DNA from: Diplonema papillatum
Taxonomy: Eukaryota; Euglenozoa; Diplonemea; Diplonemida; Diplonemidae
Direction: 5' to 3'
Length of the DNA: 64,000 nt
Assembly: GCA_030068145.1 (NCBI GenBank)
Contig: JAPJBO010000001.1
Coordinates: 124,001 to 188,000, forward strand
Position 1 is the first letter of the stretch; the number at the start of each line of letters is the position of its first letter. This document shows, piece by piece, positions 1-64,000 of this stretch. The notes beneath the pieces were generated by a model. The model saw only the letters and a list, made by a program, of their open reading frames with translations. It was not told the DNA's origin and did no database searches. A program made the position numbers and the translations under genes.

Positions 1-741
1 ATACAAAGGCCCTTTTAGAAACTAGTGAGCCCATACAAAGGTTTATTCCAAAAGTTCGGCTCCGGATAAGGACACTTTGTCCTTTTTTTTTTGGGGGGCC
101 ATCGGCCCCGCGGCAGCGTTTAATTTTTTTTTTGTCGTATAAGATCGAAGATCTTAGAAGATTAATACTATTCCGACGAGAACTAATACTTGTACAAAGG
201 TTATTACCCCGTCGCTCTCGAGAAGAACACCGTAATTTTACCCCTCGCTTGCCCACCCACCCTTGCCCATTTTTATCTTCTAGTCCAGTGTCCTGAGGCG
301 TCACGAAGAAGTTCGTGGCATACACACGAGAATCTCTGCATGACCTTTCTACGTTTGTTACGCACCATCAATCTGACATCACGCAGCAGCAAGGACGAGA
401 GCAGCGAGTACGGAGCAGCGAGACGGGCGAGGAGGAGAGTATTATCACTCTAAAAAAGACAGAAGGGTTTGACCCTGCATGTTACCTTATGCATCACAAA
501 TAGCACTGGATGAGCATACAACAGGTTCCTTTCGACGCTTTCCCCCCCGTCTTGGTACGTTCGTTTTCACATCCACACAAAAGAAAAAAGCAGAACACCG
601 CAACAAACACCACCGCCGCTTTCCGCCAGAAGACCTTTTTTCTCCTGCCGGAAGTAACAGCAAGTTCCGCTGTAAAAGACTCCAGAAGAAGAGGAAAAAG
701 GAGAGACAAACCCAGTCCGCACTTTTTTTTCTCGTCGTTCG
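1..741. other. Left-edge noncoding stretch
   Basis: No gene is supported here. The stretch holds short ATACAAAGG repeats (1-45), T and A homopolymer runs, and the left copy of a 312 bp duplication (134-445, listed separately). From about 446 to 741 it is the presumed 5' flank of the phosphatase gene; no TATA-like box is obvious, but the last 25 bases before the start codon are T-rich. A long open frame on the minus strand (487-1221) is the shadow of the GC-rich exon opposite. Confidence 0.6.
134..445. repeat. 312 bp duplication, left copy (family H)
   Basis: Bases 134-445 match 24675-24986 in direct orientation with one mismatch in 312 (T/C in the stretch AACTAA[T/C]ACT). A third, short match lies near 56583-56611. 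The segment carries an 80-codon open frame beginning at 190, but its codon use and composition do not suggest a real protein. Such high identity over 24.5 kb implies a recent copy event. No terminal repeats or target duplications are visible at the ends. Confidence 0.9.
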
Positions 742-3533
742 ATGACGTCGTATGGCAACAGATCCGGCGGCCCGGCCGGCATCATCGCTTCGGCACCGCG
801 GGCCGGCACTCCGACGTCGGCGCGCGCGAACGGCGGCGTGATGTCGTCGACGATGGGCTACTACAGCGCCACGGGAGCAGCGACCTCGCTCGACAAAAAC
901 GGAGCGTCGAGCAACCGGTACAGCACGCTGCTCTCGTACAACCGCCCGTCGTACGGCACCCCACAAAAGTCGATGCCGCAGTACTCGAACGCCGCGCAGG
1001 AGCAGCCGTGCCCGCCTTCGCGGCCGCAGCAGAGCTCGCGCCTCGGCGGAACAGGTGTGCCCACGCCCCCACCCTCCTCCCCTCGCAGGTGTCTTTTTTC
1101 TAGCCAAAGTGAGTGAAAAAGTGAAAGAGTACGTAGAGTACGTACTGTAGTGAGTAGAGAAAAGAACGAGTGTAACAGAACGGAGGTAACACAAACTAGC
1201 CATTCCAACGGACCACCGCAAAATTCTTGCCTTTCCCTATCCCTCTAAACCAGCACCAAGAACAACGATCCCCTCCTCCCCTATTTTTGCACCCCTTTTC
1301 TAGACAACATCTTTCTCGAAAAAGACTTATTTCTAGGGTCAACCATGCGTGCGAGGCAGGGCCCTGTCTGCACATCAGACTAAGATTCTCCCCCTCCGGG
1401 GTGGCCATTGCGAATGCGTTCGTGTCGGTCGCAGGAGTCTCTTTTGACTGGCCGATGGCTCCGGCCGGGAGGCCACAACGACGCCCACTCGAAGGCCGCC
1501 CCCGTGACGGCGGAACAAACGCGTTCCATAACGTAGACACGGAGTGTGCATAGTGCGTTGCTCAGGGTAGTCGAAGGCCACAGTCACACTAATGCAACCA
1601 ATTCCGGGCGGCGGCGCTTTGGCATGAGCCAGGAACCGCAAGGGGAGCATCATCCACGCTTCAAAGGCCCACACACTAATGCATCAAATTTACGACTGGC
1701 CGAAGTGAGTAACAGAGTGAAAGAGGACGTCGAGAGCAGTGAGTAGAAGAGAACGAATGCAGAAGAACTGAGGTAGTACAAACTCAAACTACCTGGCCGG
1801 CGGAAACCACCGCAACCTTTCTTGTCTCACCTTGTTCCTCAACTCCAGAACCAATTACAACGACCGCCCCCCTCCGTGTATATTTTTTTGCGACAACCAA
1901 CTTCTGCTTCCCTTGCAGCTGAAACGAATGGCGGCAGCGGTTCAACCGGATCACATGTAGGTTGAATCGCAGAAACACTCTTTTGCAGGAGGCCGCCAGG
2001 CTGCGAGTCTCAAGAGGAGGAAGATGTGGTGCACGGCGCACGGGATACCACCAGACCAAATCTGGATTTGCTGCCGGGCGTAGCGTTCACAACAGAAAAT
2101 TCCGACTTGTAGTTGTGCGATTTCTCCTCTAGTATCCGTCGCAATGGAGCACCGAACCAGAAGGGGCTAAGGGGCGGAGAACGTACATAAGGGAAGACAC
2201 ATCGGAAGAGGGTCCATCGCGGAGCGCTAACAAACCTTGCTCGGTGTGTACAGGAGGAGCAGCTCTGGCGTTCATCGTGTGGCAGGTGATTGCGTTTCAT
2301 CTCTTTCCTGGCAGCGGGGCTCAGGGCGTACGGCAAAAGAGGAACAGAAGAACACGAAGAGAACCCCCGGATCTCTAAGCGAATTTACATTCTATATAAA
2401 ACAACCGACTTCTTAAAGCTCGAAACGGTCCAGAAAGGGTATACCACCGGGGGCTCCTCCCGAGGAGCGTTCACCCCCGGATTTCCGAAAAGGGACGCCT
2501 TGGTTCAGCAGAACTCGCGCCCACGAAACGTTTCTCTCTACGCTTTGGTAGGTAGTGTACTCGACACCCAAATGCCTCAGGCCGCAGCTCCAGCATCCCG
2601 GCAACGAGCAGGACGACGAGACTGACGAAAACACCGTCGAACTACTGGGACAAGCAGCAACCGGGCAACGGCAGCTCGACCCCCCGACTGAGCGGAGCCA
2701 CGGCGCAGTGGACCGCCAGCAACGCGTACACGGCGGGAGCGGGCTACACGTCGAACGCGCCGGGCAACGCGGCCAACACCGCGAACGCCGGCGTCTCGAT
2801 GGCGAACACCGCCGGTTCGTACCAGCAGCAGCGTGCCAGCACGCCTGGCAGGACGCGGCTGTCGTACTACTCGAACACCACGGCCGCAGCCAACTCGTAC
2901 TACAACAACAACGGAAGCGTGGCGATGTCGATGACGGGCAGCAACCAGCAAGCGGTCATCAGCAACCCGCAGAAGCCGCTCCGCAACACGAGGGTGACCC
3001 TCGTTCTCGACCTCGACGAAACCCTCGTCCACTCCTCCTTCGACCCCATCCCGGCCGACCTGCACATTCCCCTTGTTATGGACGGTGAACACTACGTCGC
3101 CTACGTCAACAAGCGGCCCCACCTCGAGCGGTTCCTCGCTCGCTGTGTCGAACTGTTCGACGTAATTGTGTGGACCGCCTCGTTGTCTGTGTACGCGGAG
3201 CCTTTGATCAACGAGCTGTGCCGCATGGCTCGGTGTGGGAACCTGAAGAAAATGTACCGGGAGCACTGCACGGAGGTCGCCGGCGGCGGGTACGTCAAGG
3301 ACCTGACGACCATCGGCCGGTCGCTCGAAGACTTGGTCATCCTCGACAACTCGCCGTCCGTGGCTGTTTTCCAGCCGAACAACCTGATCAACATCGTCTC
3401 GTGGTACGACGACTCCAACGACACCGCGCTTCTCGAACTCATCCCCATGCTGGAACACCTCACCAGCACCCCCAGTGTCTACCACGCCGTTCCCCAGCTT
3501 AACCAAGTCATGTGCAAGCAAATCGGCAACTAA
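742..3533 (+). CDS. FCP1/SCP-like CTD phosphatase (HAD family), two exons
   Basis: Likely Ser/Thr phosphatase of the FCP1/SCP/Dullard (NIF) family, which dephosphorylates the RNA polymerase II C-terminal domain or related phosphoproteins. Exon 1 is 742-1054 and exon 2 is 2581-3533 (stop TAA at 3531). The donor is ACAG|GTGTGC and the acceptor GCCTCAG|GCC. The one-base overhang of exon 1 joins the two-base start of exon 2 to give Gly, and the total is 422 codons. The first 240 residues are Ser/Thr/Asn/Tyr/Gly-rich and probably disordered. The catalytic DxDxT motif is DLDET at residues 248-252, followed by LVHSSF. VWTAS and VILDNSP downstream match the conserved family blocks (second motif and Asp-containing motif). 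The C-terminal domain of about 180 residues has the usual size for SCP/Dullard. No transmembrane segment is seen. The exon junction is inferred; no transcript is available. Confidence 0.88.
1055..2580 (+). other. Phosphatase gene intron (1526 bp) with repeats
   Basis: Deduced GT-AG intron. It contains pieces of dispersed repeats seen elsewhere: a CAGCACCAAGAACAACG segment near 1252 (again at 44280), a CATGCGTGCGAGGCAG segment near 1344 (relatives at 23302, 42942 and 60288), and a GTGCGTTGCTCAGGGTAG segment near 1553 (again at 42394). A TCTAAGCGAATTTACATTCT piece near 2374 belongs to the family B end sequence. Confidence 0.7.
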
Positions 3534-6500
3534 AAGGCGCGTAAAAGCTGTGCCCAGCCGGGGTCATCTTTCTTCGGTCGCAGTCTGCGCGGAGTCGTTC
3601 GCGTAGCCGGTTGACCACCCGCTAGCCGTGTGCGCCGAGAAGCAAATGCGGAGGAAAGAGTGAATTCGCATGAAAAGGAAGTTTCAACCCCCCGCGCACA
3701 CGGGGGAGGGAGATTTCTTTGTTTTCCGAGATACACTGCCCTGTGAATTTCCGAGAACGACTCGCCTATCCCTATGGGGGTCAGCAACCCAAGATCTTAG
3801 AAGAAAAGGCGAACTTACACTCTAAACACCCTTGTATGCTCAAACGAAAAACAACACAAAAAAAAAAAAAAAAAAAACGGATAACAATCGCAAACTCACT
3901 TTTTTCTTTGCGAGTAATCCAGTTTTTCCACAAAGAAATATGTGCAACCACCGGCCAAATAGTGCAACTCAAGCAACTAAACACAGTTCCGCGCCTGGGC
4001 CGTGTTGCCCCCACATCGTCTAGGAGTTTAGAGATCAAAAGTAGCGACAGACTCACTCCCCCTATCCCAACCCAACAACCCCCCCCATCTATCGCCGCAT
4101 CGTTTGTTGGAACCATAGCCGCATACGACAAGTCCCTGAGTTCCATCACCTTTTTCAAGGAAAGGAACACGCAGGGTGACACCGCACTTAGCAGAAGAAG
4201 GAAAAATCAACCGCAATACATAATATAAAATGTCGAACAAAAAATTGACGAAAGAAAAAAAAAGAAGAATAAAAAGGTAGCCCATCTACAGGAGTTTCAA
4301 ACTTGCCCCCTGTGCTGTTTCGAGAGTGGTCACTTTGTCCACTCGAAACGTGGTCCCCCATTCTCAAAACTTGGTTGCCTGCTCATTGAGAAGGAGTGCC
4401 ACTTAGACAGCACCCCGCGTTCATTTTGTGAGGTCAGCTGTGCTGGGTACTTTTCGTTGCAAAACATCTTTTTTTATGGTAACAAGCTTGCTTGTCTATA
4501 TCAAAAAGTGTCGGATGGCAGCGTGCTGGGTTAAATGACTCAAAACAGGGTTTACACACGTACGCACAAAAACTTTCACTCTAAAAAGCACTAGTTCGGA
4601 GCTGCCTTTCAAGGTGTCCATCGGGTATTCAACTAAACTTGCACTGTGCTTCTCCTACGGACCGAACGGTCGAAGACGTTTGCACCTTCACTAAACTGGT
4701 AACTTTGATGCATTCGTGTGATTGTCAGACTCTCATCACTAAACAGTCTAGACTGCATCGGAAAAAAACAAAAAAAAAGCATCCAAGCTCCCAGTCCTGA
4801 CCTTTAGGTCCGCACATGCTCTTTTCCCTGTTCCCGTACGCAGCACGTATGAGACGATGCCACATACGTCCGCACGTGCTCATTTCCCAGTTCCCGCACG
4901 CAGCACATATGAGACGATGCCACAAAGGGGGGGGGGTGGGGTGCCCCGCACCGTACTTCGCCAGAATCTTCTGCCCACAACCCACCCTTTTTGTTGCCGG
5001 CATCCTAACATATTTTATCCACCTCCCGCCCTCCGTGCATATGCAACTTGGGTTTTCCTTCCACCTTCTGGCCTCAACGCAGCGATACACGAGGTCCATG
5101 CTACTAGTACATGCTTCGGCGACATCCCCGGGTGCACCTGCAGAAGAAAAGAGCAGCTTCGACGGTCTGCATTGCTACATGGCAACAAGTAAAAGCATGC
5201 TCAACAAAATAGCACTTGTGTGGCAACTGTTTCGCTGCCCACGCTTACGACGCCGTCGCAATACTAAAAAAGACTCGTAGAAGGAGTTTCCCGAGGATAG
5301 TCACGAGGCCGGGGTGGAAGAATAAAAAGCAACGCAATGAACAAGTCTGCAGACCCGGTGTTTTGTAGATCGCGCGCCCGTGATGTTGTATCAAAGCGCC
5401 TCCTCCCCATACTCCCCCGCCCCATCTGCAAAGCTTCCATTTCTAAGCGAACTTCCCAAACTACTAGCCACGGGAGACTTTTCCCGCACGTAAGTTTAGA
5501 GAACCAGCTTCGGAAAAAAGTATTGCCAGACGTGCCAGTAGAAGAAACCCCGGGTTTCCTTGTCGTCGGGCTACAGCCTCCCCCACGTCGCGAAATTCTG
5601 CCCATCCCCCTGCCTCCATACCTGCCTCCAAGGTCAGCCGAGGCTTTATACATACCGACTCATTACAAATCAAAAAAACAATCTACATAGTGACATGACA
5701 TACGTCGAACGGGTTCAAAACTGCACGGGCCTTTGGCCCGCGCTTCTTCTTTTAACAAAGAAGACTTGCTGCTGCAACTGAGCTCTGATTTGCACTGCAG
5801 TCATCGCAGGGGCGTAGCTATCGCCGGGGAAGTTGGTCAGGGACCTCGGTTAGTCTGGTGAGCACGCATGGGGGGGCTCGGTCCAGGGGGGTGTTGCACC
5901 GTAAAACCTGTTTACGTGCTTTCCCAAACGCTTTCACTGTCTTCTCTTTAGTTGCACCGTCGCACTTAGGAGCCCAGCAGTCGTTCTGCATCACCGGGAG
6001 ACAAGGCGAGTGCCAGCTCGATGTCTTCCTCTGCGACCGTTCTGTCGTGGGAAAAAGTTCCGTGTAGCAGCACGTGCCACAGTACCGAATACCACCAACT
6101 GCGTCTAGCTACCGCCTTTGCGCTGCCCTGCAAAATTAAGATGAAAAATAAATACGAACCAGTATTTTTAAAAATAGGAAAGGGGAAACCAACCCGCACC
6201 AATCATATCCCCGACCACCCCCCCGCGCCTCTACCTCTTCTGCATGTTCCCATGATTTCCGGCCCCTTGTTGATTTCTGCAGCCGCACACGCGGGGTGGG
6301 GCTTTCCCTTCGTGGACCCAGCTGTGGTCCACGCAAAATTCCGCACCCACACGCGTCCGGTCTGCGATACAACTCACAAACCTTCTTACGTACAGGACAA
6401 TCCCCATCACCGCCACCTCCAGACGCTGTTTCTTTTTCCCGTAAACGGAAATAGCAACAGGAAACGCATCCCGCCTCTCCCCTTTCCTCGCTCTTCAGCT

Positions 6501-7000
6501 GTAACCTCTGTCTTGTATCCTTCTGTTCTCCGTTTTTCTCTTTTCTCCGGGAGAAAATAGTTCTGATCTCATAAAATTAAGACTTAAACCCCCCCCCCCC
6601 CCCCCCAAAAAAAAAAAAAAAAAAAAAAACACACGAAAAAAAAAAACAGCCTGTCTCATAAAGAACAAAGCACCTTTTTTTTTTCTTATTCACATCAGCT
6701 CCCCCCCACCTCTCATCACCGGGCTGTTCCGGATCGGAGATTCGCTCATCTGGAACCTTGAAGAAACCATTTCATTTTCTGCCCAGCCAAGCTGTTCTAC
6801 AGCAAGCGCTCTACGAAGTACTGGAACTCGTCTATTTGAGACTGCGTTCCACAAAAGTCCGCTCAGACCAAGTTTACATTTTCGTTCGCAGTGCTGCATT
6901 GGAACACCTTGTTGCCCGTTTTCTCTTAATCGCACAATCGCACCTCAAGGAGGCACCGGTTGCACGGGAAAGAAAGTGGGGGGCCCAAGACTAAATTCGA
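3534..7000. other. Intergenic stretch, no gene seen
   Basis: No convincing exon on either strand. Visible content: a family B end piece near 3810, a 19-base A run at 3858, a family C-like piece at 4478-4575, a 60 bp tandem duplication at 4808-4925, and adjoining poly-C and poly-A runs at 6589-6628. Open frames here are short and lack family similarity that I can recognise. Confidence 0.55.
4808..4925. repeat. Tandem duplication, 60 bp unit x2
   Basis: Units at 4808-4867 and 4868-4925 both start GTCCGCAC.TGCTC and end TATGAGACGATGCCAC. The same TATGAGACGATGCCA end appears inverted at 41570-41585, at the edge of an insertion in a family C copy, so this is probably part of a dispersed element. 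A minus-strand open frame covering both units (4725-5099) simply reads through the repeat. Confidence 0.75.
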
Positions 7001-7007
7001 AGCGATA

Positions 7008-9765
7008 TGCTTCTTGGTATCGGTCGCAACACTAACCGCCGCAGTTAAGTGTATAATCCTACCTACATCCCTCTACTACCCGCCTCACAGCCTCAATGGT
7101 CAACCGGAGACCCTAAAACAACGAACCTCTAAACCACAATGAACGCTTGAAAAATGCTTCACGAATCCAGCGTCCCGTTTGCGGGAGTCGGAAAACCTAA
7201 ACTGCGACCGACCCACCTTTCGTGAGGACAACAAATCCTCCACAATTTCTAGCTGTCAACCAGTCGTCACTTCGTTCTGTCTGGTGATCCACCGGCACAA
7301 CATCAGAGCCTCCCGGCTGTGCGCGTGTGCGCCACCCCGTTTCCCCAGCCCCTTCTCCTGCCTTCGAAGGCTAAGATGGACGGTGCAGCGCATCGCTTCT
7401 CACAGAATAGAAGCGGAAGTCGGAAGAAAAGGCGGGAGGGGCAAACGAGCCCCCCTCCCACCCCTTTCGAGCTACGAACAGCCGCTTGATAAACCAGACT
7501 CACACCGCTGTCCTGTCTGCAGACACCCAGGTTCCGCGCTGATGATGGTCCGCCTTGATGTGTCCGTGGCTTAAAGGACCGAAACACGGCGCAGACGGGA
7601 CCAGTGCGGTGTTGAGCACATACCCATTCCAAGCACGTTCTTGCAATCCACCCCTTTCGAGTCCTCAAAATGAGTGTCTCAGAAGCACTGGGAGCACCGC
7701 ATTGCCCCGCCCCAACACACAGCGTATTCGCTTGCAACGCAAATCCAGGGGTTCCATCTTAGTTTGAAAGGCGGGCTGCTCCCCTCCCACCCATCTCACT
7801 TTCATATTCCAGGACACTCGTGCGCGAAGCGGAAGGCCCGCCAACCAGACACCAGTGAAGAATCGTCTCACTCTGGCTTTTAACCCGAGCTCAGCTCGGC
7901 TCCGGAAGCCACGGTCTTCTGCGGCCGTTTCCATCCGTTTGGTCGAGAAGTCTTCGATTCACCTCGGCACCTGACTAACACGGGGGGTAGGTACAAGAAA
8001 ACAGGGCACCCGAGTCCCTCGTAGCGCCAACGGCGCGAAAACTGTTGGCGGGGTTTCTCGTGAGACTTGGTGCCCGAGCACTCGACCCGAACGATGACCG
8101 ACCTTCCGAAACAAGCGAAGGGTCCCGAATGAAGGCCTCGCAGATGCGTCGCCGACCTTCCACTGCGCACGTCTGGTTAAGGCCTCCGGTTCCGCTCCCT
8201 GTGAAAGCGTGCAAATACCCGCTGCAGAGAGAATAGTCGACTACACATCGCGAGCTCGCTGCTGCGCTCGCAACGAAAGTTAACGTAAAAGTCTTAGCGC
8301 CGTTCCGAGTGTCCCTAGTAGCCCCATGCGACGCGACTGCACTCTGGGTTTTGCACAAATGCTCGAGGCGGCAGCCTTCCATGTTAGCGGCAAGGTCTGC
8401 CGAAACGGCGAAGGCCCTGAAGCGGGAGTTTTCCCCCGGGTATTTCGCCGCCGCTGAACCTCTCCCGAGCATTCCCTTTCTTTCTTTCCTCCCAGCCTCT
8501 CCCCGTGTCATTCCCTTTATATTCTGTTTTCCGATGCTGCCGTCTCGCGTTGGGGCACTCTCGGCAACGCTTTCCCGATGCGGACCACCTTCAACGTTAT
8601 GCATCAACACGCCTTTAGACCCAGTGGTGAATTACGAGCCCAACCTCTTGAGGAGTATGATCCCAAAGCAACGGGATCCAGCGTGCTACGTGCTCAAAAC
8701 CCCCCTTTTTTTGTATACCCTCTCCCATTTCGTGGCCCTTCGACCGAAGACAACACGGCAGAAATCCTGAAAACATAATATTCGATAGTAATAGCAGAAA
8801 AAGTGGGGGACCCAAGACTAAATTCAAAGCGAATTTCTTTTTGGTGTCGGTCGCAACACTTACAAACATGGCTAGCCGTAGTTAAAGTGTATAAGCATAC
8901 CTACTGCCCTCATACTACCCGCCTCACAGCCTCAATGGTCAACCGGAGACCCTAAAACACCGAACCTCTAAACCACAATAAACGCTAGAAAAATGCACAC
9001 ATGAAACAGAACCGACCTTCCTAGAGTGCCCTCCTTGCATTTCTCCCCACCCTCCCCTCCCAGAAGTAACCCAGCCCTGTATCTCCTCCACCGGTTGGCC
9101 CGTTCTCATTTTTTTCCGTTTTCTTCTTCTTGCCTATCCCCGGAAATGAGTAAACCCGCCAATGCCTTTCTTCTTCGTTTCCACTTTCCTGTTTTGCCCG
9201 CGTCCAAAAAGCAAAAAAAAAAAAGGAAGGCAGCACCCTCTCTTCCCACCCTTTTTTTTTGTGTGTCTCTTCTTGTTTTGCGCTTTTCCCTTCCCCCCCC
9301 GAGCGTTCCGAGATACGGCGGAGACGATTGTACCGATCGGGAATGTAGATCGATGATGTTTTGTTGATGGCGGCGGTGACGGTGGACTCCGTCGAGGGGG
9401 GAAGGGTTGAAGTAAATTGCTGTTCCCAATCCTCCGGCAGGCGTTTGAACCGACCGGCCCTTCCTGTTTTGCTGAAGGCCGCTTCTACGAGCCAGTAACC
9501 CCTCGTGGTCAATTTGCTGTCACCTTTTCTTGAACTCATGAAGCGACACCAAACGATCCTTAGGCCATGCTTTCATCCCGGGAGTGCGATATATTACCCA
9601 CCTCACCTTCTTGGTGTCGGTCGCATCGTTTACAAACTTGGCTAGCCGCAGTTAAAGTGTGTTATTATGTCTACATCCCTTTGACTTCCCGACTCCCAGC
9701 CTCAATGGTCAACCGGAGACACTAAAACACCGAACCTCTAAACCACAACAAACGCTAAAAAGTCC
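7008..9765. repeat. Interspersed family B, three copies
   Basis: Copies at about 7008-7155, 8838-8998 and 9608-9762 share the order TTGGTGTCGGTCGCAAC, GCTAGCCG(C/T)AGTTAA, CCTACATCCC or similar, GCCTCAATGGTCAACCGGAG, then a run ending in CTCTAAACCACAA. Related ends (CGGAG...TAAAACTCCGG, then a tail like CTTTCACTCTAAAA) occur at 33546-33726, 47357-47540, 50040-50262 and 50725-50900. The CCGGAG...CTCCGG part could form a small hairpin. It is nonautonomous, carries no protein, and its 3' tails end A-rich, as SINE-like elements often do; that is only an analogy. Confidence 0.7.
7468..7655 (+). repeat. Interspersed family D
   Basis: A block starting AGCTACGAACAGCCGC and ending CATTCCAAGCACGTTCTTGC. 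Other copies are 23085-23252, 46562-46725, and partial copies at 19250-19310 (inside a DLST intron) and 63300-63385. It contains a conserved GGGACCAGTGCGGTGTTGAG core. No coding capacity is evident. Confidence 0.75.
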
Positions 9766-12070
9766 GGAGAGACGATCTTCTCGGTGCAAACCATCCCCAC
9801 TCGCCCCCCCCCCCCCCCCCCCATTCCTTGCCTCTCATCCTTCGAAGAACCCCCCCTCCTCCTTGCATGTGTTTTGTTTCACCTTCCCTTGTACTGCCAG
9901 TATCCTTTTCTTCTTCTTTTTTCTTTCCTTTTTTGCTCCTTTTTTTCTCTCCTTCTGTCTCGTTCCTCTCGTGTAGTAAGATCGTCGGCTTTTTTTTCCA
10001 ACCATCGCTGCCGTTTTGCTTCTACCTGACAGTGCGATGCTGGAGGAAATGCGAAGCTCGCCACCGCCAATTGTGGCGCCTTCACTGACGTCCCGAATCT
10101 AGCTCACCAGAAAACATATCAGGCACGGCACTCATTTCTTCATCAGCAACCGCCAACGCATCTTCTCTCTCCCTCGGTGAAGGTCACGCGCGGTGCGATG
10201 GCTAGAAAACGCATGCGAGGATGGTTGGCAAGAGACTGGGGCTGCCAAGGTACGACTACCCCGACCCTGTGCCTTCTGAGGAGCCGCCCGGATTTAGCCC
10301 GGGCCCCGCCGTCAGAGACCCACACCCTCCCTTGGCTTGTCTTGATGTGTTGTCTCTCTCGCGGTCGATTGGGAGGGGGAGCCGTCCTTGTTCTAGCCTG
10401 GCTGCTGGCGGTGGAGGCCTGTTCCCTTTGGCTCGTCTTGATGTGTTGTCTCTCTCGCCGTCAACGCGGTAACGGTAGGGAGATGGGAAGCGGCCCTGGG
10501 GGCGTGACAGGAAACCGTCCTGGTTCTAGCCTCGACGCACCTGACGGTGACCCACACCCTTTGGCTTGTCTTTGATGTGTTGTCTCTCTCGCGGTAGATG
10601 TGGAGAGGCCCTGGCGTGACAGAGCCGCCCTTGTTCTAGCCTGGCCCCTGGCGGGGTGGGGGCCTGTTCCCTTTTGGCTTGTCTTGTTGTGTTGTTTCTC
10701 TTGCCGTCTATGCGGTATTGATGACGATGAGCACGCATGCAGGGCGTGGCAGGGAGCCGCCCTCGGGACGCACCTTGACGGCTTCCTTTCTTTGTACGCG
10801 CGCCATCACCTCCACACGTTTTAAGCTAGGGCGCACACGAAAAGGAAAAATAGAAGAAAAGCTTGTGCGAATTCCGCCGGAAACACAAAAAAAAAAGAAA
10901 AAACAAAAAAAGAAAACATCCCAACGGGATTGTGAACACCACGTCGACACTAATACACGACTCGCCACGCGAACACCGCGCGTTAGACACACGCCGCAAG
11001 CCGCCCCCCGAAACGTGAGACGCCTAGCCTTGCGGGACAGTCGCCCTGCCACGCGTCCCCGCCCGCTGCTAGAAGCCCGTTGCATACCCGCAGCCTCCTC
11101 CCCCCGCACCCCCCCCAGAGACCCATTCAACCTTCGATCCACTCTGGTTTCCGGTTTCGGGCGGCATCGCCAAAAGGTCTCCACCACCACGCGCAATCCT
11201 TCCGTTTCTTAGCAAACCCATTTTTCTGCCGCCCCCCACACACAGACCCACGACCGCCCCGCCCTGTCTCTCTTCCCGGTCGACAGGTCGGCCCGCACTA
11301 CATTTGCAGTCCAGAAAATCGTACCGTCGGACCTTCTAAAACCCCAGTCGACCCTTCCTCTTCTTCCGTCCGCGAGTCCGCGGTTTTGCAGGAGGTCTCG
11401 CGCGGGTAGAGCAACGCTGGCCGCTGGTCGTACCTGCTCTCGAGTCCCCAGCATGCCATCTTCTGGCAGCCGGTACTGACGCGAAAGCGCCGATCAGCGC
11501 GTTCAACCCACGCTTCTTCCGCCTTTGCTTTCGTTTTTTTGTTGGTTGCTGGATCGACACGTGGGACGTTGGGGCGGGCAGTGCGCGCCTCCTTTCCCCG
11601 TGTGCAGTTGATCATCGCGAGAGGGAATATCCACTGGCGGGGATCCGTTCGCACCCAACGGCTTCGACTTGCGTCCGCTTCCAACAGCCACCGACTACTT
11701 GCCGGCTTCGACTTGCGGGTTGTGGATTCTTTAGGCAGGCTGCCTAGGCTTCCCTACTAGACGCGGGTTTCACAGGGCCAGCATCGGCGTCTCACTGCCG
11801 TTAGTTTCCCCTACAAGCGGCGGTGTTCTTTGCATACGTGACCGAGTCGCTCACACATTTGCTGCGCCGGCAGCCAAACCCGATCCCCTCCGTCCATCAC
11901 CGATCCCGGGGGACGAATCTCAAGGGCGATTTCAAGCACACCCAATTCATCCTCGGGCGTGCTTTTTATCACCTCTCCGCTCGACGTGTTGATCCTCCCG
12001 TCGACACAACGCGAGGAGGAAGAGCATTGGCCGGTGTGCCATTTTCTCGTGCTGTCTTTTCGTCTTTCCT
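7656..12070. other. Intergenic stretch, no gene seen
   Basis: No supported gene. It holds two family B copies, a poly-C run at 9806-9823, pyrimidine-rich tracts around 9890-9960, and the tandem array at 10310-10790. A 211-codon minus-strand frame at 7975-8610 has no recognisable domain and is not called. The last 200 bases before the channel start are the presumed 5' flank. Confidence 0.5.
10310..10790 (+). repeat. Degenerate tandem repeat, about 120 bp unit x4
   Basis: Four imperfect units each contain TTTGGCTTGTCTTGATGTGT, then TTGTCTCTCTCGC, then a G-rich part with GCC(G/C)TCCTTGTTCTAGCCTGG. A shorter relative of the TTGGCTCGTCT piece is at 46757. Units differ by substitutions and indels, so the array is old. 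Confidence 0.75.
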
Positions 12071-14101
12071 ATGTCGGAAGGCAATATGGAAGAAGAGACC
12101 GACGATCGGTTTTGTGGCGATCAACCGCCGGATTTGACTGCGCAGGATGGTTCGAGGTACGACGTGCTCGGTCTGGAAGGGGGGGGCGAGGACAAAGAGG
12201 AGAAGTTCGAAGCGGAGGTCCGCCGGGCGTTCGAATTGGTCGATTTCGCCAGCGTCGGCCGGTTGACCCCTCAGGACATGGCCACCTTCTGGCCGCAGCT
12301 GCTGCCCGGCATCACAGCCTCGCAGCTCGAGGAGCTGCAGGAGGTGTTCCCCGCCATCGACCTGGACAACGACGGGCTGGTCACCGTTGACGAGCTTCTC
12401 TTCTTCCTGGACCCCACCCACAACCTGTACAACACGTTCAACATCGACCCTTCCGATCTCGAGCTAATGAACCTGGCGGGCACCGCCAATTGGAAGCTCG
12501 ATCCCCCGAAAACCGCGCGGGAGACGATCTGGGCCCTCCTGAACGTGCAGGAAGCCGGGAAGTACCTCAACTCCAGCGAATCGCTGCAGAGGGGCGCGTT
12601 CGTCGTCCAGATAATCTCGCAGCTCGCGATCTGCGCGTCGATCATCAACATGATGATCGAGTCCGAGCCGTCCGTCCAGATACGGTCGGAGGAGGAGGGC
12701 CGTGCGGCGCCCACCTTTGTGGTCGAAACCATCACCATTGCGCTGTTCACCATCGAGTTCGTCCTCCGGTTCGCAACGACCCCGTCGCAAGAGCAGTTCT
12801 GGCGGGAGTGGTACACTTGGATCGACCTCTTGGCGATCCTGCCTTACTACATGATGGAGATCGGGCTGGCCAACGAGTGGGCAAAGGGCCTCGTCGTCCT
12901 TCGCGTCGTCCGGCTCACGAAGCTGCTCCGCATTCTGAAAGTCGGACGGCACTCCGTAGGCTTCCACCTCCTGACCCTGTCCGTGCAGAAGGCGCTTCTG
13001 CCCTTGCTGTGGCTGCTCTTCGTGCTGGTGCTCGCGATGGTGCTGTTCTCCGCGCTGATCTACTTCGCGGAAACCAGCAGCGCGGCGACGCTCGACGCGG
13101 AGCGGGGGATTTGGAGACGCGACGCCGACTCCAAATACGCCGACGCCGGGCAAATCATCCAGTTCGAAAGCGTCCACGCATCCCTATGGTGGGCCATCAC
13201 GACGCTGACGACCACAGGGTACGGCGACCTGGTGCCGAAGACCGAGATAGGCAAGGCCGTCGGCGGCCTCGCGATGCTCTGCGGCGTGCTGCTGCTGGCC
13301 TTCCCAACGACGATCCTCACGCAGCAGTTCTCGAAGGTTTTCATGGAGCACGAAGAGCGCCGCAAAGGGGAAGTCCACAAAGCGGTCGTCCGGCGGAAGC
13401 TCGTCAGCGGGAAGAAAGCGATCAACCGCATGATCAAGGCCGCCGAAGCGGAGGAGCGCAACGCGCGGATAAGAAGCGAGTTCGGCGAAAAAAGCCAAGA
13501 ACCCGGCAGGCCGATGGAAGTCATGTCGGCGGGCTCCCCCGTCAGGAGGCCGTCCGCACCCGTGAACCCGCAGATGATAAGGGCCGCTTCGATGTCGGTA
13601 TTCCGCGGAGTGTGCCCCGGGAAGCGGGAGAGCGCCGTTAGCTTAGTGCGCGGAAGAACCGCGAGGACCTCTCCGCGTTCGAATGCAGTGACGTCACCCA
13701 CAGTGAGCCGCTTCAGGAACGTCACGTTCGGCAGAGACGACGACCCGCTTCAAGGCCTGGTCCCGGCTTCAGCGTCGTACCCACCGCCCGAGTCCCCGCG
13801 CATTCGATCCAGCGAGCTCCGGCGCGATTCCGTTTCGACGACGTGTACCGCAACACCTTTGGCGAACGGGACCACCGGGCTCAAGGCGCGTGAAGCAGAC
13901 ATCGTGCACTTGCTCACCGTAAATCGGCTTCAGGAGCATCAGATCCGTCTGCTGCAAACGGAAGTCAAAACCATGAAGGAGCAGCACGACGCCCTCGCTC
14001 GTACCACTGCCACCGAAATGGCAGAGCTTAAGGAGATCTCGCGTAGCGCCGTCTCCGTGCTCGCTTCGATCGAAAAACTGGTATGCTGTTTTCCAGTATA
14101 A
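12071..14101 (+). CDS. EF-hand voltage-gated K+ channel (6-TM, Kv-like)
   Basis: Potassium-selective voltage-gated channel with an N-terminal calcium-binding region, acting in a membrane as a presumed tetramer. The open frame encodes 676 residues from ATG 12071. A degenerate EF-hand (about residues 55-80) precedes a canonical EF loop at 97-108 (DLDNDGLVTVDE). Transmembrane segments: S1 about 176-196, S2 215-237, S3 250-265, S4 274-296 with the periodic Arg/Lys pattern VLRVVRLTKLLRILK, S5 310-335, pore helix and filter TTTGYGD near 380-388, S6 396-420. The C-terminus is Ser/Arg-rich and ends in a predicted coiled coil (about 620-670). EF-hand plus ion-channel fusions are common in alveolates and some other protists. 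The last codons contain a fair donor (AAACTG|GTATGC near 14080), so the true C-terminus may lie on another exon; the TAA at 14099 is the simpler reading. Confidence 0.9.
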   Translation: MSEGNMEEETDDRFCGDQPPDLTAQDGSRYDVLGLEGGGEDKEEKFEAEVRRAFELVDFASVGRLTPQDMATFWPQLLPGITASQLEELQEVFPAIDLDNDGLVTVDELLFFLDPTHNLYNTFNIDPSDLELMNLAGTANWKLDPPKTARETIWALLNVQEAGKYLNSSESLQRGAFVVQIISQLAICASIINMMIESEPSVQIRSEEEGRAAPTFVVETITIALFTIEFVLRFATTPSQEQFWREWYTWIDLLAILPYYMMEIGLANEWAKGLVVLRVVRLTKLLRILKVGRHSVGFHLLTLSVQKALLPLLWLLFVLVLAMVLFSALIYFAETSSAATLDAERGIWRRDADSKYADAGQIIQFESVHASLWWAITTLTTTGYGDLVPKTEIGKAVGGLAMLCGVLLLAFPTTILTQQFSKVFMEHEERRKGEVHKAVVRRKLVSGKKAINRMIKAAEAEERNARIRSEFGEKSQEPGRPMEVMSAGSPVRRPSAPVNPQMIRAASMSVFRGVCPGKRESAVSLVRGRTARTSPRSNAVTSPTVSRFRNVTFGRDDDPLQGLVPASASYPPPESPRIRSSELRRDSVSTTCTATPLANGTTGLKAREADIVHLLTVNRLQEHQIRLLQTEVKTMKEQHDALARTTATEMAELKEISRSAVSVLASIEKLVCCFPV

Positions 14102-14569
14102 TGCAGCACAAGAACACAGGATTTCAGTGGACAAAAGAGCAAAGTAGGCAATTTTTGCTGGCATTAGGCCGTGGCATGGCTTGTTTTTGAGAGTGAATAG
14201 TGCCACCTGCGAAATGACGCAGAAAGAGGCAAGAACAAGTCTAGATGCCTGTGTGGCACGGGTCAGTTTTGAGAGTGAATAGCAGAAAATCGTGCCACCG
14301 ATGATGTAGACAACTGCTGGCTGGGTGCGGCTCCTTTTTGGACCCCACGAACATCACCTGCCCCCACTGTGGACTTTCTTGCCACAGTCTCGCAATTTTG
14401 GAAACGGCACAAGGCTTTTGATCAATGTACTGTTGGACAAGTCTTGGGGCTTGACCAGCCGCAAAAACTCCGAAGTGCTGCTACAGACCGGCCTGAATCG
14501 TTCTTTTTCCAAAAAGTGTGCGCACCCCTCGAGTTCAGAAAAGTCGCGCTCTGCGGTAGAAAAGCCATC

Positions 14570-14670
14570 TTATTCACTCGAAAAAGTTGTTTTCTGGCAC
14601 TCTACGGCCACTCGTGGCACACCGGAAAACTACTCGTGCCAGAAAACAACTTTTCTCTCGAGAATAAATA
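14570..14670. repeat. Foldback (MITE-like) element
   Basis: Arms of about 35-38 bases: the left begins TTATTCACTCGAAAAAGTTG and the right ends CTTTTCTCTCGAGAATAAATA. Both meet the shared inner part GTTGTTTTCTGGCAC / GTGCCAGAAAACAAC. The centre is about 25 bases. A decayed relative (CCTCGAGAACGTTGTTTTCT) is near 35982. No protein is encoded. Confidence 0.8.
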
Positions 14671-14687
14671 GCTATTTTTAGTAAACA

Positions 14688-14825
14688 ATCTTGCGGGTTG
14701 CCCTTCAATGTATTGTGCAGGCTAAAAAGACGTAGGCAGCGTGTTTTGGTGGTTGATCAGAAACCCTTACCTAAATATACACAGGGTAAATACAAGTGGG
14801 AAAACGATCACCCGGCACGCACAAA
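14688..14825 (+). repeat. Interspersed family C
   Basis: Block with TTGCGGGTTGCCCTTCAATG, TATTGTGCAGGCTAAAAAGA, GGCAGCGTGTTTTGGTGG and CACCCGGCACGCACAAA. Near-copies lie at 22425-22570 and 48145-48275, and an interrupted copy at 41445-41610. Shorter relatives with GGCAGCGTG followed by a GCAC(G/C)TACAAACA end are at 4478-4575, 41210-41310, 42640-42720, 50920-51010 and 54900-54990. It has no coding content. Confidence 0.75.
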
Positions 14826-16954
14826 AATCCACTCACTGCCAAACACTTGCACCCAGCACTCAAAAAGCACAACACTCAGCACCCAGCATCAAGGGCTTGC
14901 TCCGCACTGTTGGTTATTTTTCTATTCATCCGCTTATCTCCACAGCTGCCGGGTGTCCATGACAGAGGTAACACGTAGTCAGCGCCTCGTGTTCGTCCGA
15001 GTGATTGGTTCACAACTCCAGGTGGCCTGCGGTGTTGACGAGCTGCCTGACGGATCTTTTAGGCTCGCAACAAAGGTTTGGCGTGAAAGGAAGCCACAGT
15101 CAGGGACTATGGCTCTGATTCCGCCGCCTAGGACGCTTCCGATCGACGATTGCAATGCCTGCGCATTGCGACAGGACAGCGCCCTTGCGTGGGCCCGACA
15201 TTTCTTCTATTGCCTGTAGGTCCAGGCACAAGACGTCTCGAAGTCAACATGTGTCGTTAACCGTCGTGCCAGGGGCGAGCGTCCGTAAAAGTCGCAGACC
15301 CATCATATTTTAGTGGAAAAGGAAAGAATGTGTATTTTAGCATCCATACATTTCGCGGTTTCCGTTGCAACCCTCCTCCCCCGCCCTGGTCCTGAGCTGC
15401 GAACAGTCAGGTCGCTGGACACTGGGGTTCCACGCTGGAAGAAATTCTGCCTGAGGTGTACGTCGTATGCAGGACGGACGGGCAGGCGGCGTTGTGTGCA
15501 TACCGCTCCAAGCAATCCTTTTCATTCTCCTGCCCAATGCTGCTGCGGCGATTGAATCTCTGCAGCAACTGGTTGCACCGAGCCTGCAGGTGTTACGATC
15601 ATTTTCAACTCGGATGCTTCCAAAGCCCGAAACATAGGAACCGGGTATTGACACTTTGCCGAGCATTCTTTCACAGCCACGCAGAAACCGGGGCGGATTT
15701 CTCCGCGGGGGGAAGGAGGAGAGGTCAATCAACATGTGTTAACTTCTTGTTTGCGACTTCTAATACCTGCCAACAAGCAAAGCCGCGTTACGAGGAGTCG
15801 TCCCCCTCCATCCACCGAGTAGAAGCACTGGCCTAGTCAAACCGCCCAAGGAACCCTCCAAGATCACGATGTGTACGGAATGTTGGCCCACAATAGACCG
15901 GACACATCTCACCGCATTCCCGTACACGGAACGCGGGACATGTTCTGGTCCAGGCTTGCTGAGAACGGAAGCAGCAGGTTCTGCAAGATGGGGGGGAAAG
16001 CGCAGCTCCCTCCATCTGAGGCGGTGTTCTGTCTATCTACATTCGTCGAAGGTTTCCCAACCCGCGGCCCAGAATACCAGGGCCGAATCTTAGTTGCTGG
16101 GCTTCGGGCGTACGTGTCCATCGCACATCCTACTCGGACGTGTGGCGATGTCCTTCCTTTTTTATCCTCGTGGCTAAGCGGATCCAGCAAGCTCAATTCC
16201 CCATCGCGCCTGCCTCCGACGAAAAGCAACCAGAGAATGATACCCTGGAGTGAAGACTGGAAAACTGCATGTCCAGCTTCCCGTCCGAATTCTTCGAAAA
16301 CCTAGAATGCACCGGCAACTAGAGACGAACCGAACTGGAACTCGCCCCAGGCGCCCCGCCGCCGACGTCGTCGCTGACTTGAGGAAAGTCGACAAAGCGA
16401 AGACCCGGGCGTGCCCAAGGCCTTCATCGCATGGCGAAGCCCGTATCGACGATCCAACGCAAGTCCGTATTGTCGTGCTTAGCGTTGCAAGCATGGCTGC
16501 AGCCGATAGCCACGAAAATATTCCGAGAAACACGGTATCCTCCCCCCTACTGGTCGGCCAAAGCTTTTCGATTGCGTCCTTGCGTACTACTGCTTCCGAT
16601 TCGTGCGGACTTCGCCGGGTTGGGGAAGAGGAGAGAAATGAAAACTCCAATCAAAAACGACAGCCACGGTTCCTCTCACTTTCACCTTCGCAGTCTCGGG
16701 CTCATGCTACTATGCTACGCTGAACGCGATTAATCTTTGCCGGGGTGAGTGCGCTCACATGCGGCGACACCTCATCGCGGGAGTAAGGATTTGAATGAAG
16801 TAGGTGTCGACAGTTGGCGGTTAGTCAGCGTTGGCTCGTGTACACCCAGTGTCTGCCGCTCTTTTGTACAAACCTAGACCTACTTGCCTAGGCAAGCTTT
16901 TGCTCGCTTCGGGCCAAGAAGCTTTGGCTTGCTGGATGACACTGGCTTTGCTGC

Positions 16955-17075
16955 GGCTTGCTTGCCTGGCAAGGTAGGCGTGGCTTGCTTGCCTGGCAAC
17001 GTAGGCGTGGCTTGCTTGCCTGGCAAGGTAGGCGTGGCTTGCTTGCCTGGCAAGGTAGGCGTGGCTTGCTTCCTG
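16955..17075 (+). repeat. Minisatellite, 27 bp x4
   Basis: Four tandem units of GGCTTGCTTGCCTGGCAAGG plus TAGGCGT, one with a single change (AACG for AAGG). The sequence GCCTGGCAAGGTAGGC is partly self-complementary. Confidence 0.85.
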
Positions 17076-17405
17076 GTTAGCCTCAAAGCTCCTGGACCAG
17101 GCAAGGTTGATACCCGCCTCTGAAGGAGGCACCCGCGGCGAAACGACGCTATGCAATGCGATGAGAGGACCACGGGTACCTCTTTAGCCGCAGTACTGTG
17201 TAGGGGGTGCTCTGGGAGCTGGCAGCTTGCCAGCTCGCCCGAGCCGATGCCCGCCTTCCCGGGCTTGCATTCCAAGGGCGAAACAGGGACCCAAAGATAC
17301 TCGGCTCCGGGCTACGGACTGAGCGATTCTTGCCGGAAACACGAAGAAAATGCCACCGCAGAGGGGGGGTCAGCCGGCTGATGGATGGATGGTTCTTAAC
17401 AAGAT

Positions 17406-17850
17406 GCCCGGGAGAGCGTTCCGCGCGAGAACACACGAAGAAAGCACAGCACCAGCACCAACGACGATAAGAACAATGAAACAAACCATGGGCGCGATCG
17501 CGAGACGCGCGGCACTGCCGCGGCACGCGCAACTGGTCCAGGCGAGGGGGTGGGAGCGCCGCTCGGGTTGGTGAGCAAGCGCTGGTGCACGGTCGTGCGG
17601 TGCCCGGTTATCGCGGAGAGCATCTACGCAAGGACGGTCGGCGGGTGGGAGGTGAAGGCCGGCGACTCGGTGCTGGAGGACGCGCTCCTCGGCTCGATCG
17701 AGTCCGAGAAGGTTAACGTCATCCGCGCGCCCTACAACGGCATCGTGACCGAGATTCTCGTCGAAGAAGGCCCTCCCCTGAAGCTGAAGGAAGCCGAGAT
17801 TGAGATTTCTGCAACTGGCAGCCTCGTCGAGTATTTCCAACAACGCAGGC
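17406..17850 (+). pseudogene. Truncated, frameshifted 5' copy of the DLST-type E2 gene
   Basis: This segment repeats the 5' flank, presequence and lipoyl domain of the E2 gene that begins 560 bp downstream. Homology starts in the shared flank (GCGTTCCGCGCG near 17415 and 17970) and includes an ATG at 17476 with [21 protein letters not shown]. About 60 bases present in the intact gene are missing after 17549, which shifts the frame. The lipoyl part continues in another frame with the lipoyl-lysine motif ESEKV. It then lacks one codon after VN and six codons near the end of the domain. At about 17803 the homology stops and a reversed family A repeat begins. No catalytic core is present, so it cannot make a working E2; a short lipoyl-domain product is possible but unlikely. 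Confidence 0.85.
17803..17850 (-). repeat. Family A fragment ending the E2 pseudogene
   Basis: GAGATTTCTGCAACTGGCAG followed by CCTCGTCGAGTATTT is the reverse complement of the family A core (AAATACTTGAGGAGGCTGCC, AGTTGCAAAATCTC). It sits exactly where similarity to the intact E2 gene ends, so a family A copy marks or caused the truncation. Confidence 0.7.
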
Positions 17851-18019
17851 GCTTAAACTTTAACTCTCAAAAAAGCAGCAACTCTAAATTTTAGCAGCCT
17901 AAAATATCGGGTTTTACAGGCAACTGGCTGAGCAATTATTGCCTGCAATACGAGAAATCATACCGCAGGGGGAGGGCGTTCCGCGCGTGAACACACGAAG
18001 AAAGCACAGCACCAACACC

Positions 18020-18034
18020 AACGACGACATATAT
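18020..18034 (+). promoter_or_regulatory. TATA-like box before the E2 gene
   Basis: GACATATATAAGAAC lies 8-22 bases before the ATG at 18042. The truncated upstream copy has GACGATAAGAAC at the same place, lacking the TATAT core. The distance to ATG is unusually short for a TATA box, so it may only be 5' leader sequence. Confidence 0.3.
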
Positions 18035-18041
18035 AAGAACA

Positions 18042-20721
18042 ATGAAAAGAACCATGGGCGCGATCGCGAGACGCGCGGCACTGCCGCGGCACGCGCAACT
18101 GGTCCAGGCGAGGGGGATGAAGACGGTGGGCCGGACGGTGGCGGCGCGGGAGGCCGCGGGGAGTCCCGCCGGGCGGGTGGGAGCGCCGCTCTTGGTGAGC
18201 AAGCGCTGGTGCACGGTCGTGAAGTGCCCAGTTATCGCGGAGAGCATCTCCGAAGGGACGGTCGGCGGGTGGGAGGTGAAGGCCGGCGACTCGGTGCTCG
18301 AGGACGCGCTCCTCGGCTCGATTGAGTCCGAGAAGGTCAACATCGACATCCGCGCGCCCCACAACGGCATCGTGACCGAGATCCTCGTCGAAGAAGGCAC
18401 CAACGTCAATGTCGGCGCCGACCTCCTGAAGCTGAAGGAAGCCGACGTGCCGCCGGAAGGCGAGCCGGCCAAGGCGGCAAAGACCGCAGACGCCCCCGAG
18501 AAGAAGCCGGACGCGACCCCGAAACCCGCCGCCGCCGCGAAACCAGCGCCCGCCGCCGCCGCCGCCGCCCCGGCCCAGGCGGAGCCCGCGCAGCAGTACG
18601 CAGCGAGCACCGACCGCGAGAAGCGGGTGCGTATCACGCCGATGCGAAGGCGGATCGCCGACCGGCTGAAGGCGTCGCAGAACACGGCGGCGATGCTGAC
18701 GACGTTCCAGGAGGTCGACATGTCGAACTTGATAGCGCTCCGCACGCAGCACAAGGAGGAGTTCGCCGAGAAACACGGCGTCAAGCTCGGATTCATGTCC
18801 GCCTTCGTGAAGGCCTCCGCGTGCGCGCTGCAGGCGGTGCCCGTCGTCAACGCGTACTTGGACACCGAAACGGACGCGATCATCTTCCACGACTACTGCG
18901 ACATCTCCGTGGCAGTCGCGACGCCCAAGGGCTTGGTCGTGCCGGTGCTGCGGGACTGCCAGGAGATGAACTTCGCCGACATCGAGAAGCAGATCGGCGT
19001 CTTCGCGGACAAGGCGAAGAACGGGTCACTGTCCATCCGCGAAATGTCCGGCGGAACGTTCACCATCTCGAACGGAGGAACTTACGGAAGCTGGATGGGT
19101 ACCCCGATCATCAACCCCCCGCAGTCCGCCGTCCTCGGCATGCACGCAACGAAGCAGAAGGCGTGGGTTGACAAGGTACGCGCTCTTGTGGCTAATCCTG
19201 CGGTAGCCGGATACAGAAAGGATCCTGAAGGGATCTTCCCGTCCCCCCAACACTACGGGACCAGTGCGGTGTTGAGCACATTCCCTCTTGCAATTCCCCC
19301 CCATTCCAGTAGGGTACTTCGCGTACCGCGACATACTGCCCTCAGCTCGCCGGATTGCTTCCTCGAGCTCTTTTCCTTTTGGTACTGCACGCGGCAACCC
19401 CATTTCCACTATGCTCTGCAGAGTTTACTTCGCAGATTGCTGTCGTAAAAAGAAAACGAGTCAATGCAGCCTAGCGAGTCGCTGTCACAATCAGGGCGGG
19501 CGGCGAGTCTTGGACCTGATTGCTCAGACTCTATGTTCACACATGCGCCGATAGCAGCAGCATTGCTGCCAGTTCCGTGCAGACGGTGAACGATGCCAGA
19601 ACAAACACGAACAAGGGCACTGAAACGGCTTGTGCGAGACATGCATCATGCGCGGCAACGATTCACAAATGAGCCGCCGGGCACGAATGCGAAAACAAGG
19701 CACAATGACCAAAACAAACGTCAATCCAATCACGAACACCCTCACAATCCCACAGGACGGAAAGATCTCTGCTCGTCCCATCATGGCGCTGGCTCTTACC
19801 TACGACCACAGACTCATCGACGGCAGAGACGCGGTTACGTTCTTGGTGAAGGTTTGTCCTCCCCAGCCTCCTGCTTCCCACCAGAAACCTTCTCAGCCAC
19901 AAGTAGCCCTCTTCACATGCACGAATTTATGCCTTCGCGCGTTGTGCCTCCGCCCCCTTCCTCCGCCAACGCCAACGAACAGAGACAAACTGTCTGCCCG
20001 AAAGAGACTTCGGGTCCTTCCAAGAGAGAAGCCTTTGGATACGGACTGTCGTCCTGTTCGGGTGCTTGGCGCTTTCCGTTCTTCGTTTGAGGGCTGTTCT
20101 ATCGGAAGCACGACACGGCACGATCGAGGAGGTAGTCACCTAGTGACTAATACCGGCCATCACTACAGATATTCTGCAATCTAACCTCATGTATCGTGGT
20201 GGATCACTGTCTGCAGCCTACGGTACGATCGAGGAGGTAGTCACCTGGTGACTAATACCGGCCATCACTACAGATACTCTGCATTCTACCCTCACACTGC
20301 CATTCTTGCTTCTGTACATTCTTGCTGTGACATTCTTATCATTGGTTTATTCGAACTGCCCGTTGCTGCCATCCGCCACTCAGATACAAACTAGTTCCGT
20401 ACTTGACCGACACATTTTTAGGGGCCGGACCCTGTTGCGGTCGTGTTTGAACACCGGTTGAGGCTACGTCAAGTCTGGGGCCATTTCAGACATTTCATGG
20501 TGCCTATATGTTGCTTAGGTTCGGGTCGGATCCTTTCTGGTGACCATGATCTCTTGGCCCTTTCAGGTCCTTGTACTTTACAGCGGACGTCCGCCCAGGA
20601 CTTCTCTCACCGTTTCGCAAGTTTTTGGTCCGTGTTTGCCTTGAGAAACCCGAACTACATACCCGCACAGATCCGAAACCTGATCGAGTCACCGGAGAGA
20701 ATGCTCCTCGACCTCGCGTGA
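18042..20721 (+). CDS. DLST: 2-oxoglutarate dehydrogenase E2 (dihydrolipoyl succinyltransferase), three exons
   Basis: Mitochondrial E2 core enzyme that passes the succinyl group from the lipoyl arm to CoA in the 2-oxoglutarate dehydrogenase complex of the TCA cycle. Exons: 18042-19175, 19756-19851, 20671-20721. Donors are ACAAG|GTACGC and GTGAAG|GTTTGT; acceptors are CCACAG|GAC and GCACAG|ATC. All junctions are phase 0 and the total is 427 codons. Residues 1-50 are Arg/Ala-rich with few acids, as in a mitochondrial presequence. One lipoyl domain (about 61-132) carries the lipoyl lysine in ESEKV (Lys98). An Ala/Pro linker follows (about 140-190), with no E1/E3-binding domain, as in mitochondrial E2o. 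The catalytic core ends with DHRLIDG, where His396 and Asp400 are the expected catalytic pair. Introns hold a family D piece and a 112 bp tandem repeat. A broken 5' copy lies just upstream. Confidence 0.95.
20105..20300 (+). repeat. Tandem repeat in DLST intron 2, 112 bp spacing
   Basis: Two copies (about 20110-20187 and 20222-20298) of CACGATCGAGGAGGTAGTCA, continuing CCTAGTGACTAATACC and GGCCATCACTACAGATA. Each contains the stem GGTAGTCACC / GGTGACTA..ACC, so the transcribed RNA would form a short hairpin. The two copies differ at about seven positions. Function is unknown. Confidence 0.8.
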
Positions 20722-21010
20722 GGGAGGCAGCTGCAGTCTGTTACCGCGCCCCGTCGCGTCCGTTCTGCCCACGAAGGGAATCCGGGACGCGTGCGGGGGA
20801 GCGGCAGCAAGCAACACACACAGGCCCGCGTCTCTGCGGCAGTCCGTACACGAGAGTGACAAACCTCGTTTTCATCATCAGCGATTGATACAAGCAAAGG
20901 TGTTCGAGTGCCATCTTTTTCGCCGCGTGGCAACCCGTTTGCCACTTGCGGCACGTCATTCTCGGAGCATGGCCGCTGGTGACACCCAGAATGCTCTCGG
21001 ATCACTCGTG

Positions 21011-21215
21011 CAGCTCTCTGCTCCATGCAGCGGCATGGCATGCACTTTAGGCTTTCTCGGTGTGTACCCCAGTCCCTGCCCAATACAATTGGATCCGGGC
21101 CGCTGTTGTCTAGTGCGGCTCTCCGCTCCATACGGCAGCCCGGCATGCAATTTAGGCTTTCTCGGTGTGCTCCCAGCCCAGTAAAAAGAAGGATCTCGGC
21201 CGCTGCTGCTTTCCC
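21011..21215 (+). repeat. Tandem duplication, about 108 bp x2
   Basis: Both units run from GCTCTC(T/C)GCTCCAT through GGCATGCA.TTTAGGCTTTC and CGGTGTG to a GGATC(C/T)(G/C)GGCCGCTG end. Divergence is about 15 percent, so the duplication is not recent. Confidence 0.75.
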
Positions 21216-21404
21216 CGCGCATCTCCACGTCTGCAGGAAAGAGCACCAGCCTCCGAAGCACCGCTGCATCCTTGCCTTCTGCGCGTGCCAATCGTGCTTT
21301 CCCCCCCACCCCAACAAGTCTGGAGATGCCAACAAGTGGTAGCACGCGCTACGGGGGCGGCTGGTCTGGCTAGGATGACAAATAAACGCGTTTCCGTCCG
21401 TTGT

Positions 21405-21520
21405 ATAAGCACCTGCTTTGTAGGGAACACTTGAGGAGGCTGCTAGTTGCAAAAGATCGAAGGAGGTAAATGTGCTGTAGCCCACACGAAACACAGGTGA
21501 ATCTGGGTTCAGTGGCGGGC
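21405..21520 (+). repeat. Interspersed family A
   Basis: Order of blocks: TAAGCACCTGCTTTGTAGGG, ACTTGAGGAGGCTGCTAGTT, TGTGCTGTAGCCCACACGAA, ACACAGGTGAATCTGGGTTC, GCGTTCAACAAAAAAGACCC. Other copies: 41010-41140 (+), 41640-41760 (+), 41822-42010 (-), 57145-57245 (+), fragments at 17803 (-) and 43858. It is the most frequent dispersed repeat with a clear fixed structure here. Confidence 0.8.
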
Positions 21521-21686
21521 GTACGCGTTCAACAAAAAAGACCCACTTCGTAAGTAATCACAAGGCAGCCCCTCGAGTATTTCCCGACCAAGCATTGAAC
21601 CAGGAAACGGAAACGAACCCATCTCATCAGTCTCGCGCTTCCACGTGCACGGCAACGGGAACGATACCGTTTACTTGTCATCTTAG

Positions 21687-21884
21687 CCCTAGGCATAGTG
21701 ATCAAACGATTCGCATTCTCGCATATTACCGCATTTTCATTCGCATTCTCGCACGATTAAAGCCTGGGCAAATCCAGTATGGACGATCACATATTATCGC
21801 ACGCCGATTATATGCGATCATTTTGTGCGAGAATGCGACAAATGTTATCGCATGCGAATCGTTTGACCACTATGCCTAGGGGGG
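21687..21884. repeat. Foldback (MITE-like) element with 55-60 bp arms
   Basis: The left arm starts CCCTAGGCATAGTGATCAAA then CGATTCGCATTCTCGCA. The right arm ends TGCGAATCGTTTGACCACTA then TGCCTAGGGG. The inner parts TCGCATTCTCGCAC / GTGCGAGAATGCGA also pair. No coding region and no clear target-site duplication. Confidence 0.88.
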
Positions 21885-22286
21885 GGGTCTCTCCGTTTTG
21901 CCCCACCTGTGCCGACGGAAAATATGGAGGGTTCTCCCCCCCTGATGCCCCGCGGGGGTTCTCACAGCGGACTGGTCCGAAAAGCGCCAAACGACCTGCC
22001 TTTTGAGCCCCACCTTTTCTAGCACCAGGCGCCCGCGACCTTATTGTACAACTTGGTCTTCCCTTTTTTTTCTTTGATGCTAACAATCTTGCGGGTCGCC
22101 CCTGCACAATGGTACTGTGTGGAGGCTGAAACGGAGTTGGCACAGCGTGTCTTCGGTGTGGTTGATCCGGATTCTCAGTCCAAAAAAGCGAAACAGGGGG
22201 TGAAAACAAGCGGGGAAAACAAAGCGCGTCACTGGCCAACCGCGGTTGAACCGGAAACTGTTACGGAGAAGGGGTTGTTTTTTTTT

Positions 22287-22399
22287 GGGCAAAATTCGCT
22301 CGATTTATATCCAAACGTCACATCTTTGTTTCGCTTATATCCAAGTTTGGATATGAGCGAAACGAAAATTGCCTTTTTGCATAGAAGCGAAATTTTCCC
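22287..22399. repeat. Foldback element with nested palindrome
   Basis: Outer arms are GGGCAAAATTCGCT and AGCGAAATTTTCCC. The inside holds a near-perfect palindrome TTTCGCTTATATCCAA-GT-TTGGATATGAGCGAAA (written here as two 16-base arms around GT). The whole unit of 113 bases can fold on itself. Confidence 0.85.
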
Positions 22400-22874
22400 T
22401 TGTTTTTTAGTACTAACTTTAGTCTACCAATCTTGTGAGTTGCCCTTCAATGTATTGTGCAGGCTAAAAAGACGTAGGCAGCGTGTTTTGGTGGTCGATC
22501 AGAATTCCTTACCTGAAAATGACACAGGGTAAATACAAGTGGGAAACCGATCAACCGGCACGCACAAACAAAACGAAGCGCATGTCTTTTTTGTTGAACG
22601 CTTTGTCCTGGACGTTTGTAGAAGGCTCGGAAGGAAATACCGTGGGTGGCCCGTGACGCGTTCTCACTTCCTCCAATATTGCATTGTTTGGCGAAAACTT
22701 ACACTCTACAAAAAAAAAAAAACGAAGTGCCCGCCACTTCCTTGCTGTCCGTTGCGGCGAGGGCCTGGGGTCCCCCCCGGTCCCGCGTCGATTCTGCGGG
22801 ACGCGAGCGAGCGAACGGGAGTCAACCAGCGACGACACGTAGGGCAACCTCCTCCCGTCTTTTCTTTACGGTGA

Positions 22875-23000
22875 GGTCCAGCCTCAGAAGCTGGAGTTAA
22901 AGCTGGAGTCACCCAAAAACTTGTAAATCCACACCCGAAAGTGGGTGTGACACCCGCTTTTTTGACTCCAGCTTTATCTCCAGCTTCTGAGGACTCCACT
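22875..23000. repeat. Foldback element, family E
   Basis: Left arm: GGTCCAGCCTCAGAAGCTGG then AGTTAAAGCTGGAGTC. Right arm: GACTCCAGCTTTATCTCCAG then CTTCTGAGGACTCCAC. The centre contains ACACCCGAAAGTGGGTGT. The same element type recurs at 23358-23516 and 33145-33316, and half of it near 44735-44850. Confidence 0.88.
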
Positions 23001-23357
23001 GTGATTCAACGCCTTCTCAGACACGGTTGACACAGTTGCAGGGGCCGTTGCAGTGGTAGACTTGCCTGTGCTCTAGCAGCATGGGTGTCCTGGCTGTGAC
23101 GAACTACGAACAGCCGCCTGACAACCCAGACGCACGCCACGTCCTGTCTGAGGCGCTTTCGTATCCGTGGCTTGAAGGACCGACACAATGCAAATGGGAC
23201 CAGTGCGGCGTAGTACATATCCATTCCAAGCACGTTCTTGCAACCCCCCCTTCTTTTTTGTTCAAAATTTTCTTCAAAGAAGACTCGGTGCTAGCATCAA
23301 TCATGCGTGAGAGGCAGTGTCCTGTCTAAAGTAGTCAGCTTCCCCCCTCCTCCGTAC

Positions 23358-23516
23358 ACGGTGGAGTCCATCGTCAGAAGCTGGAGGTTTAAAAAGCAGG
23401 TATGGGGGTCACATCCGCGTTTTGGGTGCACCCTCTACACGCCTTTCCGATGGGGAGCCATCCGCTTTCCGGCCTTGCTCTTTAGCTCCAGCTTCCTGAG
23501 ATTGGACACCACCGTG
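23358..23516. repeat. Foldback element, family E
   Basis: Ends ACGGTGGAGTCCATCG...TCAGAAGCTGGAG and CTCCAGCTTCCTGAG...TGGACACCACCGT are inverted copies. The centre differs from the 22875 copy but keeps GGTGTCACATCC-like and GGGTGCAC pieces. Confidence 0.82.
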
Positions 23517-24674
23517 TCCAGTAGGTACTCCTGGTTGAAGCCGAAGCGAGCCTGGTTACCTGTAGGGAAGAGAGGGGAATTCACCCTCGTCTCCTCCCTG
23601 CGGAACGTCCTCGACCTGAAGCGAGTCAAGGTCGTAGCCGACCAGAAGCCCCGAGAGGTCTAATGGACTCTCTGCAGGGTTTCTTGGGCGATGCTGAACC
23701 CCTTCACCTCAACTCGGCTTGGACCAGACGGCACGGATGATTCCAATGGTAGGAATCGGCACCGTTGCCGGACAATACTTCCTGCCGGACCTTTCTTCCA
23801 ATGCGCTTTGCACCGACGTTCAGTGTTGAGGTTTAGCGCCGAGCGACAGCCACAATCCCAGGGCAACCAGTTTGATGAGCCTTTCTTTGAACGAGCCCAC
23901 GCACTCAAAACTCGACTTACAGGGACCACAGGGCAAAATCCATACCGTAAGAACGAACTCAGCGACACTGCAAAGGTGAGGTGGTGACGTGACTCACCTG
24001 CTGTGTCTTCCTAGGCGTGCCAGTCCTCTTGCCCATCTTCTATTCATGCGGGTGCACACTGAACACCACCTGTAAGCTTGTCCCAGCTTACATATCCGAC
24101 ACACCGGTAATAAGCCCCCCTCCGTTTGTTCGAATACGAGAAGCGATCCGTAGTCTTTCCGAGTATTGCCTTTTCTCAGTTTCTCTTCCTTCTTCGTTTC
24201 ACCCAACTTCCCCTTAACTTTGCAGCTTGCAGGTGGCACAGCAAGTCTTGGCAGCTTCTGCAGCAGCAAGATTTGACGTGGACGGCTTTAGATGTACACC
24301 CAAACGACACCTCAACAGAATCACAACGATTTGGCACGGGATTGTAAAGGAAGCACTTCCATAGAAACCCCACAGAATTCCAAGGCTTCCCGAAATGTAG
24401 TGTCTTGCCTTGGAAGGTGAGCCCACTTTTCGGAAGGTAGAAGCGGAATCGGATCAGAACATAACCCCCCCCTCCTTTTTTTTCTTACCTCGAACAGCGA
24501 TGCAGTAGATCACTGGTCAGTTGTTGCTGACCTACTTGAGTTCAATGGTTCTTTTCTGGGTTGTTGCGCACGACTTCTACAGCTGCAGCCAAAGGAAAAC
24601 CGACCGTCCTTTTTGGGGACCTGATGCGATCACTCGGACTACTGCAACTGTTTGTTAGTCTTTTGATTTTTTTG

Positions 24675-24986
24675 GTCGTATAAGATCGAAGATCTTAGAA
24701 GATTAATACTATTCCGACGAGAACTAACACTTGTACAAAGGTTATTACCCCGTCGCTCTCGAGAAGAACACCGTAATTTTACCCCTCGCTTGCCCACCCA
24801 CCCTTGCCCATTTTTATCTTCTAGTCCAGTGTCCTGAGGCGTCACGAAGAAGTTCGTGGCATACACACGAGAATCTCTGCATGACCTTTCTACGTTTGTT
24901 ACGCACCATCAATCTGACATCACGCAGCAGCAAGGACGAGAGCAGCGAGTACGGAGCAGCGAGACGGGCGAGGAGGAGAGTATTAT
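24675..24986. repeat. 312 bp duplication, right copy (family H)
   Basis: Matches 134-445 at 311 of 312 positions. The right end abuts a block with strong hairpins and similarity to the central domain of 18S rRNA. The left end follows a T-rich run, as does the left copy, so the T run may be part of the copied unit or an insertion preference. Confidence 0.9.
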
Positions 24987-25924
24987 TTATCCAGCACTGG
25001 GCAACGGCGCACCCCGTTTGATTTATCGCAGGTGGCGCGCATGCGCCTGTACCAGTGGTCCAATTAGCTAGTCTGTCCTAGCATGAATCAGCCAGCCCTG
25101 GCCATCCGTGGGTCACTTGTTCGACTCTTTCTTGTGGGGGACCGACCCCAAAAGAACTATCTTCGATAGAGACGAACAACATAGTGATCAGGAGACGGCC
25201 GTGACTAGGGTCAACTTGATCGGGTAACGTGTTCTAACTGAGACGAAAGCGACAAGTCGGTGGACTCGTTTTGTGAGCCGGGGTGAAACATATTAGCGAG
25301 CTCGCCTCAAGGCAAGGGCGTGACGATCATTCGCATGCGAATCGAAGGTAGCGGGATTGAAACGACTTTCGGGGCAAACCGCGGAGCTTTCCAGCTCGTA
25401 GACAACTCCACTCCGCCTACGAGAGCTCAAGCCAGCAACCCAGCTTCGTTGCCGCCTTGTTCTATGCAATGGAGATGGAGCTCTGTCGTCCAGCGGGTGG
25501 GCGTGGGGGCGAGAGGGGGTTCGTATTGGGTTCATATTCTTTCGTTCCTTCGCGTTTTCCTTCGTTCTTTTTCCTATTTTTAAGACTTTTCTCCACCCGG
25601 GAGATCCGGAGCACCCCGCGCCTTCTCCTTCGTTTTCTCTTCAACACGGTGGGGCGGCCACCCTTTCTTCTTTCGGTCCTCATCCATTCGCGCATTAAAA
25701 GAAAAGACCCCAGGAAAGCTCAAAAGCACCCTTACCACCCCCTTAACTGAGTACCCCGCTTAAGCAGCAACCGCCCCGGCTGCCCGTCTGCTCGATCCTT
25801 CTCCAGCTTCTTCGAACTTACTTCTCCGCTCTCGTCTGTGTTCCAGCAAGAGGCCGATCCACGATGAATATACACGCATGCGAACGACATGTCATTGCGT
25901 AGCTCGTTCTTGCAGGGGGTTTCG
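24987..25924. other. Stretch with structured-RNA character, no gene
   Basis: Between the 312 bp duplication and the minus-strand 5'-domain rRNA fragment there is no protein gene. The first 400 bases hold several hairpins and the central-domain rRNA-like piece. 25460-25860 is pyrimidine-rich with no recognisable feature. Confidence 0.5.
25183..25370 (+). rRNA. SSU rRNA-like fragment, central domain
   Basis: Motifs in the same order and similar spacing as eukaryotic 18S positions of roughly 830-1010: GTTCTAAC.GAGACG, GACAAGTCGG, GGGGTGAAAC (18S: GAGGTGAAAT), AAGGCAAGGGCG (18S: TTGCCAAGGACG) and TCGAAGGTAGCGGGATTGAA (18S: ACGAAAGTTAGGGGATCGAA). Similarity stops soon after 25370, before the expected AGATACC. 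Upstream (25090-25180) are strong hairpins, such as GGGG-GACCGA-CCCC and CTATC-TTC-GATAG, which suit structured RNA. It is divergent, and about 18 bases shorter than 18S in one interval. This is the weakest of the five rRNA calls. Confidence 0.45.
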
Positions 25925-26211
25925 GCCCGAAGATACGCCTCGCCTCGTCAAAAGCTGATGATAGGGCAGAAGCCTTCGTACTTCCACCGACTTGAAGTCC
26001 TGTGCTATCACTCGATTGACCCGTTTCATCCGCACACCGCTGCTATTGCTAGCGTTGGTTCTTATTTCAGTCTTTTGTCTACCCGACCGCGGTATTAAGG
26101 CAACGGAGTTGAATCGAGTTGGAATCTTCGGACATGTATTAGCAATAGAGTTACCATTGTTATCGTCTGTGTCGTTCGTAGGGGCCATTCCCGGACCGCG
26201 TCGTTTCCATC
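25925..26211 (-). rRNA. SSU rRNA-like fragment, 5' domain
   Basis: On the minus strand the order matches the 18S 5' domain: GATGGAAACGACGCGG, then GGTAACTCTATTGCTAATAC with ATG (18S: GGTAATTCTAGAGCTAATAC ATG), a GTAGACAAAAGACTG piece, GTCAATCGAGTGATAGCACA (18S: CGAATCGCATGGCCTTG region), and CTGCCCTATCATCAGCTTTT (18S: CTGCCCTATCAACTTTCGAT). Spacing between the anchors fits 18S positions of roughly 80-370, with a deletion near the start. It ends near 25925, before the GGTTCGATTCCGGAG block. The other edge adjoins the duplicated 5' ends of the PDZ-like gene. Whether it is transcribed is unknown. Confidence 0.7.
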
Positions 26212-26284
26212 CTTCGCGTTTTCGCGGCCTTGGTCGTAGGCTATCGGCAAGGACTGAATGGCCGCGGCTTGTAGACTCGGACGA

Positions 26285-26879
26285 CGTGCTGCCGTGAGAC
26301 TTGACCGCAGAAAAGGAGCGGTGTGGACTAAAAGCTCCAGATGAGGCAGCTACGTACGGACAGACGGCGCGGTGCACAACGCGGAAGCAGCGAGCTGCGG
26401 AGGTATTCTTGGCACGTCGAACCTTCTCTTTGGGATTCTTCCGCCTCTCGTCCACCGCTGCAGAACCCATCAGGAACATGCGGCAACACAAAAAGCCCAC
26501 CCAGGTGCCATTGGTTGGAGGGGAGGGAAGGGGGCGATGCCCGCTTCTGATCCCACAACCCAGCGTGAAGTGCACTCACGGACGACCCTAGTGGGGCTCA
26601 CGGCAGGTGGACGTTGTACGACGTGCTGCAGTGAGACTTTACCGCAGAAAAGGAGCGGCGTGGACTCAAAGCTCCAGATGAGGTAGAATACGTACGGACA
26701 GACGGCGCGGTGCATAATGCGGAAGCAGCGAGGCTGCGGACGTATTCTTGGCGCGTCGAACCTTCTCTTTGGGATTCTTCCACCTCTCGTCCACCTCTCT
26801 CTCATCACATCAGGAACAGCCGGCTACATACAAAACCCACCCAGGTGCCAACATTGGTTGGGGGGGAGGGAAGGGGGCG
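26285..26879 (+). pseudogene. Decayed tandem copies of the 5' end of the coiled-coil/PDZ gene
   Basis: Two upstream units resemble the promoter region and first 85 codons of the gene at 26880. In the first unit, remains of the coding part (GCAGAAAAGGAGCGG, GCTCCAGATGAGGCAG, CAGACGGCGCGGTGCACAAC) occur at 26300-26390, and a start-site copy (GGGCGATGCCCGCTTCTGAT then CCACAACCCAGCGTGAAGTG) at 26530-26590. The second unit's coding remains are at 26625-26740, followed by the flank that leads into the real ATG. Frames are broken by stops and indels. The unit length is about 330 bases. Confidence 0.85.
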
Positions 26880-28430
26880 ATGGCCGCGTCTGATCCCATA
26901 ACCCAGCGTGAAGTGCACTCACGGACGACCCTAGTGGGGCTCGACGGTCGGGTCATCGAGCGACCCGACGGGAACTACCTGCTGGTGGACGCGTACAACG
27001 TGCTGCAGAGGGACTTCGAAAAGTTAACGGCGGAGAAGGAACGGCTGGACGAAGAATGCGCGGACTTGAAGCGCCAGATGCGGCAGAAGGAGCTGAAGTA
27101 CGAGACAGACGGCGCTGTGCACAACGCGGAAGCAGCGAGTCGGTTGCAGACGCTGGGCGACGAAGTCACGAAGCTCGCGAGCCAGGTCGCGAAGTTGGAG
27201 CAGGAAAACGCTGGGCTGCACGCGACGAGCGAAGTCGTCGGTTCGTTTCGGCTGAGCATCGGCGAGGCCGTGAAGAGGCTGTTCCGCACCGCCGCGGGCG
27301 ACGTGCAAGGGGAACTCGAAGCCGTCGGGAGTGGGCAGTCCGGCGACATGGCGGCGCTGACGGCGGACCCCTTCTTCTACAGCTCGTCGGCCCAGCCGTC
27401 CCTGCACAACGAGCTGAAGCTGCTGCAGCGGGCGAAGGACCGGCTGCTCATCATCCTCACGACTGCGGCGACGTCCCACCGCCAGACCGAAGGCGGCGCG
27501 GCGAAGCTGACGCACGAGTTGCAGGTCGCCTCGCTGTCAGCGCAGCAGCAGCGCGTGTTCGCCGACGAGTCGACCAAGCGGGCGGAGTACGTCTTCGACT
27601 ACCAAGACTCGGTGTGCGAGTTCGCAGCCGTCTTGACCAAAAACGTCGCCTCCTCTTCTTCTTCCCCCTCCGCGCGGCTGCAACCGCACTCGGGCGGCGC
27701 TTCGACCACCCCGGAGGGGAGTCCGCGTGACCAGATCGTGTTCCCGCTGTCGTCGACGCTGAACACGTACGACTCGTTTGCGGACGGACAGCTGTCGTCG
27801 GATCGGCTGGTCAAGCGGGAGTCCAGCAGGGGCGTGAGCACGCCGAAGGGCCACCGGGAGCGGGAGAGCAAGCTGGAGAGCAAGCTGCACCACACGGCGG
27901 GCAAGGCGTCGAAGACGGGGAACCACCCGCAGCCCGCGTTTCGGCAGGAGTCGGGGAACCTGTCGGCGAGCCACAAGCGGAACAGCCGCCCGAAAAAGGG
28001 AGCGAGCGCGCTGCACAACGTGCTCTCGCCGCGGCGGATGATCTCGGGCTCTGCACCGGCGCCGTCGTTCAAAGACATCGAGGCGGACACTTTCGGGCTC
28101 TCGATCGAGGTCGGCGGCAAGGTGGCCGCGTCGCACATAGACGCAATCTGCCCCGGCGACGTTTTGGTCAGCTGCGACGGGAAAGCGATCGCGACGCAGC
28201 AGGACCTTGTCACCATTGCATCGGCGTCCCCCTCGGGCAGCCTCACGTGTCGAGTCCGCCGGAACGGCGTCATGAAAACCGTCGAGGTGAAGTTGAAGCA
28301 GACAGGACCCCCAGAAAAGGCCAACCCGCGCAGCTCAACGACCATACGGAAAAAGGGAACCTCTGGCTCCTCGAAGACCACGAAGGCGGCGAAGGCCTGT
28401 CGTCCATCCAACGCCGCGACTCTCAAGTGA
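26880..28430 (+). CDS. Coiled-coil protein with C-terminal PDZ-like domain
   Basis: Single open frame of 516 residues. ATG 26880 was chosen because the broken upstream copy preserves the same start region and because upstream codons fall in a G-rich leader. Residues about 45-115 are a heptad-type coiled coil (repeated E/K/L: LTAEKERLDEECADLK and LGDEVTKLASQVAKLEQE). Residues 270-400 are Ser/Pro/basic low complexity. Residues about 404-472 look like a PDZ fold: FGLSIEVGGKVAA, HIDAICPGDVLVSCDGKAI and LTCRVRRNGVMKTVEVKL match the carboxylate-loop, 'GD.L...G' and final-strand blocks. The tail is Lys/Ser-rich. PDZ plus coiled coil suggests a scaffold that binds peptide C-termini, possibly cytoskeletal; no specific family was recognised. 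Partial copies of both gene ends lie on both flanks. Confidence 0.8.
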   Translation: MAASDPITQREVHSRTTLVGLDGRVIERPDGNYLLVDAYNVLQRDFEKLTAEKERLDEECADLKRQMRQKELKYETDGAVHNAEAASRLQTLGDEVTKLASQVAKLEQENAGLHATSEVVGSFRLSIGEAVKRLFRTAAGDVQGELEAVGSGQSGDMAALTADPFFYSSSAQPSLHNELKLLQRAKDRLLIILTTAATSHRQTEGGAAKLTHELQVASLSAQQQRVFADESTKRAEYVFDYQDSVCEFAAVLTKNVASSSSSPSARLQPHSGGASTTPEGSPRDQIVFPLSSTLNTYDSFADGQLSSDRLVKRESSRGVSTPKGHRERESKLESKLHHTAGKASKTGNHPQPAFRQESGNLSASHKRNSRPKKGASALHNVLSPRRMISGSAPAPSFKDIEADTFGLSIEVGGKVAASHIDAICPGDVLVSCDGKAIATQQDLVTIASASPSGSLTCRVRRNGVMKTVEVKLKQTGPPEKANPRSSTTIRKKGTSGSSKTTKAAKACRPSNAATLK

Positions 28431-29400
28431 GGAGCTCGGCACCCGTTCGTTCGACACGTTCTCAACGCCCGAAACGAATCCGAGGCGCCCGACTCTTTTG
28501 TGGGATCGGTGGATTATACATCGATCAGGCAGAATACCGAAGGACATTGAGCAAGCAAGCTGGAGAGTATGATCAGCACACTCAACACAAACGAAAGACC
28601 GGCAGTCGTGCCTTTTTTTGCGGCAAAGAGTCCAGGAGCCTGTCGTCAAGCCACAAGTGGAACAGCCGGACGAAAAAAGGCGCGACTGCGCCGGCACAAC
28701 GTGCTCTCCCTTGGCGGCCGATCTCGGGCTCTCGATCAAGGTCAGCGGCAAGGTGGCCGCGTCGCACGTAGACGCAATCTGCCCCGGCGACGGGAAGGCG
28801 GTCGCGACGCAGCAGGACCTTGTCACCATAGCATCGGCATCCCCCTCGGGCAGCCTCACGTGCCGAGTCCGCTGGAACGGCGTCATGAAAGCCGTCGAGG
28901 CGAAGTTGAAGCAGACAGGACCCCCAGAAAAGGCCAACCCGCGCAGTTCAACGACCATACGGAAAAAGGGACCTCTGGCTCCTCGAAGACCACGAAGGTG
29001 GCGAAGGCCGGTCGTCCGTCCAACGCCGCGACTGTCTTGTAAGGAGCCTTCGGCACCCGTTTGTTCGACACCATCTTAACGCCCGAAGCGAATCTGAGGC
29101 GCCCGACTCTCTTGTAGGATCGGTGGATTATACATCGATCAGGCAGAATACCGAAGGGACATCGAGCAAGCAAGTTGGAGAGTATGATCCAGCACACTCA
29201 ACACAAACGAAAGACCGGCAGTCGCGCCTTTTTTGCGTTGCAAAGAGTCCAGGAGCCTGTCGTCGAGCCACAAGCGGAACAGCCGGGCGAAAAAAGGCGC
29301 GACAGCGCCGGCACAACTTGCTCTCCCCTTGGCGGCCGATCTCGGGCTCTCGATCGAGGTTGGCGGGAAGGTGGCCGCTGAATGCGACCGGCAGCTGTCT
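28431..29400 (+). pseudogene. Two decayed copies of the PDZ-gene 3' end
   Basis: Copy 1 (about 28550-29045) covers the last 190 codons. It keeps the PDZ blocks (AICPGDGKAVATQQD, LTCRVRWNGVMKAVE) but has lost DVLVSC, has frameshifts before the PDZ part, and ends with a different frame near its stop. Copy 2 (about 29155-29385) stops inside the PDZ region at GGCGGGAAGGTGGCCGC and runs into family G. Between copies lies a shared 3' flank (GGATCGGTGGATTATACATC, GATCAGGCAGAATACCGAAG) present twice. Confidence 0.88.
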
Positions 29401-30611
29401 GCTTGTTTCATGCATAGACACAAAGATAGCTCAAAGCATCTGCAGAATAACGCGAAAAGCCTCTAGGCAAAAACCCGTTTTCACATTTCTTTACTCAGCC
29501 TGGCCCGTCGAAACCCGGCCGTCCCCTGCGCAAGGAACGTGCACTACAAGCTCACCGACACTCTCCCCACGTCCATTCACTGCCTATAACAACACGTTCC
29601 GAATAACATAGCAGAAAGAGTCTAACGACCGAGTCCGCTCGGAAAACCTTAACCCCTCTCGCAACGTGTGCGGCGTCAGTTGTGACCGGCGAAGCCTCGA
29701 ATGAGAACACCGACGCTCTGTCAGTGACGGGCCATTTTGTTTTGGTCAGACTGGGTCCCTCTGTGCCATCCAGCTTTTGCCAGCCTGAGCTGACCGGTGG
29801 CTAGTCATCTTCGCAGACCAGAAAAATGTCTGCATGTCCGTGGCTGGCAGGGGTTCAAATGCCTCGCCTGGCAGCTGCATTCAAAACAGGCCAGTCGTGT
29901 GCGCGAGTTCGTCCCACGGTTACTTCGTTCGGTTCCCTTTCGTTTCAGTCTTTCCCCTTCTCCCCATCGCTGTGCGTCAAAATCTTCGCTTTCCATCCTT
30001 CCTATCCCTACGCGCAAGCCTAGAACGTTCAAGTTTTATGTTTTTGGGTGGGAGGGGAGAGAAAAGACACCGAGACCAACAGGAAAACTGCCTTGGATCC
30101 CCTTTTCTGCCCAGTCGCTCTTCCTTCACAAACGCCTCCACCATACGCATCAGCGAGGTTCTGTGTCGGACCATCGCTTGGTCTCCCTACCGTCAATCGC
30201 GCATCACACGACTGTGGCGGCATCGAAACCCCGCCCGAAATGCGGCGAAACGAGTCCGTCAGGTTGCGATCAGGCTAACTACAACCGGTGAGGCTGCATC
30301 CCTGGTGACGGCTACTGCTGGCGAAGGACTGCGGTCCAGTGGAGGAGATGCCGGGAACAGGTTGGGATTCGAGGACTGAAAGACACCAGGGGTAAGGGGT
30401 CGAGCGGGGCCAAGAGGTGCAGAGGACAAAGGGGGGAGGGTCCGTGATCACGACCCGAGTTGGCCGCATCAGTTCGCCGAGTGTCTGTGCTTTCCACCCG
30501 CACCGACAATCAGAACCACTCTCGAGCAGGCGGCGGTGGGTCACACATAGCACAAACGACGAGAAAAAAGAAAACTCGCAGCAAACCCCCGCAAACGCAC
30601 AAAAAGAAGCA
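29401..30611. other. Intergenic stretch
   Basis: No gene supported. Family G begins at 29412 directly at the end of the second PDZ-gene copy. The remainder (29500-30600) has no recognised repeat; frames of up to 180 codons on the plus strand (29834-30379) have no domain and poor codon use compared with neighbouring genes. The final 150 bases are the presumed 5' flank of the PW-motif gene. Confidence 0.5.
29412..29490 (+). repeat. Interspersed family G
   Basis: ATAGACACAAAGATAGCTCA, AAGCATCTGCAGAATAACGC, GAAAAGCCTCTAGGCAAA, CCCGTTTTCACATTTCTTT. A near-copy at 51216-51302 lies just upstream of the WW-protein start codon. Confidence 0.8.
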
Positions 30612-31829
30612 ATGGCACAAATGGCGATGCTCTGCGGCCCCGTGGACAACCAGGACACGATGGGGCTCGCGGGGGTGAACAGCCCGGAGAGCAAGAAGCG
30701 GAGCGTCCGCCCGACCGGCGTCGGGAAGGAAGGCGAAACCGCGCCTTGGAACAAGCGCCAGGACCTGCACAAGCGCGGGAAGGTCGAGGTTCGGCGACCG
30801 GCCGCGGGGGGGGGAGCGGAGAAGGCGGTCAGGAAGCCGGTGGCGGGGCCGGCGAGGGAGGCGCGGGCGCCTTGGGACAAGGGGACGCGGGCCGGCGGCG
30901 GCAAGAAGTCGCACCAGGCGATGCCCGAGACGCCGCGGCGGGAGCACCGGACCGGGAAGAAGACGACCGCCGGCGGCGAGGAGGAAGGCAGCGGGCCGAA
31001 GCCGTGGGAGAAGGACCAGGCGGAGACCCACAGCAAGCGGCGGAACGACCCGTTCGCAGCGAGCCCGCAGCGCTCGAAGACGACAGACGTCCTCCTGCAC
31101 TGCGACGGGGAGGAGCAGTGCCCCGCTGAAGGCGGCCGCCGGGTATTCGCCGGGAAGGTGGGCACCTCGTCGCATATGGCGGGTCCCGCGTGCGAGCCGC
31201 AGGAAGGGTTCACGCACGGGTTCATCACGACCGACGGGTACGAGGACCCTTCCGTCAAGAGCGGGAAGCACTTCAACGCCCCGAAGGAGCGCTCGCAGAG
31301 CCCGTGGACCCGGGCGGACCTCGAGTCCGAGCAGAAGAACGGAAAGCACATCGACCGCGACGCGCGGCAGCACGACCGCGCCCAGCACGCCAACCTCCTC
31401 ACGTCCGACGGCCCCGCGGCGAAGACGACCGGGAAGGCCCACGGGCCGCGGCAAGGGTACTCGCAGCTGTGGGGGTTCGCGCAGAACATCCGGCAGAAGG
31501 CGTCGCCCGAGCGGTCGGTCGCCCCGTGGGACAAGGAGAGCGCGTTCGGGGTCAGCCGCGACGCGAAGGTGTTCTTCAAGTCGGCGGTGCCCGCCGCGGC
31601 GGCGGCGCCGGGCCGGACGGCGGCGCCCTGGGAGCGGAGCAACAAGGCCCACAAAACGGGCGTGTCGACGTCGGTGCGGCGGCAGTCGAACCTCGAGCAG
31701 GTGTGGCAGTCCGCTTCGTACCCGCGGCCGGTGCACGCGCCGCCTTCCATCGCCGCGTCCTCCGCCGCCGGCAGCCGCCCCGCCCCGTCTGCGCCGCCGG
31801 CCAGTGCCCGGTCGCTCAGGCACTTCTGA
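30612..31829 (+). CDS. Protein with six PW(D/N/E)K-type motifs, function unknown
   Basis: Open frame of 405 residues from ATG 30612; the GC-rich third positions fit the other genes. It is polar, basic and probably disordered. The visible order is a recurring tryptophan motif: APWNKRQ, APWDKGT, KPWEKDQ, SPWTRAD, APWDKES, APWERSN, spaced 35-90 residues apart. Between them is a more ordered-looking central part (about residues 155-305: VLLHCDGEEQ, HGFITTDGYEDPS, GKHFNAPKERSQ). No signal peptide or membrane segment. I do not recognise the family; repeated short tryptophan motifs often mediate binding to a partner, which is inference only. The final codons (SARSLRHF) and the stop lie in a unit repeated downstream. 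Confidence 0.7.
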   Translation: MAQMAMLCGPVDNQDTMGLAGVNSPESKKRSVRPTGVGKEGETAPWNKRQDLHKRGKVEVRRPAAGGGAEKAVRKPVAGPAREARAPWDKGTRAGGGKKSHQAMPETPRREHRTGKKTTAGGEEEGSGPKPWEKDQAETHSKRRNDPFAASPQRSKTTDVLLHCDGEEQCPAEGGRRVFAGKVGTSSHMAGPACEPQEGFTHGFITTDGYEDPSVKSGKHFNAPKERSQSPWTRADLESEQKNGKHIDRDARQHDRAQHANLLTSDGPAAKTTGKAHGPRQGYSQLWGFAQNIRQKASPERSVAPWDKESAFGVSRDAKVFFKSAVPAAAAAPGRTAAPWERSNKAHKTGVSTSVRRQSNLEQVWQSASYPRPVHAPPSIAASSAAGSRPAPSAPPASARSLRHF

Positions 31830-32530
31830 TGGGGCGGCGCAGCATTGCTCCTTCCGGATTCACGCCATCGCCGCTTGCTGAGTCGCAAATTGCCCGGCGT
31901 TCTTCGTCTTGCCGCGTCGACCAGTGCTCGGTCGCTCAGGCAGTTCTGATGGGCGGCGCACCATTGCTCCTTCCGGATTCACGCCATCGACGCTTGCTAG
32001 GTCACAAATTTCTGGGCATTCTCCTGCTTCCCGTCAGTGTTCAATTGTTCAGGCACGTTTGATGTTTTTCCGGATTCACGGCACTTGAATCGCTGGGCGT
32101 TCCTTCGTCTTGCCTCCTGCCGTCAGCCAGCGCTCGGTCGCTCGGACACTTCTGACGGTGGCGTACAATGTTCCTTCCGGATTCACGCCATTGTCGCTTG
32201 CTGGATTGCAAATTGCGGGGGGTTCTCCGTCAGACTTTGAGATTGTCCGAGAGACTATCTGTGACGAAATAGAAATTGTTTAGCCGGGTGGACGGGACTG
32301 TAGCGTCCTGCGTACGGAATGACAGAGCCTTAACGAAACGGTCGTTCCGACATCCGTCCGCGGGCAGATGCCAGTGCCGCTGTCGACTACGTATTGGGTG
32401 CATGTTTTCCGCGTCTAGCCGGCCAGTGCTCGGTCGCTCAAGCACTTCTGATTTGATTGTGGAAATACCTTCCATTCACGCCATCGAGGCTGGACGGTCG
32501 CAAGTTGCCAGGACTCTCACCATCTTCGGA
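31800..32530 (+). repeat. Decaying tandem copies of the PW-gene 3' end
   Basis: A unit of about 120 bases (GCCAGTGCCCGGTCGCTCAG, GCACTTCTGATGGGGCGGCG, CTCCTTCCGGATTCACGCCA, CTTGCTGAGTCGCAAATTGC) spans the real stop codon and is repeated at about 31918, 32035 (poor), 32128 and 32421. Each copy is progressively more diverged. They extend only the last few codons and 3' flank, so they are noncoding. Confidence 0.85.
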
Positions 32531-33144
32531 ACGACTTTAAAGTCAAGAATGTGGCGTTCCATTCTCTCCAGTAGTAGTCGGCGCCATGCGTGACTGCGAA
32601 CCTGCAGGAGAGACGGTGTCCGTGGCGCCATGCAGTGGAGCAACACTGCTCACCCCTCCGCGGCACCTGGGAAGCTCGCCACGCAAAAAAAGGCGTCTCC
32701 GAATATTTCTTTGTTAGTTTACTGTTTTGTCGCAATCTGTACGACCCTCCCTTACTCCCTGCCCCCCCCCCCCCCCCCCCCAAGCCTCTCTCTATCTCTC
32801 TCACGCAGTACTGTTTCTGTCTAATTATTTCCCTCTCTGAACGAGACAAACGTCAACACATCCACCCTAGCCCTCATGTCCGGTGTTCCTGCGCTATGCG
32901 GGTCGTCAAGGATGCAGTGTGTGAATCGGGATTTGTCTTTCCTCCGTCGCACAGTTCTGGTCTGCTTCAACAGCAAGAGTTGTCATCACGGGCCCGCCCC
33001 GTACCACGGGTGCAGCAGTACTGAGCGTCGCAGCTTGGGATTGCTGCTTCACGAGAAAGGTACAGCGACCTCCCTTGTGACGCGCGGAGCTTTCGTTCTT
33101 ACACGAGCTTGTGCCCTGGGGAAAGGTGCGGCTACCGCTCCACC

Positions 33145-33316
33145 ACGGTGGAGTCTGATCCTTGGAGCTGAAGCTAGAGTTGAAAAGCGGGTGTCAGACC
33201 CGCTGTTCGGGTGCGCATTTCTACACGTTTTTTTTTTTTTGTTGTAGCACACCCGCTTTTCGGGGCGTGACTCGCGTGCGCTTTTTGCTCCAGCTTCTCA
33301 GGCTGGACTCCACCGC
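33145..33316. repeat. Foldback element, family E
   Basis: Ends ACGGTGGAGTCTGATCCTTG-GAGCTGAAGC and GCTCCAGCTTCTCAGG-CTGGACTCCACCG are inverted copies. The centre includes GCGGGTGTCAGACCCGC and a 12-base T run. It belongs with 22875-23000 and 23358-23516. Confidence 0.85.
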
Positions 33317-34599
33317 GTGTGGTGTCGAGTTAAAACACTACATTCCGACGCAAACGCACCCCTTCCGCGGTGATCGGGGGTCGGGGGGAGAAAGAAAACT
33401 CGGCGGGAACGTCGAGAAAACTTGGACCTCCTACTGAGATCGGTGTCTGGCACTACAAAAAGTTCAAGGAAAGTAGCAAAAGAAAAAAGTCGTCAGACAT
33501 CAGAACGGCGTATATCGTCGACCGCACAAAAGCCTACCGTAAGTAAGGTATGCTGACAATGGCCGAAACCACCAATGACCAACAACCAAGGTACCCACCG
33601 ATCCTCTTACCACGTGTAACCACCCCTCTTACGACACTCAGAACACAAAGGATATCTTCCCATAACGGCGAAGGTCACCCGGAGACTTTAAAACTCCGGA
33701 GTTTCAAGCGAACTTTCACTCTAAAAAAAGGAAGAAAAGAGATCACACGGGGACGGTGTAAACGGATGGGAATACCGTTTCTTTCCGTCCCCAGTCGAGG
33801 TTTTGAAGGAAATGCAACGGAAGTGGTTACCTAGGCGTGGGGGTTTGATTCACTGTGAAAACGCCGCTGCCATGATCTACAAGGAAACAACAATTGAGAC
33901 GATGCCAAAAGTGGGGTTTGGGACAGGAATATCCCTGGTAAAGTACGATGCTAGCCACCCTGTGAGGTCTGCGATGTACGTGTAACCAACAAGGGACCTT
34001 TGCCGCCAGAAAAACGGGGTTCTATGTTCATTTGGGCCTTTCAGATATATGGGTTCTGGTACAAGCCGCATACTCCGCGTGCACACCATTATACTTTGGC
34101 AGAATCTATGCTTTGCCAGAGTCTTTCTGCCTAATCCCTTGTCGGCATCGTATCTAATGCGCGGAATTGTTTCGTGCGTGTTGGAGAATCACCGTTTCCT
34201 TGCGATTTTTAAACGAGGGAAAACATGGACGTATATCGGCGTAGAAAATTCAAGGATCGGACCTGTTCCAAAGTCCAATGCCACCCACGCCGATTGTTTC
34301 CCACTTGAACTTCTGATGGAATTCGGCAGTAATCCCGACCCATCCCTCTTGGAGAGCGCCCGCCACTGTGTGCAAGAAAAGGAGAACACAGCCGAAAGGC
34401 TGGGCGGCCCGCATCCTTTGTCCGCGAACGAGTCGTCGCGTCTCTATCCGCGCCGCCTCTTTCTTGCCCTTCGCCGAGCTCTCTCCCGCATCCCATCCCG
34501 CTTTGCGTCGAATCGATTCCTATCTCGTTCGTCTATCCCTCCATTTGTTCTGGCCGCATCCACGCATTCAGCGCAGACAAAGAAAGCGATGCTCCTCGC

Positions 34600-34960
34600 A
34601 CCGACGAGTGCGCAAGGGGCACAAGCCTGAACCGATGTGCGACGGGTATCCGAAATGTCGTTTTCGTACGTGTGAGAGGTTCACTTTTAGCGCGTAGATC
34701 TTCAGCAGTTGAGGTCGGCGAGAGTACCCATACGCATACGGGTTGACCACCGATGTTACCGTAAACAAACCAGCGTGCCCAACGCAGGCATCGTTCGCCG
34801 TGAATGATATAGCATGGAATAACAAGGGATCGATTCTCTCGACTCTTTTTGTTGGTCTCTTAACCCGAGACGGAATCATCAAATCGAAGCTCTTAGCGGT
34901 TCTCTGTTGAGTTTCGTCGAATTCCTGTTGCGTGGGATTGAGGGTGGGCAGCTGGTTCTC
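34600..34960 (+). rRNA. SSU rRNA-like fragment, 530 loop to V4/central domain
   Basis: Anchors occur in 18S order: GGGGCACAAGCCTG (18S: GGGCAAGTCTG), a degraded 530-loop equivalent (GTGCGACGGGTATCC for GTGCCAGCAGCCGCGGTAATTCC), ACTTTTAGCGCGTAGA (18S: AAAAAGCTCGTAGTTG), GTTACCGTAAACAAA with GCAGGCATCG (18S: TTACTTTGAAAAAATTAGAG, then GCAGGC), AGCATGGAATAACAAGG at 34811-34827 (18S: AGCATGGAATAATAGAATAGG), and TTTTTGTTGGTCTCT at 34846-34860 (18S: ATTTTGTTGGTTTCT). Distances between anchors are close to 18S. The badly altered 530 loop, normally invariant, argues against a normally working ribosomal RNA. Confidence 0.72.
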
Positions 34961-36269
34961 CGCCAAGCAGTTGATACCTTGAGGATGCGAGAAACATAAT
35001 ATTATACGTGTACGCTCACCAGTGTTGTCGCTTGACGACCTGCACTGCCATGGTGGTCAGCACAAACTCAAGAGGTCTTGTCAACTTTTCCCTGCAGTGA
35101 CACTTCATTGCGGGCACAACATGCAAGAAGGCCTGGAAGAAATCAGGAGCCGCGGTAGCACCCGAGAGCGCCACTCACAGCACCTTCAATCTGAGCCCAG
35201 ACCTGACCCGCACTCACCATGGTGACTACAAAACCCCGAATCTCTAAGTGAACTTACACTCTACAAAAACAAGAAAACGATCTTTCCTGCCTATTCACAC
35301 AAACGAAGTTGAATGGTCGGCAACAGGCAACAAAGACACACGCGCAAGCACACGTACTAGGAACCTTTACGAAAATGCCACCCGGAGACGACAAGCCCCC
35401 TGGATCTCTGTGTTTTAGAGTGTGAGTGAAGGTACACTCTAAAAAAGACAAGAAAACGACCTTTTCGGCCTGTCCACACAGGTGCCCTACACGCTGGAAA
35501 CGCGCACAACACGCTCATGGCGATGTCCTCCGGGCTCTCATCGGGCGGCCTGGTCGACTCCAAGCAAAACTGGTTTCCAGAGGTAATTAGCCTGTCATAC
35601 TGACATCTTAAGGGGGAAAAAGAGGGCAATCCGCGAAGAATACCTCTACGGAAGCATTTTTTGCCAGACTATGCTCCCGCCTGCGGACCTTCCAGGCCCG
35701 CAAACCTGGGACGAAATGTGAAGAAGGAGTTATAAGTTTGACATTCGGAAGTGAAAACAGGCTATGTCCGCGAGGTTGCTACTTGAAATTGGAAAGCACA
35801 TCTGTACATCAACCTGGCAAGCAGATTCGCAAAAGCTATGAGTCAAACCTGCACCGACCGCGATGTACACAACAGAAGCATTCCAAATGTTGTCGACACA
35901 GTGTTGGCAGGCCTGGCTGGCCGTGTAGCTCACTTGTGATGCAGAAAAGTAAGTTGCCCGTGGCAATAAAGCTATCTTCTAACCTCGAGAACGTTGTTTT
36001 CTTGCACTCGGGTTTTCCAGATTGCCACTCGAGCCCTACGGGCTGACAATCCCGCATGTGTCCTCAGAGAAGGAATTTTTGCGTTGATGTTCACACGACG
36101 CGGGACACTGCTTTTCCACCTGGTCAACTGGTCAACCCATTCGCCTGCCACGAAGACGAGCTCACGAAGACCCCTTCCGATAAGCCGTCATCCGGTCACA
36201 AATTGACCTTATTCGAAGTCTGAACCAGATAAGAATAACAAAAAACTGCACGTCCTACGGGTTCGTCAT

Positions 36270-36282
36270 ATTCATATATAAA
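36270..36282 (+). promoter_or_regulatory. TATA-like box
   Basis: TTCATATATAAAGG lies about 160 bases before the ATG at 36436. A second A/T-rich piece (AAATATAAAAAC) is near 36336. No transcription start is known. Confidence 0.35.
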
Positions 36283-36435
36283 GGTCGCGAGACAACAGGC
36301 GTGACGCACACCGTCGGAAACACAAAAAGGAAAGAAAAATATAAAAACACACCCCCCCCCCCCCCCCCCCGCCCCCGACCTGACCTCCCCCCCCCCCCCC
36401 CCCTTCCCACCAGCAGACCTTCCGCCAGCCAGGAA

Positions 36436-39079
36436 ATGCCGCCGCCGACGCCGCAGAGCACGGAGAAGCGCCACGGGAAAGCGATGGTGCGGGCGCCGCC
36501 CGACAACACGCCCGCGCGCGACCGGAAGTCGAAGGGCTCCGTCCGCGCCTCGCTGGAGCCGGCCCGGGGCCCGGTCCCGAAGAGCGGCGAGCCGAAGTAC
36601 CAGCTGAAGTCGAAGGGCGTCCACATCCCGGAGGACCACATGGCGGGGCCTCTCCGCCTCGGCGACTTCGACGGGGCCGCGGCGTACTGGCGGTACACGT
36701 CTGGCCCCACGCCGAAGGGCAGCAAGCGGTCGATCACCCCGCCCAGCGCGCGGCATGCGTGGAAGCTGAGCGAGATGGAAACGTCGGACAGCGACGCCGA
36801 CCCGGCGCACTACGGCATCCGCGTCCTCGGGTACCGCAAGAAGAAGGACAAAGAAATCCGAAGGGAGCGGAAGGAACGCGAAATGGCCATCCAGCGCAGC
36901 GCGTACGTGTTCTCGACCCCGTACGCCAACAGCACCGAGCCATACATGTCGCCCCCGCACCTGATGTCACGCAGGCCGGTGACACCCTCCCCGTCGAGGG
37001 TGCGGTCCATGTCGGCGGCCAGCCACCAGTTCCTCGGGTCCCTCAGCGACCGTGGCGACGACACGCCCAGGACACGCCGCAACCTCAGCTGCAAGCCGGT
37101 TGAACCCGCAGGGGGTATCTTCGCGAAGCTGGATCAAACGTCGCCGTCCCGCAAGGCGCGGCATCCCATTTGGAGCCCGAACAAGCGGATCGGCGACATA
37201 GTCGCGTCGCCCGAGCGCGAGTTCCTGCCGACGACGTACCGCGAGCGCGGCATGTCGATCCGCCGCGAAGGGTCGCAGGCTCTGAACAAAGGCAGCGGCC
37301 GCGTCCGGCCGTCGGAAAGCCTCCTCAAGGCTTGGAACGTCGCGGATGACGCGCCCATCATCAAGCGATCATTCACCCGCAAGCATGACAGCGTCAGCAA
37401 CATCGCCGCCGTGCCTTGGGGCACAGCCCGCAAGAACAGCATCACTCAGTATGTGGACTCTTGTGTGTGTAATCGTGTGTGTTTGTCTGGTGTGGTGTAT
37501 GCGAAGCACAGGTTTTCGAACGGGGGGTTCAAATCTGGTGCGCAGACGGCCCGCGTTCAGGTGTAGAAGTGTGCGGAAGGCAGCCAATCTGTCAGGAGAA
37601 CTGGCAGTCATCCATCGTTGTGCGTGAAATAACATCTTCACGTGCTCATCTTTCTCGTCTTCGTTCTGTGTGTAAGTGTTCAGTGCAAGCGAGGAAAATT
37701 GCTTCTGCCCTTCTATCTTTAAACGACGCAAGTTCAACGTATTTCCCCGTTTCTCAAAGTCGCTCAATGCATCAGCGCTGGGTGGGGACTACTCAGACCC
37801 TCAGTGGGGACTACTCAGACCCTCAGTGGGGACTACTCAGACCCTCAGTGGGGACTACTCAGACCCTCAGTGGGGACTACTCAGACCCTCAGTGGGGACT
37901 ACTCAGACCCTCAGTGGGGACTACTCAGACCCTCAGTGGGGACTACTCAGACCCCAAGTCGGGAGAACCCCCCGGAACCGGCCGAGTTTTGAGACGAAAC
38001 AGCGAAACGGGTCACCCGAGAGCTACCGATTGGCTGTGGGATAGAGCTTGGGAGAGGGAAGCTCGTTCTTGGCAACAAGTTCAGCGCCCGAATCCAAGCA
38101 ATGTTTCTCAGCTAGAGGAAGCAAAAGTCGTAACAAGGTTGCTGTACTCCGGATATCGAGACCGAATGCGGTGTGGCTGTTGGGTACGGTGCGCGCACTA
38201 AACAACAGCACTAGAAAAAGAGAGCGAGCTTTAAAAGCGGCACGCACCTACGTGCACTACCTAAATGCGCACACCTACTTACTGTACCGCAAGAAGTACC
38301 CTTTTCGACGATGGTCACCCGGAGATTAAAAACCCCGGATCATCCTACCCCGGTGAAAACACTTCGATTCAGCCGTTACCCACTTTAGCCCTATTCCGAC
38401 GGGTGGCAGGGTCGACATGTGCATGGGCATGCCCACCGATACTGGGTCGATTTTCTAACCGTCATAAGTGACGAATTCTTGGCCTCCGAGAGCAGCAATG
38501 GAATGATACGTCACGAATCGTTCCATTCCATACTTCGTGAGTTTTTTTTTTGTGTTAACAATGCATTGTTGGTACTAAAAATTAGTAGTTGGCAGCGTAC
38601 TAAAAGCAACTCACCAAATCAGGTGAAAAGCCGCTAGTGCGCACAAACAAATGACACCCATGCAATGTGTGAGGAAACTGAACCGCCCAAGTAGGACCTT
38701 CTGATCATGATCATTTGCCAAATTTGCCACCTGAAACCACGTCCAGGATTTGGGCTCAGGGTAGGTGCGGTCAACGAAAACGGTTTTGGCACCAGGGGAA
38801 GGTAACCCCGATTAAACGAGACGCAGACGTCCGGCTCGTCGGATTAAAACACGAACACACACCGCACACAGATTCCGCCGAAAGACCTCTTTCGACAAAG
38901 TGGAGCTCAAGAAGCCGCTCCGGGGCCGCTCCCACCAATCGCCGAACTTCTCGACGGCGTCGCTGTGTTCCCTCGGCTACGACTCGGGCCCGGACACGCC
39001 ACGCAGCGGGAAGAGGGTGTTTCGCACCCCGTCGCAGAGCAGCCCGTGGGCGCATGCAAACACCGCGCAGCACAGCTGA
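36436..39079 (+). CDS. Basic, Pro/Ser/Arg-rich protein of unknown function, two exons
   Basis: Exon 1 is 36436-37448 (donor CACTCA|GTATGT) and exon 2 is 38872-39079 (acceptor CACACAG|ATT; stop TGA 39077). The two-base overhang CA joins A to make Gln, and the sum is 407 codons, giving 406 residues. A start at 36301 would add a poly-proline leader read from poly-C DNA and is less likely. The protein is basic and mostly low complexity, with an acidic patch SDSDADP (about residue 115) followed by a charged helix KKKDKEIRRERKEREM. Recurring motifs TPxSxR/SPSR (TPSPSRVRS, TSPSRKAR, TPRSGKR) resemble kinase or microtubule-binding sites, but no domain is recognised. The 1423 bp intron contains a 22 bp minisatellite and the 3'-end SSU rRNA-like fragment. 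Confidence 0.75.
37782..37955 (+). repeat. Minisatellite, 22 bp x8
   Basis: About eight tandem units of GTGGGGACTACTCAGACCCT plus CA. The units are essentially identical, so the array is young or is kept uniform. It lies inside the intron, 55 bases before the rRNA-like fragment. Confidence 0.92.
38010..38146 (+). rRNA. SSU rRNA-like fragment, helix 44 to near the 3' end
   Basis: GCTACCGATTGGCTGTGG at 38022-38039 matches the start of helix 44 in eukaryotic 18S (CTACCGATTGAATGG type). GAATCCAAGCAATGTTT and GCTAGAGGAAGC follow at the spacing of the returning strand (18S: TTTAGAGGAACTAAAAG). AAAAGTCGTAACAAGGTT at 38123-38140, followed by GCTGTA, matches the near-universal 3' block (18S: AAAAGTCGTAACAAGGTTTCCGTA). 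The final helix 45 (GGTGAACCTGCGGAAGGATCA) is not present; CTCCGGATATC follows instead. The piece is on the sense strand of an intron of the basic-protein gene, so it would be transcribed with the pre-mRNA. Confidence 0.8.
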
Positions 39080-40332
39080 TCCAACCTTGTTTGATGGGGG
39101 GGGGGCAGGGCAGGGGGCGCACTAAGGATTGGGGGGTGCAACGGGCAATGTCAACGTCTGCTAAATTTGGAAGGGGGGGGGGGGGGGGTCCTGTTTGGTG
39201 CACCTGGTGGCCGGGGACCCCCCCACCCTTTTTTCCGGGGACCCCCTCAAACGCGCTCTTTCGCGATGGATCTTTCCACTCCGTCCTCGGTTCGTCTGTG
39301 AGGCCTGAAATTTGACGTGCAAAACACAGGCTGAAACCGGGAAAATCTGCCCTTTCGTGGTTTTCTTGGTGCCGTTGTTTCGAAACTCTCTAAGTACGTT
39401 TCCCAGCGGATTTGCCTGAAAACAGCTTTTGGGGGGTATTGGCATTTTGGGGAAAGCACATGGTAAATCGGCCAAATTTGCTCGAATTTTCACTTTTTGG
39501 GCCAATTTTCCAGATTTTGGCTGATTTTTGAGTGCACTGCAGGAATCTTGGTTTTCGGGGAAACTGACTTTGCTCAAAAGTTGCTAAGTACATTTCCCTG
39601 CCAAAAAAGTGCAGGAAAACATTTTGGTGGGGATTGACCTTTTTTTCCGCAAAAGTGGGTTTCGATTTCGAAAACGAGGAGAACGGATTCATCTGGAGGA
39701 AACGGAGTACCCACTCGGCACCGGGGGGTCTGGCAAACACCCCAAAAACAGCCCCCAAAACGACCCCCCCCCCAAAAGGGGGGTGCAACGTGCAACGGGG
39801 GCAACGTCCCTTAGTGCGCACCCGCGGGGGTTCTTTTTGTGCTGGATCCAGCGGAGCCGCGAAAAAGAACCGAATTTCTAGTTTAAAAAAGAGACGAACC
39901 GACCCGAGCAGAATGCAACAAAACCACATCTGGTAAAGAGAAGAGCGTCACTCCAAAAAGGCCCAAAAAGACGCTGAGAGTATAGCACGCGGAAAAGTAT
40001 ACGATTCCAACACCACTACGCATTTCTTTCGCCACAAGCAGTTCGGTCCGCCTCGTGTGCCTGTCAGCTAGGTGAATCCGCAGAAGTTGTCAAATCAATT
40101 CCAATCTTGCTAAACTTTAGACTTTTCAGGCTACGGTTGAACCCTTCAACGCTTTGCATTGACGGGAGCCATGGGCAAGCCATGCAAACTACAGGAGTCT
40201 GAAAAACCCACGCTCTACACGGACTTGTGCGACCGAGCGTCCGAATGCCAATACCCAATTCGCGGCAAAACGTGGTCCATTCCACATCGACCCTCACAAC
40301 GCTGGTTCGATGTGGATCTGATCAGGTAAAGC

Positions 40333-40408
40333 TGCTGAACCGTATCAATCTTGTACCAAACTCCTCAGGTGGTTCGGGGAGATTGGTACAGATTGTTACG
40401 GTTCAGCA
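40333..40408. repeat. Long hairpin, about 31 bp arms
   Basis: TGCTGAACCGTATCAATCTT then GTACCAAACTCC pairs with GGAGATTGGTACAGATTGTT then ACGGTTCAGCA. There are about three mismatches or bulges, and the loop is TCAGGTGGTTCGG. It would be a stable RNA stem of pre-miRNA size if transcribed. Confidence 0.85.
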
Positions 40409-40454
40409 TTTGTGCGTTTGTGTGGTTGAACATTTTTTCAGAATACGCCATACC

Positions 40455-40485
40455 ATTTGCTTGTCTGCGCAGCAGACAAGCAAAT
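40455..40485. repeat. Perfect 14 bp hairpin
   Basis: ATTTGCTTGTCTGC and GCAGACAAGCAAAT are exact inverted copies separated by GCA. It lies 46 bases after the longer hairpin. Confidence 0.9.
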
Positions 40486-41444
40486 AAAGCAAGTGGCCGG
40501 TTTCATTGCACAGTGACAACGGGTGCCCGTTGCCCTGCTGCTGACTCCGCAATGCCTGGCTATGTTTGTGAAGGAATCGCGCTGGCCACCACGCGGCTTC
40601 GCGGGGCGGCGTAGAGGGAGGAAAAGTAAGCCTGCTCAAATAAAGAAAGATTGTATGTCAACCGCGACCGATCGCCATGGGCACGTGAAAGTCTCAGAGA
40701 TATCTCTGGCGCCCGCGAGGCAAGGCCGAAGGTACAGGCTCGGTGGTTAGCCGTCGGGGTGGCCCTTCGCCCACCCCCCCCCGCCCCGACCACTGAGAAG
40801 ACTGATTCGCACAATCGGTGATGATTGCTGTACCCCACGAATGGACACGCAAGGTCGTGGCCCTCCGACCGACCGTTTTTTCGCATTTCAAGATCAGACC
40901 GACGGCAGAATTTCGCGTCCCAGGGCAGTCGTAGCCGTGAGGGCCTCGCGCCAGGACCGACCGCATTTTGAACGAAAGGTGCCCCACCGGCGTTTTTTGT
41001 GTTGCATAAGCACCTGCTTTGTAGGAAATACTTGAGGAGGCTGCCAGCTGCAAAAGATCAAGGATGTAAATGTGCTGTAGCCCACACGAAACACAGGTGA
41101 ATCTGGGTTCAGGCGGGCGAAGCGTTCAACAAAAAAGACCCACTTTGTAGTTGGATTGTTTCTCCCCTCTAGCCTCTTTCGAAGCAAGCACAAGGCAGCC
41201 CCTCGAGTATTTTATGGTAAGAAGCTTGCTGGTCTGTATCAAAAAGCGTCGGATGGCAGCGTGCTGCGATAAAGCACTTGGAACAGGGTTTTCGCACCTA
41301 CGCACAAACAAAACCTACGCAGTCCCGCGGAAACGGGCGAGTGTACACCAGCTCGCTAAGGGTCATGTACGTGGACCATTCTCGGCTAGTACCTCGAATT
41401 GCCGCATTCTTCGATTAAAACGACACCCACGCACTTCTTTTCAG

Positions 41445-41610
41445 TGCCAGACAGCGTGTTGGGGTGGTCGATCAGAATGCCTAACCTGAACATGACTTAT
41501 AGAGTATAGTAAGGGGTGACGTCGAAAAGTATTTTATTAGTGCAAAGGGGAGGGGGGGAGGAGGGGGTTGGCATCGTCTCATATACAAGTGGGAAATGAT
41601 CAACCGGCAC
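41445..41610 (+). repeat. Family C copy interrupted by an insertion
   Basis: The left half (CAGCGTGTTGGGGTGGTCGA...CCTAACCTGAACATGAC) and right half (ACAAGTGGGAAATGATCAAC, CGGCACGCACAA) are normally about 15 bases apart in other copies. Here about 80 bases intervene (about 41504-41586), including AGGGGTGACGTCGAAAAGTA, a G-rich run and GGCATCGTCTCATATA. The end of the insert is the inverse of the repeat at 4808-4925, so it is a nested insertion. Confidence 0.75.
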
Positions 41611-41639
41611 GCACAACCAAACGAAGCGCCCGTCTTCTT

Positions 41640-42010
41640 TTTGAAGTGGCACCTGCTTGAAGGAGATACTCGAGGAAGCCGCCAGTTGCAAAATCTCAAG
41701 CCCACACGAAACACAGGTAACCCTGCGTTTAGTGCGGGCGTTGTCGGACGCTTGTCGGCAACGAACTTGTGCTTGTTTCGACGGAGGCTAGGGAGGAGAA
41801 AACAATCCGACTGCTAAGTGGGTCTTGTTTGTTGAAACACGCTTATACCCGCCACTAAACCCAGATTTACCTGTGTTTCGTGTGGGCTACAGCACATTTA
41901 CCCTTGAGATTGGAATAATTGTTGAGCCAGTGAGTACCACACTATCGCACCTTTGAGATTTCGCAACTGGCAGTCTCCTCAAGTATTTTTGCACAGCGGG
42001 TGCTTGTACA
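41640..42010. repeat. Inverted pair of family A copies
   Basis: The left copy (+) runs from GGCACCTGCTTGAAGGAGAT to about 41760. The right copy (-) runs from about 41822 to GCACAGCGGGTGCTTGTACA. The arms share ACTCGAGGAAGCCGCCAGTT / AACTGGCAGTCTCCTCAAGT and CCCACACGAAACACAGGTAA / TTTACCTGTGTTTCGTGTGG. Together they could form a long stem. Confidence 0.8.
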
Positions 42011-44956
42011 TAAGAAAAATAATGGAGTACAACTACGCATTTCGAAAAACGCAGGTCTTACGGCCAACGGTCGTGGTGGAGCACCTTGTGCAAATCACTT
42101 TCTGTGTCGCATATCTCCTCAGCCACAGTTCATTTTTATTTTTACTCAAGTAGTCAAGCTTGCTCCGACCACTGCACCCTCTTCCGACACTCGCTAGCCG
42201 TCGACGCTCATGACGGCAGCCCCATCCTGAAGTGCAAATACTGCCGACGCGTCACTGCTGCTGCGCTCGGATTGGCGCCGCTCAAGCGGCCACCTTAAGT
42301 CACTCGTTTGTTTGTAAAGGTTGCTTCGTTCTTCTCCCTGACTTGTTCCCGGATTAGGATGGCACATACTACAACTCAAGTAGTACTGTAGTAGTGCGTT
42401 GCTCAGGGTAGTCGAAGGCCTGACAATCACACTTACTGCTACAATTTACCTACTGTTGTACGTCTGAACAATTCCGGAACGACGGCTGCACATGATGAAG
42501 TCCAACGAAAACAGCCACAAAAGGGCCATCACAGCAACCTCCCCTGAGCATTAAAATTCGGATTTCTTACGCGAAGAACGAGAAACCTTTGCCTATTCGT
42601 AGCGGCAATGCATTTTGCCCATTTTTCTGGAGAGAGTGCACAACACTGACAGCGTGTTTGGGAAGAGATTAACTGAGTGACCATGTTCACTCAGGAACTC
42701 CCCCGGGCACGTACAAACAGATCGTGTTGTTCAATTGGAGCTGATTGCCCGTTGACTCAAATCTTTGGAATTGTTTCCTCTATTGCTTTGTACCACAACC
42801 AATCTTAGTTGACAGACGGAAAAGCGGTTTTTTTTTTTTGAAGAAAGACAGTCTAAAGAAACCACGCATCCGATCCTTCGGATGTCGAGAACTTCGCACG
42901 CTGGAGTACAATCTACCCCCCTCCAACGCCCCTCCCCAAACATGCATGAGAGGCAGTGACCTGCCTAAACATTAAACTAAGATTTTCCCCCCAGCGTGTC
43001 CTTCATTTTCGCACCGCTCCTGGCGGTGGTGCGGAATATTGTCTTTTGAAAGTACACAACTAGCGACGGGATTTGTTGACTAACCCCCTACTTACGTTTT
43101 CTGCTGCTCACGAAGCGTGTGGGAGTCGGCAGTCCGAGTGTCTCGAAAAACAGGACCGACCCCCCCCTCCTCCTTCCTCGAAAAAAGGCGAATGGTAAGA
43201 AGGCTCTCTATTTTCTAACCTTGCAGAGCTGCGAAGGAAACTATTCCAACGGTGCGTCAGAGTTTCTGTCGGCCGAGCATCTCTGCTCTTCTCAGGGCTT
43301 GTGGCGCTTCCCCCGGAATTTAGAATTGTCCCAAAATCAGCGCGGACGTTGGCGAGACGAAGAGTTGCTGGAGGCGGCTTCGAATACTCTCGACATTCTC
43401 CCTCTCGAGTCCCGATTTTCCGGCATGTCCGTTCAGGCCGCCCGCGAGCAGGCTCAGCGTCCACCAGAACCTACACTGACCACATCCCGCACCGGAGCAC
43501 AATCTTGCGGGTTGCGAACGTGTATTGTGACGGCAAAAAGACGCAGACCGCCATGTTTTGGTGGCTGTTCAAAGCACACCGCACCGCCGGCCAACCGATT
43601 TTTTTTTAAATAGTACATCTGTACTGACGGGAACATTTCCGGAACAACGGTTGCACATGAAAGAGAAAACGAAGCCAACGAAAAAGTGCTATCACAGGAA
43701 AACCCCCCCCCAGAGAGGTTTATACCTGTACACGCGAAGAACAAGAAACTTTTGCCTTATCATTTTCATCACCTGTGGTCAGTTGATGCTGATCATCCGT
43801 TGCTTCGTTTATCAGTGCAAGCCCCAACTCCGGAAATGTTCTTTTTTTTGAAGAAACGTTCTGCAGGACATACACGAGGGCCGCCATTTGCAAGTCTCAT
43901 GCGATCGTCATCAGCATGGGGGTGACGGCAGTCCAGCTCTTGGTTGTTACCGATCTCACCCGCCTTCATGCGCGCGTTGTATGAGGCGTGGGCAACAGAG
44001 GACAACACGTGACACCTTCAGAACCATGCGGTACTGAAGAACGCATTTGAAATATCACTGCACGAGAAAGACGCGAGATAGAAGTATCTCGTGCCATCCT
44101 CATTCGCGTGCACATGCCTCTAAAGCCCTAGGCATTCTGTGTGCGGCTTCCCAGCAGTGTGTCGACCGAACTCGCAAAAGGAATTCCGACGAAGCAGTCT
44201 CGTCTGTTTGGGGGAACGCCACGGACGAGAAACGCTTACTTCGCGCGCGAAAGAAAACCCGCGTCCCTTGCCCTCAAAACCAGCACCAAGAACAACGGCC
44301 CCTTGCCTTCGGAGCGGCTGACACGGTTAACGCCATTCATTCCAGGGCGCACCTCGGCTGGAAAACGGAGTGAAGTTTTTTGCTCTAAAATTGTACTGCA
44401 ACCAAGTATCTCGCGTGCCATGCGAGGCGAGAAGGGGACGACTGTTGGGGAAGGGTGGGAAAGGGGGTGCGTATAGTAAAATATGCTGAAGAATTGCCAG
44501 GCAGCACACCCGCAAAAAAAAAAAGGAAAAAAAGTAAACTGACAGGGATTTAAGGACGTCGGCTGCGCAAAAGCACACCGGTTTGTCGAGAGCAAAGGAC
44601 GCCTTGTCGTGCTGCACGCACGCTTCCAACGGAGCATCGACTCTGCATGCATGCCTACGCACCCTAACACAGCAAGCCGCATCGAAGCGAATGGCAAGAG
44701 TGGTCGGCGTAAGCACACCGCTGCCTCACGCTTAAAAGCGGACGTCACACCCGCTTTTTGAACTAGTACATTGGGCGCAATTTTTTGGGTGGTCAGGCAC
44801 ACCTGCGTTTTTTCTCCAGCTTCAGTACCCGTGTAGACGTAGTCGCTGTCTTTCCAGCGAGAAATAGGATCTTCACAAGCTGCGGTTATCGGGATGCATA
44901 ATACTATACAACCCCATACAGTAGCCACCCACGGGGTGCAATCATGTATTTGTCAT

Positions 44957-45109
44957 ATAAAGGGTCGAATAACAACACCTGTGTTATTGTTCGATTTGTC
45001 AAATACTAAAAGAAGTTCCGGGTAGCCGAACAGTAACAGGATCAAATAACGGTACTGTTCTTGGCAACCAGACGTGTGTCAAATAACTGTTATTCGACCC
45101 CCCCTTTAA
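44957..45109. repeat. Foldback (MITE-like) element
   Basis: The left end is ATAAAGGGTCGAATAACA and the right end is TGTTATTCGACCCCCCCTTTA. Inside are further inverted pieces: AACACCTGTGTTATTGTTCG and TCAAATAACGGTACTGTT. No coding content. Confidence 0.8.
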
Positions 45110-47913
45110 CAAGTATCCTGATTTCTCTCTGGCCCACCCGCAAAAGGCCGACGGTAAGCGCCTGGCTTGAAGACCCAAATATGCATAATATTATTATTAC
45201 CTGTAACCCCCTTCGCTTCGTCCATGTTCGGCATAGTTCCTGCTCTCTCTTTTTGTATTCTCTCCCCCCTCTCTCTTTTTTTTTTCTCCACATTCGCCGC
45301 CACGGCGAGAAATTGAGAAACGACCACTTTGTTTCGATAGTAGTGAGCAGCGGGAATGGTCGGCTGGAACATTTGATCTTGTGCCGCTCCCGAACACGGG
45401 CAGAAACTCGTCACTCGCTACCAGAACACGAAGATTGCAACCGTCCACACCACCCGCCAGCGACTGTGCCACATGTGCACAATGTCGAACTCCAGCGTCT
45501 GTGGTAGGTGCACGCGTGCCACAGCCGTGTCTTAAACGTGAAAGACGCCGGGTAACTCTGTCAAAAGGACAATACCACCAACGCGACAAGAGCTGAGTGT
45601 CCGGCCCCTCGTCAGCACCCTCAACAGCTGCGACGCGCACGCGCATTGCACAATGCCGGGCTAGCGCCCGGCAAGAGCAAACATGCCACAGCAACCGTAG
45701 GTTAGACGAGGGGCATCGTTCACTCTTGTCAGAGGATAATAAAAAAAATATTTACCAATTAACGCATTGAGAGCCCGAAACTTAGTCGGAAACAGCGGAT
45801 CCGGCGAGTGGAGAGCTAGCAAAATGTTGCTGCGCACGGCCAAAGACGTTGTGGCGAGTGTCGAGAAGAAGAACTGGGATGCGAACACGCAGGCTGATGA
45901 TGAGCGGCAGCTCTCTCCGTTCCGGGAAGGTCGTCCTCGTTTCGGGACACGGGTTTGCGGCCATCAAGGGCCGAGACTCACACCATTCCTTCATTTTTCT
46001 AGGCCCTCCCCTTGGGGCTCAAGTTATCAAGTTTCCTGCTTCGGCGGTGCGCTGGAAGCACGCCCCTTTCCAGCGCCCGTCCGAGTCCCGTTGTAGACGC
46101 AAAAAATGTTTCTCTCCAAAAACAGCTCCCCAGTCCTTCCCTTGTCTTTTCTTCTTTAGTAGTACTGTTGTACTGAAGAGAACATCTTCCGAAACAGGCG
46201 GCTGCACATGAGAAAGCGAAACGAAACCAACGACGAAAAGTGCACTTCAAAGAGTGCTATTACAGAAGAAACATTCACTCAGAGAGGTGAAACGTTTGTA
46301 CATGCGAAGGACAAGATCTTATTGCCCCATCTCCTTTATCAGTGCAAGACCCTACCCCCCGGAGGTGTTCTCTGTTGTTCCCCTACAAAAACTCTCTCTA
46401 ACTCTAAAAACGTGTCATATGCCCCTCGCTTCGCCCCGCGTTGTCCTTTCCTTCTTGCGAATAAGAGAACGCTTCGAACACGAAACCAATCGAGGGACTC
46501 TGTTTCTCTCCGCACCGCTAAGGCGTGACTACCCCTCGCAGAGGACCTCCTGCACGGGTGGTCCTGGCTGTGACGAGCTACGAACAGCCGCCTGACAAAC
46601 CAGACTCGCACCGCTGACCTGTCTGCGGACACTCAGGTTCCTGGCTTAAAGGACCGAAACACGGCGCAGACGGGAACAGTGCGGTGTTGAGCGCATATCC
46701 ATTCCAAGCACGTTGCAATCCCAGGGGGCTGCTCGGGATCTAAACAGGCCAACCCCCCTTGGCTCGTCTGTCCGATGTTCTCTCAAGAGTCTCATCGCAA
46801 AGGAGGCAGTGAGACGCGCGTATTAGAATCGCCAGCTCCCGAGCTCTAAAATACTATCTGCGGCGGAAATGGAACTGACTCTCTGCGCACCCCATCCGAC
46901 GAGAAGTTCCGCGTGGATCGTAACTCCTCCGAGGAAGTTCAGATTTGTTCGGTTCGGACGGAGAAAGCCCGTTGCGGCAATGCCACCTAAATCGGGCGTC
47001 AATGCTCGGGGAGAGGCCGGCGAGTTGCCCATTGGCGCCCATCGAACCATTTATGAGCCGGTGCACCCCCTGCTTGTCGACGGGTGCTTGGATTGGTGGT
47101 TCCTGAGAAACGGCTTGTTTTCGATTGACCACATCGAAGGAATGATCGCAAATACGCATCTTGCTCAGTAGCAACATTGGATCAATGCAGGGAGGAGAAA
47201 TACTCTCGGCTCGTGCTTTCACCGACAGAAATAGCAATACGACATAGATACGGATATTCAACCTGCGCAAACCATAAGCAGCACCAGAAATTCGCGAAAA
47301 GAGACGGTCCTACGGTACCAAGCAGACAGTCACCTACTGCGGCACCATACTGAGGCTAAGTAAGGTGGATAATGGCCGAAACCACGGATGACCAACAACC
47401 AAGGTACCCACCGATCCTCTTACCTCGTGTAACCACCACTCTTACGACACTCAGGACACAAAGGACATCTTCCCATATGGACGAAGGTCACCCGGAGACT
47501 TTAAAACACCAGAGTTTCAAGCGAACTTTCACTCTAGAAAAGTAGACACTCAGAACAAGAAGAACCCCGGACTCTAAAGCAGAAGATCCCGGCGCATGGG
47601 CCCATGCCTGGCGCGATCGCTGGAGGCAGAGCTGGAACTGGAACAGTATGCAAGTTCCTTGTGTCAACAATGCCTATCTAATCTTATCTAAAAATTAGTA
47701 CATGGAACTTACCAAAGCAGGTGAGCTCCGTGCACCTACAAAAGATGGCCATACGAAAATCTTAAGCTCTTGCAACCCTCGACAGGCGATGGTATCACCC
47801 GCGAAAACCGCAGCAGACTCTTCTGAAAGACAACGAGGAAACGATCCTCCGCGAAATTTACACCACTGTATGTCATTTTCTGCCAGCTCGTCCTAACCCT
47901 TCAGCGCGCAGTT

Positions 47914-47995
47914 CTGCCAGTGTAGTACTTCAGCCTGCCAGTGTAGTACTTCAGCCTGCCAGTGTAGTACTTCAGCCTGCCAGTGTAGTACTTCA
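47914..47995 (+). repeat. Minisatellite, 21 bp x4
   Basis: Four tandem copies of CTGCCAGTGTAGTACTTCAG with one extra base per unit; the last unit diverges after TTCAA. Confidence 0.88.
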
Positions 47996-48144
47996 ACGTG
48001 CATCGTCTTGTTGAACGCGTTCACAAAGGTAAAAATGAAGCCTCAGGACAAAAATGTTAGCGAACCACGGCATGCTGGAAAGCTCGTTTGTTCATCGGGA
48101 ATGCTACACCCGAGGCGTCTGAGGACCACCACCTGCTTTTTTCT

Positions 48145-48275
48145 AACAATCTTGCGGGATTGCCCTTCCGTGTATGGTGCAGGCTAAAATACATGTAAGC
48201 AGCGTGTTTTGGTGGCTGTTCAGAATTCGTATCCTGAAAATGACAGGGCAAATCCAAGTGGGAAGACGATCAACC
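48145..48275 (+). repeat. Interspersed family C
   Basis: AACAATCTTGCGGGATTGCC, GTGTATGGTGCAGGCTAAAA, GTAAGCAGCGTGTTTTGGTG, CAAGTGGGAAGACGATCAAC. It precedes the rRNA-like block by about 100 bases. Confidence 0.75.
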
Positions 48276-48389
48276 CACGCGCCCGTCTTCTCGCTGTGTC
48301 TGGGTTAACCCGGGCTTCACCCACCGGTGGTTTCTGTGCTGTACTGGGCGCGGGTACTTCGTTCGATGTTTGCTAGTTGACGTCAGCAC

Positions 48390-48675
48390 AGGTTACATCC
48401 CAGGTGCCGACTGCTTCAAACCGCGAGGGCCTCAATCGATCCTTCGATTAGACCTCATACTGCGCGAGACCCCCTGTTTTCCGAGAACACGCTTTGTTGT
48501 CGTCATGTTACCGAGCTTCGTTGTACACCCACGTTCATCCGAAACCGACGCGCTGCCCCAACCAATGTGCCGACGACGGACAGAAGGCGCAAGTCATCAA
48601 CTAGCACCAATTACGTCCCTGCCATTCGTTCACCCCGCCCGTTGTTGCTACCGATTGGCTGTGGAATAGCGTTAG
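48390..48675 (+). rRNA. SSU rRNA-like fragment, end of 3' domain into helix 44
   Basis: The strongest part is 48587-48664: GCGCAAGTCATCAACTAGCA then CCAATTACGTCCCTGCC (18S: GCGCAAGTCATCAGCTTGCG then TTGATTACGTCCCTGCC), TTCACCCCGCCCGTTGTTGC (18S: TACACACCGCCCGTCGCTAC) and TACCGATTGGCTGTGG. Upstream, CAGCACAGGTTACATCCCAG near 48384-48403 resembles AACAGGTCTGTGATGCCCTT, and ACCAATGTGC...GACGGACAGAAG fits the interval before GCGCAAG. The universal ACACACCGCCCG core is changed to TCACCCCGCCCG. The block ends about 90 bases before an EF-hand exon. A 26-of-29 match to the start of the 38010 fragment shows that the two overlap at helix 44. Confidence 0.82.
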
Positions 48676-48767
48676 ACAAACCATTCCTCCTAAATGTACC
48701 TACCGTGACTACCATTACTAAGATTCCCCCCCCGATCTTCCCACCGCACGTAACTCTCTTCCGACAG

Positions 48768-49205
48768 CACAAAGGCCATGCCTCCGCTCGACGAATCCTG
48801 ACGATCTCGGCCGGAAGCCTGAACGCCCCCCGCGATGCACTGCGCATTCTTCGATATTTCGACAGTATCATAAACCCGAAAAAGTTGACGTACGAGGGTC
48901 TCGCCCACGTCCTCGGTATCGCGATGTACGGTTCCCGGACGCAACTGACAGAGCTAATGTTTGAAGCCATCGACAGAGACGGATCCGGGTTTTTAGACCT
49001 ACATGAACTGACGGAGGTGATCGAGCTACAAGTCATGAAGTCTGATGCCGCAGCGCAAGGCAGCATCAACGCGAGGGCGGTGGCTTCCGACGTTATGCAC
49101 ATCATCGACGACAATGGCGACGGCGTTGTGAGCTTGAAAGAGTTCGTGGATGCCCAAGACATCGTATTCGATAAGCTTCTGAACATTGAACGCGCGGTGA
49201 TGTGA
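48768..49205 (+). CDS. EF-hand calcium-binding protein, C-terminal exon
   Basis: Calmodulin-superfamily Ca2+ sensor, probably regulatory. The reading frame is coding-like from an acceptor TTCCGACAG|CAC to TGA at 49203 (145 residues). A degenerate EF-hand (ALRILRYFDSIINPKKLTYE) is followed by two canonical loops: DRDGSGFLDLHE (in FEAIDRDGSGF) and DDNGDGVVSLKE. Spacing of about 35-40 residues between loops and the hydrophobic pattern suit an NCS/calcineurin-B-like protein. No in-frame ATG precedes the first EF-hand; the first ATG (48924) would still keep both canonical loops. Extension upstream of 48768 runs into the rRNA-like block, so an unseen 5' exon is likely, and the intron would contain that block. 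Alternatively the gene is 5'-truncated. Third positions are less GC-rich than in the large genes. Confidence 0.7.
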   Translation, partial: HKGHASARRILTISAGSLNAPRDALRILRYFDSIINPKKLTYEGLAHVLGIAMYGSRTQLTELMFEAIDRDGSGFLDLHELTEVIELQVMKSDAAAQGSINARAVASDVMHIIDDNGDGVVSLKEFVDAQDIVFDKLLNIERAVM

Positions 49206-51361
49206 AATCTGGGAGAAGAAGTCAGTCCAGGGCCGGGCTGATAGGAACTGCTTCCGCAGTCGAATTCCACGAGCAGCCCGGCTCACAATTATTATTTACC
49301 CTGCACCGACCGGCGGCCTCGCCGGCCCAAGCCCACCTGGCCCCGTCCCGCCCTCCTCGACGATCGGCTCTGATGCTGGTTCTGGACTGGATGGCTGTCG
49401 GCCTCTGCGCCCTAGCGCGACGGTCGCGTCCTCCCGCCGGCCCTTCCCGATCGGCGCTATCGGGAAAGCGAGGATTCCGATCCCTTGTCGTATGACGAAC
49501 CTGTGACTAGCTACCAGCAACAGTTGCAACCGACACGGGTTGCACCACAAGGGAAAACCTTCATAGACAGACGTCGTCGCACAATTGCGTTCTTCCCCCT
49601 ATCGGGAAAGCGAGGATTCCGATCCCTTGTCGTATGACGAACCTGTGACTAGCTACCAGCAACAGTTGCAACCGACACGGGTTGCACCACAAGGGAAAAC
49701 CTTCATAGACAGACGTCGTCGCACAATTGCGTTCTTCCCCCTCTCGCGCTGTTGTCGAGACCAATGGTTCTGAGTCGACATTCAGTCTCTCTCGGCAACA
49801 TGCAATACCAATGACACTAACCTGCTTCTAGCCTCGTCAGCCTTCCAAATTCCGTTAAAGACTGTTGCTGCCGGCTTTTCCAAAGCTGTAGTCAGTGGAC
49901 GCTTTTCCCTGCCTTTCCTTTAACCAATGCAGCAGAGGTACGGGTTCCGGGCGAGAACAGGGAGTGGGAGTTCAGGCACAGAGGAAATGGCTATGCTATG
50001 TTTCCGGAGGGTGTTCAGAACCTGGTGGTGGCGTCGGCAGCGAATGGGTGCTCGTTCGCGGCAACATGCACATCTTGCGGTTGTCGTACAAAATCGGTCA
50101 CAAACAGTCCCGGATACGGCTAGCCATAACGCATAACGAAAGCGTGCACTAAATATACAACCCGTAACCATATAGCCCTTTCTTGCTCTAAGAGAACCCA
50201 TTCATGAACGGTCACACGGAGACCCTAAAACTCCGGAATTTCAAGCGAACTTTAACTCTAAAATCTTGCGTGTCGGGTGTACCGCCGCCGCTGCTCAAAG
50301 TTGGAAGGAGAGGGTTTTGGGCAGAAATATCCTGGCAAAGCACGACGCTGTGCATGTGGGGTATGCGACCTTTACCCTCCAGAACCTGTGTTCTGTTACT
50401 ATCCGTACGCAGTCATCCCCCTGTTTTTCAATCATCCCCTTCAAAAGAGGGCGTCTATCAGGGTGGCTGATAGACAGTCAACAAGACTGAAGGCGAATCC
50501 GGGCGCAATAGCATGATCAAGGCCATCCCCCCGGACAGCTTCGGACGAGTACGTTTACAGCAACCGGTGCCTGAAGCCTTGAATAGAACGCTGGCAGTAT
50601 TTCACCAACATCCAGGTTCCTCCCCCCCGCCGCGCACAAGCAACACCAGACCCACACCCCCTCGCAGTAAACACTCGCAGAACGCGGGGGGCCCAAGAGT
50701 ACACTCCTCCACGAAGGAATCTACTTGGTGCCGGTCACAAACAGTCCCGAACATGGCTAGCCATAACCTACAACGAAAGCGTGCACCAAATACACAACCC
50801 GTAGCCTCATAGCCCTTTCTTGCTCTAAGAGAACCCATTCATCAACAGTCACACAGAGTCTCTAAACCCCGGAATTTCAAGCGAACTTTAACTTTAAAAA
50901 GCATCGTAAACACCAAAGAGAATGTTGGCAGCGTGTTCAGAAGAAGATTAGCCGAACGATCATAATCGCTCAGTAACAGGCAAGTTTGCTCCAGCACGTA
51001 CAAACAAACACACCCATTCTTTTTTCCATTCTTGCATTTCAGGCATCAAAAGCAATCGAAAAGAAAACAAAAGAGCGTCTTACCACCTTGCGCGGTGTCA
51101 CGGGATGTTTGGCAGCCGCAGCGCATGCTAGTCCAAACAAACATAACGTGAGCGGCGCCGAAGCTTTACCACACCATTTGCGCACTTAACCATGGTTAAG
51201 AAGACGACTGAAAGCACAGACACAAAGATAGCTCAAAGCATTTGCAAAATAACACGAAAAGCCTCTAGGCAAACTAAAAAAACCCGTTTTCACATTTCTT
51301 TTTCGTGGCTGAGATCTCAACCCTGAAGGTGGGGTGGCCGTAGGGGAAGCGGGTGGGGAAG
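49206..51361. other. Intergenic stretch
   Basis: No gene supported. It holds the 141 bp tandem duplication (49459-49740), two family B copies (50040-50262, 50725-50900), a family C-like piece (50920-51010) and family G (51216-51302) directly before the WW-protein gene. Confidence 0.65.
49459..49740 (+). repeat. Tandem duplication, 141 bp x2, apparently identical
   Basis: Units 49459-49599 and 49600-49740 both start TATCGGGAAAGCGAGGATTC and end TTGCGTTCTTCCCCC. I see no differences, so the event is recent. The unit contains CGACACGGGTTGCACCACAAGG, split here as CGACACGGGTTGCACC and ACAAGG. Confidence 0.92.
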
Positions 51362-54300
51362 ATGCCGCGGGAGATGGACGACCCCGAAGACAGCGGCAGC
51401 GATGATCTTTCCGACGATTTGGACGACATTGTGACTACTGTGGCGGCCGAGGTGAAGGTAGACCGTCCGCCTTCACGCGACCCGCAAGGCCGGCCAGACC
51501 ACGCGGAAGCGCGCGCACCTCACGACCGTGACCACGAAGGCGATTCGCTCAGGGAGCACCCATCCAGCGAGCACCAACGGAATCAGCCGGCTGACAGGCG
51601 TGGGGACAGAGGCAGTCAACGAGACTACCGAAGAGACTCCGAGCGTGATCAAGGCCGCCCCCGAGGGGCCGACCGGTTGAGCGAGCGTGAGGCGCGGGAG
51701 GATTATCACCGAAGAACCCCAGAAGACTACCGCCAGAGAAAGCAGCAAGACGACAACCGCCAACGAGACCCAAGAGACTCAAGAGATTCAAGAGGCCCAC
51801 GAGACTCACGAGACTCACGAGACTCACGAGACTCAAGAGACCCACGAGATTCAAGAGACTCAAGAGACCCAAAAGACCCAAGAGATCCAAGAGACTCAAG
51901 AGATCCAAGAGACTCAAGAGATTCAAGGTACTCAAGAGACCCAAGAGATCATAGAGAGCAACAAGACGAATTTCGCCCGAAACCCCTCGACGACCGCCAC
52001 AGAAGCCAACAAGAGCACCCTCCGCCGGCAGCCTCCGAACAGCGCGACTGGGATTCGCGAGGAGAGCACCAACGGGCATCCGATGCCCCGCCGCCAGAAG
52101 CAGCCCGCCAGCTGCCGGCGGACCGCATGCCCCAGCACCCTCCTCTGCCGCCGGTGGACCGGGCGAGCGAGATCGCGCGGCAGGCCGCGCAGAATGCGCC
52201 GGGTGCGCCGGGGCACCAGCCGCAGGGAACCTGGTCGACCGTCACGGGGGACGAGGAGGCGGCGGCGGCCGAGAAGCAGCCGGAGAAGCCGAAAAAGGTC
52301 CGATCCCGGCGCTTTGACGTCGCCGACGAAGCGGCGGCGAACCAAGCGCCGCCCGCGGCAGAGCAACAACCGCCGCCGCGAGCCGATCTGCCCGTCGAAG
52401 AGCAACGAGCTCCCGCCGGTGTGTCAGTGGAGCTTCAAAGCGACGCGGCTGGCCATCGCCAGCAAGAGGACCGGCAGCAGGAGCCGCAGCAGCACGACGA
52501 TTCTGCGTCTGCCGCCAAGCCGCGGCAAAGGCGCAACCGGTTTGACGTGCAGGCAGACACGGCCATGGAAGCGCATCAGTTTGCCATGGCTTCGGCACGC
52601 ACCGGGTCTATCCGCCACCAGCCCCCCGCCTACGCGGCGCCACCGTCGAAAGAGGCAGCGGGCCACCCCCAACGGATCGAACCCCAGCCCGACATCCACC
52701 TCCAGCATCTCCCCGGGCCTTCTCCGCAAGGTCCGCCGTCTCTCCAGCCTTGGCAGCCACCTCCGGGTGCCGACGCCCTCGCGCCGCCCGCCCACTTGGC
52801 GCTTCCGTTGCCGTTGCCTGGCGGCCCGCACGCGGGGCCCCCGGCTCCATTTCCGCCGTTTCCGTTTGATCCGTCGGGTATGCCTCCTCCGGGGCCTCAT
52901 GGGTTCCCGCCCATGGGCATGTTCCCTCCAGCCATGCAGCCGCACGACCCGCTCATGATGCCCGGCATGCCTCCGCCAGGCTGGCCGAAGCCGGACCCAT
53001 CCCTCCCAGCCCCGCTGCCTGCAGTTCCGCAGGTACCGCCGGCAGGTGTCGTCGCGGCGATGCCTGCCCCCGGCATTGCAGGCGGCGCCGCGCAGGAACC
53101 CGTCCCCGCCCAGCAGCTGCAGCAGCCGTTTCAACTGCCCGCGGAGGAGCTGGCGCAGCAGCAGCAGAGCGCGGAGCAGCAGCAGCAACTGCTGCTGCAG
53201 CAGCAGCAGCAGCAGCAGCAGCAGCTGGCCATTGTGCCCGCTGAACCCGCGCCGCCCGAGACGGCTGCGTCCCGCCTCCCGCCGTTCGAAGCGCCCACCA
53301 TCGCACCCACGCCGCTCACGCTTCCCCCGCCGAAGCCGATCCTCTCCGCGGCCGAGCTGCTCACCGACCCCGGCCCGCCGCCGTGGCCCCCCAAAGGAGA
53401 ACCCCCCCTCGGCTTCCCCACCGTCGAGCAGTTCCTGCGTGGGCTGCTCACGCTGCTGCCGGCCGGCGTTCCGCTGCCCGAGGGGTTGATCGACAAGAAG
53501 CTGCTGGGCGCGAAGAAGAAGCGGGACGACAAGGAAGACGAGAAGCGGAAGAAGCGTCGGAAGAAGTCCCGGCAGATCGGCGAGTGGGTCGAGTACCAAG
53601 ACAAAAACGGGCGCAACTACTACCAAAGCGTCATGACACAGGAGGTATGTTCCTGTCAATCACCCTCCACCCTCTTGTTTTCAGTTTCTTGAAAGGCTTC
53701 AGGCGCACCCGTGTCTCCGGAAGTGAAAAGTGGTAAACGAGCTGGCGAAAGCGAAAGAGGAAGAAACCCAACTTTTCCACAGTCAACCGGTGACTGTAAG
53801 TACCGACGTCAGTATACGTTAAAGTAATCCATTAGCCGAAGGCAATAACGAAAACTCCAACCCTCCAGAGTTCCAAGCAAACGTCGTACGCACGTGGAAG
53901 CTAAATACACCACAATACGCCAATGCCAACCATCACTTTTGAATAGCGACAAACACGATGATTACCAAATATAAACGGCGCAGGTGCAATGGGAAGTCCC
54001 GCGTGAGTTCGGAGGCAGTGACTGGGTCGCGTACAAAGCCGAAGACGGAGAGGAGTACTACCACAACTCGAAGACGAAGGAAACCGTGTGGGACAAGCCG
54101 CAGGAGCTGCTGAACAAGGAGATGAAGCCGGACTTCATCAAGCAGATCGAAGCGAACGAGCGCAAGCGAAAGCGGGCGGAGGTGATGAAGAAGCAAGGGA
54201 TCGAGGGCGCTGCCCCGGCGACGAGCCGCGTGACGGCCTTCGAACTGCCGCTGACGGAGCCGGAAATCCGGCAGAAGAATAAGCTCGAACGCGAGCGGCG

Positions 54301-54684
54301 GGAGGCCAGGCAAAAGGAGAAGGACCGCCGGCTCAACCAAAGCAAGGCTTACATGACAGCCGCGGAGCGCGAGCAGGAACTCAAACGCGAGCAGCGCCGC
54401 CAAAGACGGATCGACCGCGAGACCCAATTGCTTAGCAGGCTCAAAGAACAGGCCGAACAACGCAAGAAGGTGGAAGCCACAACAGGACCCAAGGTGTGTT
54501 TCCATACGGGTGGGCTCGGGCGCGTGCTCCCTTCAGCAACGTCCCATTTCCAGAGCATTTTGTCGTTTTCTTTTTGCATACGCGCCAGCATCGGAAGGAA
54601 GAAATGCTCGACGAAGCTGCCAGACAAAGCACCGAAGGGATCCCAAGTGCTGCAACTACCGAATCACGTGTTGAACGGTCGTGA
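51362..54684 (+). CDS. Tandem WW-domain protein (PRP40/FBP11/CA150-like), three exons
   Basis: Probably a nuclear splicing- or transcription-elongation-associated protein. Exons: 51362-53644, 53984-54493, 54589-54684; donors CAGGAG|GTATGT and CCCAAG|GTGTGT, acceptors GGCGCAG|GTG and GCGCCAG|CAT; all phase 0, total 962 residues. The N-terminus is acidic, then rich in Arg/Asp with (D)SRD/PRD repeats (about 139-197), followed by Pro/Gln-rich parts with poly-Q (about 596-622). Two R.RFDV motifs (about 318 and 393) resemble short tryptophan-type ligand motifs but carry Phe. WW1 spans the exon 1/2 junction (about 739-770: EWVEYQDKNGRNYYQS, VQWEVP). WW2 follows (771-802: DWVAYKAEDGEEYYHN, TVWDKP). 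The C-terminal 130 residues are a highly charged helix. FF domains typical of PRP40 are not visible, so exact orthology is unsettled. The short last exon resembles a family A repeat in part. Confidence 0.85.
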
Positions 54685-55129
54685 GGTCATGCGGGTCTAC
54701 CGCTGCACGACAAGACACACAAACACAACAGGTCAAAGTCCTGAGTGAGAAAACAACACAGTGTGGCGTATGCGAAAAACAAAACGTGAACAAGCGCCTG
54801 CATCGTAGGATAGCCTGCCACTAGTCGCACTCCCCACACGAAAAGACAGGCGAAATCTGCCGCGTGCAAGCGTCCAACAACGCACGCGCTGTGTGCGTTT
54901 TTTTGTACTAACAATTCATTGTAAACTCGAAAGAACGTAGACAACGCGTATGGGAGGAGATTAGGCTAACGATCCTGCCACTCACCAACAAGCCAATTTC
55001 CCCAAACAACGGGCTCCGAGAAATGTGCATGGGGTTCTTCACCGGGCGCCATCTCTTTGTGAATAAGCACCTGCTTTGCACACCAGATTCTTACACCCAC
55101 GACACGACGCACAGATTATTGACGTTGAC

Positions 55130-56143
55130 ATGTCTGACTCCGATGAGTCGATCGTTGACTTGGTTTCAGAGCCGGAGCCTGAGCCGGAGCCAGAGCCGGT
55201 GCCTGAACCGCAACCGGAGCCGAAGGAAGACGAAGTTAAGGAAGAAGCTGCTGAGAATGCGCCTGCGCCTACATCAGACGATGCCCAATCGTCCGACGAT
55301 GAGTCGGGGTCGGAAGAGATGATTCCGCCGCCTCCGCTACCGTTGTCTACCGCATCGGGCCACCCCGAGGTGCCCCAACCACCCGACGAGGAGAAGCATA
55401 CCAAACAAGAACCGTCGGAAGACCCAGAGGCTGACGACAGCGGCAGCGAGGAGTTGCCCGCCGCAAAGCCACAGGACGAATTACTAGAGGGCAGCGAAGA
55501 AGGCAACCCACGCGAAGACGACGAAGCCAAAGACAACCTAGTCGAACACGACGAAGCCGAAAACGACAAAGCCGAAGACGACGAAGCCAAAGACAGCCTA
55601 GTCGAAGACGACGAAGCCGGAAACGACAAAGCCGAACACGACGAAGCCAAAGACAGCCTAGTCGAAGACGACGAAGCCGAAAACGACAAAGCCGAAGACG
55701 ACGAAGCCAAAGACAGCCTAGTCGAAGACGACGAAGCCGAAAACGACAAAGCCGAAGACGACGAAGCCAAAGACAGCCTAGTCGAAGACGACGAAGCCGA
55801 AAACGACAAAGCCGAAGACGACGAAGCCGAAGACAACCTGGGCGAAGACGCCAAGGACGCCAGCAACGCGGATGTAGACGCCGAAGACGACACCGGCAGT
55901 TTGCAGGAAAACAAAAGCGAAAACGTCCCTGAAATCGTCCCGCAGGAAGCTGGCAACGACGACCAAAACGGAGAAACCCCAGCCGACGACAATGCAGACG
56001 CAGGCGACTCGCAGAAAGACGACGAAGAACTTGAACCACCCGCACCCCCTGCACCGCCCGCGCAGGCAAAGAGCGAGGAACCAACTGCTACCGTTGAGGG
56101 CGAAGACGACGACGCCCCCGCGAACACGGACGCGAGTGACTGA
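55130..56143 (+). CDS. Acidic protein with 20-residue repeats
   Basis: Open frame of 337 residues from ATG 55130 (MSDSDESIVDLV). The upstream in-frame extension reaches a family A-like sequence, and an acceptor-like CACAG at 55110-55114 exists, so an extra 5' exon cannot be excluded. The protein is very acidic and Ala/Pro-rich: an EPEPEP stretch (about 17-35) and a 60 bp/20-residue tandem repeat with consensus DDEAKDSLVEDDEAENDKAE (about residues 131-237, five full copies and one partial). It has no membrane segment. Such proteins are often chromatin- or ribosome-biogenesis-associated, but no family is recognised. It follows the WW gene in the same direction by 445 bp. Confidence 0.72.
   Translation: MSDSDESIVDLVSEPEPEPEPEPVPEPQPEPKEDEVKEEAAENAPAPTSDDAQSSDDESGSEEMIPPPPLPLSTASGHPEVPQPPDEEKHTKQEPSEDPEADDSGSEELPAAKPQDELLEGSEEGNPREDDEAKDNLVEHDEAENDKAEDDEAKDSLVEDDEAGNDKAEHDEAKDSLVEDDEAENDKAEDDEAKDSLVEDDEAENDKAEDDEAKDSLVEDDEAENDKAEDDEAEDNLGEDAKDASNADVDAEDDTGSLQENKSENVPEIVPQEAGNDDQNGETPADDNADAGDSQKDDEELEPPAPPAPPAQAKSEEPTATVEGEDDDAPANTDASD
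55519..55840 (+). repeat. 60 bp in-frame coding repeat
   Basis: Five complete units and a partial sixth, with identity over 90 percent between neighbours; copies 4 and 5 are the same in the protein. The array keeps frame, so unit gain or loss changes only protein length. Confidence 0.92.
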
Positions 56144-57144
56144 CGCATCCCCTGCGAACAAAACGCCAGGTTGACACCAAGGAAACTGTCGGAGAGTTTA
56201 ACTCACCAGGGAGATGACACCACCCTCGTGCGTTCCAGGAATATCGATTCTTGTACCAGACTCGCAGAGACTCTACCCCAGCGCGTTTCTGAATTGCCCG
56301 TGCTCGATCAAGTGGTCCTTGCAGACGGCACAGTGCTTTGTTCTCTTGGCTAGGCCACGGCCGAATAGAGCACTGAAATACAGCATGAGTATGATTTCAG
56401 AGCCCGGCTGGGACACTGAGGCAGTCGTCGTGGCGGCCGGCGGACTTGCCCTCATTCCTTGTTGCTCGAGCAAGATTGAGGATTGTAGAAGACAAACAGA
56501 TCTGACAAGTACTGGCCCGTGCACCCAAGGTTGCGACCCCGTTGCTAAACCCGGAACGCACGCAGAACGCATCGCGTCCTTCACCCCTCGCTTGCCCACC
56601 CGCCCTTGCCCAAAGGCATTCACATCCACACACGGGTGACACAGCTCGCTACGAGTCCCGGTCGGCAGTGCGCGTGCAGCACCTGGGTTGGTTTAACCTT
56701 GTACTTCCACGTATCAAGTCCGTGTTGCACGCACCCCTTGGCAATTTCTTGTGCGCGTGCGGCAGCACCAAGGCACCCTGAATTGGTTCAACCTTGTACT
56801 TCCACGTATCAAGTCCGCGTTACACGCAACCCTTGGGATTTCCAAAGCATGGTTTCCAGGGGGGTGCACATACCAGGGACTCCAGGGTAACGGCTTCTTC
56901 AAAACCGAAGAAGTGTGCAGGCATGGGATTGCATCCTCCTAAAGTCCTTCAGGGGGGAAAGGGAACCTGCGGACGAGGACCAATCCGGCGGGAACAAAAA
57001 ACAGAAGGGAAAACGTTCACCCCCCTGGACCTCGAGAGGACCGACAACGAACAAACGAGCCGCGATCGCTGCTTCCTCGTCGTGCGGCGCCGTCACGGTG
57101 CCGCCGCTTCCTTCGGCATTTCTCCTCTTTTTCATTTTATCTTG

Positions 57145-57245
57145 ATTAAGCACCCGCTTTCTTGGAAGTCCTCGCGGAGGCCGCCAGTTGCAAAATCTCC
57201 AAGGGGGAATGCGCTGCAGTCCAGACGAAACCTAGGTATACACTC
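57145..57245 (+). repeat. Interspersed family A
   Basis: TTAAGCACCCGCTTTCTTGG, GGAGGCCGCCAGTTGCAAAA, GCTGCAGTCCAGACGAAACC. It is more diverged than the 21405 and 41010 copies. Confidence 0.7.
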
Positions 57246-57387
57246 TGGGGTGTACTGCCGGGCAAAAACAAACGACCAACTGCTTCTCCCGCATTTGTTG
57301 CTCCTTAGCCTCCCGTCGAAATGAGCACCGGGCGGCTCCTCCCCGAGTGTTTCCTCCACTTTTCTTTAGCTGCCGTACTTTTTCTAG

Positions 57388-57571
57388 GTCACAACGCCTG
57401 CTTCAGGCAACATTCGTCACTTGCTTTTTTCAAAGGTATCTCCTTTTCATCTTCTCCTTGTATTTTCAGGGGGCTTCATTCGTTGATGTACTGAGAGACC
57501 TGTTTTCTCAACGACCCGTGCCGTGTATGGTAGTTTTCCCTGACTCTTTTCTCCCTTATGCAGTCAAGTAA
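57388..57571 (+). other. Possible exon pair of an unrecognised gene
   Basis: A pyrimidine tract ending TTTTTCTAG precedes a 48-base open segment (57388-57435). It ends CAAAG|GTATCT, and a pyrimidine-rich stretch ends TTTTCAG at 57469. A 34-codon segment with stop TAA (57470-57571) follows in matching phase. The joined peptide (VTTPASGNIRHLLFSK then GASFVDVLRDLFSQRP) looks protein-like. The implied 34 bp intron is far shorter than the other introns here, and no upstream exon is identified. Confidence 0.22.
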
Positions 57572-58032
57572 ACGCCCATATTATCCTCAGGAGTCTAAGG
57601 CCCCGAGAACGATGACCTGAAATTTGCGACCCATCAGCAGTTTAGACCTCAGGAAGACTGACCTCTCAAAAGCCTATGACTCATCAGGGTCTGGAACGGA
57701 TCCAATGCCAGCCCTTGGTGGTCTTGAGCTGCTCAGAAGTGACGATTGGCCGCGCACCGTTGCCGATTCTAGATGGATTCCAGCACCTGTTTGTCAGCGT
57801 TGACCTTCGCTGGGACACGTGATTTTCGATTCGAGCGTTGCAGTGGGGCAGTCTTGCCTCCCGTCCTCAAAAAGGTTGTCAAAAGGTGCCCCCAAACCCA
57901 TACAAAACGCACAATTAGAATCATCCCACGCCGCTGCGCGCTGCGCTCTGGTCTCGGTGCCGCCGCAGGAAAAGGATATGCGGAACGAACGCAGCCGTCA
58001 GTGATTTTCGTGCGTTTGCCACTTTTTATCAA

Positions 58033-58249
58033 GAAGTGGCGATATCACCAGCGTCTCTTGAAACTGCATCGAAGTGCCTGCCGCTGTTTATCACAGTGAA
58101 TCACGGTCCACCACGGTCTATCAGGTCCGTCCCTAGAAGTGGCGATATCACCAGCGTCTCTTGAAACTGCATCGAAGTGCCTGCCGGTGTTTATCACAGT
58201 GAATCACAGTGAATCACGGTCCACCACGGCCCATCAGGTCCATCCCTAG
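58033..58249 (+). repeat. Tandem repeat, about 103 bp x2 plus partial
   Basis: Units start GAAGTGGCGATATCACCAGC and end TCAGGTCC(G/A)TCCCTAG. Inside are short TCACAGTGAATCACGG and CACGGTC(T/C) repeats. A decayed third piece follows to about 58310, just upstream of the helical-repeat gene. Confidence 0.85.
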
Positions 58250-58473
58250 TCCCTAGAGCTGCATCGAATTGCCCGGTGCTGTATTCTTCGGTCTATCACG
58301 GTCTATCAAGAGGGGATGGACCGGCTCAATACGCGTTCCGTCGGCATGTCGGCGTGGGATCTCAAGAACCAGACGAGGGAACTTGATAGCACGCATTCGG
58401 GCGCACGATTTCGAATGTTCCTTCTCATAACAGGTGTAAGAAAGAAATGCCATCCCGGCACTCCAACGTGTGA

Positions 58474-60228
58474 ATGCGTGTTTCATCGGCATGTCGGGGC
58501 GTGCTGGGTAACCAGAAGCGGGCGCACGTCAAGGGGGCGTACAATGAAAGAGACGAATACGCGGACGTGATGAAGAACTTCGGCAAGAAGCGTAGACCGA
58601 CGCAGTGGGCGGCCTCCGGCGACGCGTGGAAGGGCCGCTGGCGCACCGATACAGCGCCGCCGTCGCCTTACTTCGAGCAGCGGCACTATCACCAGGAGGT
58701 CGACTCCTTCGCGCAGAACTCGGACCTGACGCCCATGCTCAGCCGGGACCACTTCCCCCACCCGGCCTGCGTCTTCGCGGACATCGCCGGCCGCGGGCAC
58801 TACGGCAGGGGGGTCCGGTTCAAGGACAAGGACGTCGCGACCTTCCTCCGGGCCATCAAAACCCGCATCCGGCTGCTGCGCGCCCCCGCCGAACCCGAAG
58901 CGCAGCAGTACGAGCTGGTGAAGGCGGAGGAGATCCGGCAGGCGTGCGGAGCCAGCGCCCAGGGCCACGCGTTCGGGCCGAAGGCGCGGACCGCCCTCCT
59001 CGGCTGCTACACCGCGGCCTGCCGGTGGGCCGAGGCGGGGCGCGTGTTCGCCGAGATCTGCGCGAAGGACGCGAGCCGAGCGGATGACCCCGCTTTCGTG
59101 CCCCTCCACGCCCAGGCCGAGCACCTGCACGGGCTGATCAAGCAGGGCCAGTACCCGGCCGCGGTCGCGCTGTACAGCCGCACCACCGGCGCGCTGCGGG
59201 GGGAGTCTGCGTTCATCCGGTGCCGCGCCGCCTCGTTTCTGGGCGAGATGCTCCTCGTCGAGCTGTCGACGACCATCTCGTCGCAGTTCCGCGCCGCAGA
59301 CGAAGGAGAAGGCCCCCGGCCGCTGGGGGTTTCGTCCCTGCACGCACTGTACAACCACCTCCAGGCTGTCGTGCTTTCCGTCGAGCGGGCGTCTGCGGGG
59401 GTTCTGCCGGCTTCGCCGCTCGCGTTGATCCTGTACGTGCAGGCCACGTCGGAGTACAGGGGGAGCGTCAAAAACGGCGCCGCCGCCGGGGGGCCGCCGC
59501 AGCTCGAGGCGTGGCTGCTCGCCCGCCTGCCCCACGTCGAGAACAGCTCGAAGTTCTGGTCCGAGTTTTGGAAGAGGCTGCCCGGCGGGCCCGCGTTTGC
59601 CTTCGGCGTTCTGCAGGCCGTGCGGGATCCGACGCCGGGGATTCCTCGGTACGAGTACGCGGCCTCCGAGGATGAATACCGGCAGGAGACTGGCTCTCGA
59701 CCTGGGGGAATGCCGCGCAACGAAAGCGAGAGCGCTGCTTCGACAGCAGAGAGCCCTGGGCACGAGTACGCGGCCTCCGAGGACGAAAGCCGCCAGGAGA
59801 CCAGCTCTCGACCCAGCGAAGGCGAGGGCGCCGCCGCGGACGACGACGACTTCTTGCACGACCCGAAGGACACGCTGGGTCCTTCGCAGAACACGCCGAG
59901 CCACTGGCAGGCGGCGCGTGCCGGATCGGTGCAGTGGCATCGGTCCTCGCCCTTCGTCGCGATCCTGGCCTCCTGCGCGGAGACCGGCGACGTGGCCACT
60001 GCCGCCAAGGTGGCAGACGCCCTGCCCGAGCGCGCAGCGGAGAGGGTCCTCGCACACACGTTCACCAGCTGCCTCGACCACCCCACCCGCAACCGCCTCA
60101 TGGTCAGCCTCCTGCTGGGCAAAGCTGTTGGCGAGCGCGGCGTCGTCCTGTCCCCGGAGACGGTGGAGGCGCTGCTGAAAATTGCCGGGTTGGCGGCGAA
60201 ATCGCCCGACGGCGCCGCCGGCGCTTGA
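58474..60228 (+). CDS. Helical-repeat (PPR/TPR-like) protein
   Basis: Open frame of 584 residues. ATG 58474 is the first in-frame start; an acceptor-like ACCAG|AAG at 58515 would be an alternative exon start. Helix-pair blocks look like degenerate pentatricopeptide or TPR repeats: LLGCYTAACRWAEAGRVFAEI (about 170), LHGLIKQGQYPAAVALYSR (about 222), and FVAILASCAETGDVATAAKVADAL (about 492). PPR proteins bind organellar RNA; if this is one, a role in mitochondrial or plastid RNA processing is expected, but no clear targeting peptide is seen and the repeats are too divergent to be sure. A duplicated acidic segment (EYAASEDEYRQET and EYAASEDESRQET, about 392-445) lies in a disordered linker. Confidence 0.7.
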   Translation: MRVSSACRGVLGNQKRAHVKGAYNERDEYADVMKNFGKKRRPTQWAASGDAWKGRWRTDTAPPSPYFEQRHYHQEVDSFAQNSDLTPMLSRDHFPHPACVFADIAGRGHYGRGVRFKDKDVATFLRAIKTRIRLLRAPAEPEAQQYELVKAEEIRQACGASAQGHAFGPKARTALLGCYTAACRWAEAGRVFAEICAKDASRADDPAFVPLHAQAEHLHGLIKQGQYPAAVALYSRTTGALRGESAFIRCRAASFLGEMLLVELSTTISSQFRAADEGEGPRPLGVSSLHALYNHLQAVVLSVERASAGVLPASPLALILYVQATSEYRGSVKNGAAAGGPPQLEAWLLARLPHVENSSKFWSEFWKRLPGGPAFAFGVLQAVRDPTPGIPRYEYAASEDEYRQETGSRPGGMPRNESESAASTAESPGHEYAASEDESRQETSSRPSEGEGAAADDDDFLHDPKDTLGPSQNTPSHWQAARAGSVQWHRSSPFVAILASCAETGDVATAAKVADALPERAAERVLAHTFTSCLDHPTRNRLMVSLLLGKAVGERGVVLSPETVEALLKIAGLAAKSPDGAAGA

Positions 60229-61374
60229 CAGCTTTCGTGGGGCTGCGCTTGGGTATCCCCCCAAGACTTGATGGCAGCGTCAACCATGCATGAGAGGCAA
60301 GATTTTGGCCTGAACAGTAAACTCAGATTTACCCCCCGTCTGGCGGCGCGCCGTGGCGAAAAATAAATTGGGGCAAGAGGCAGAAGGACCACAAGCGACC
60401 GTCCTGCGCCCAGGCTCGCGGTTGTCAAAGTCTGACACCTCTTTCCGCTACTACCCATGCAGTCTATGTGTGGCTGGTGCACCGACCGCTCCCTTGCATT
60501 GCTGTTGACGCGGGCGGTTTACTAAAACCGTTGCCTCAGCAGCTGCACCGGTTTCGTGTTGCGTGGGATACTGTATTTGAGCGGTCTGTCGAGGCGATCA
60601 GCCCCAAAACAACCTTCTAGCTCCCGACGACGCCAAAAGTTGCGGAACGTCCGGTCAGTACGGTTCGAAGAACTGCACATATCCAGTGGAGCACTGTAAT
60701 CTTTATGGACCTTTCCGCAAACTTCTCGACAATCGTCGCCGCAGGCTCACGGCGGCAGCACACTGCCCGCAGCCCGGATCGGCTTCGCCCAGGGCTTCAC
60801 CTGTTCATCCGCAGAGAGTCGCTCCGCCGTTGTTTCTGCCTTGCTCCAAAGTAGAACGGCCCGTCCCGCAACTGCCGCAAGGTTTCTGCCACGTTTCGGA
60901 CCAGCCGTTCCGGGAACCCCCTGCGCAAGCGGCAGCGGCTTCTTTTTCGAACCTTTTGGCGTTTCTTGGGTAGAGAGCCCATCTCCCTGTGTTTTCGTTT
61001 TTTTCCTTTTTTTCGCGAGAAAATCTTGAGCGGGAGATGGAGGTAGGGCTTGATTCACGTATGAAAGCGTGCTGCCCGTTGCCAGCCTCGTTGCTCCACA
61101 AGACGTTTTGATGGGAAAGCAGTCGCCCACCAGGTGTCAGTGCATTGCTGTAGAATCTGCCACCGGCCGTGCGAAACTCTTCTCTGTGCCCCCCGAAACC
61201 GACGAAGTCTCAGTCCCGAACTGGTTGTTTGATAAGTGAGTGCTTTGGTCCTGTTATTGAAGGATCACTCAAACTCAACTGGACTGAGAGTTCCCTGAAA
61301 GTCCGAGCAACAAAGCGAACAGGCGCGGGGGGGCGGAGAGCAGCCATAGACTGCGGGTGTGGAGGGAGTGTTGG
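60229..61374. other. Intergenic stretch
   Basis: No gene supported. A CATGCATGAGAGGCA repeat relative lies at 60287. Frames on both strands at 60690-61130 have no recognised domain. The last 200 bases are the presumed 5' flank of the DnaJ gene and are purine-rich near the start codon. Confidence 0.6.
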
Positions 61375-62583
61375 ATGCCAGCCGACTACTATGACATTCT
61401 AGGAGTCTCCCGAAATGCGACGCAGAAGGAGATCAGGTCGGCGTTCCTTCGCTTGGCCCGTGAGTTCCACCCGGACAAACAGATTGCGCGGAAGCCCGGG
61501 AAGAAGATAACGGGAGATGAGTTCAAGGGCGTCCGCGACGCGTACGAGACATTGCACGACCCCTCGAAGCGGTTCATGTACGACGTCCTCGGCAACACGT
61601 CGCCCGTGCTGACAGACCCCGAGGATTTGCGCGTCGTGCAAACCGCCTGCTGCTGCTGCTGCTGCTTCACCGGGTTTTACCTGATCCTCGCTTTGCTTCG
61701 CTGGACCCACGTGCTCAACGTGTCGTGGTTCATTTTGTTCATCCCGGCATGGTTGTTTGACGGACTGGTCCTCCTGCCTCTGTGTTACGCTGTCCTCTCG
61801 AGTAGAGTCGATACATGGCACGACTATGTTCCTCTGCTGGATATGCTTGCATTCATCGCAACGACTGTCCTCTTGTACACTCAGCTGACGGGCTACACGC
61901 ACAGCTGGGTGATGGCCGCTGGCCCGTGGATATTGATAAGGACCGCCCATTCGCTGGGGATCACGCGGCTGCCGACGGTGGAACACACGAAGCTTTTCCA
62001 GAGCGGCGCGTCGCTGCCGGGGGTCTGGGGGTACGTGGAGTCGTTCGTCAAGGCGACGTGGCTGCCCGGGTTCCTGCTGGCGTCGGCGATGATGCTCGAC
62101 GGGAAGCTGCCGGGCGCGGAGTGGTGGCAGATCTGGCTCGTCCCGTGGGTGCGCTGGGCCGTGCTTTGGATCGCGGCCGGCGCGCTCGTCGGCGGCGGCG
62201 GGGGGGCGAAGGACGCCGGCTGCGGCGGGTTCTGCTCGAGCACCGGGCAGTTCGGGGCTTGGGTCTCGCTGTACTTCTGCTTCGCCGGCCCGTTTTCGTG
62301 GCACGTCGCGCTGCTGTCCTTGATTGCGTTCATGTCGCTTTCGACGTGCGCCCAGCCGTCGCACAGGAGGGACTACACCGAGGTGCCGCAGGCCGGGCCC
62401 ACGCCTCCGGGCGGCAGCGCCGCGCGCAGCTCGACCGCCATGCCTTCCCCCGCCCGCCCCGGCCAGCAGTATTCGGCTGCCGCCGCCCGGTCGCAGTCGA
62501 TGGTGTCCCGCGCCAGCAGCGAGGAAAGGATCGAGTACGTCTCGCTCGACATGCCGTACCCGCGGCCTTCTCCCGCCACGTAG
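61375..62583 (+). CDS. Membrane-anchored DnaJ (Hsp40) protein
   Basis: Type III J-domain co-chaperone that would recruit and stimulate an Hsp70 at a membrane, probably ER. The open frame is 402 residues from ATG 61375 (an upstream in-frame GTG is not used). The J domain spans about residues 4-72 (DYYDILGVSRNATQKEIRSA, FHPDK with His32-Pro33-Asp34, and YETLHDPSKRFMYD). A cluster of six consecutive cysteines (about 92-98) follows directly before the first membrane segment and may be palmitoylated. Several hydrophobic segments occupy about 100-330 (FYLILALL, FILFIPAWLFDGLVLLPLCY, ATTVLLYTQLTGY, WVRWAVLWIAAGALVGG, WHVALLSLIAFMSL). The tail is Ser/Pro-rich and cytosolic by inference. No Gly/Phe region or zinc domain is seen. 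No introns. Confidence 0.9.
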   Translation: MPADYYDILGVSRNATQKEIRSAFLRLAREFHPDKQIARKPGKKITGDEFKGVRDAYETLHDPSKRFMYDVLGNTSPVLTDPEDLRVVQTACCCCCCFTGFYLILALLRWTHVLNVSWFILFIPAWLFDGLVLLPLCYAVLSSRVDTWHDYVPLLDMLAFIATTVLLYTQLTGYTHSWVMAAGPWILIRTAHSLGITRLPTVEHTKLFQSGASLPGVWGYVESFVKATWLPGFLLASAMMLDGKLPGAEWWQIWLVPWVRWAVLWIAAGALVGGGGGAKDAGCGGFCSSTGQFGAWVSLYFCFAGPFSWHVALLSLIAFMSLSTCAQPSHRRDYTEVPQAGPTPPGGSAARSSTAMPSPARPGQQYSAAAARSQSMVSRASSEERIEYVSLDMPYPRPSPAT

Positions 62584-62703
62584 GTCTGGCGGTGCTGCAG
62601 CATAAGGGGCACAGCCGCAAGGCACCGCCCTCAGCCCGGCAACAGCGCTGCCAGCCCGCTGGCAGCGCTGCTGGCAGACCGCAGTTTTCGGCCGCGTCGC
62701 CCG

Positions 62704-63970
62704 CTACCCGCTAGCATTGAATAGTAAGCGAAGGGCTTTGGAGTTCTCGCTTGACAGGCCTTCCGCCACGCGAGGAAAAATGTTCCACCCGTCGATGGCG
62801 AGCTCCAAACCTTGTGTTGCGGTAAACAATCGAGGTTCCGCGTATTTCTTTTGCTCGGTAGTAGGTCCAGGGTGAACCTCGCTACAGCAAACGTACAAGT
62901 CAATATTGGATATCCCTAAAGCTGTTGTGTGCGTTCCCGTACCAACCCTGCTGGTCAGCCTCTTCTGGGAAGCCAGCGTCGTATGGCCCCCGGAAGCGTA
63001 GTTGGCCTTTGTGTGCACAGTTGACGACCGTCGTTGATGGACGTTATCAACTTGCAAGCTGAGGGCTCGCGCCTACTGGGCACGCATTCCTTCCTGGTCA
63101 TTTAAGGAGAATACTTGCATTCATGGATCCTCATCGCAAGGCAAGACGTAGGGTTTGCGGGCCCAACGTGAACGAGGATGAAAACCCACCGGTCACCTAT
63201 ACTTGAGAGGATGGAAAGTCTTTTGAACTGATGCGCAAGCCGCGCCGTCTGCCAAAAAGGAGCAGCACCACACCCGCACCCGGCCGGGCCTGGGGCCCTC
63301 ATCCCCTGACAAACCAAACCCACAACGCTGCCCTGTCTGCAGGTGCCCAGGTCCATGCTGATGGTCCGCGCGTCCGGGGAGCACACAACCTTCCCAGTTC
63401 GTCTTGATTCTTGCTCGCCACCGAAAGAAGACCCCTCAAAAAACTCTGGAGTGTGAGCATGCAGTCATTTTCCGTACCCACTCACACCGTATCGATGCAC
63501 AAGATCACATCCTCAGCCTGACAGTCTGTCACAGATTGTTTCATTCGCACACGGAAGAAGCCTCCTCCTGGCAGTCGAAAACGCCGGCCAGAATGGACGT
63601 TCTGTTCTCTTACGGTTTGCAAGCATCGCCATTGAGTGATATCCTTGAGTGTAGCGCGTGGTAGAGCCAGTGCTGCCAATCGCCAGTTGTGTCAATTACG
63701 GCACACTTGGACTCGGACGCACGATACTTGGTTTGCCGACAGAATTCGGACTCTCATGGGAGGTAGAGGCTTGCTTATACCGGGAGGGAAGAGTGCAGGT
63801 GGTTGTGCTGCGACTTCGCGAAGGCGGTCACCTGAGCGAGACCACAGAGCATACAGCATGTCAGCAGTTTGCAGATCATGAAGGGCTGTTTTCCTATCAA
63901 TGGAGTTCAAGGCCCGGAAGGGTGGATTCAAATACGCCTCCAGGTAGAAATGATCGTACACACCGTGCCC
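62704..63970 (-). CDS. Possible partial minus-strand gene, two exons seen
   Basis: Exon a, complement(63832-63970), reads GHGVYDHFYLEAYLNPPFRA then LNSIDRKTALHDLQTADML and ends at donor CTCAG|GTGACC; its acceptor is GGGCAG|GGG. Exon b, complement(62704-62921), starts after ACAACAG and reads LGISNIDLYVCCSEVHPGPT, later LELAIDGWNIFPRVAEG, with stop TAG. The one-base overhang of exon a plus CT gives Ala, so the frame is kept. The remaining 5' part would lie beyond the right edge. No family is recognised. Codon use is less GC-rich than in the large genes, as in the short DLST exons. The intervening 910 bp contains a family D piece. The call rests only on frame and protein-like composition. Confidence 0.33.
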
Positions 63971-64000
63971 CTGCCCGAATGTGCGTTTTGTTCACGACGG
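62922..64000. other. Right-edge stretch
   Basis: Apart from the possible minus-strand exon, this holds a family D partial copy (63300-63385) and otherwise unique sequence. No RNA gene was seen. Confidence 0.5.

Follow-up and report, generated by a model that had tools for sequence, protein, structure and literature searches.

The window analysed here, a continuous stretch of 64 kb, is eukaryotic DNA of nuclear type, with a G+C content of 50–67% across its 2-kb blocks. A Pfam scan took in 30 of the 259 open reading frames (ORFs) of at least 100 amino acids, and the strong matches among these 30 were all on the plus strand: 2-oxoacid dehydrogenase E2, EF-hand/voltage-gated channel, NIF-type phosphatase, DnaJ, WW and EF-hand. 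A dihydrolipoamide acyltransferase (E2) gene occupied positions 17991–19445 and ran on to about 19900. Judged by its sequence, this gene appears to have GT-AG introns, and its catalytic domain seems to resume in a different frame past an apparent GT-AG intron about 0.5 kb long. No tRNA was found within the 64-kb window, no Rfam family reached its cut-off when the whole window was searched with cmscan, and the dinoflagellate spliced leader motif was absent from the window at up to three mismatches.

The window was rich in repeats. Inverted repeats of 76–122 nt, resembling MITEs or foldback elements, were located at 22882–22992, 40333–40408 and 14552–14673, with folds of −67.0, −47.7 and −40.8 kcal/mol, respectively; the first two were nearly perfect. 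Dispersed repeat families of about 140–190 nt and 76–91% identity comprised the pairs 33540–33728/47357–47541 and 50095–50263/50732–50899, which had about 54 nt in common, and two families of three copies, 14677–14825/22418–22568/48136–48280 and 7468–7649/23079–23236/46552–46721. A 320-nt direct repeat (126–445 and 24667–24986; 99.4% identity, spacing 24.5 kb) is probably a recent duplication. Segments at 26281–26947 and 28082–29378 were in tandem duplication at about 90% identity, and an ORF amid them gave weak coiled-coil and PDZ matches.

Pieces of small subunit (SSU, 18S) rRNA were sought with two yardsticks, yeast 18S and eukaryotic rDNA contigs filed in viral or bacterial records. The yeast query proved identical to L005. 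The nhmmer profile was built from seven 18S sequences, two of them identical and some partial. In a strict scan, every 300-nt window on both strands was locally aligned to four reference 18S genes, and two full sets of dinucleotide-shuffled windows served as the control (maximum score 102). A lenient scan used gentler penalties and one shuffled set (maximum 241). Five loci exceeded all control windows of the strict scan: piece E at window 48401 (plus strand; strict 220, lenient 271), piece F at 37901/38001 (plus; 177 and 243), piece C at 34601 (plus; 145 and 264), piece G at 62901 (minus; 133 and 227) and piece A at 25901 (minus; 110 and 240). Two of the five, A (240) and G (227), lay below the lenient control maximum of 241. 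With the nhmmer profile, the reversed window gave no match at E ≤ 20.

The first-pass annotation had described SSU pieces scattered in scrambled order on both strands, and nhmmer and the strict scan bore this out. Four of its five blocks were recovered, though two proved much shorter than annotated. The 5′-domain block at 25925–26211 on the minus strand corresponded to piece A (25933–26177, minus strand; yeast 130–334), which scored 110 against a control maximum of 102 and was matched by the profile at 26164–25946 (minus strand, E 1.1e-4) and by yeast 18S alone at 26164–26124 (minus strand, E 1.1). The helix 44 block at 38010–38146 likewise held as piece F (38022–38146, plus strand; yeast 1648–1776), comprising helix 44 plus the strand that follows it as far as GTAACAAGGTT; its strict score was 177, with nhmmer matches at 38023–38146 for the profile (E 1.2e-8) and at 38089–38146 for yeast alone (E 0.0023). 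The block at 34600–34960, said to run from the 530 loop to V4, shrank to piece C (34749–34917, plus strand; yeast 707–896), covering the end of V4 into the central domain. Piece C was found by nhmmer with yeast 18S alone (34744–34865, E 1.1e-4) and was not reported by the seven-sequence profile. The 530-loop part, at 34600–34700, was rejected because the strict alignment begins only at 34749.

The block claimed at 48390–48675 was similarly reduced to piece E (48582–48669, plus strand; yeast 1583–1668), which runs from the helix 43 region of the 3′ domain into the start of helix 44. Strict alignment placed 48582–48661 (yeast 1583–1662), and the final eight bases, to 48669, belong to E only through a segment shared with F; the remainder of the block did not stand. 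The nhmmer matches to E were at 48583–48661 for the profile (E 7.5e-12) and 48582–48662 for yeast alone (E 3e-9). A copy of a dispersed repeat (48136–48280) stops about 300 bases ahead of E, and a perfect tandem array of a 22-nt unit (37782–37954, 7.9 copies) lies directly upstream of F. Outside the range of the first-pass annotation, piece G (63037–63142, minus strand; yeast 1529–1621) was a second copy from the 3′ domain, overlapping E in rRNA coordinates. G was not reported by nhmmer with either query, and its significance rests on the strict scan and a blastn match with E 0.012.

A weaker piece, B (47079–47202, plus strand; yeast 359–477), carried the CCTGAGAAACGGCT and ACCACATC-AAGGAA motifs, separated by a 12-nt insert inside a conserved stretch. 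It was matched by the profile at 47100–47202 (E 0.01) and by yeast alone at 47097–47175 (E 0.45), and was not among the 26 best windows of the strict scan. On these alignments, B is a probable SSU piece.

Homology to parts of 18S (RF01960) was thus present in five pieces by nhmmer and the strict scan. The check with the Rfam SSU models proposed in the first-pass annotation, run on the window, gave no match: with cmscan, no SSU family reached its gathering score anywhere in the window (RF01960: 0 matches), and none appeared at E ≤ 10 in 24000–50000 or 47900–48900. Four pieces were also compared with stretches of Escherichia coli 16S rRNA. Maximum scores against eukaryotic 18S were 220 (E), 177 (F), 110 (A) and 133 (G), versus at most 72, 80, 63 and 52, respectively, against the bacterial stretches. 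Among the four compared, E, F, A and G are therefore of eukaryotic rather than bacterial type. Viral contigs scanned for words from the window's pieces yielded nothing.

The five significant pieces covered 643 of 1800 nt of the 18S (35.7%), rising to 762 of 1800 (42.3%) when B was added as the sixth, so the earlier estimate of over half was too high. In 18S coordinates G overlapped E and E overlapped F, by 60 nt in all. The pieces in the window did not make up the whole molecule once (36–42% covered, 60 nt redundant), and the 530 loop and yeast 896–1529 were in no significant piece. When pieces of the same lengths were placed at random, equal or greater coverage was reached in 31% (five pieces) or 17% (six pieces) of 20,000 trials. 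Since random placement so often covers as much, non-redundant tiling, earlier taken to favour fragmentation, does not speak for a gene in fragments; overlaps occur, in any case, in two pairs of neighbours.

No piece of large subunit (LSU) rRNA rose above the control in a search of low power, where the best window scored 327 against 335 in the lenient scan and 117 against 133 in the strict scan. In simulations with 120 trials for each decay level and molecule, a 125-nt piece decayed by 20–25% was detected in 28% of cases for LSU and 79–88% for SSU. LSU is the longer molecule; corrected for this low power, about three LSU detections would be expected, and finding none had a probability of about 0.04. 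The absence of LSU is weak evidence for an SSU-specific source. Within 80 nt of the pieces there were no flanking duplications except one 9-nt match around C, which leaves the mechanism of insertion unmarked.

Decay was gauged at columns invariant among reference 18S genes. Leave-one-out identity of the references was 0.938 (L007), 0.923 (L003), 0.924 (L006) and 0.849 (L004), the last two being partial genes; the partial L001 (0.651, 154 gaps among 522 invariant columns) was left out of the yardstick. Pieces A, C, E and G had identities of 0.73–0.79 and B of 0.71, figures that local alignment flatters. The counts were 79/100 for A, 53/73 for C, 40/52 for E, 47/60 for G and 59/83 (71%) for B. 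F alone, with 32 of 36 columns kept, was within the range of real genes. Near-universal sites were altered in E (GTTCACCCCGCCCGTT for GTACACACCGCCCGTC), and G had an 11-nt insertion within a conserved stretch. An attempt to place the pieces on a whole 18S alignment with MAFFT was discarded; it assigned several to the wrong parts of the molecule and gave identities of 0.30–0.59 at invariant sites.

Base pairing was tested by comparing the Rfam pairs kept with those left when an equal number of substitutions was redistributed at random. The pairs kept were 16/32 in A (P 0.19–0.42), 9/21 canonical in B (P 0.64–0.70), 6/8 in helix 43 of E (P 0.26–0.49) and 12/17 in G (P 0.06–0.16), the last being at most weakly better than random substitution. 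Helix 8 of A, with 6/7 pairs kept (P 0.02–0.07) and an unremarkable folding energy (P 0.35–0.45), is a possible exception to unconstrained pairing. The folds of A, C, E and G were indistinguishable from those of shuffled sequences (z −1.03 to 0.44), and z spanned −1.03 to 0.61 over the six stretches other than F, which took in A, C, E, G and the central block 25183–25370. Set against simulated decay, the fold of C was suggestive over one span (P 0.03–0.155) and ordinary over a longer one (P 0.165–0.82). Truncated homology with relaxed constraint was accordingly seen in A, B, C, E and G (in C by invariant columns only) and not in F. Most pieces behave as decayed copies, because invariant sites were lost and pairing was mostly no better than expected from random substitution. 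The suggestion in the first-pass annotation that altered invariant sites favour decay thus holds for A, C, E and G, which lost 21–27% of such sites, but not for F, whose helix 44 is complete.

A covariance model of helix 44 made from six references (R1) aligned F over 38016–38146 with 57.6 bits (E 2.6e-12). Sequence alone gave 37 bits, and structure contributed the other 20.6. The next match of R1 in the window was the inverted repeat at 14673–14552 (20.4 bits, E 0.0049). The predicted fold of 38022–38135 had a free energy of −47.3 kcal/mol (z −4.78), equalled in none of 200 shuffles, and formed a single long hairpin with regular internal loops in the model. Compared with simulated decay of five reference helix 44s to the same distance (200 simulations each), F had P values of 0 to 0.005, and it was the only piece with a helix 44 fold. 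A pair count on the sequence alignment (17/35 pairs, P 0.24–0.41) contradicts the fold; we ascribe this count to the variable middle being aligned out of register, since R1 aligns F end to end. As modelled, F is a complete, foldable and structurally intact helix 44, from which we infer a recent departure from a working 18S gene. Its differences from known 18S genes would have arisen within working rRNA, with little decay since.

The end of E and the start of F were identical at 22 of 23 nt (48647–48669 and 38022–38044). This was the longest word common to the ends of different pieces, the others being 9–10 nt. Had E decayed at 23% throughout, the probability of at most one mismatch in 23 would be 0.02. 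Either decay passed over this stretch of E, or the segment was recently copied. An alignment of E and F joined together kept 31/51 pairs (P 0.03–0.06).

These pieces, homologous to 18S, out of order, on both strands and, in most cases, short of invariant sites, with one intact helix 44 among them, are probably fragments of SSU rDNA (or rRNA) that differ in age and lie in noncoding DNA, for the most part decayed pseudogene fragments. Pieces of about 90–245 nt would have entered noncoding sequence as copies, on separate occasions and in varying orientations, and then been left to mutate, serving no ribosomal function. The source would be the organism's own rDNA or its rRNA. The pieces may have come in separately, probably captured as filler when double-strand breaks were repaired, and F (38022–38146) would be the youngest arrival. 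Against this reading stand the intact F, the agreement of E and F at 22/23 nt, helix 8 of A, the one suggestive span of C, the lack of LSU pieces and the lack of flanking duplication. Some of the same features would suit a single ancient 18S copy, or a short rDNA array, that landed here and was torn apart by inversions, duplications and repeat insertions: only SSU pieces are present, clustered within about 38 kb, a 23-nt junction segment is common to E and F, and dispersed repeats are numerous in the window, several of their families being about 140–190 nt long. We nevertheless consider this history unlikely, as the order and strands of the pieces would require several rearrangements, F is far better preserved than the others, and one region is present twice, as the differing copies G and E.

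A functional SSU rRNA whose separate, scattered modules assemble by base pairing is a far weaker candidate. F holds a complete, compensated helix 44, the beginning of helix 44 in E could by its sequence pair with the 3′ strand of F, and the joined alignment had P 0.03–0.06. However, near-universal sites of E are changed, the pieces are redundant over 60 nt, at most 42% of the 18S is covered, with core regions missing (530 loop, yeast 896–1529), and that coverage is no better than random placement. The specific form in which a cytosolic SSU rRNA is split into scrambled modules, helix 44 being its own module and the other pieces fast-evolving modules or dead copies, is just as improbable; the 23-nt segment of E and F would in that case serve as a signal for joining or be left over from shuffled modules. 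Chance similarity is the least credible of all and is refuted for E, F, C and A by nhmmer and the strict scan together. The missing Rfam match, the chance-level scores of 25183–25370 and the 530-loop stretch, and the two of five pieces under the lenient control maximum point towards chance, but five pieces outscored everything in the two full shuffled sets of the strict scan, and E-values reached 7.5e-12.

Nuclear rDNA pseudogene fragments are dispersed, truncated copies of rRNA genes. The pieces described here resemble them in being partial and unordered, on both strands and in noncoding surroundings, with invariant sites lost; they differ in being short and, as far as found, SSU only, with one helix 44 piece almost undecayed. 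Among the matches listed in a literature search, no title described scattered 18S relics of this sort. In Chlamydomonas mitochondria, the order of the rRNA genes is scrambled. Their ribosome is built from RNA fragments, according to PMC8660880. Those rRNAs are organellar, whereas the pieces tested here match eukaryotic 18S and not bacterial 16S. Cytosolic rRNA in pieces is a likeness to Euglena gracilis, with an LSU rRNA in 14 pieces (PMC7672448), and to kinetoplastids, with one in 6 (PMC9082867). In these two papers, the pieces arise by removing extra transcribed spacers from one operon, and it is the LSU that is cut and not the SSU; the pieces in the window are SSU, scrambled and mostly decayed. 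Were the modular reading true, the cytosolic rRNA with a scrambled order would be an SSU molecule; those described as fragmented in PMC7672448 and PMC9082867 are LSU. If the pieces are ordinary relics, they caution that dispersed stretches resembling 18S, when met in an assembled eukaryotic genome, can be mistaken for a fragmented rRNA, and that a single well-folded block is insufficient to decide the question.

Two further stretches were considered and not counted. The block at 25183–25370 on the plus strand, previously assigned to the SSU central domain, was rejected as being at chance level: it had no nhmmer match, its best strict alignment (25183–25263) scored 85, and it was outside the 40 best lenient and 26 best strict windows. 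A candidate at about 44579–44890 on the plus strand, corresponding to helices 12–18 (about yeast 440–617 in the strict alignment), scored 254 against 241 in the lenient scan and 86 against 102 in the strict scan. It aligned well to one of the four references (230 versus 119–135), and may be a further, more decayed SSU stretch.
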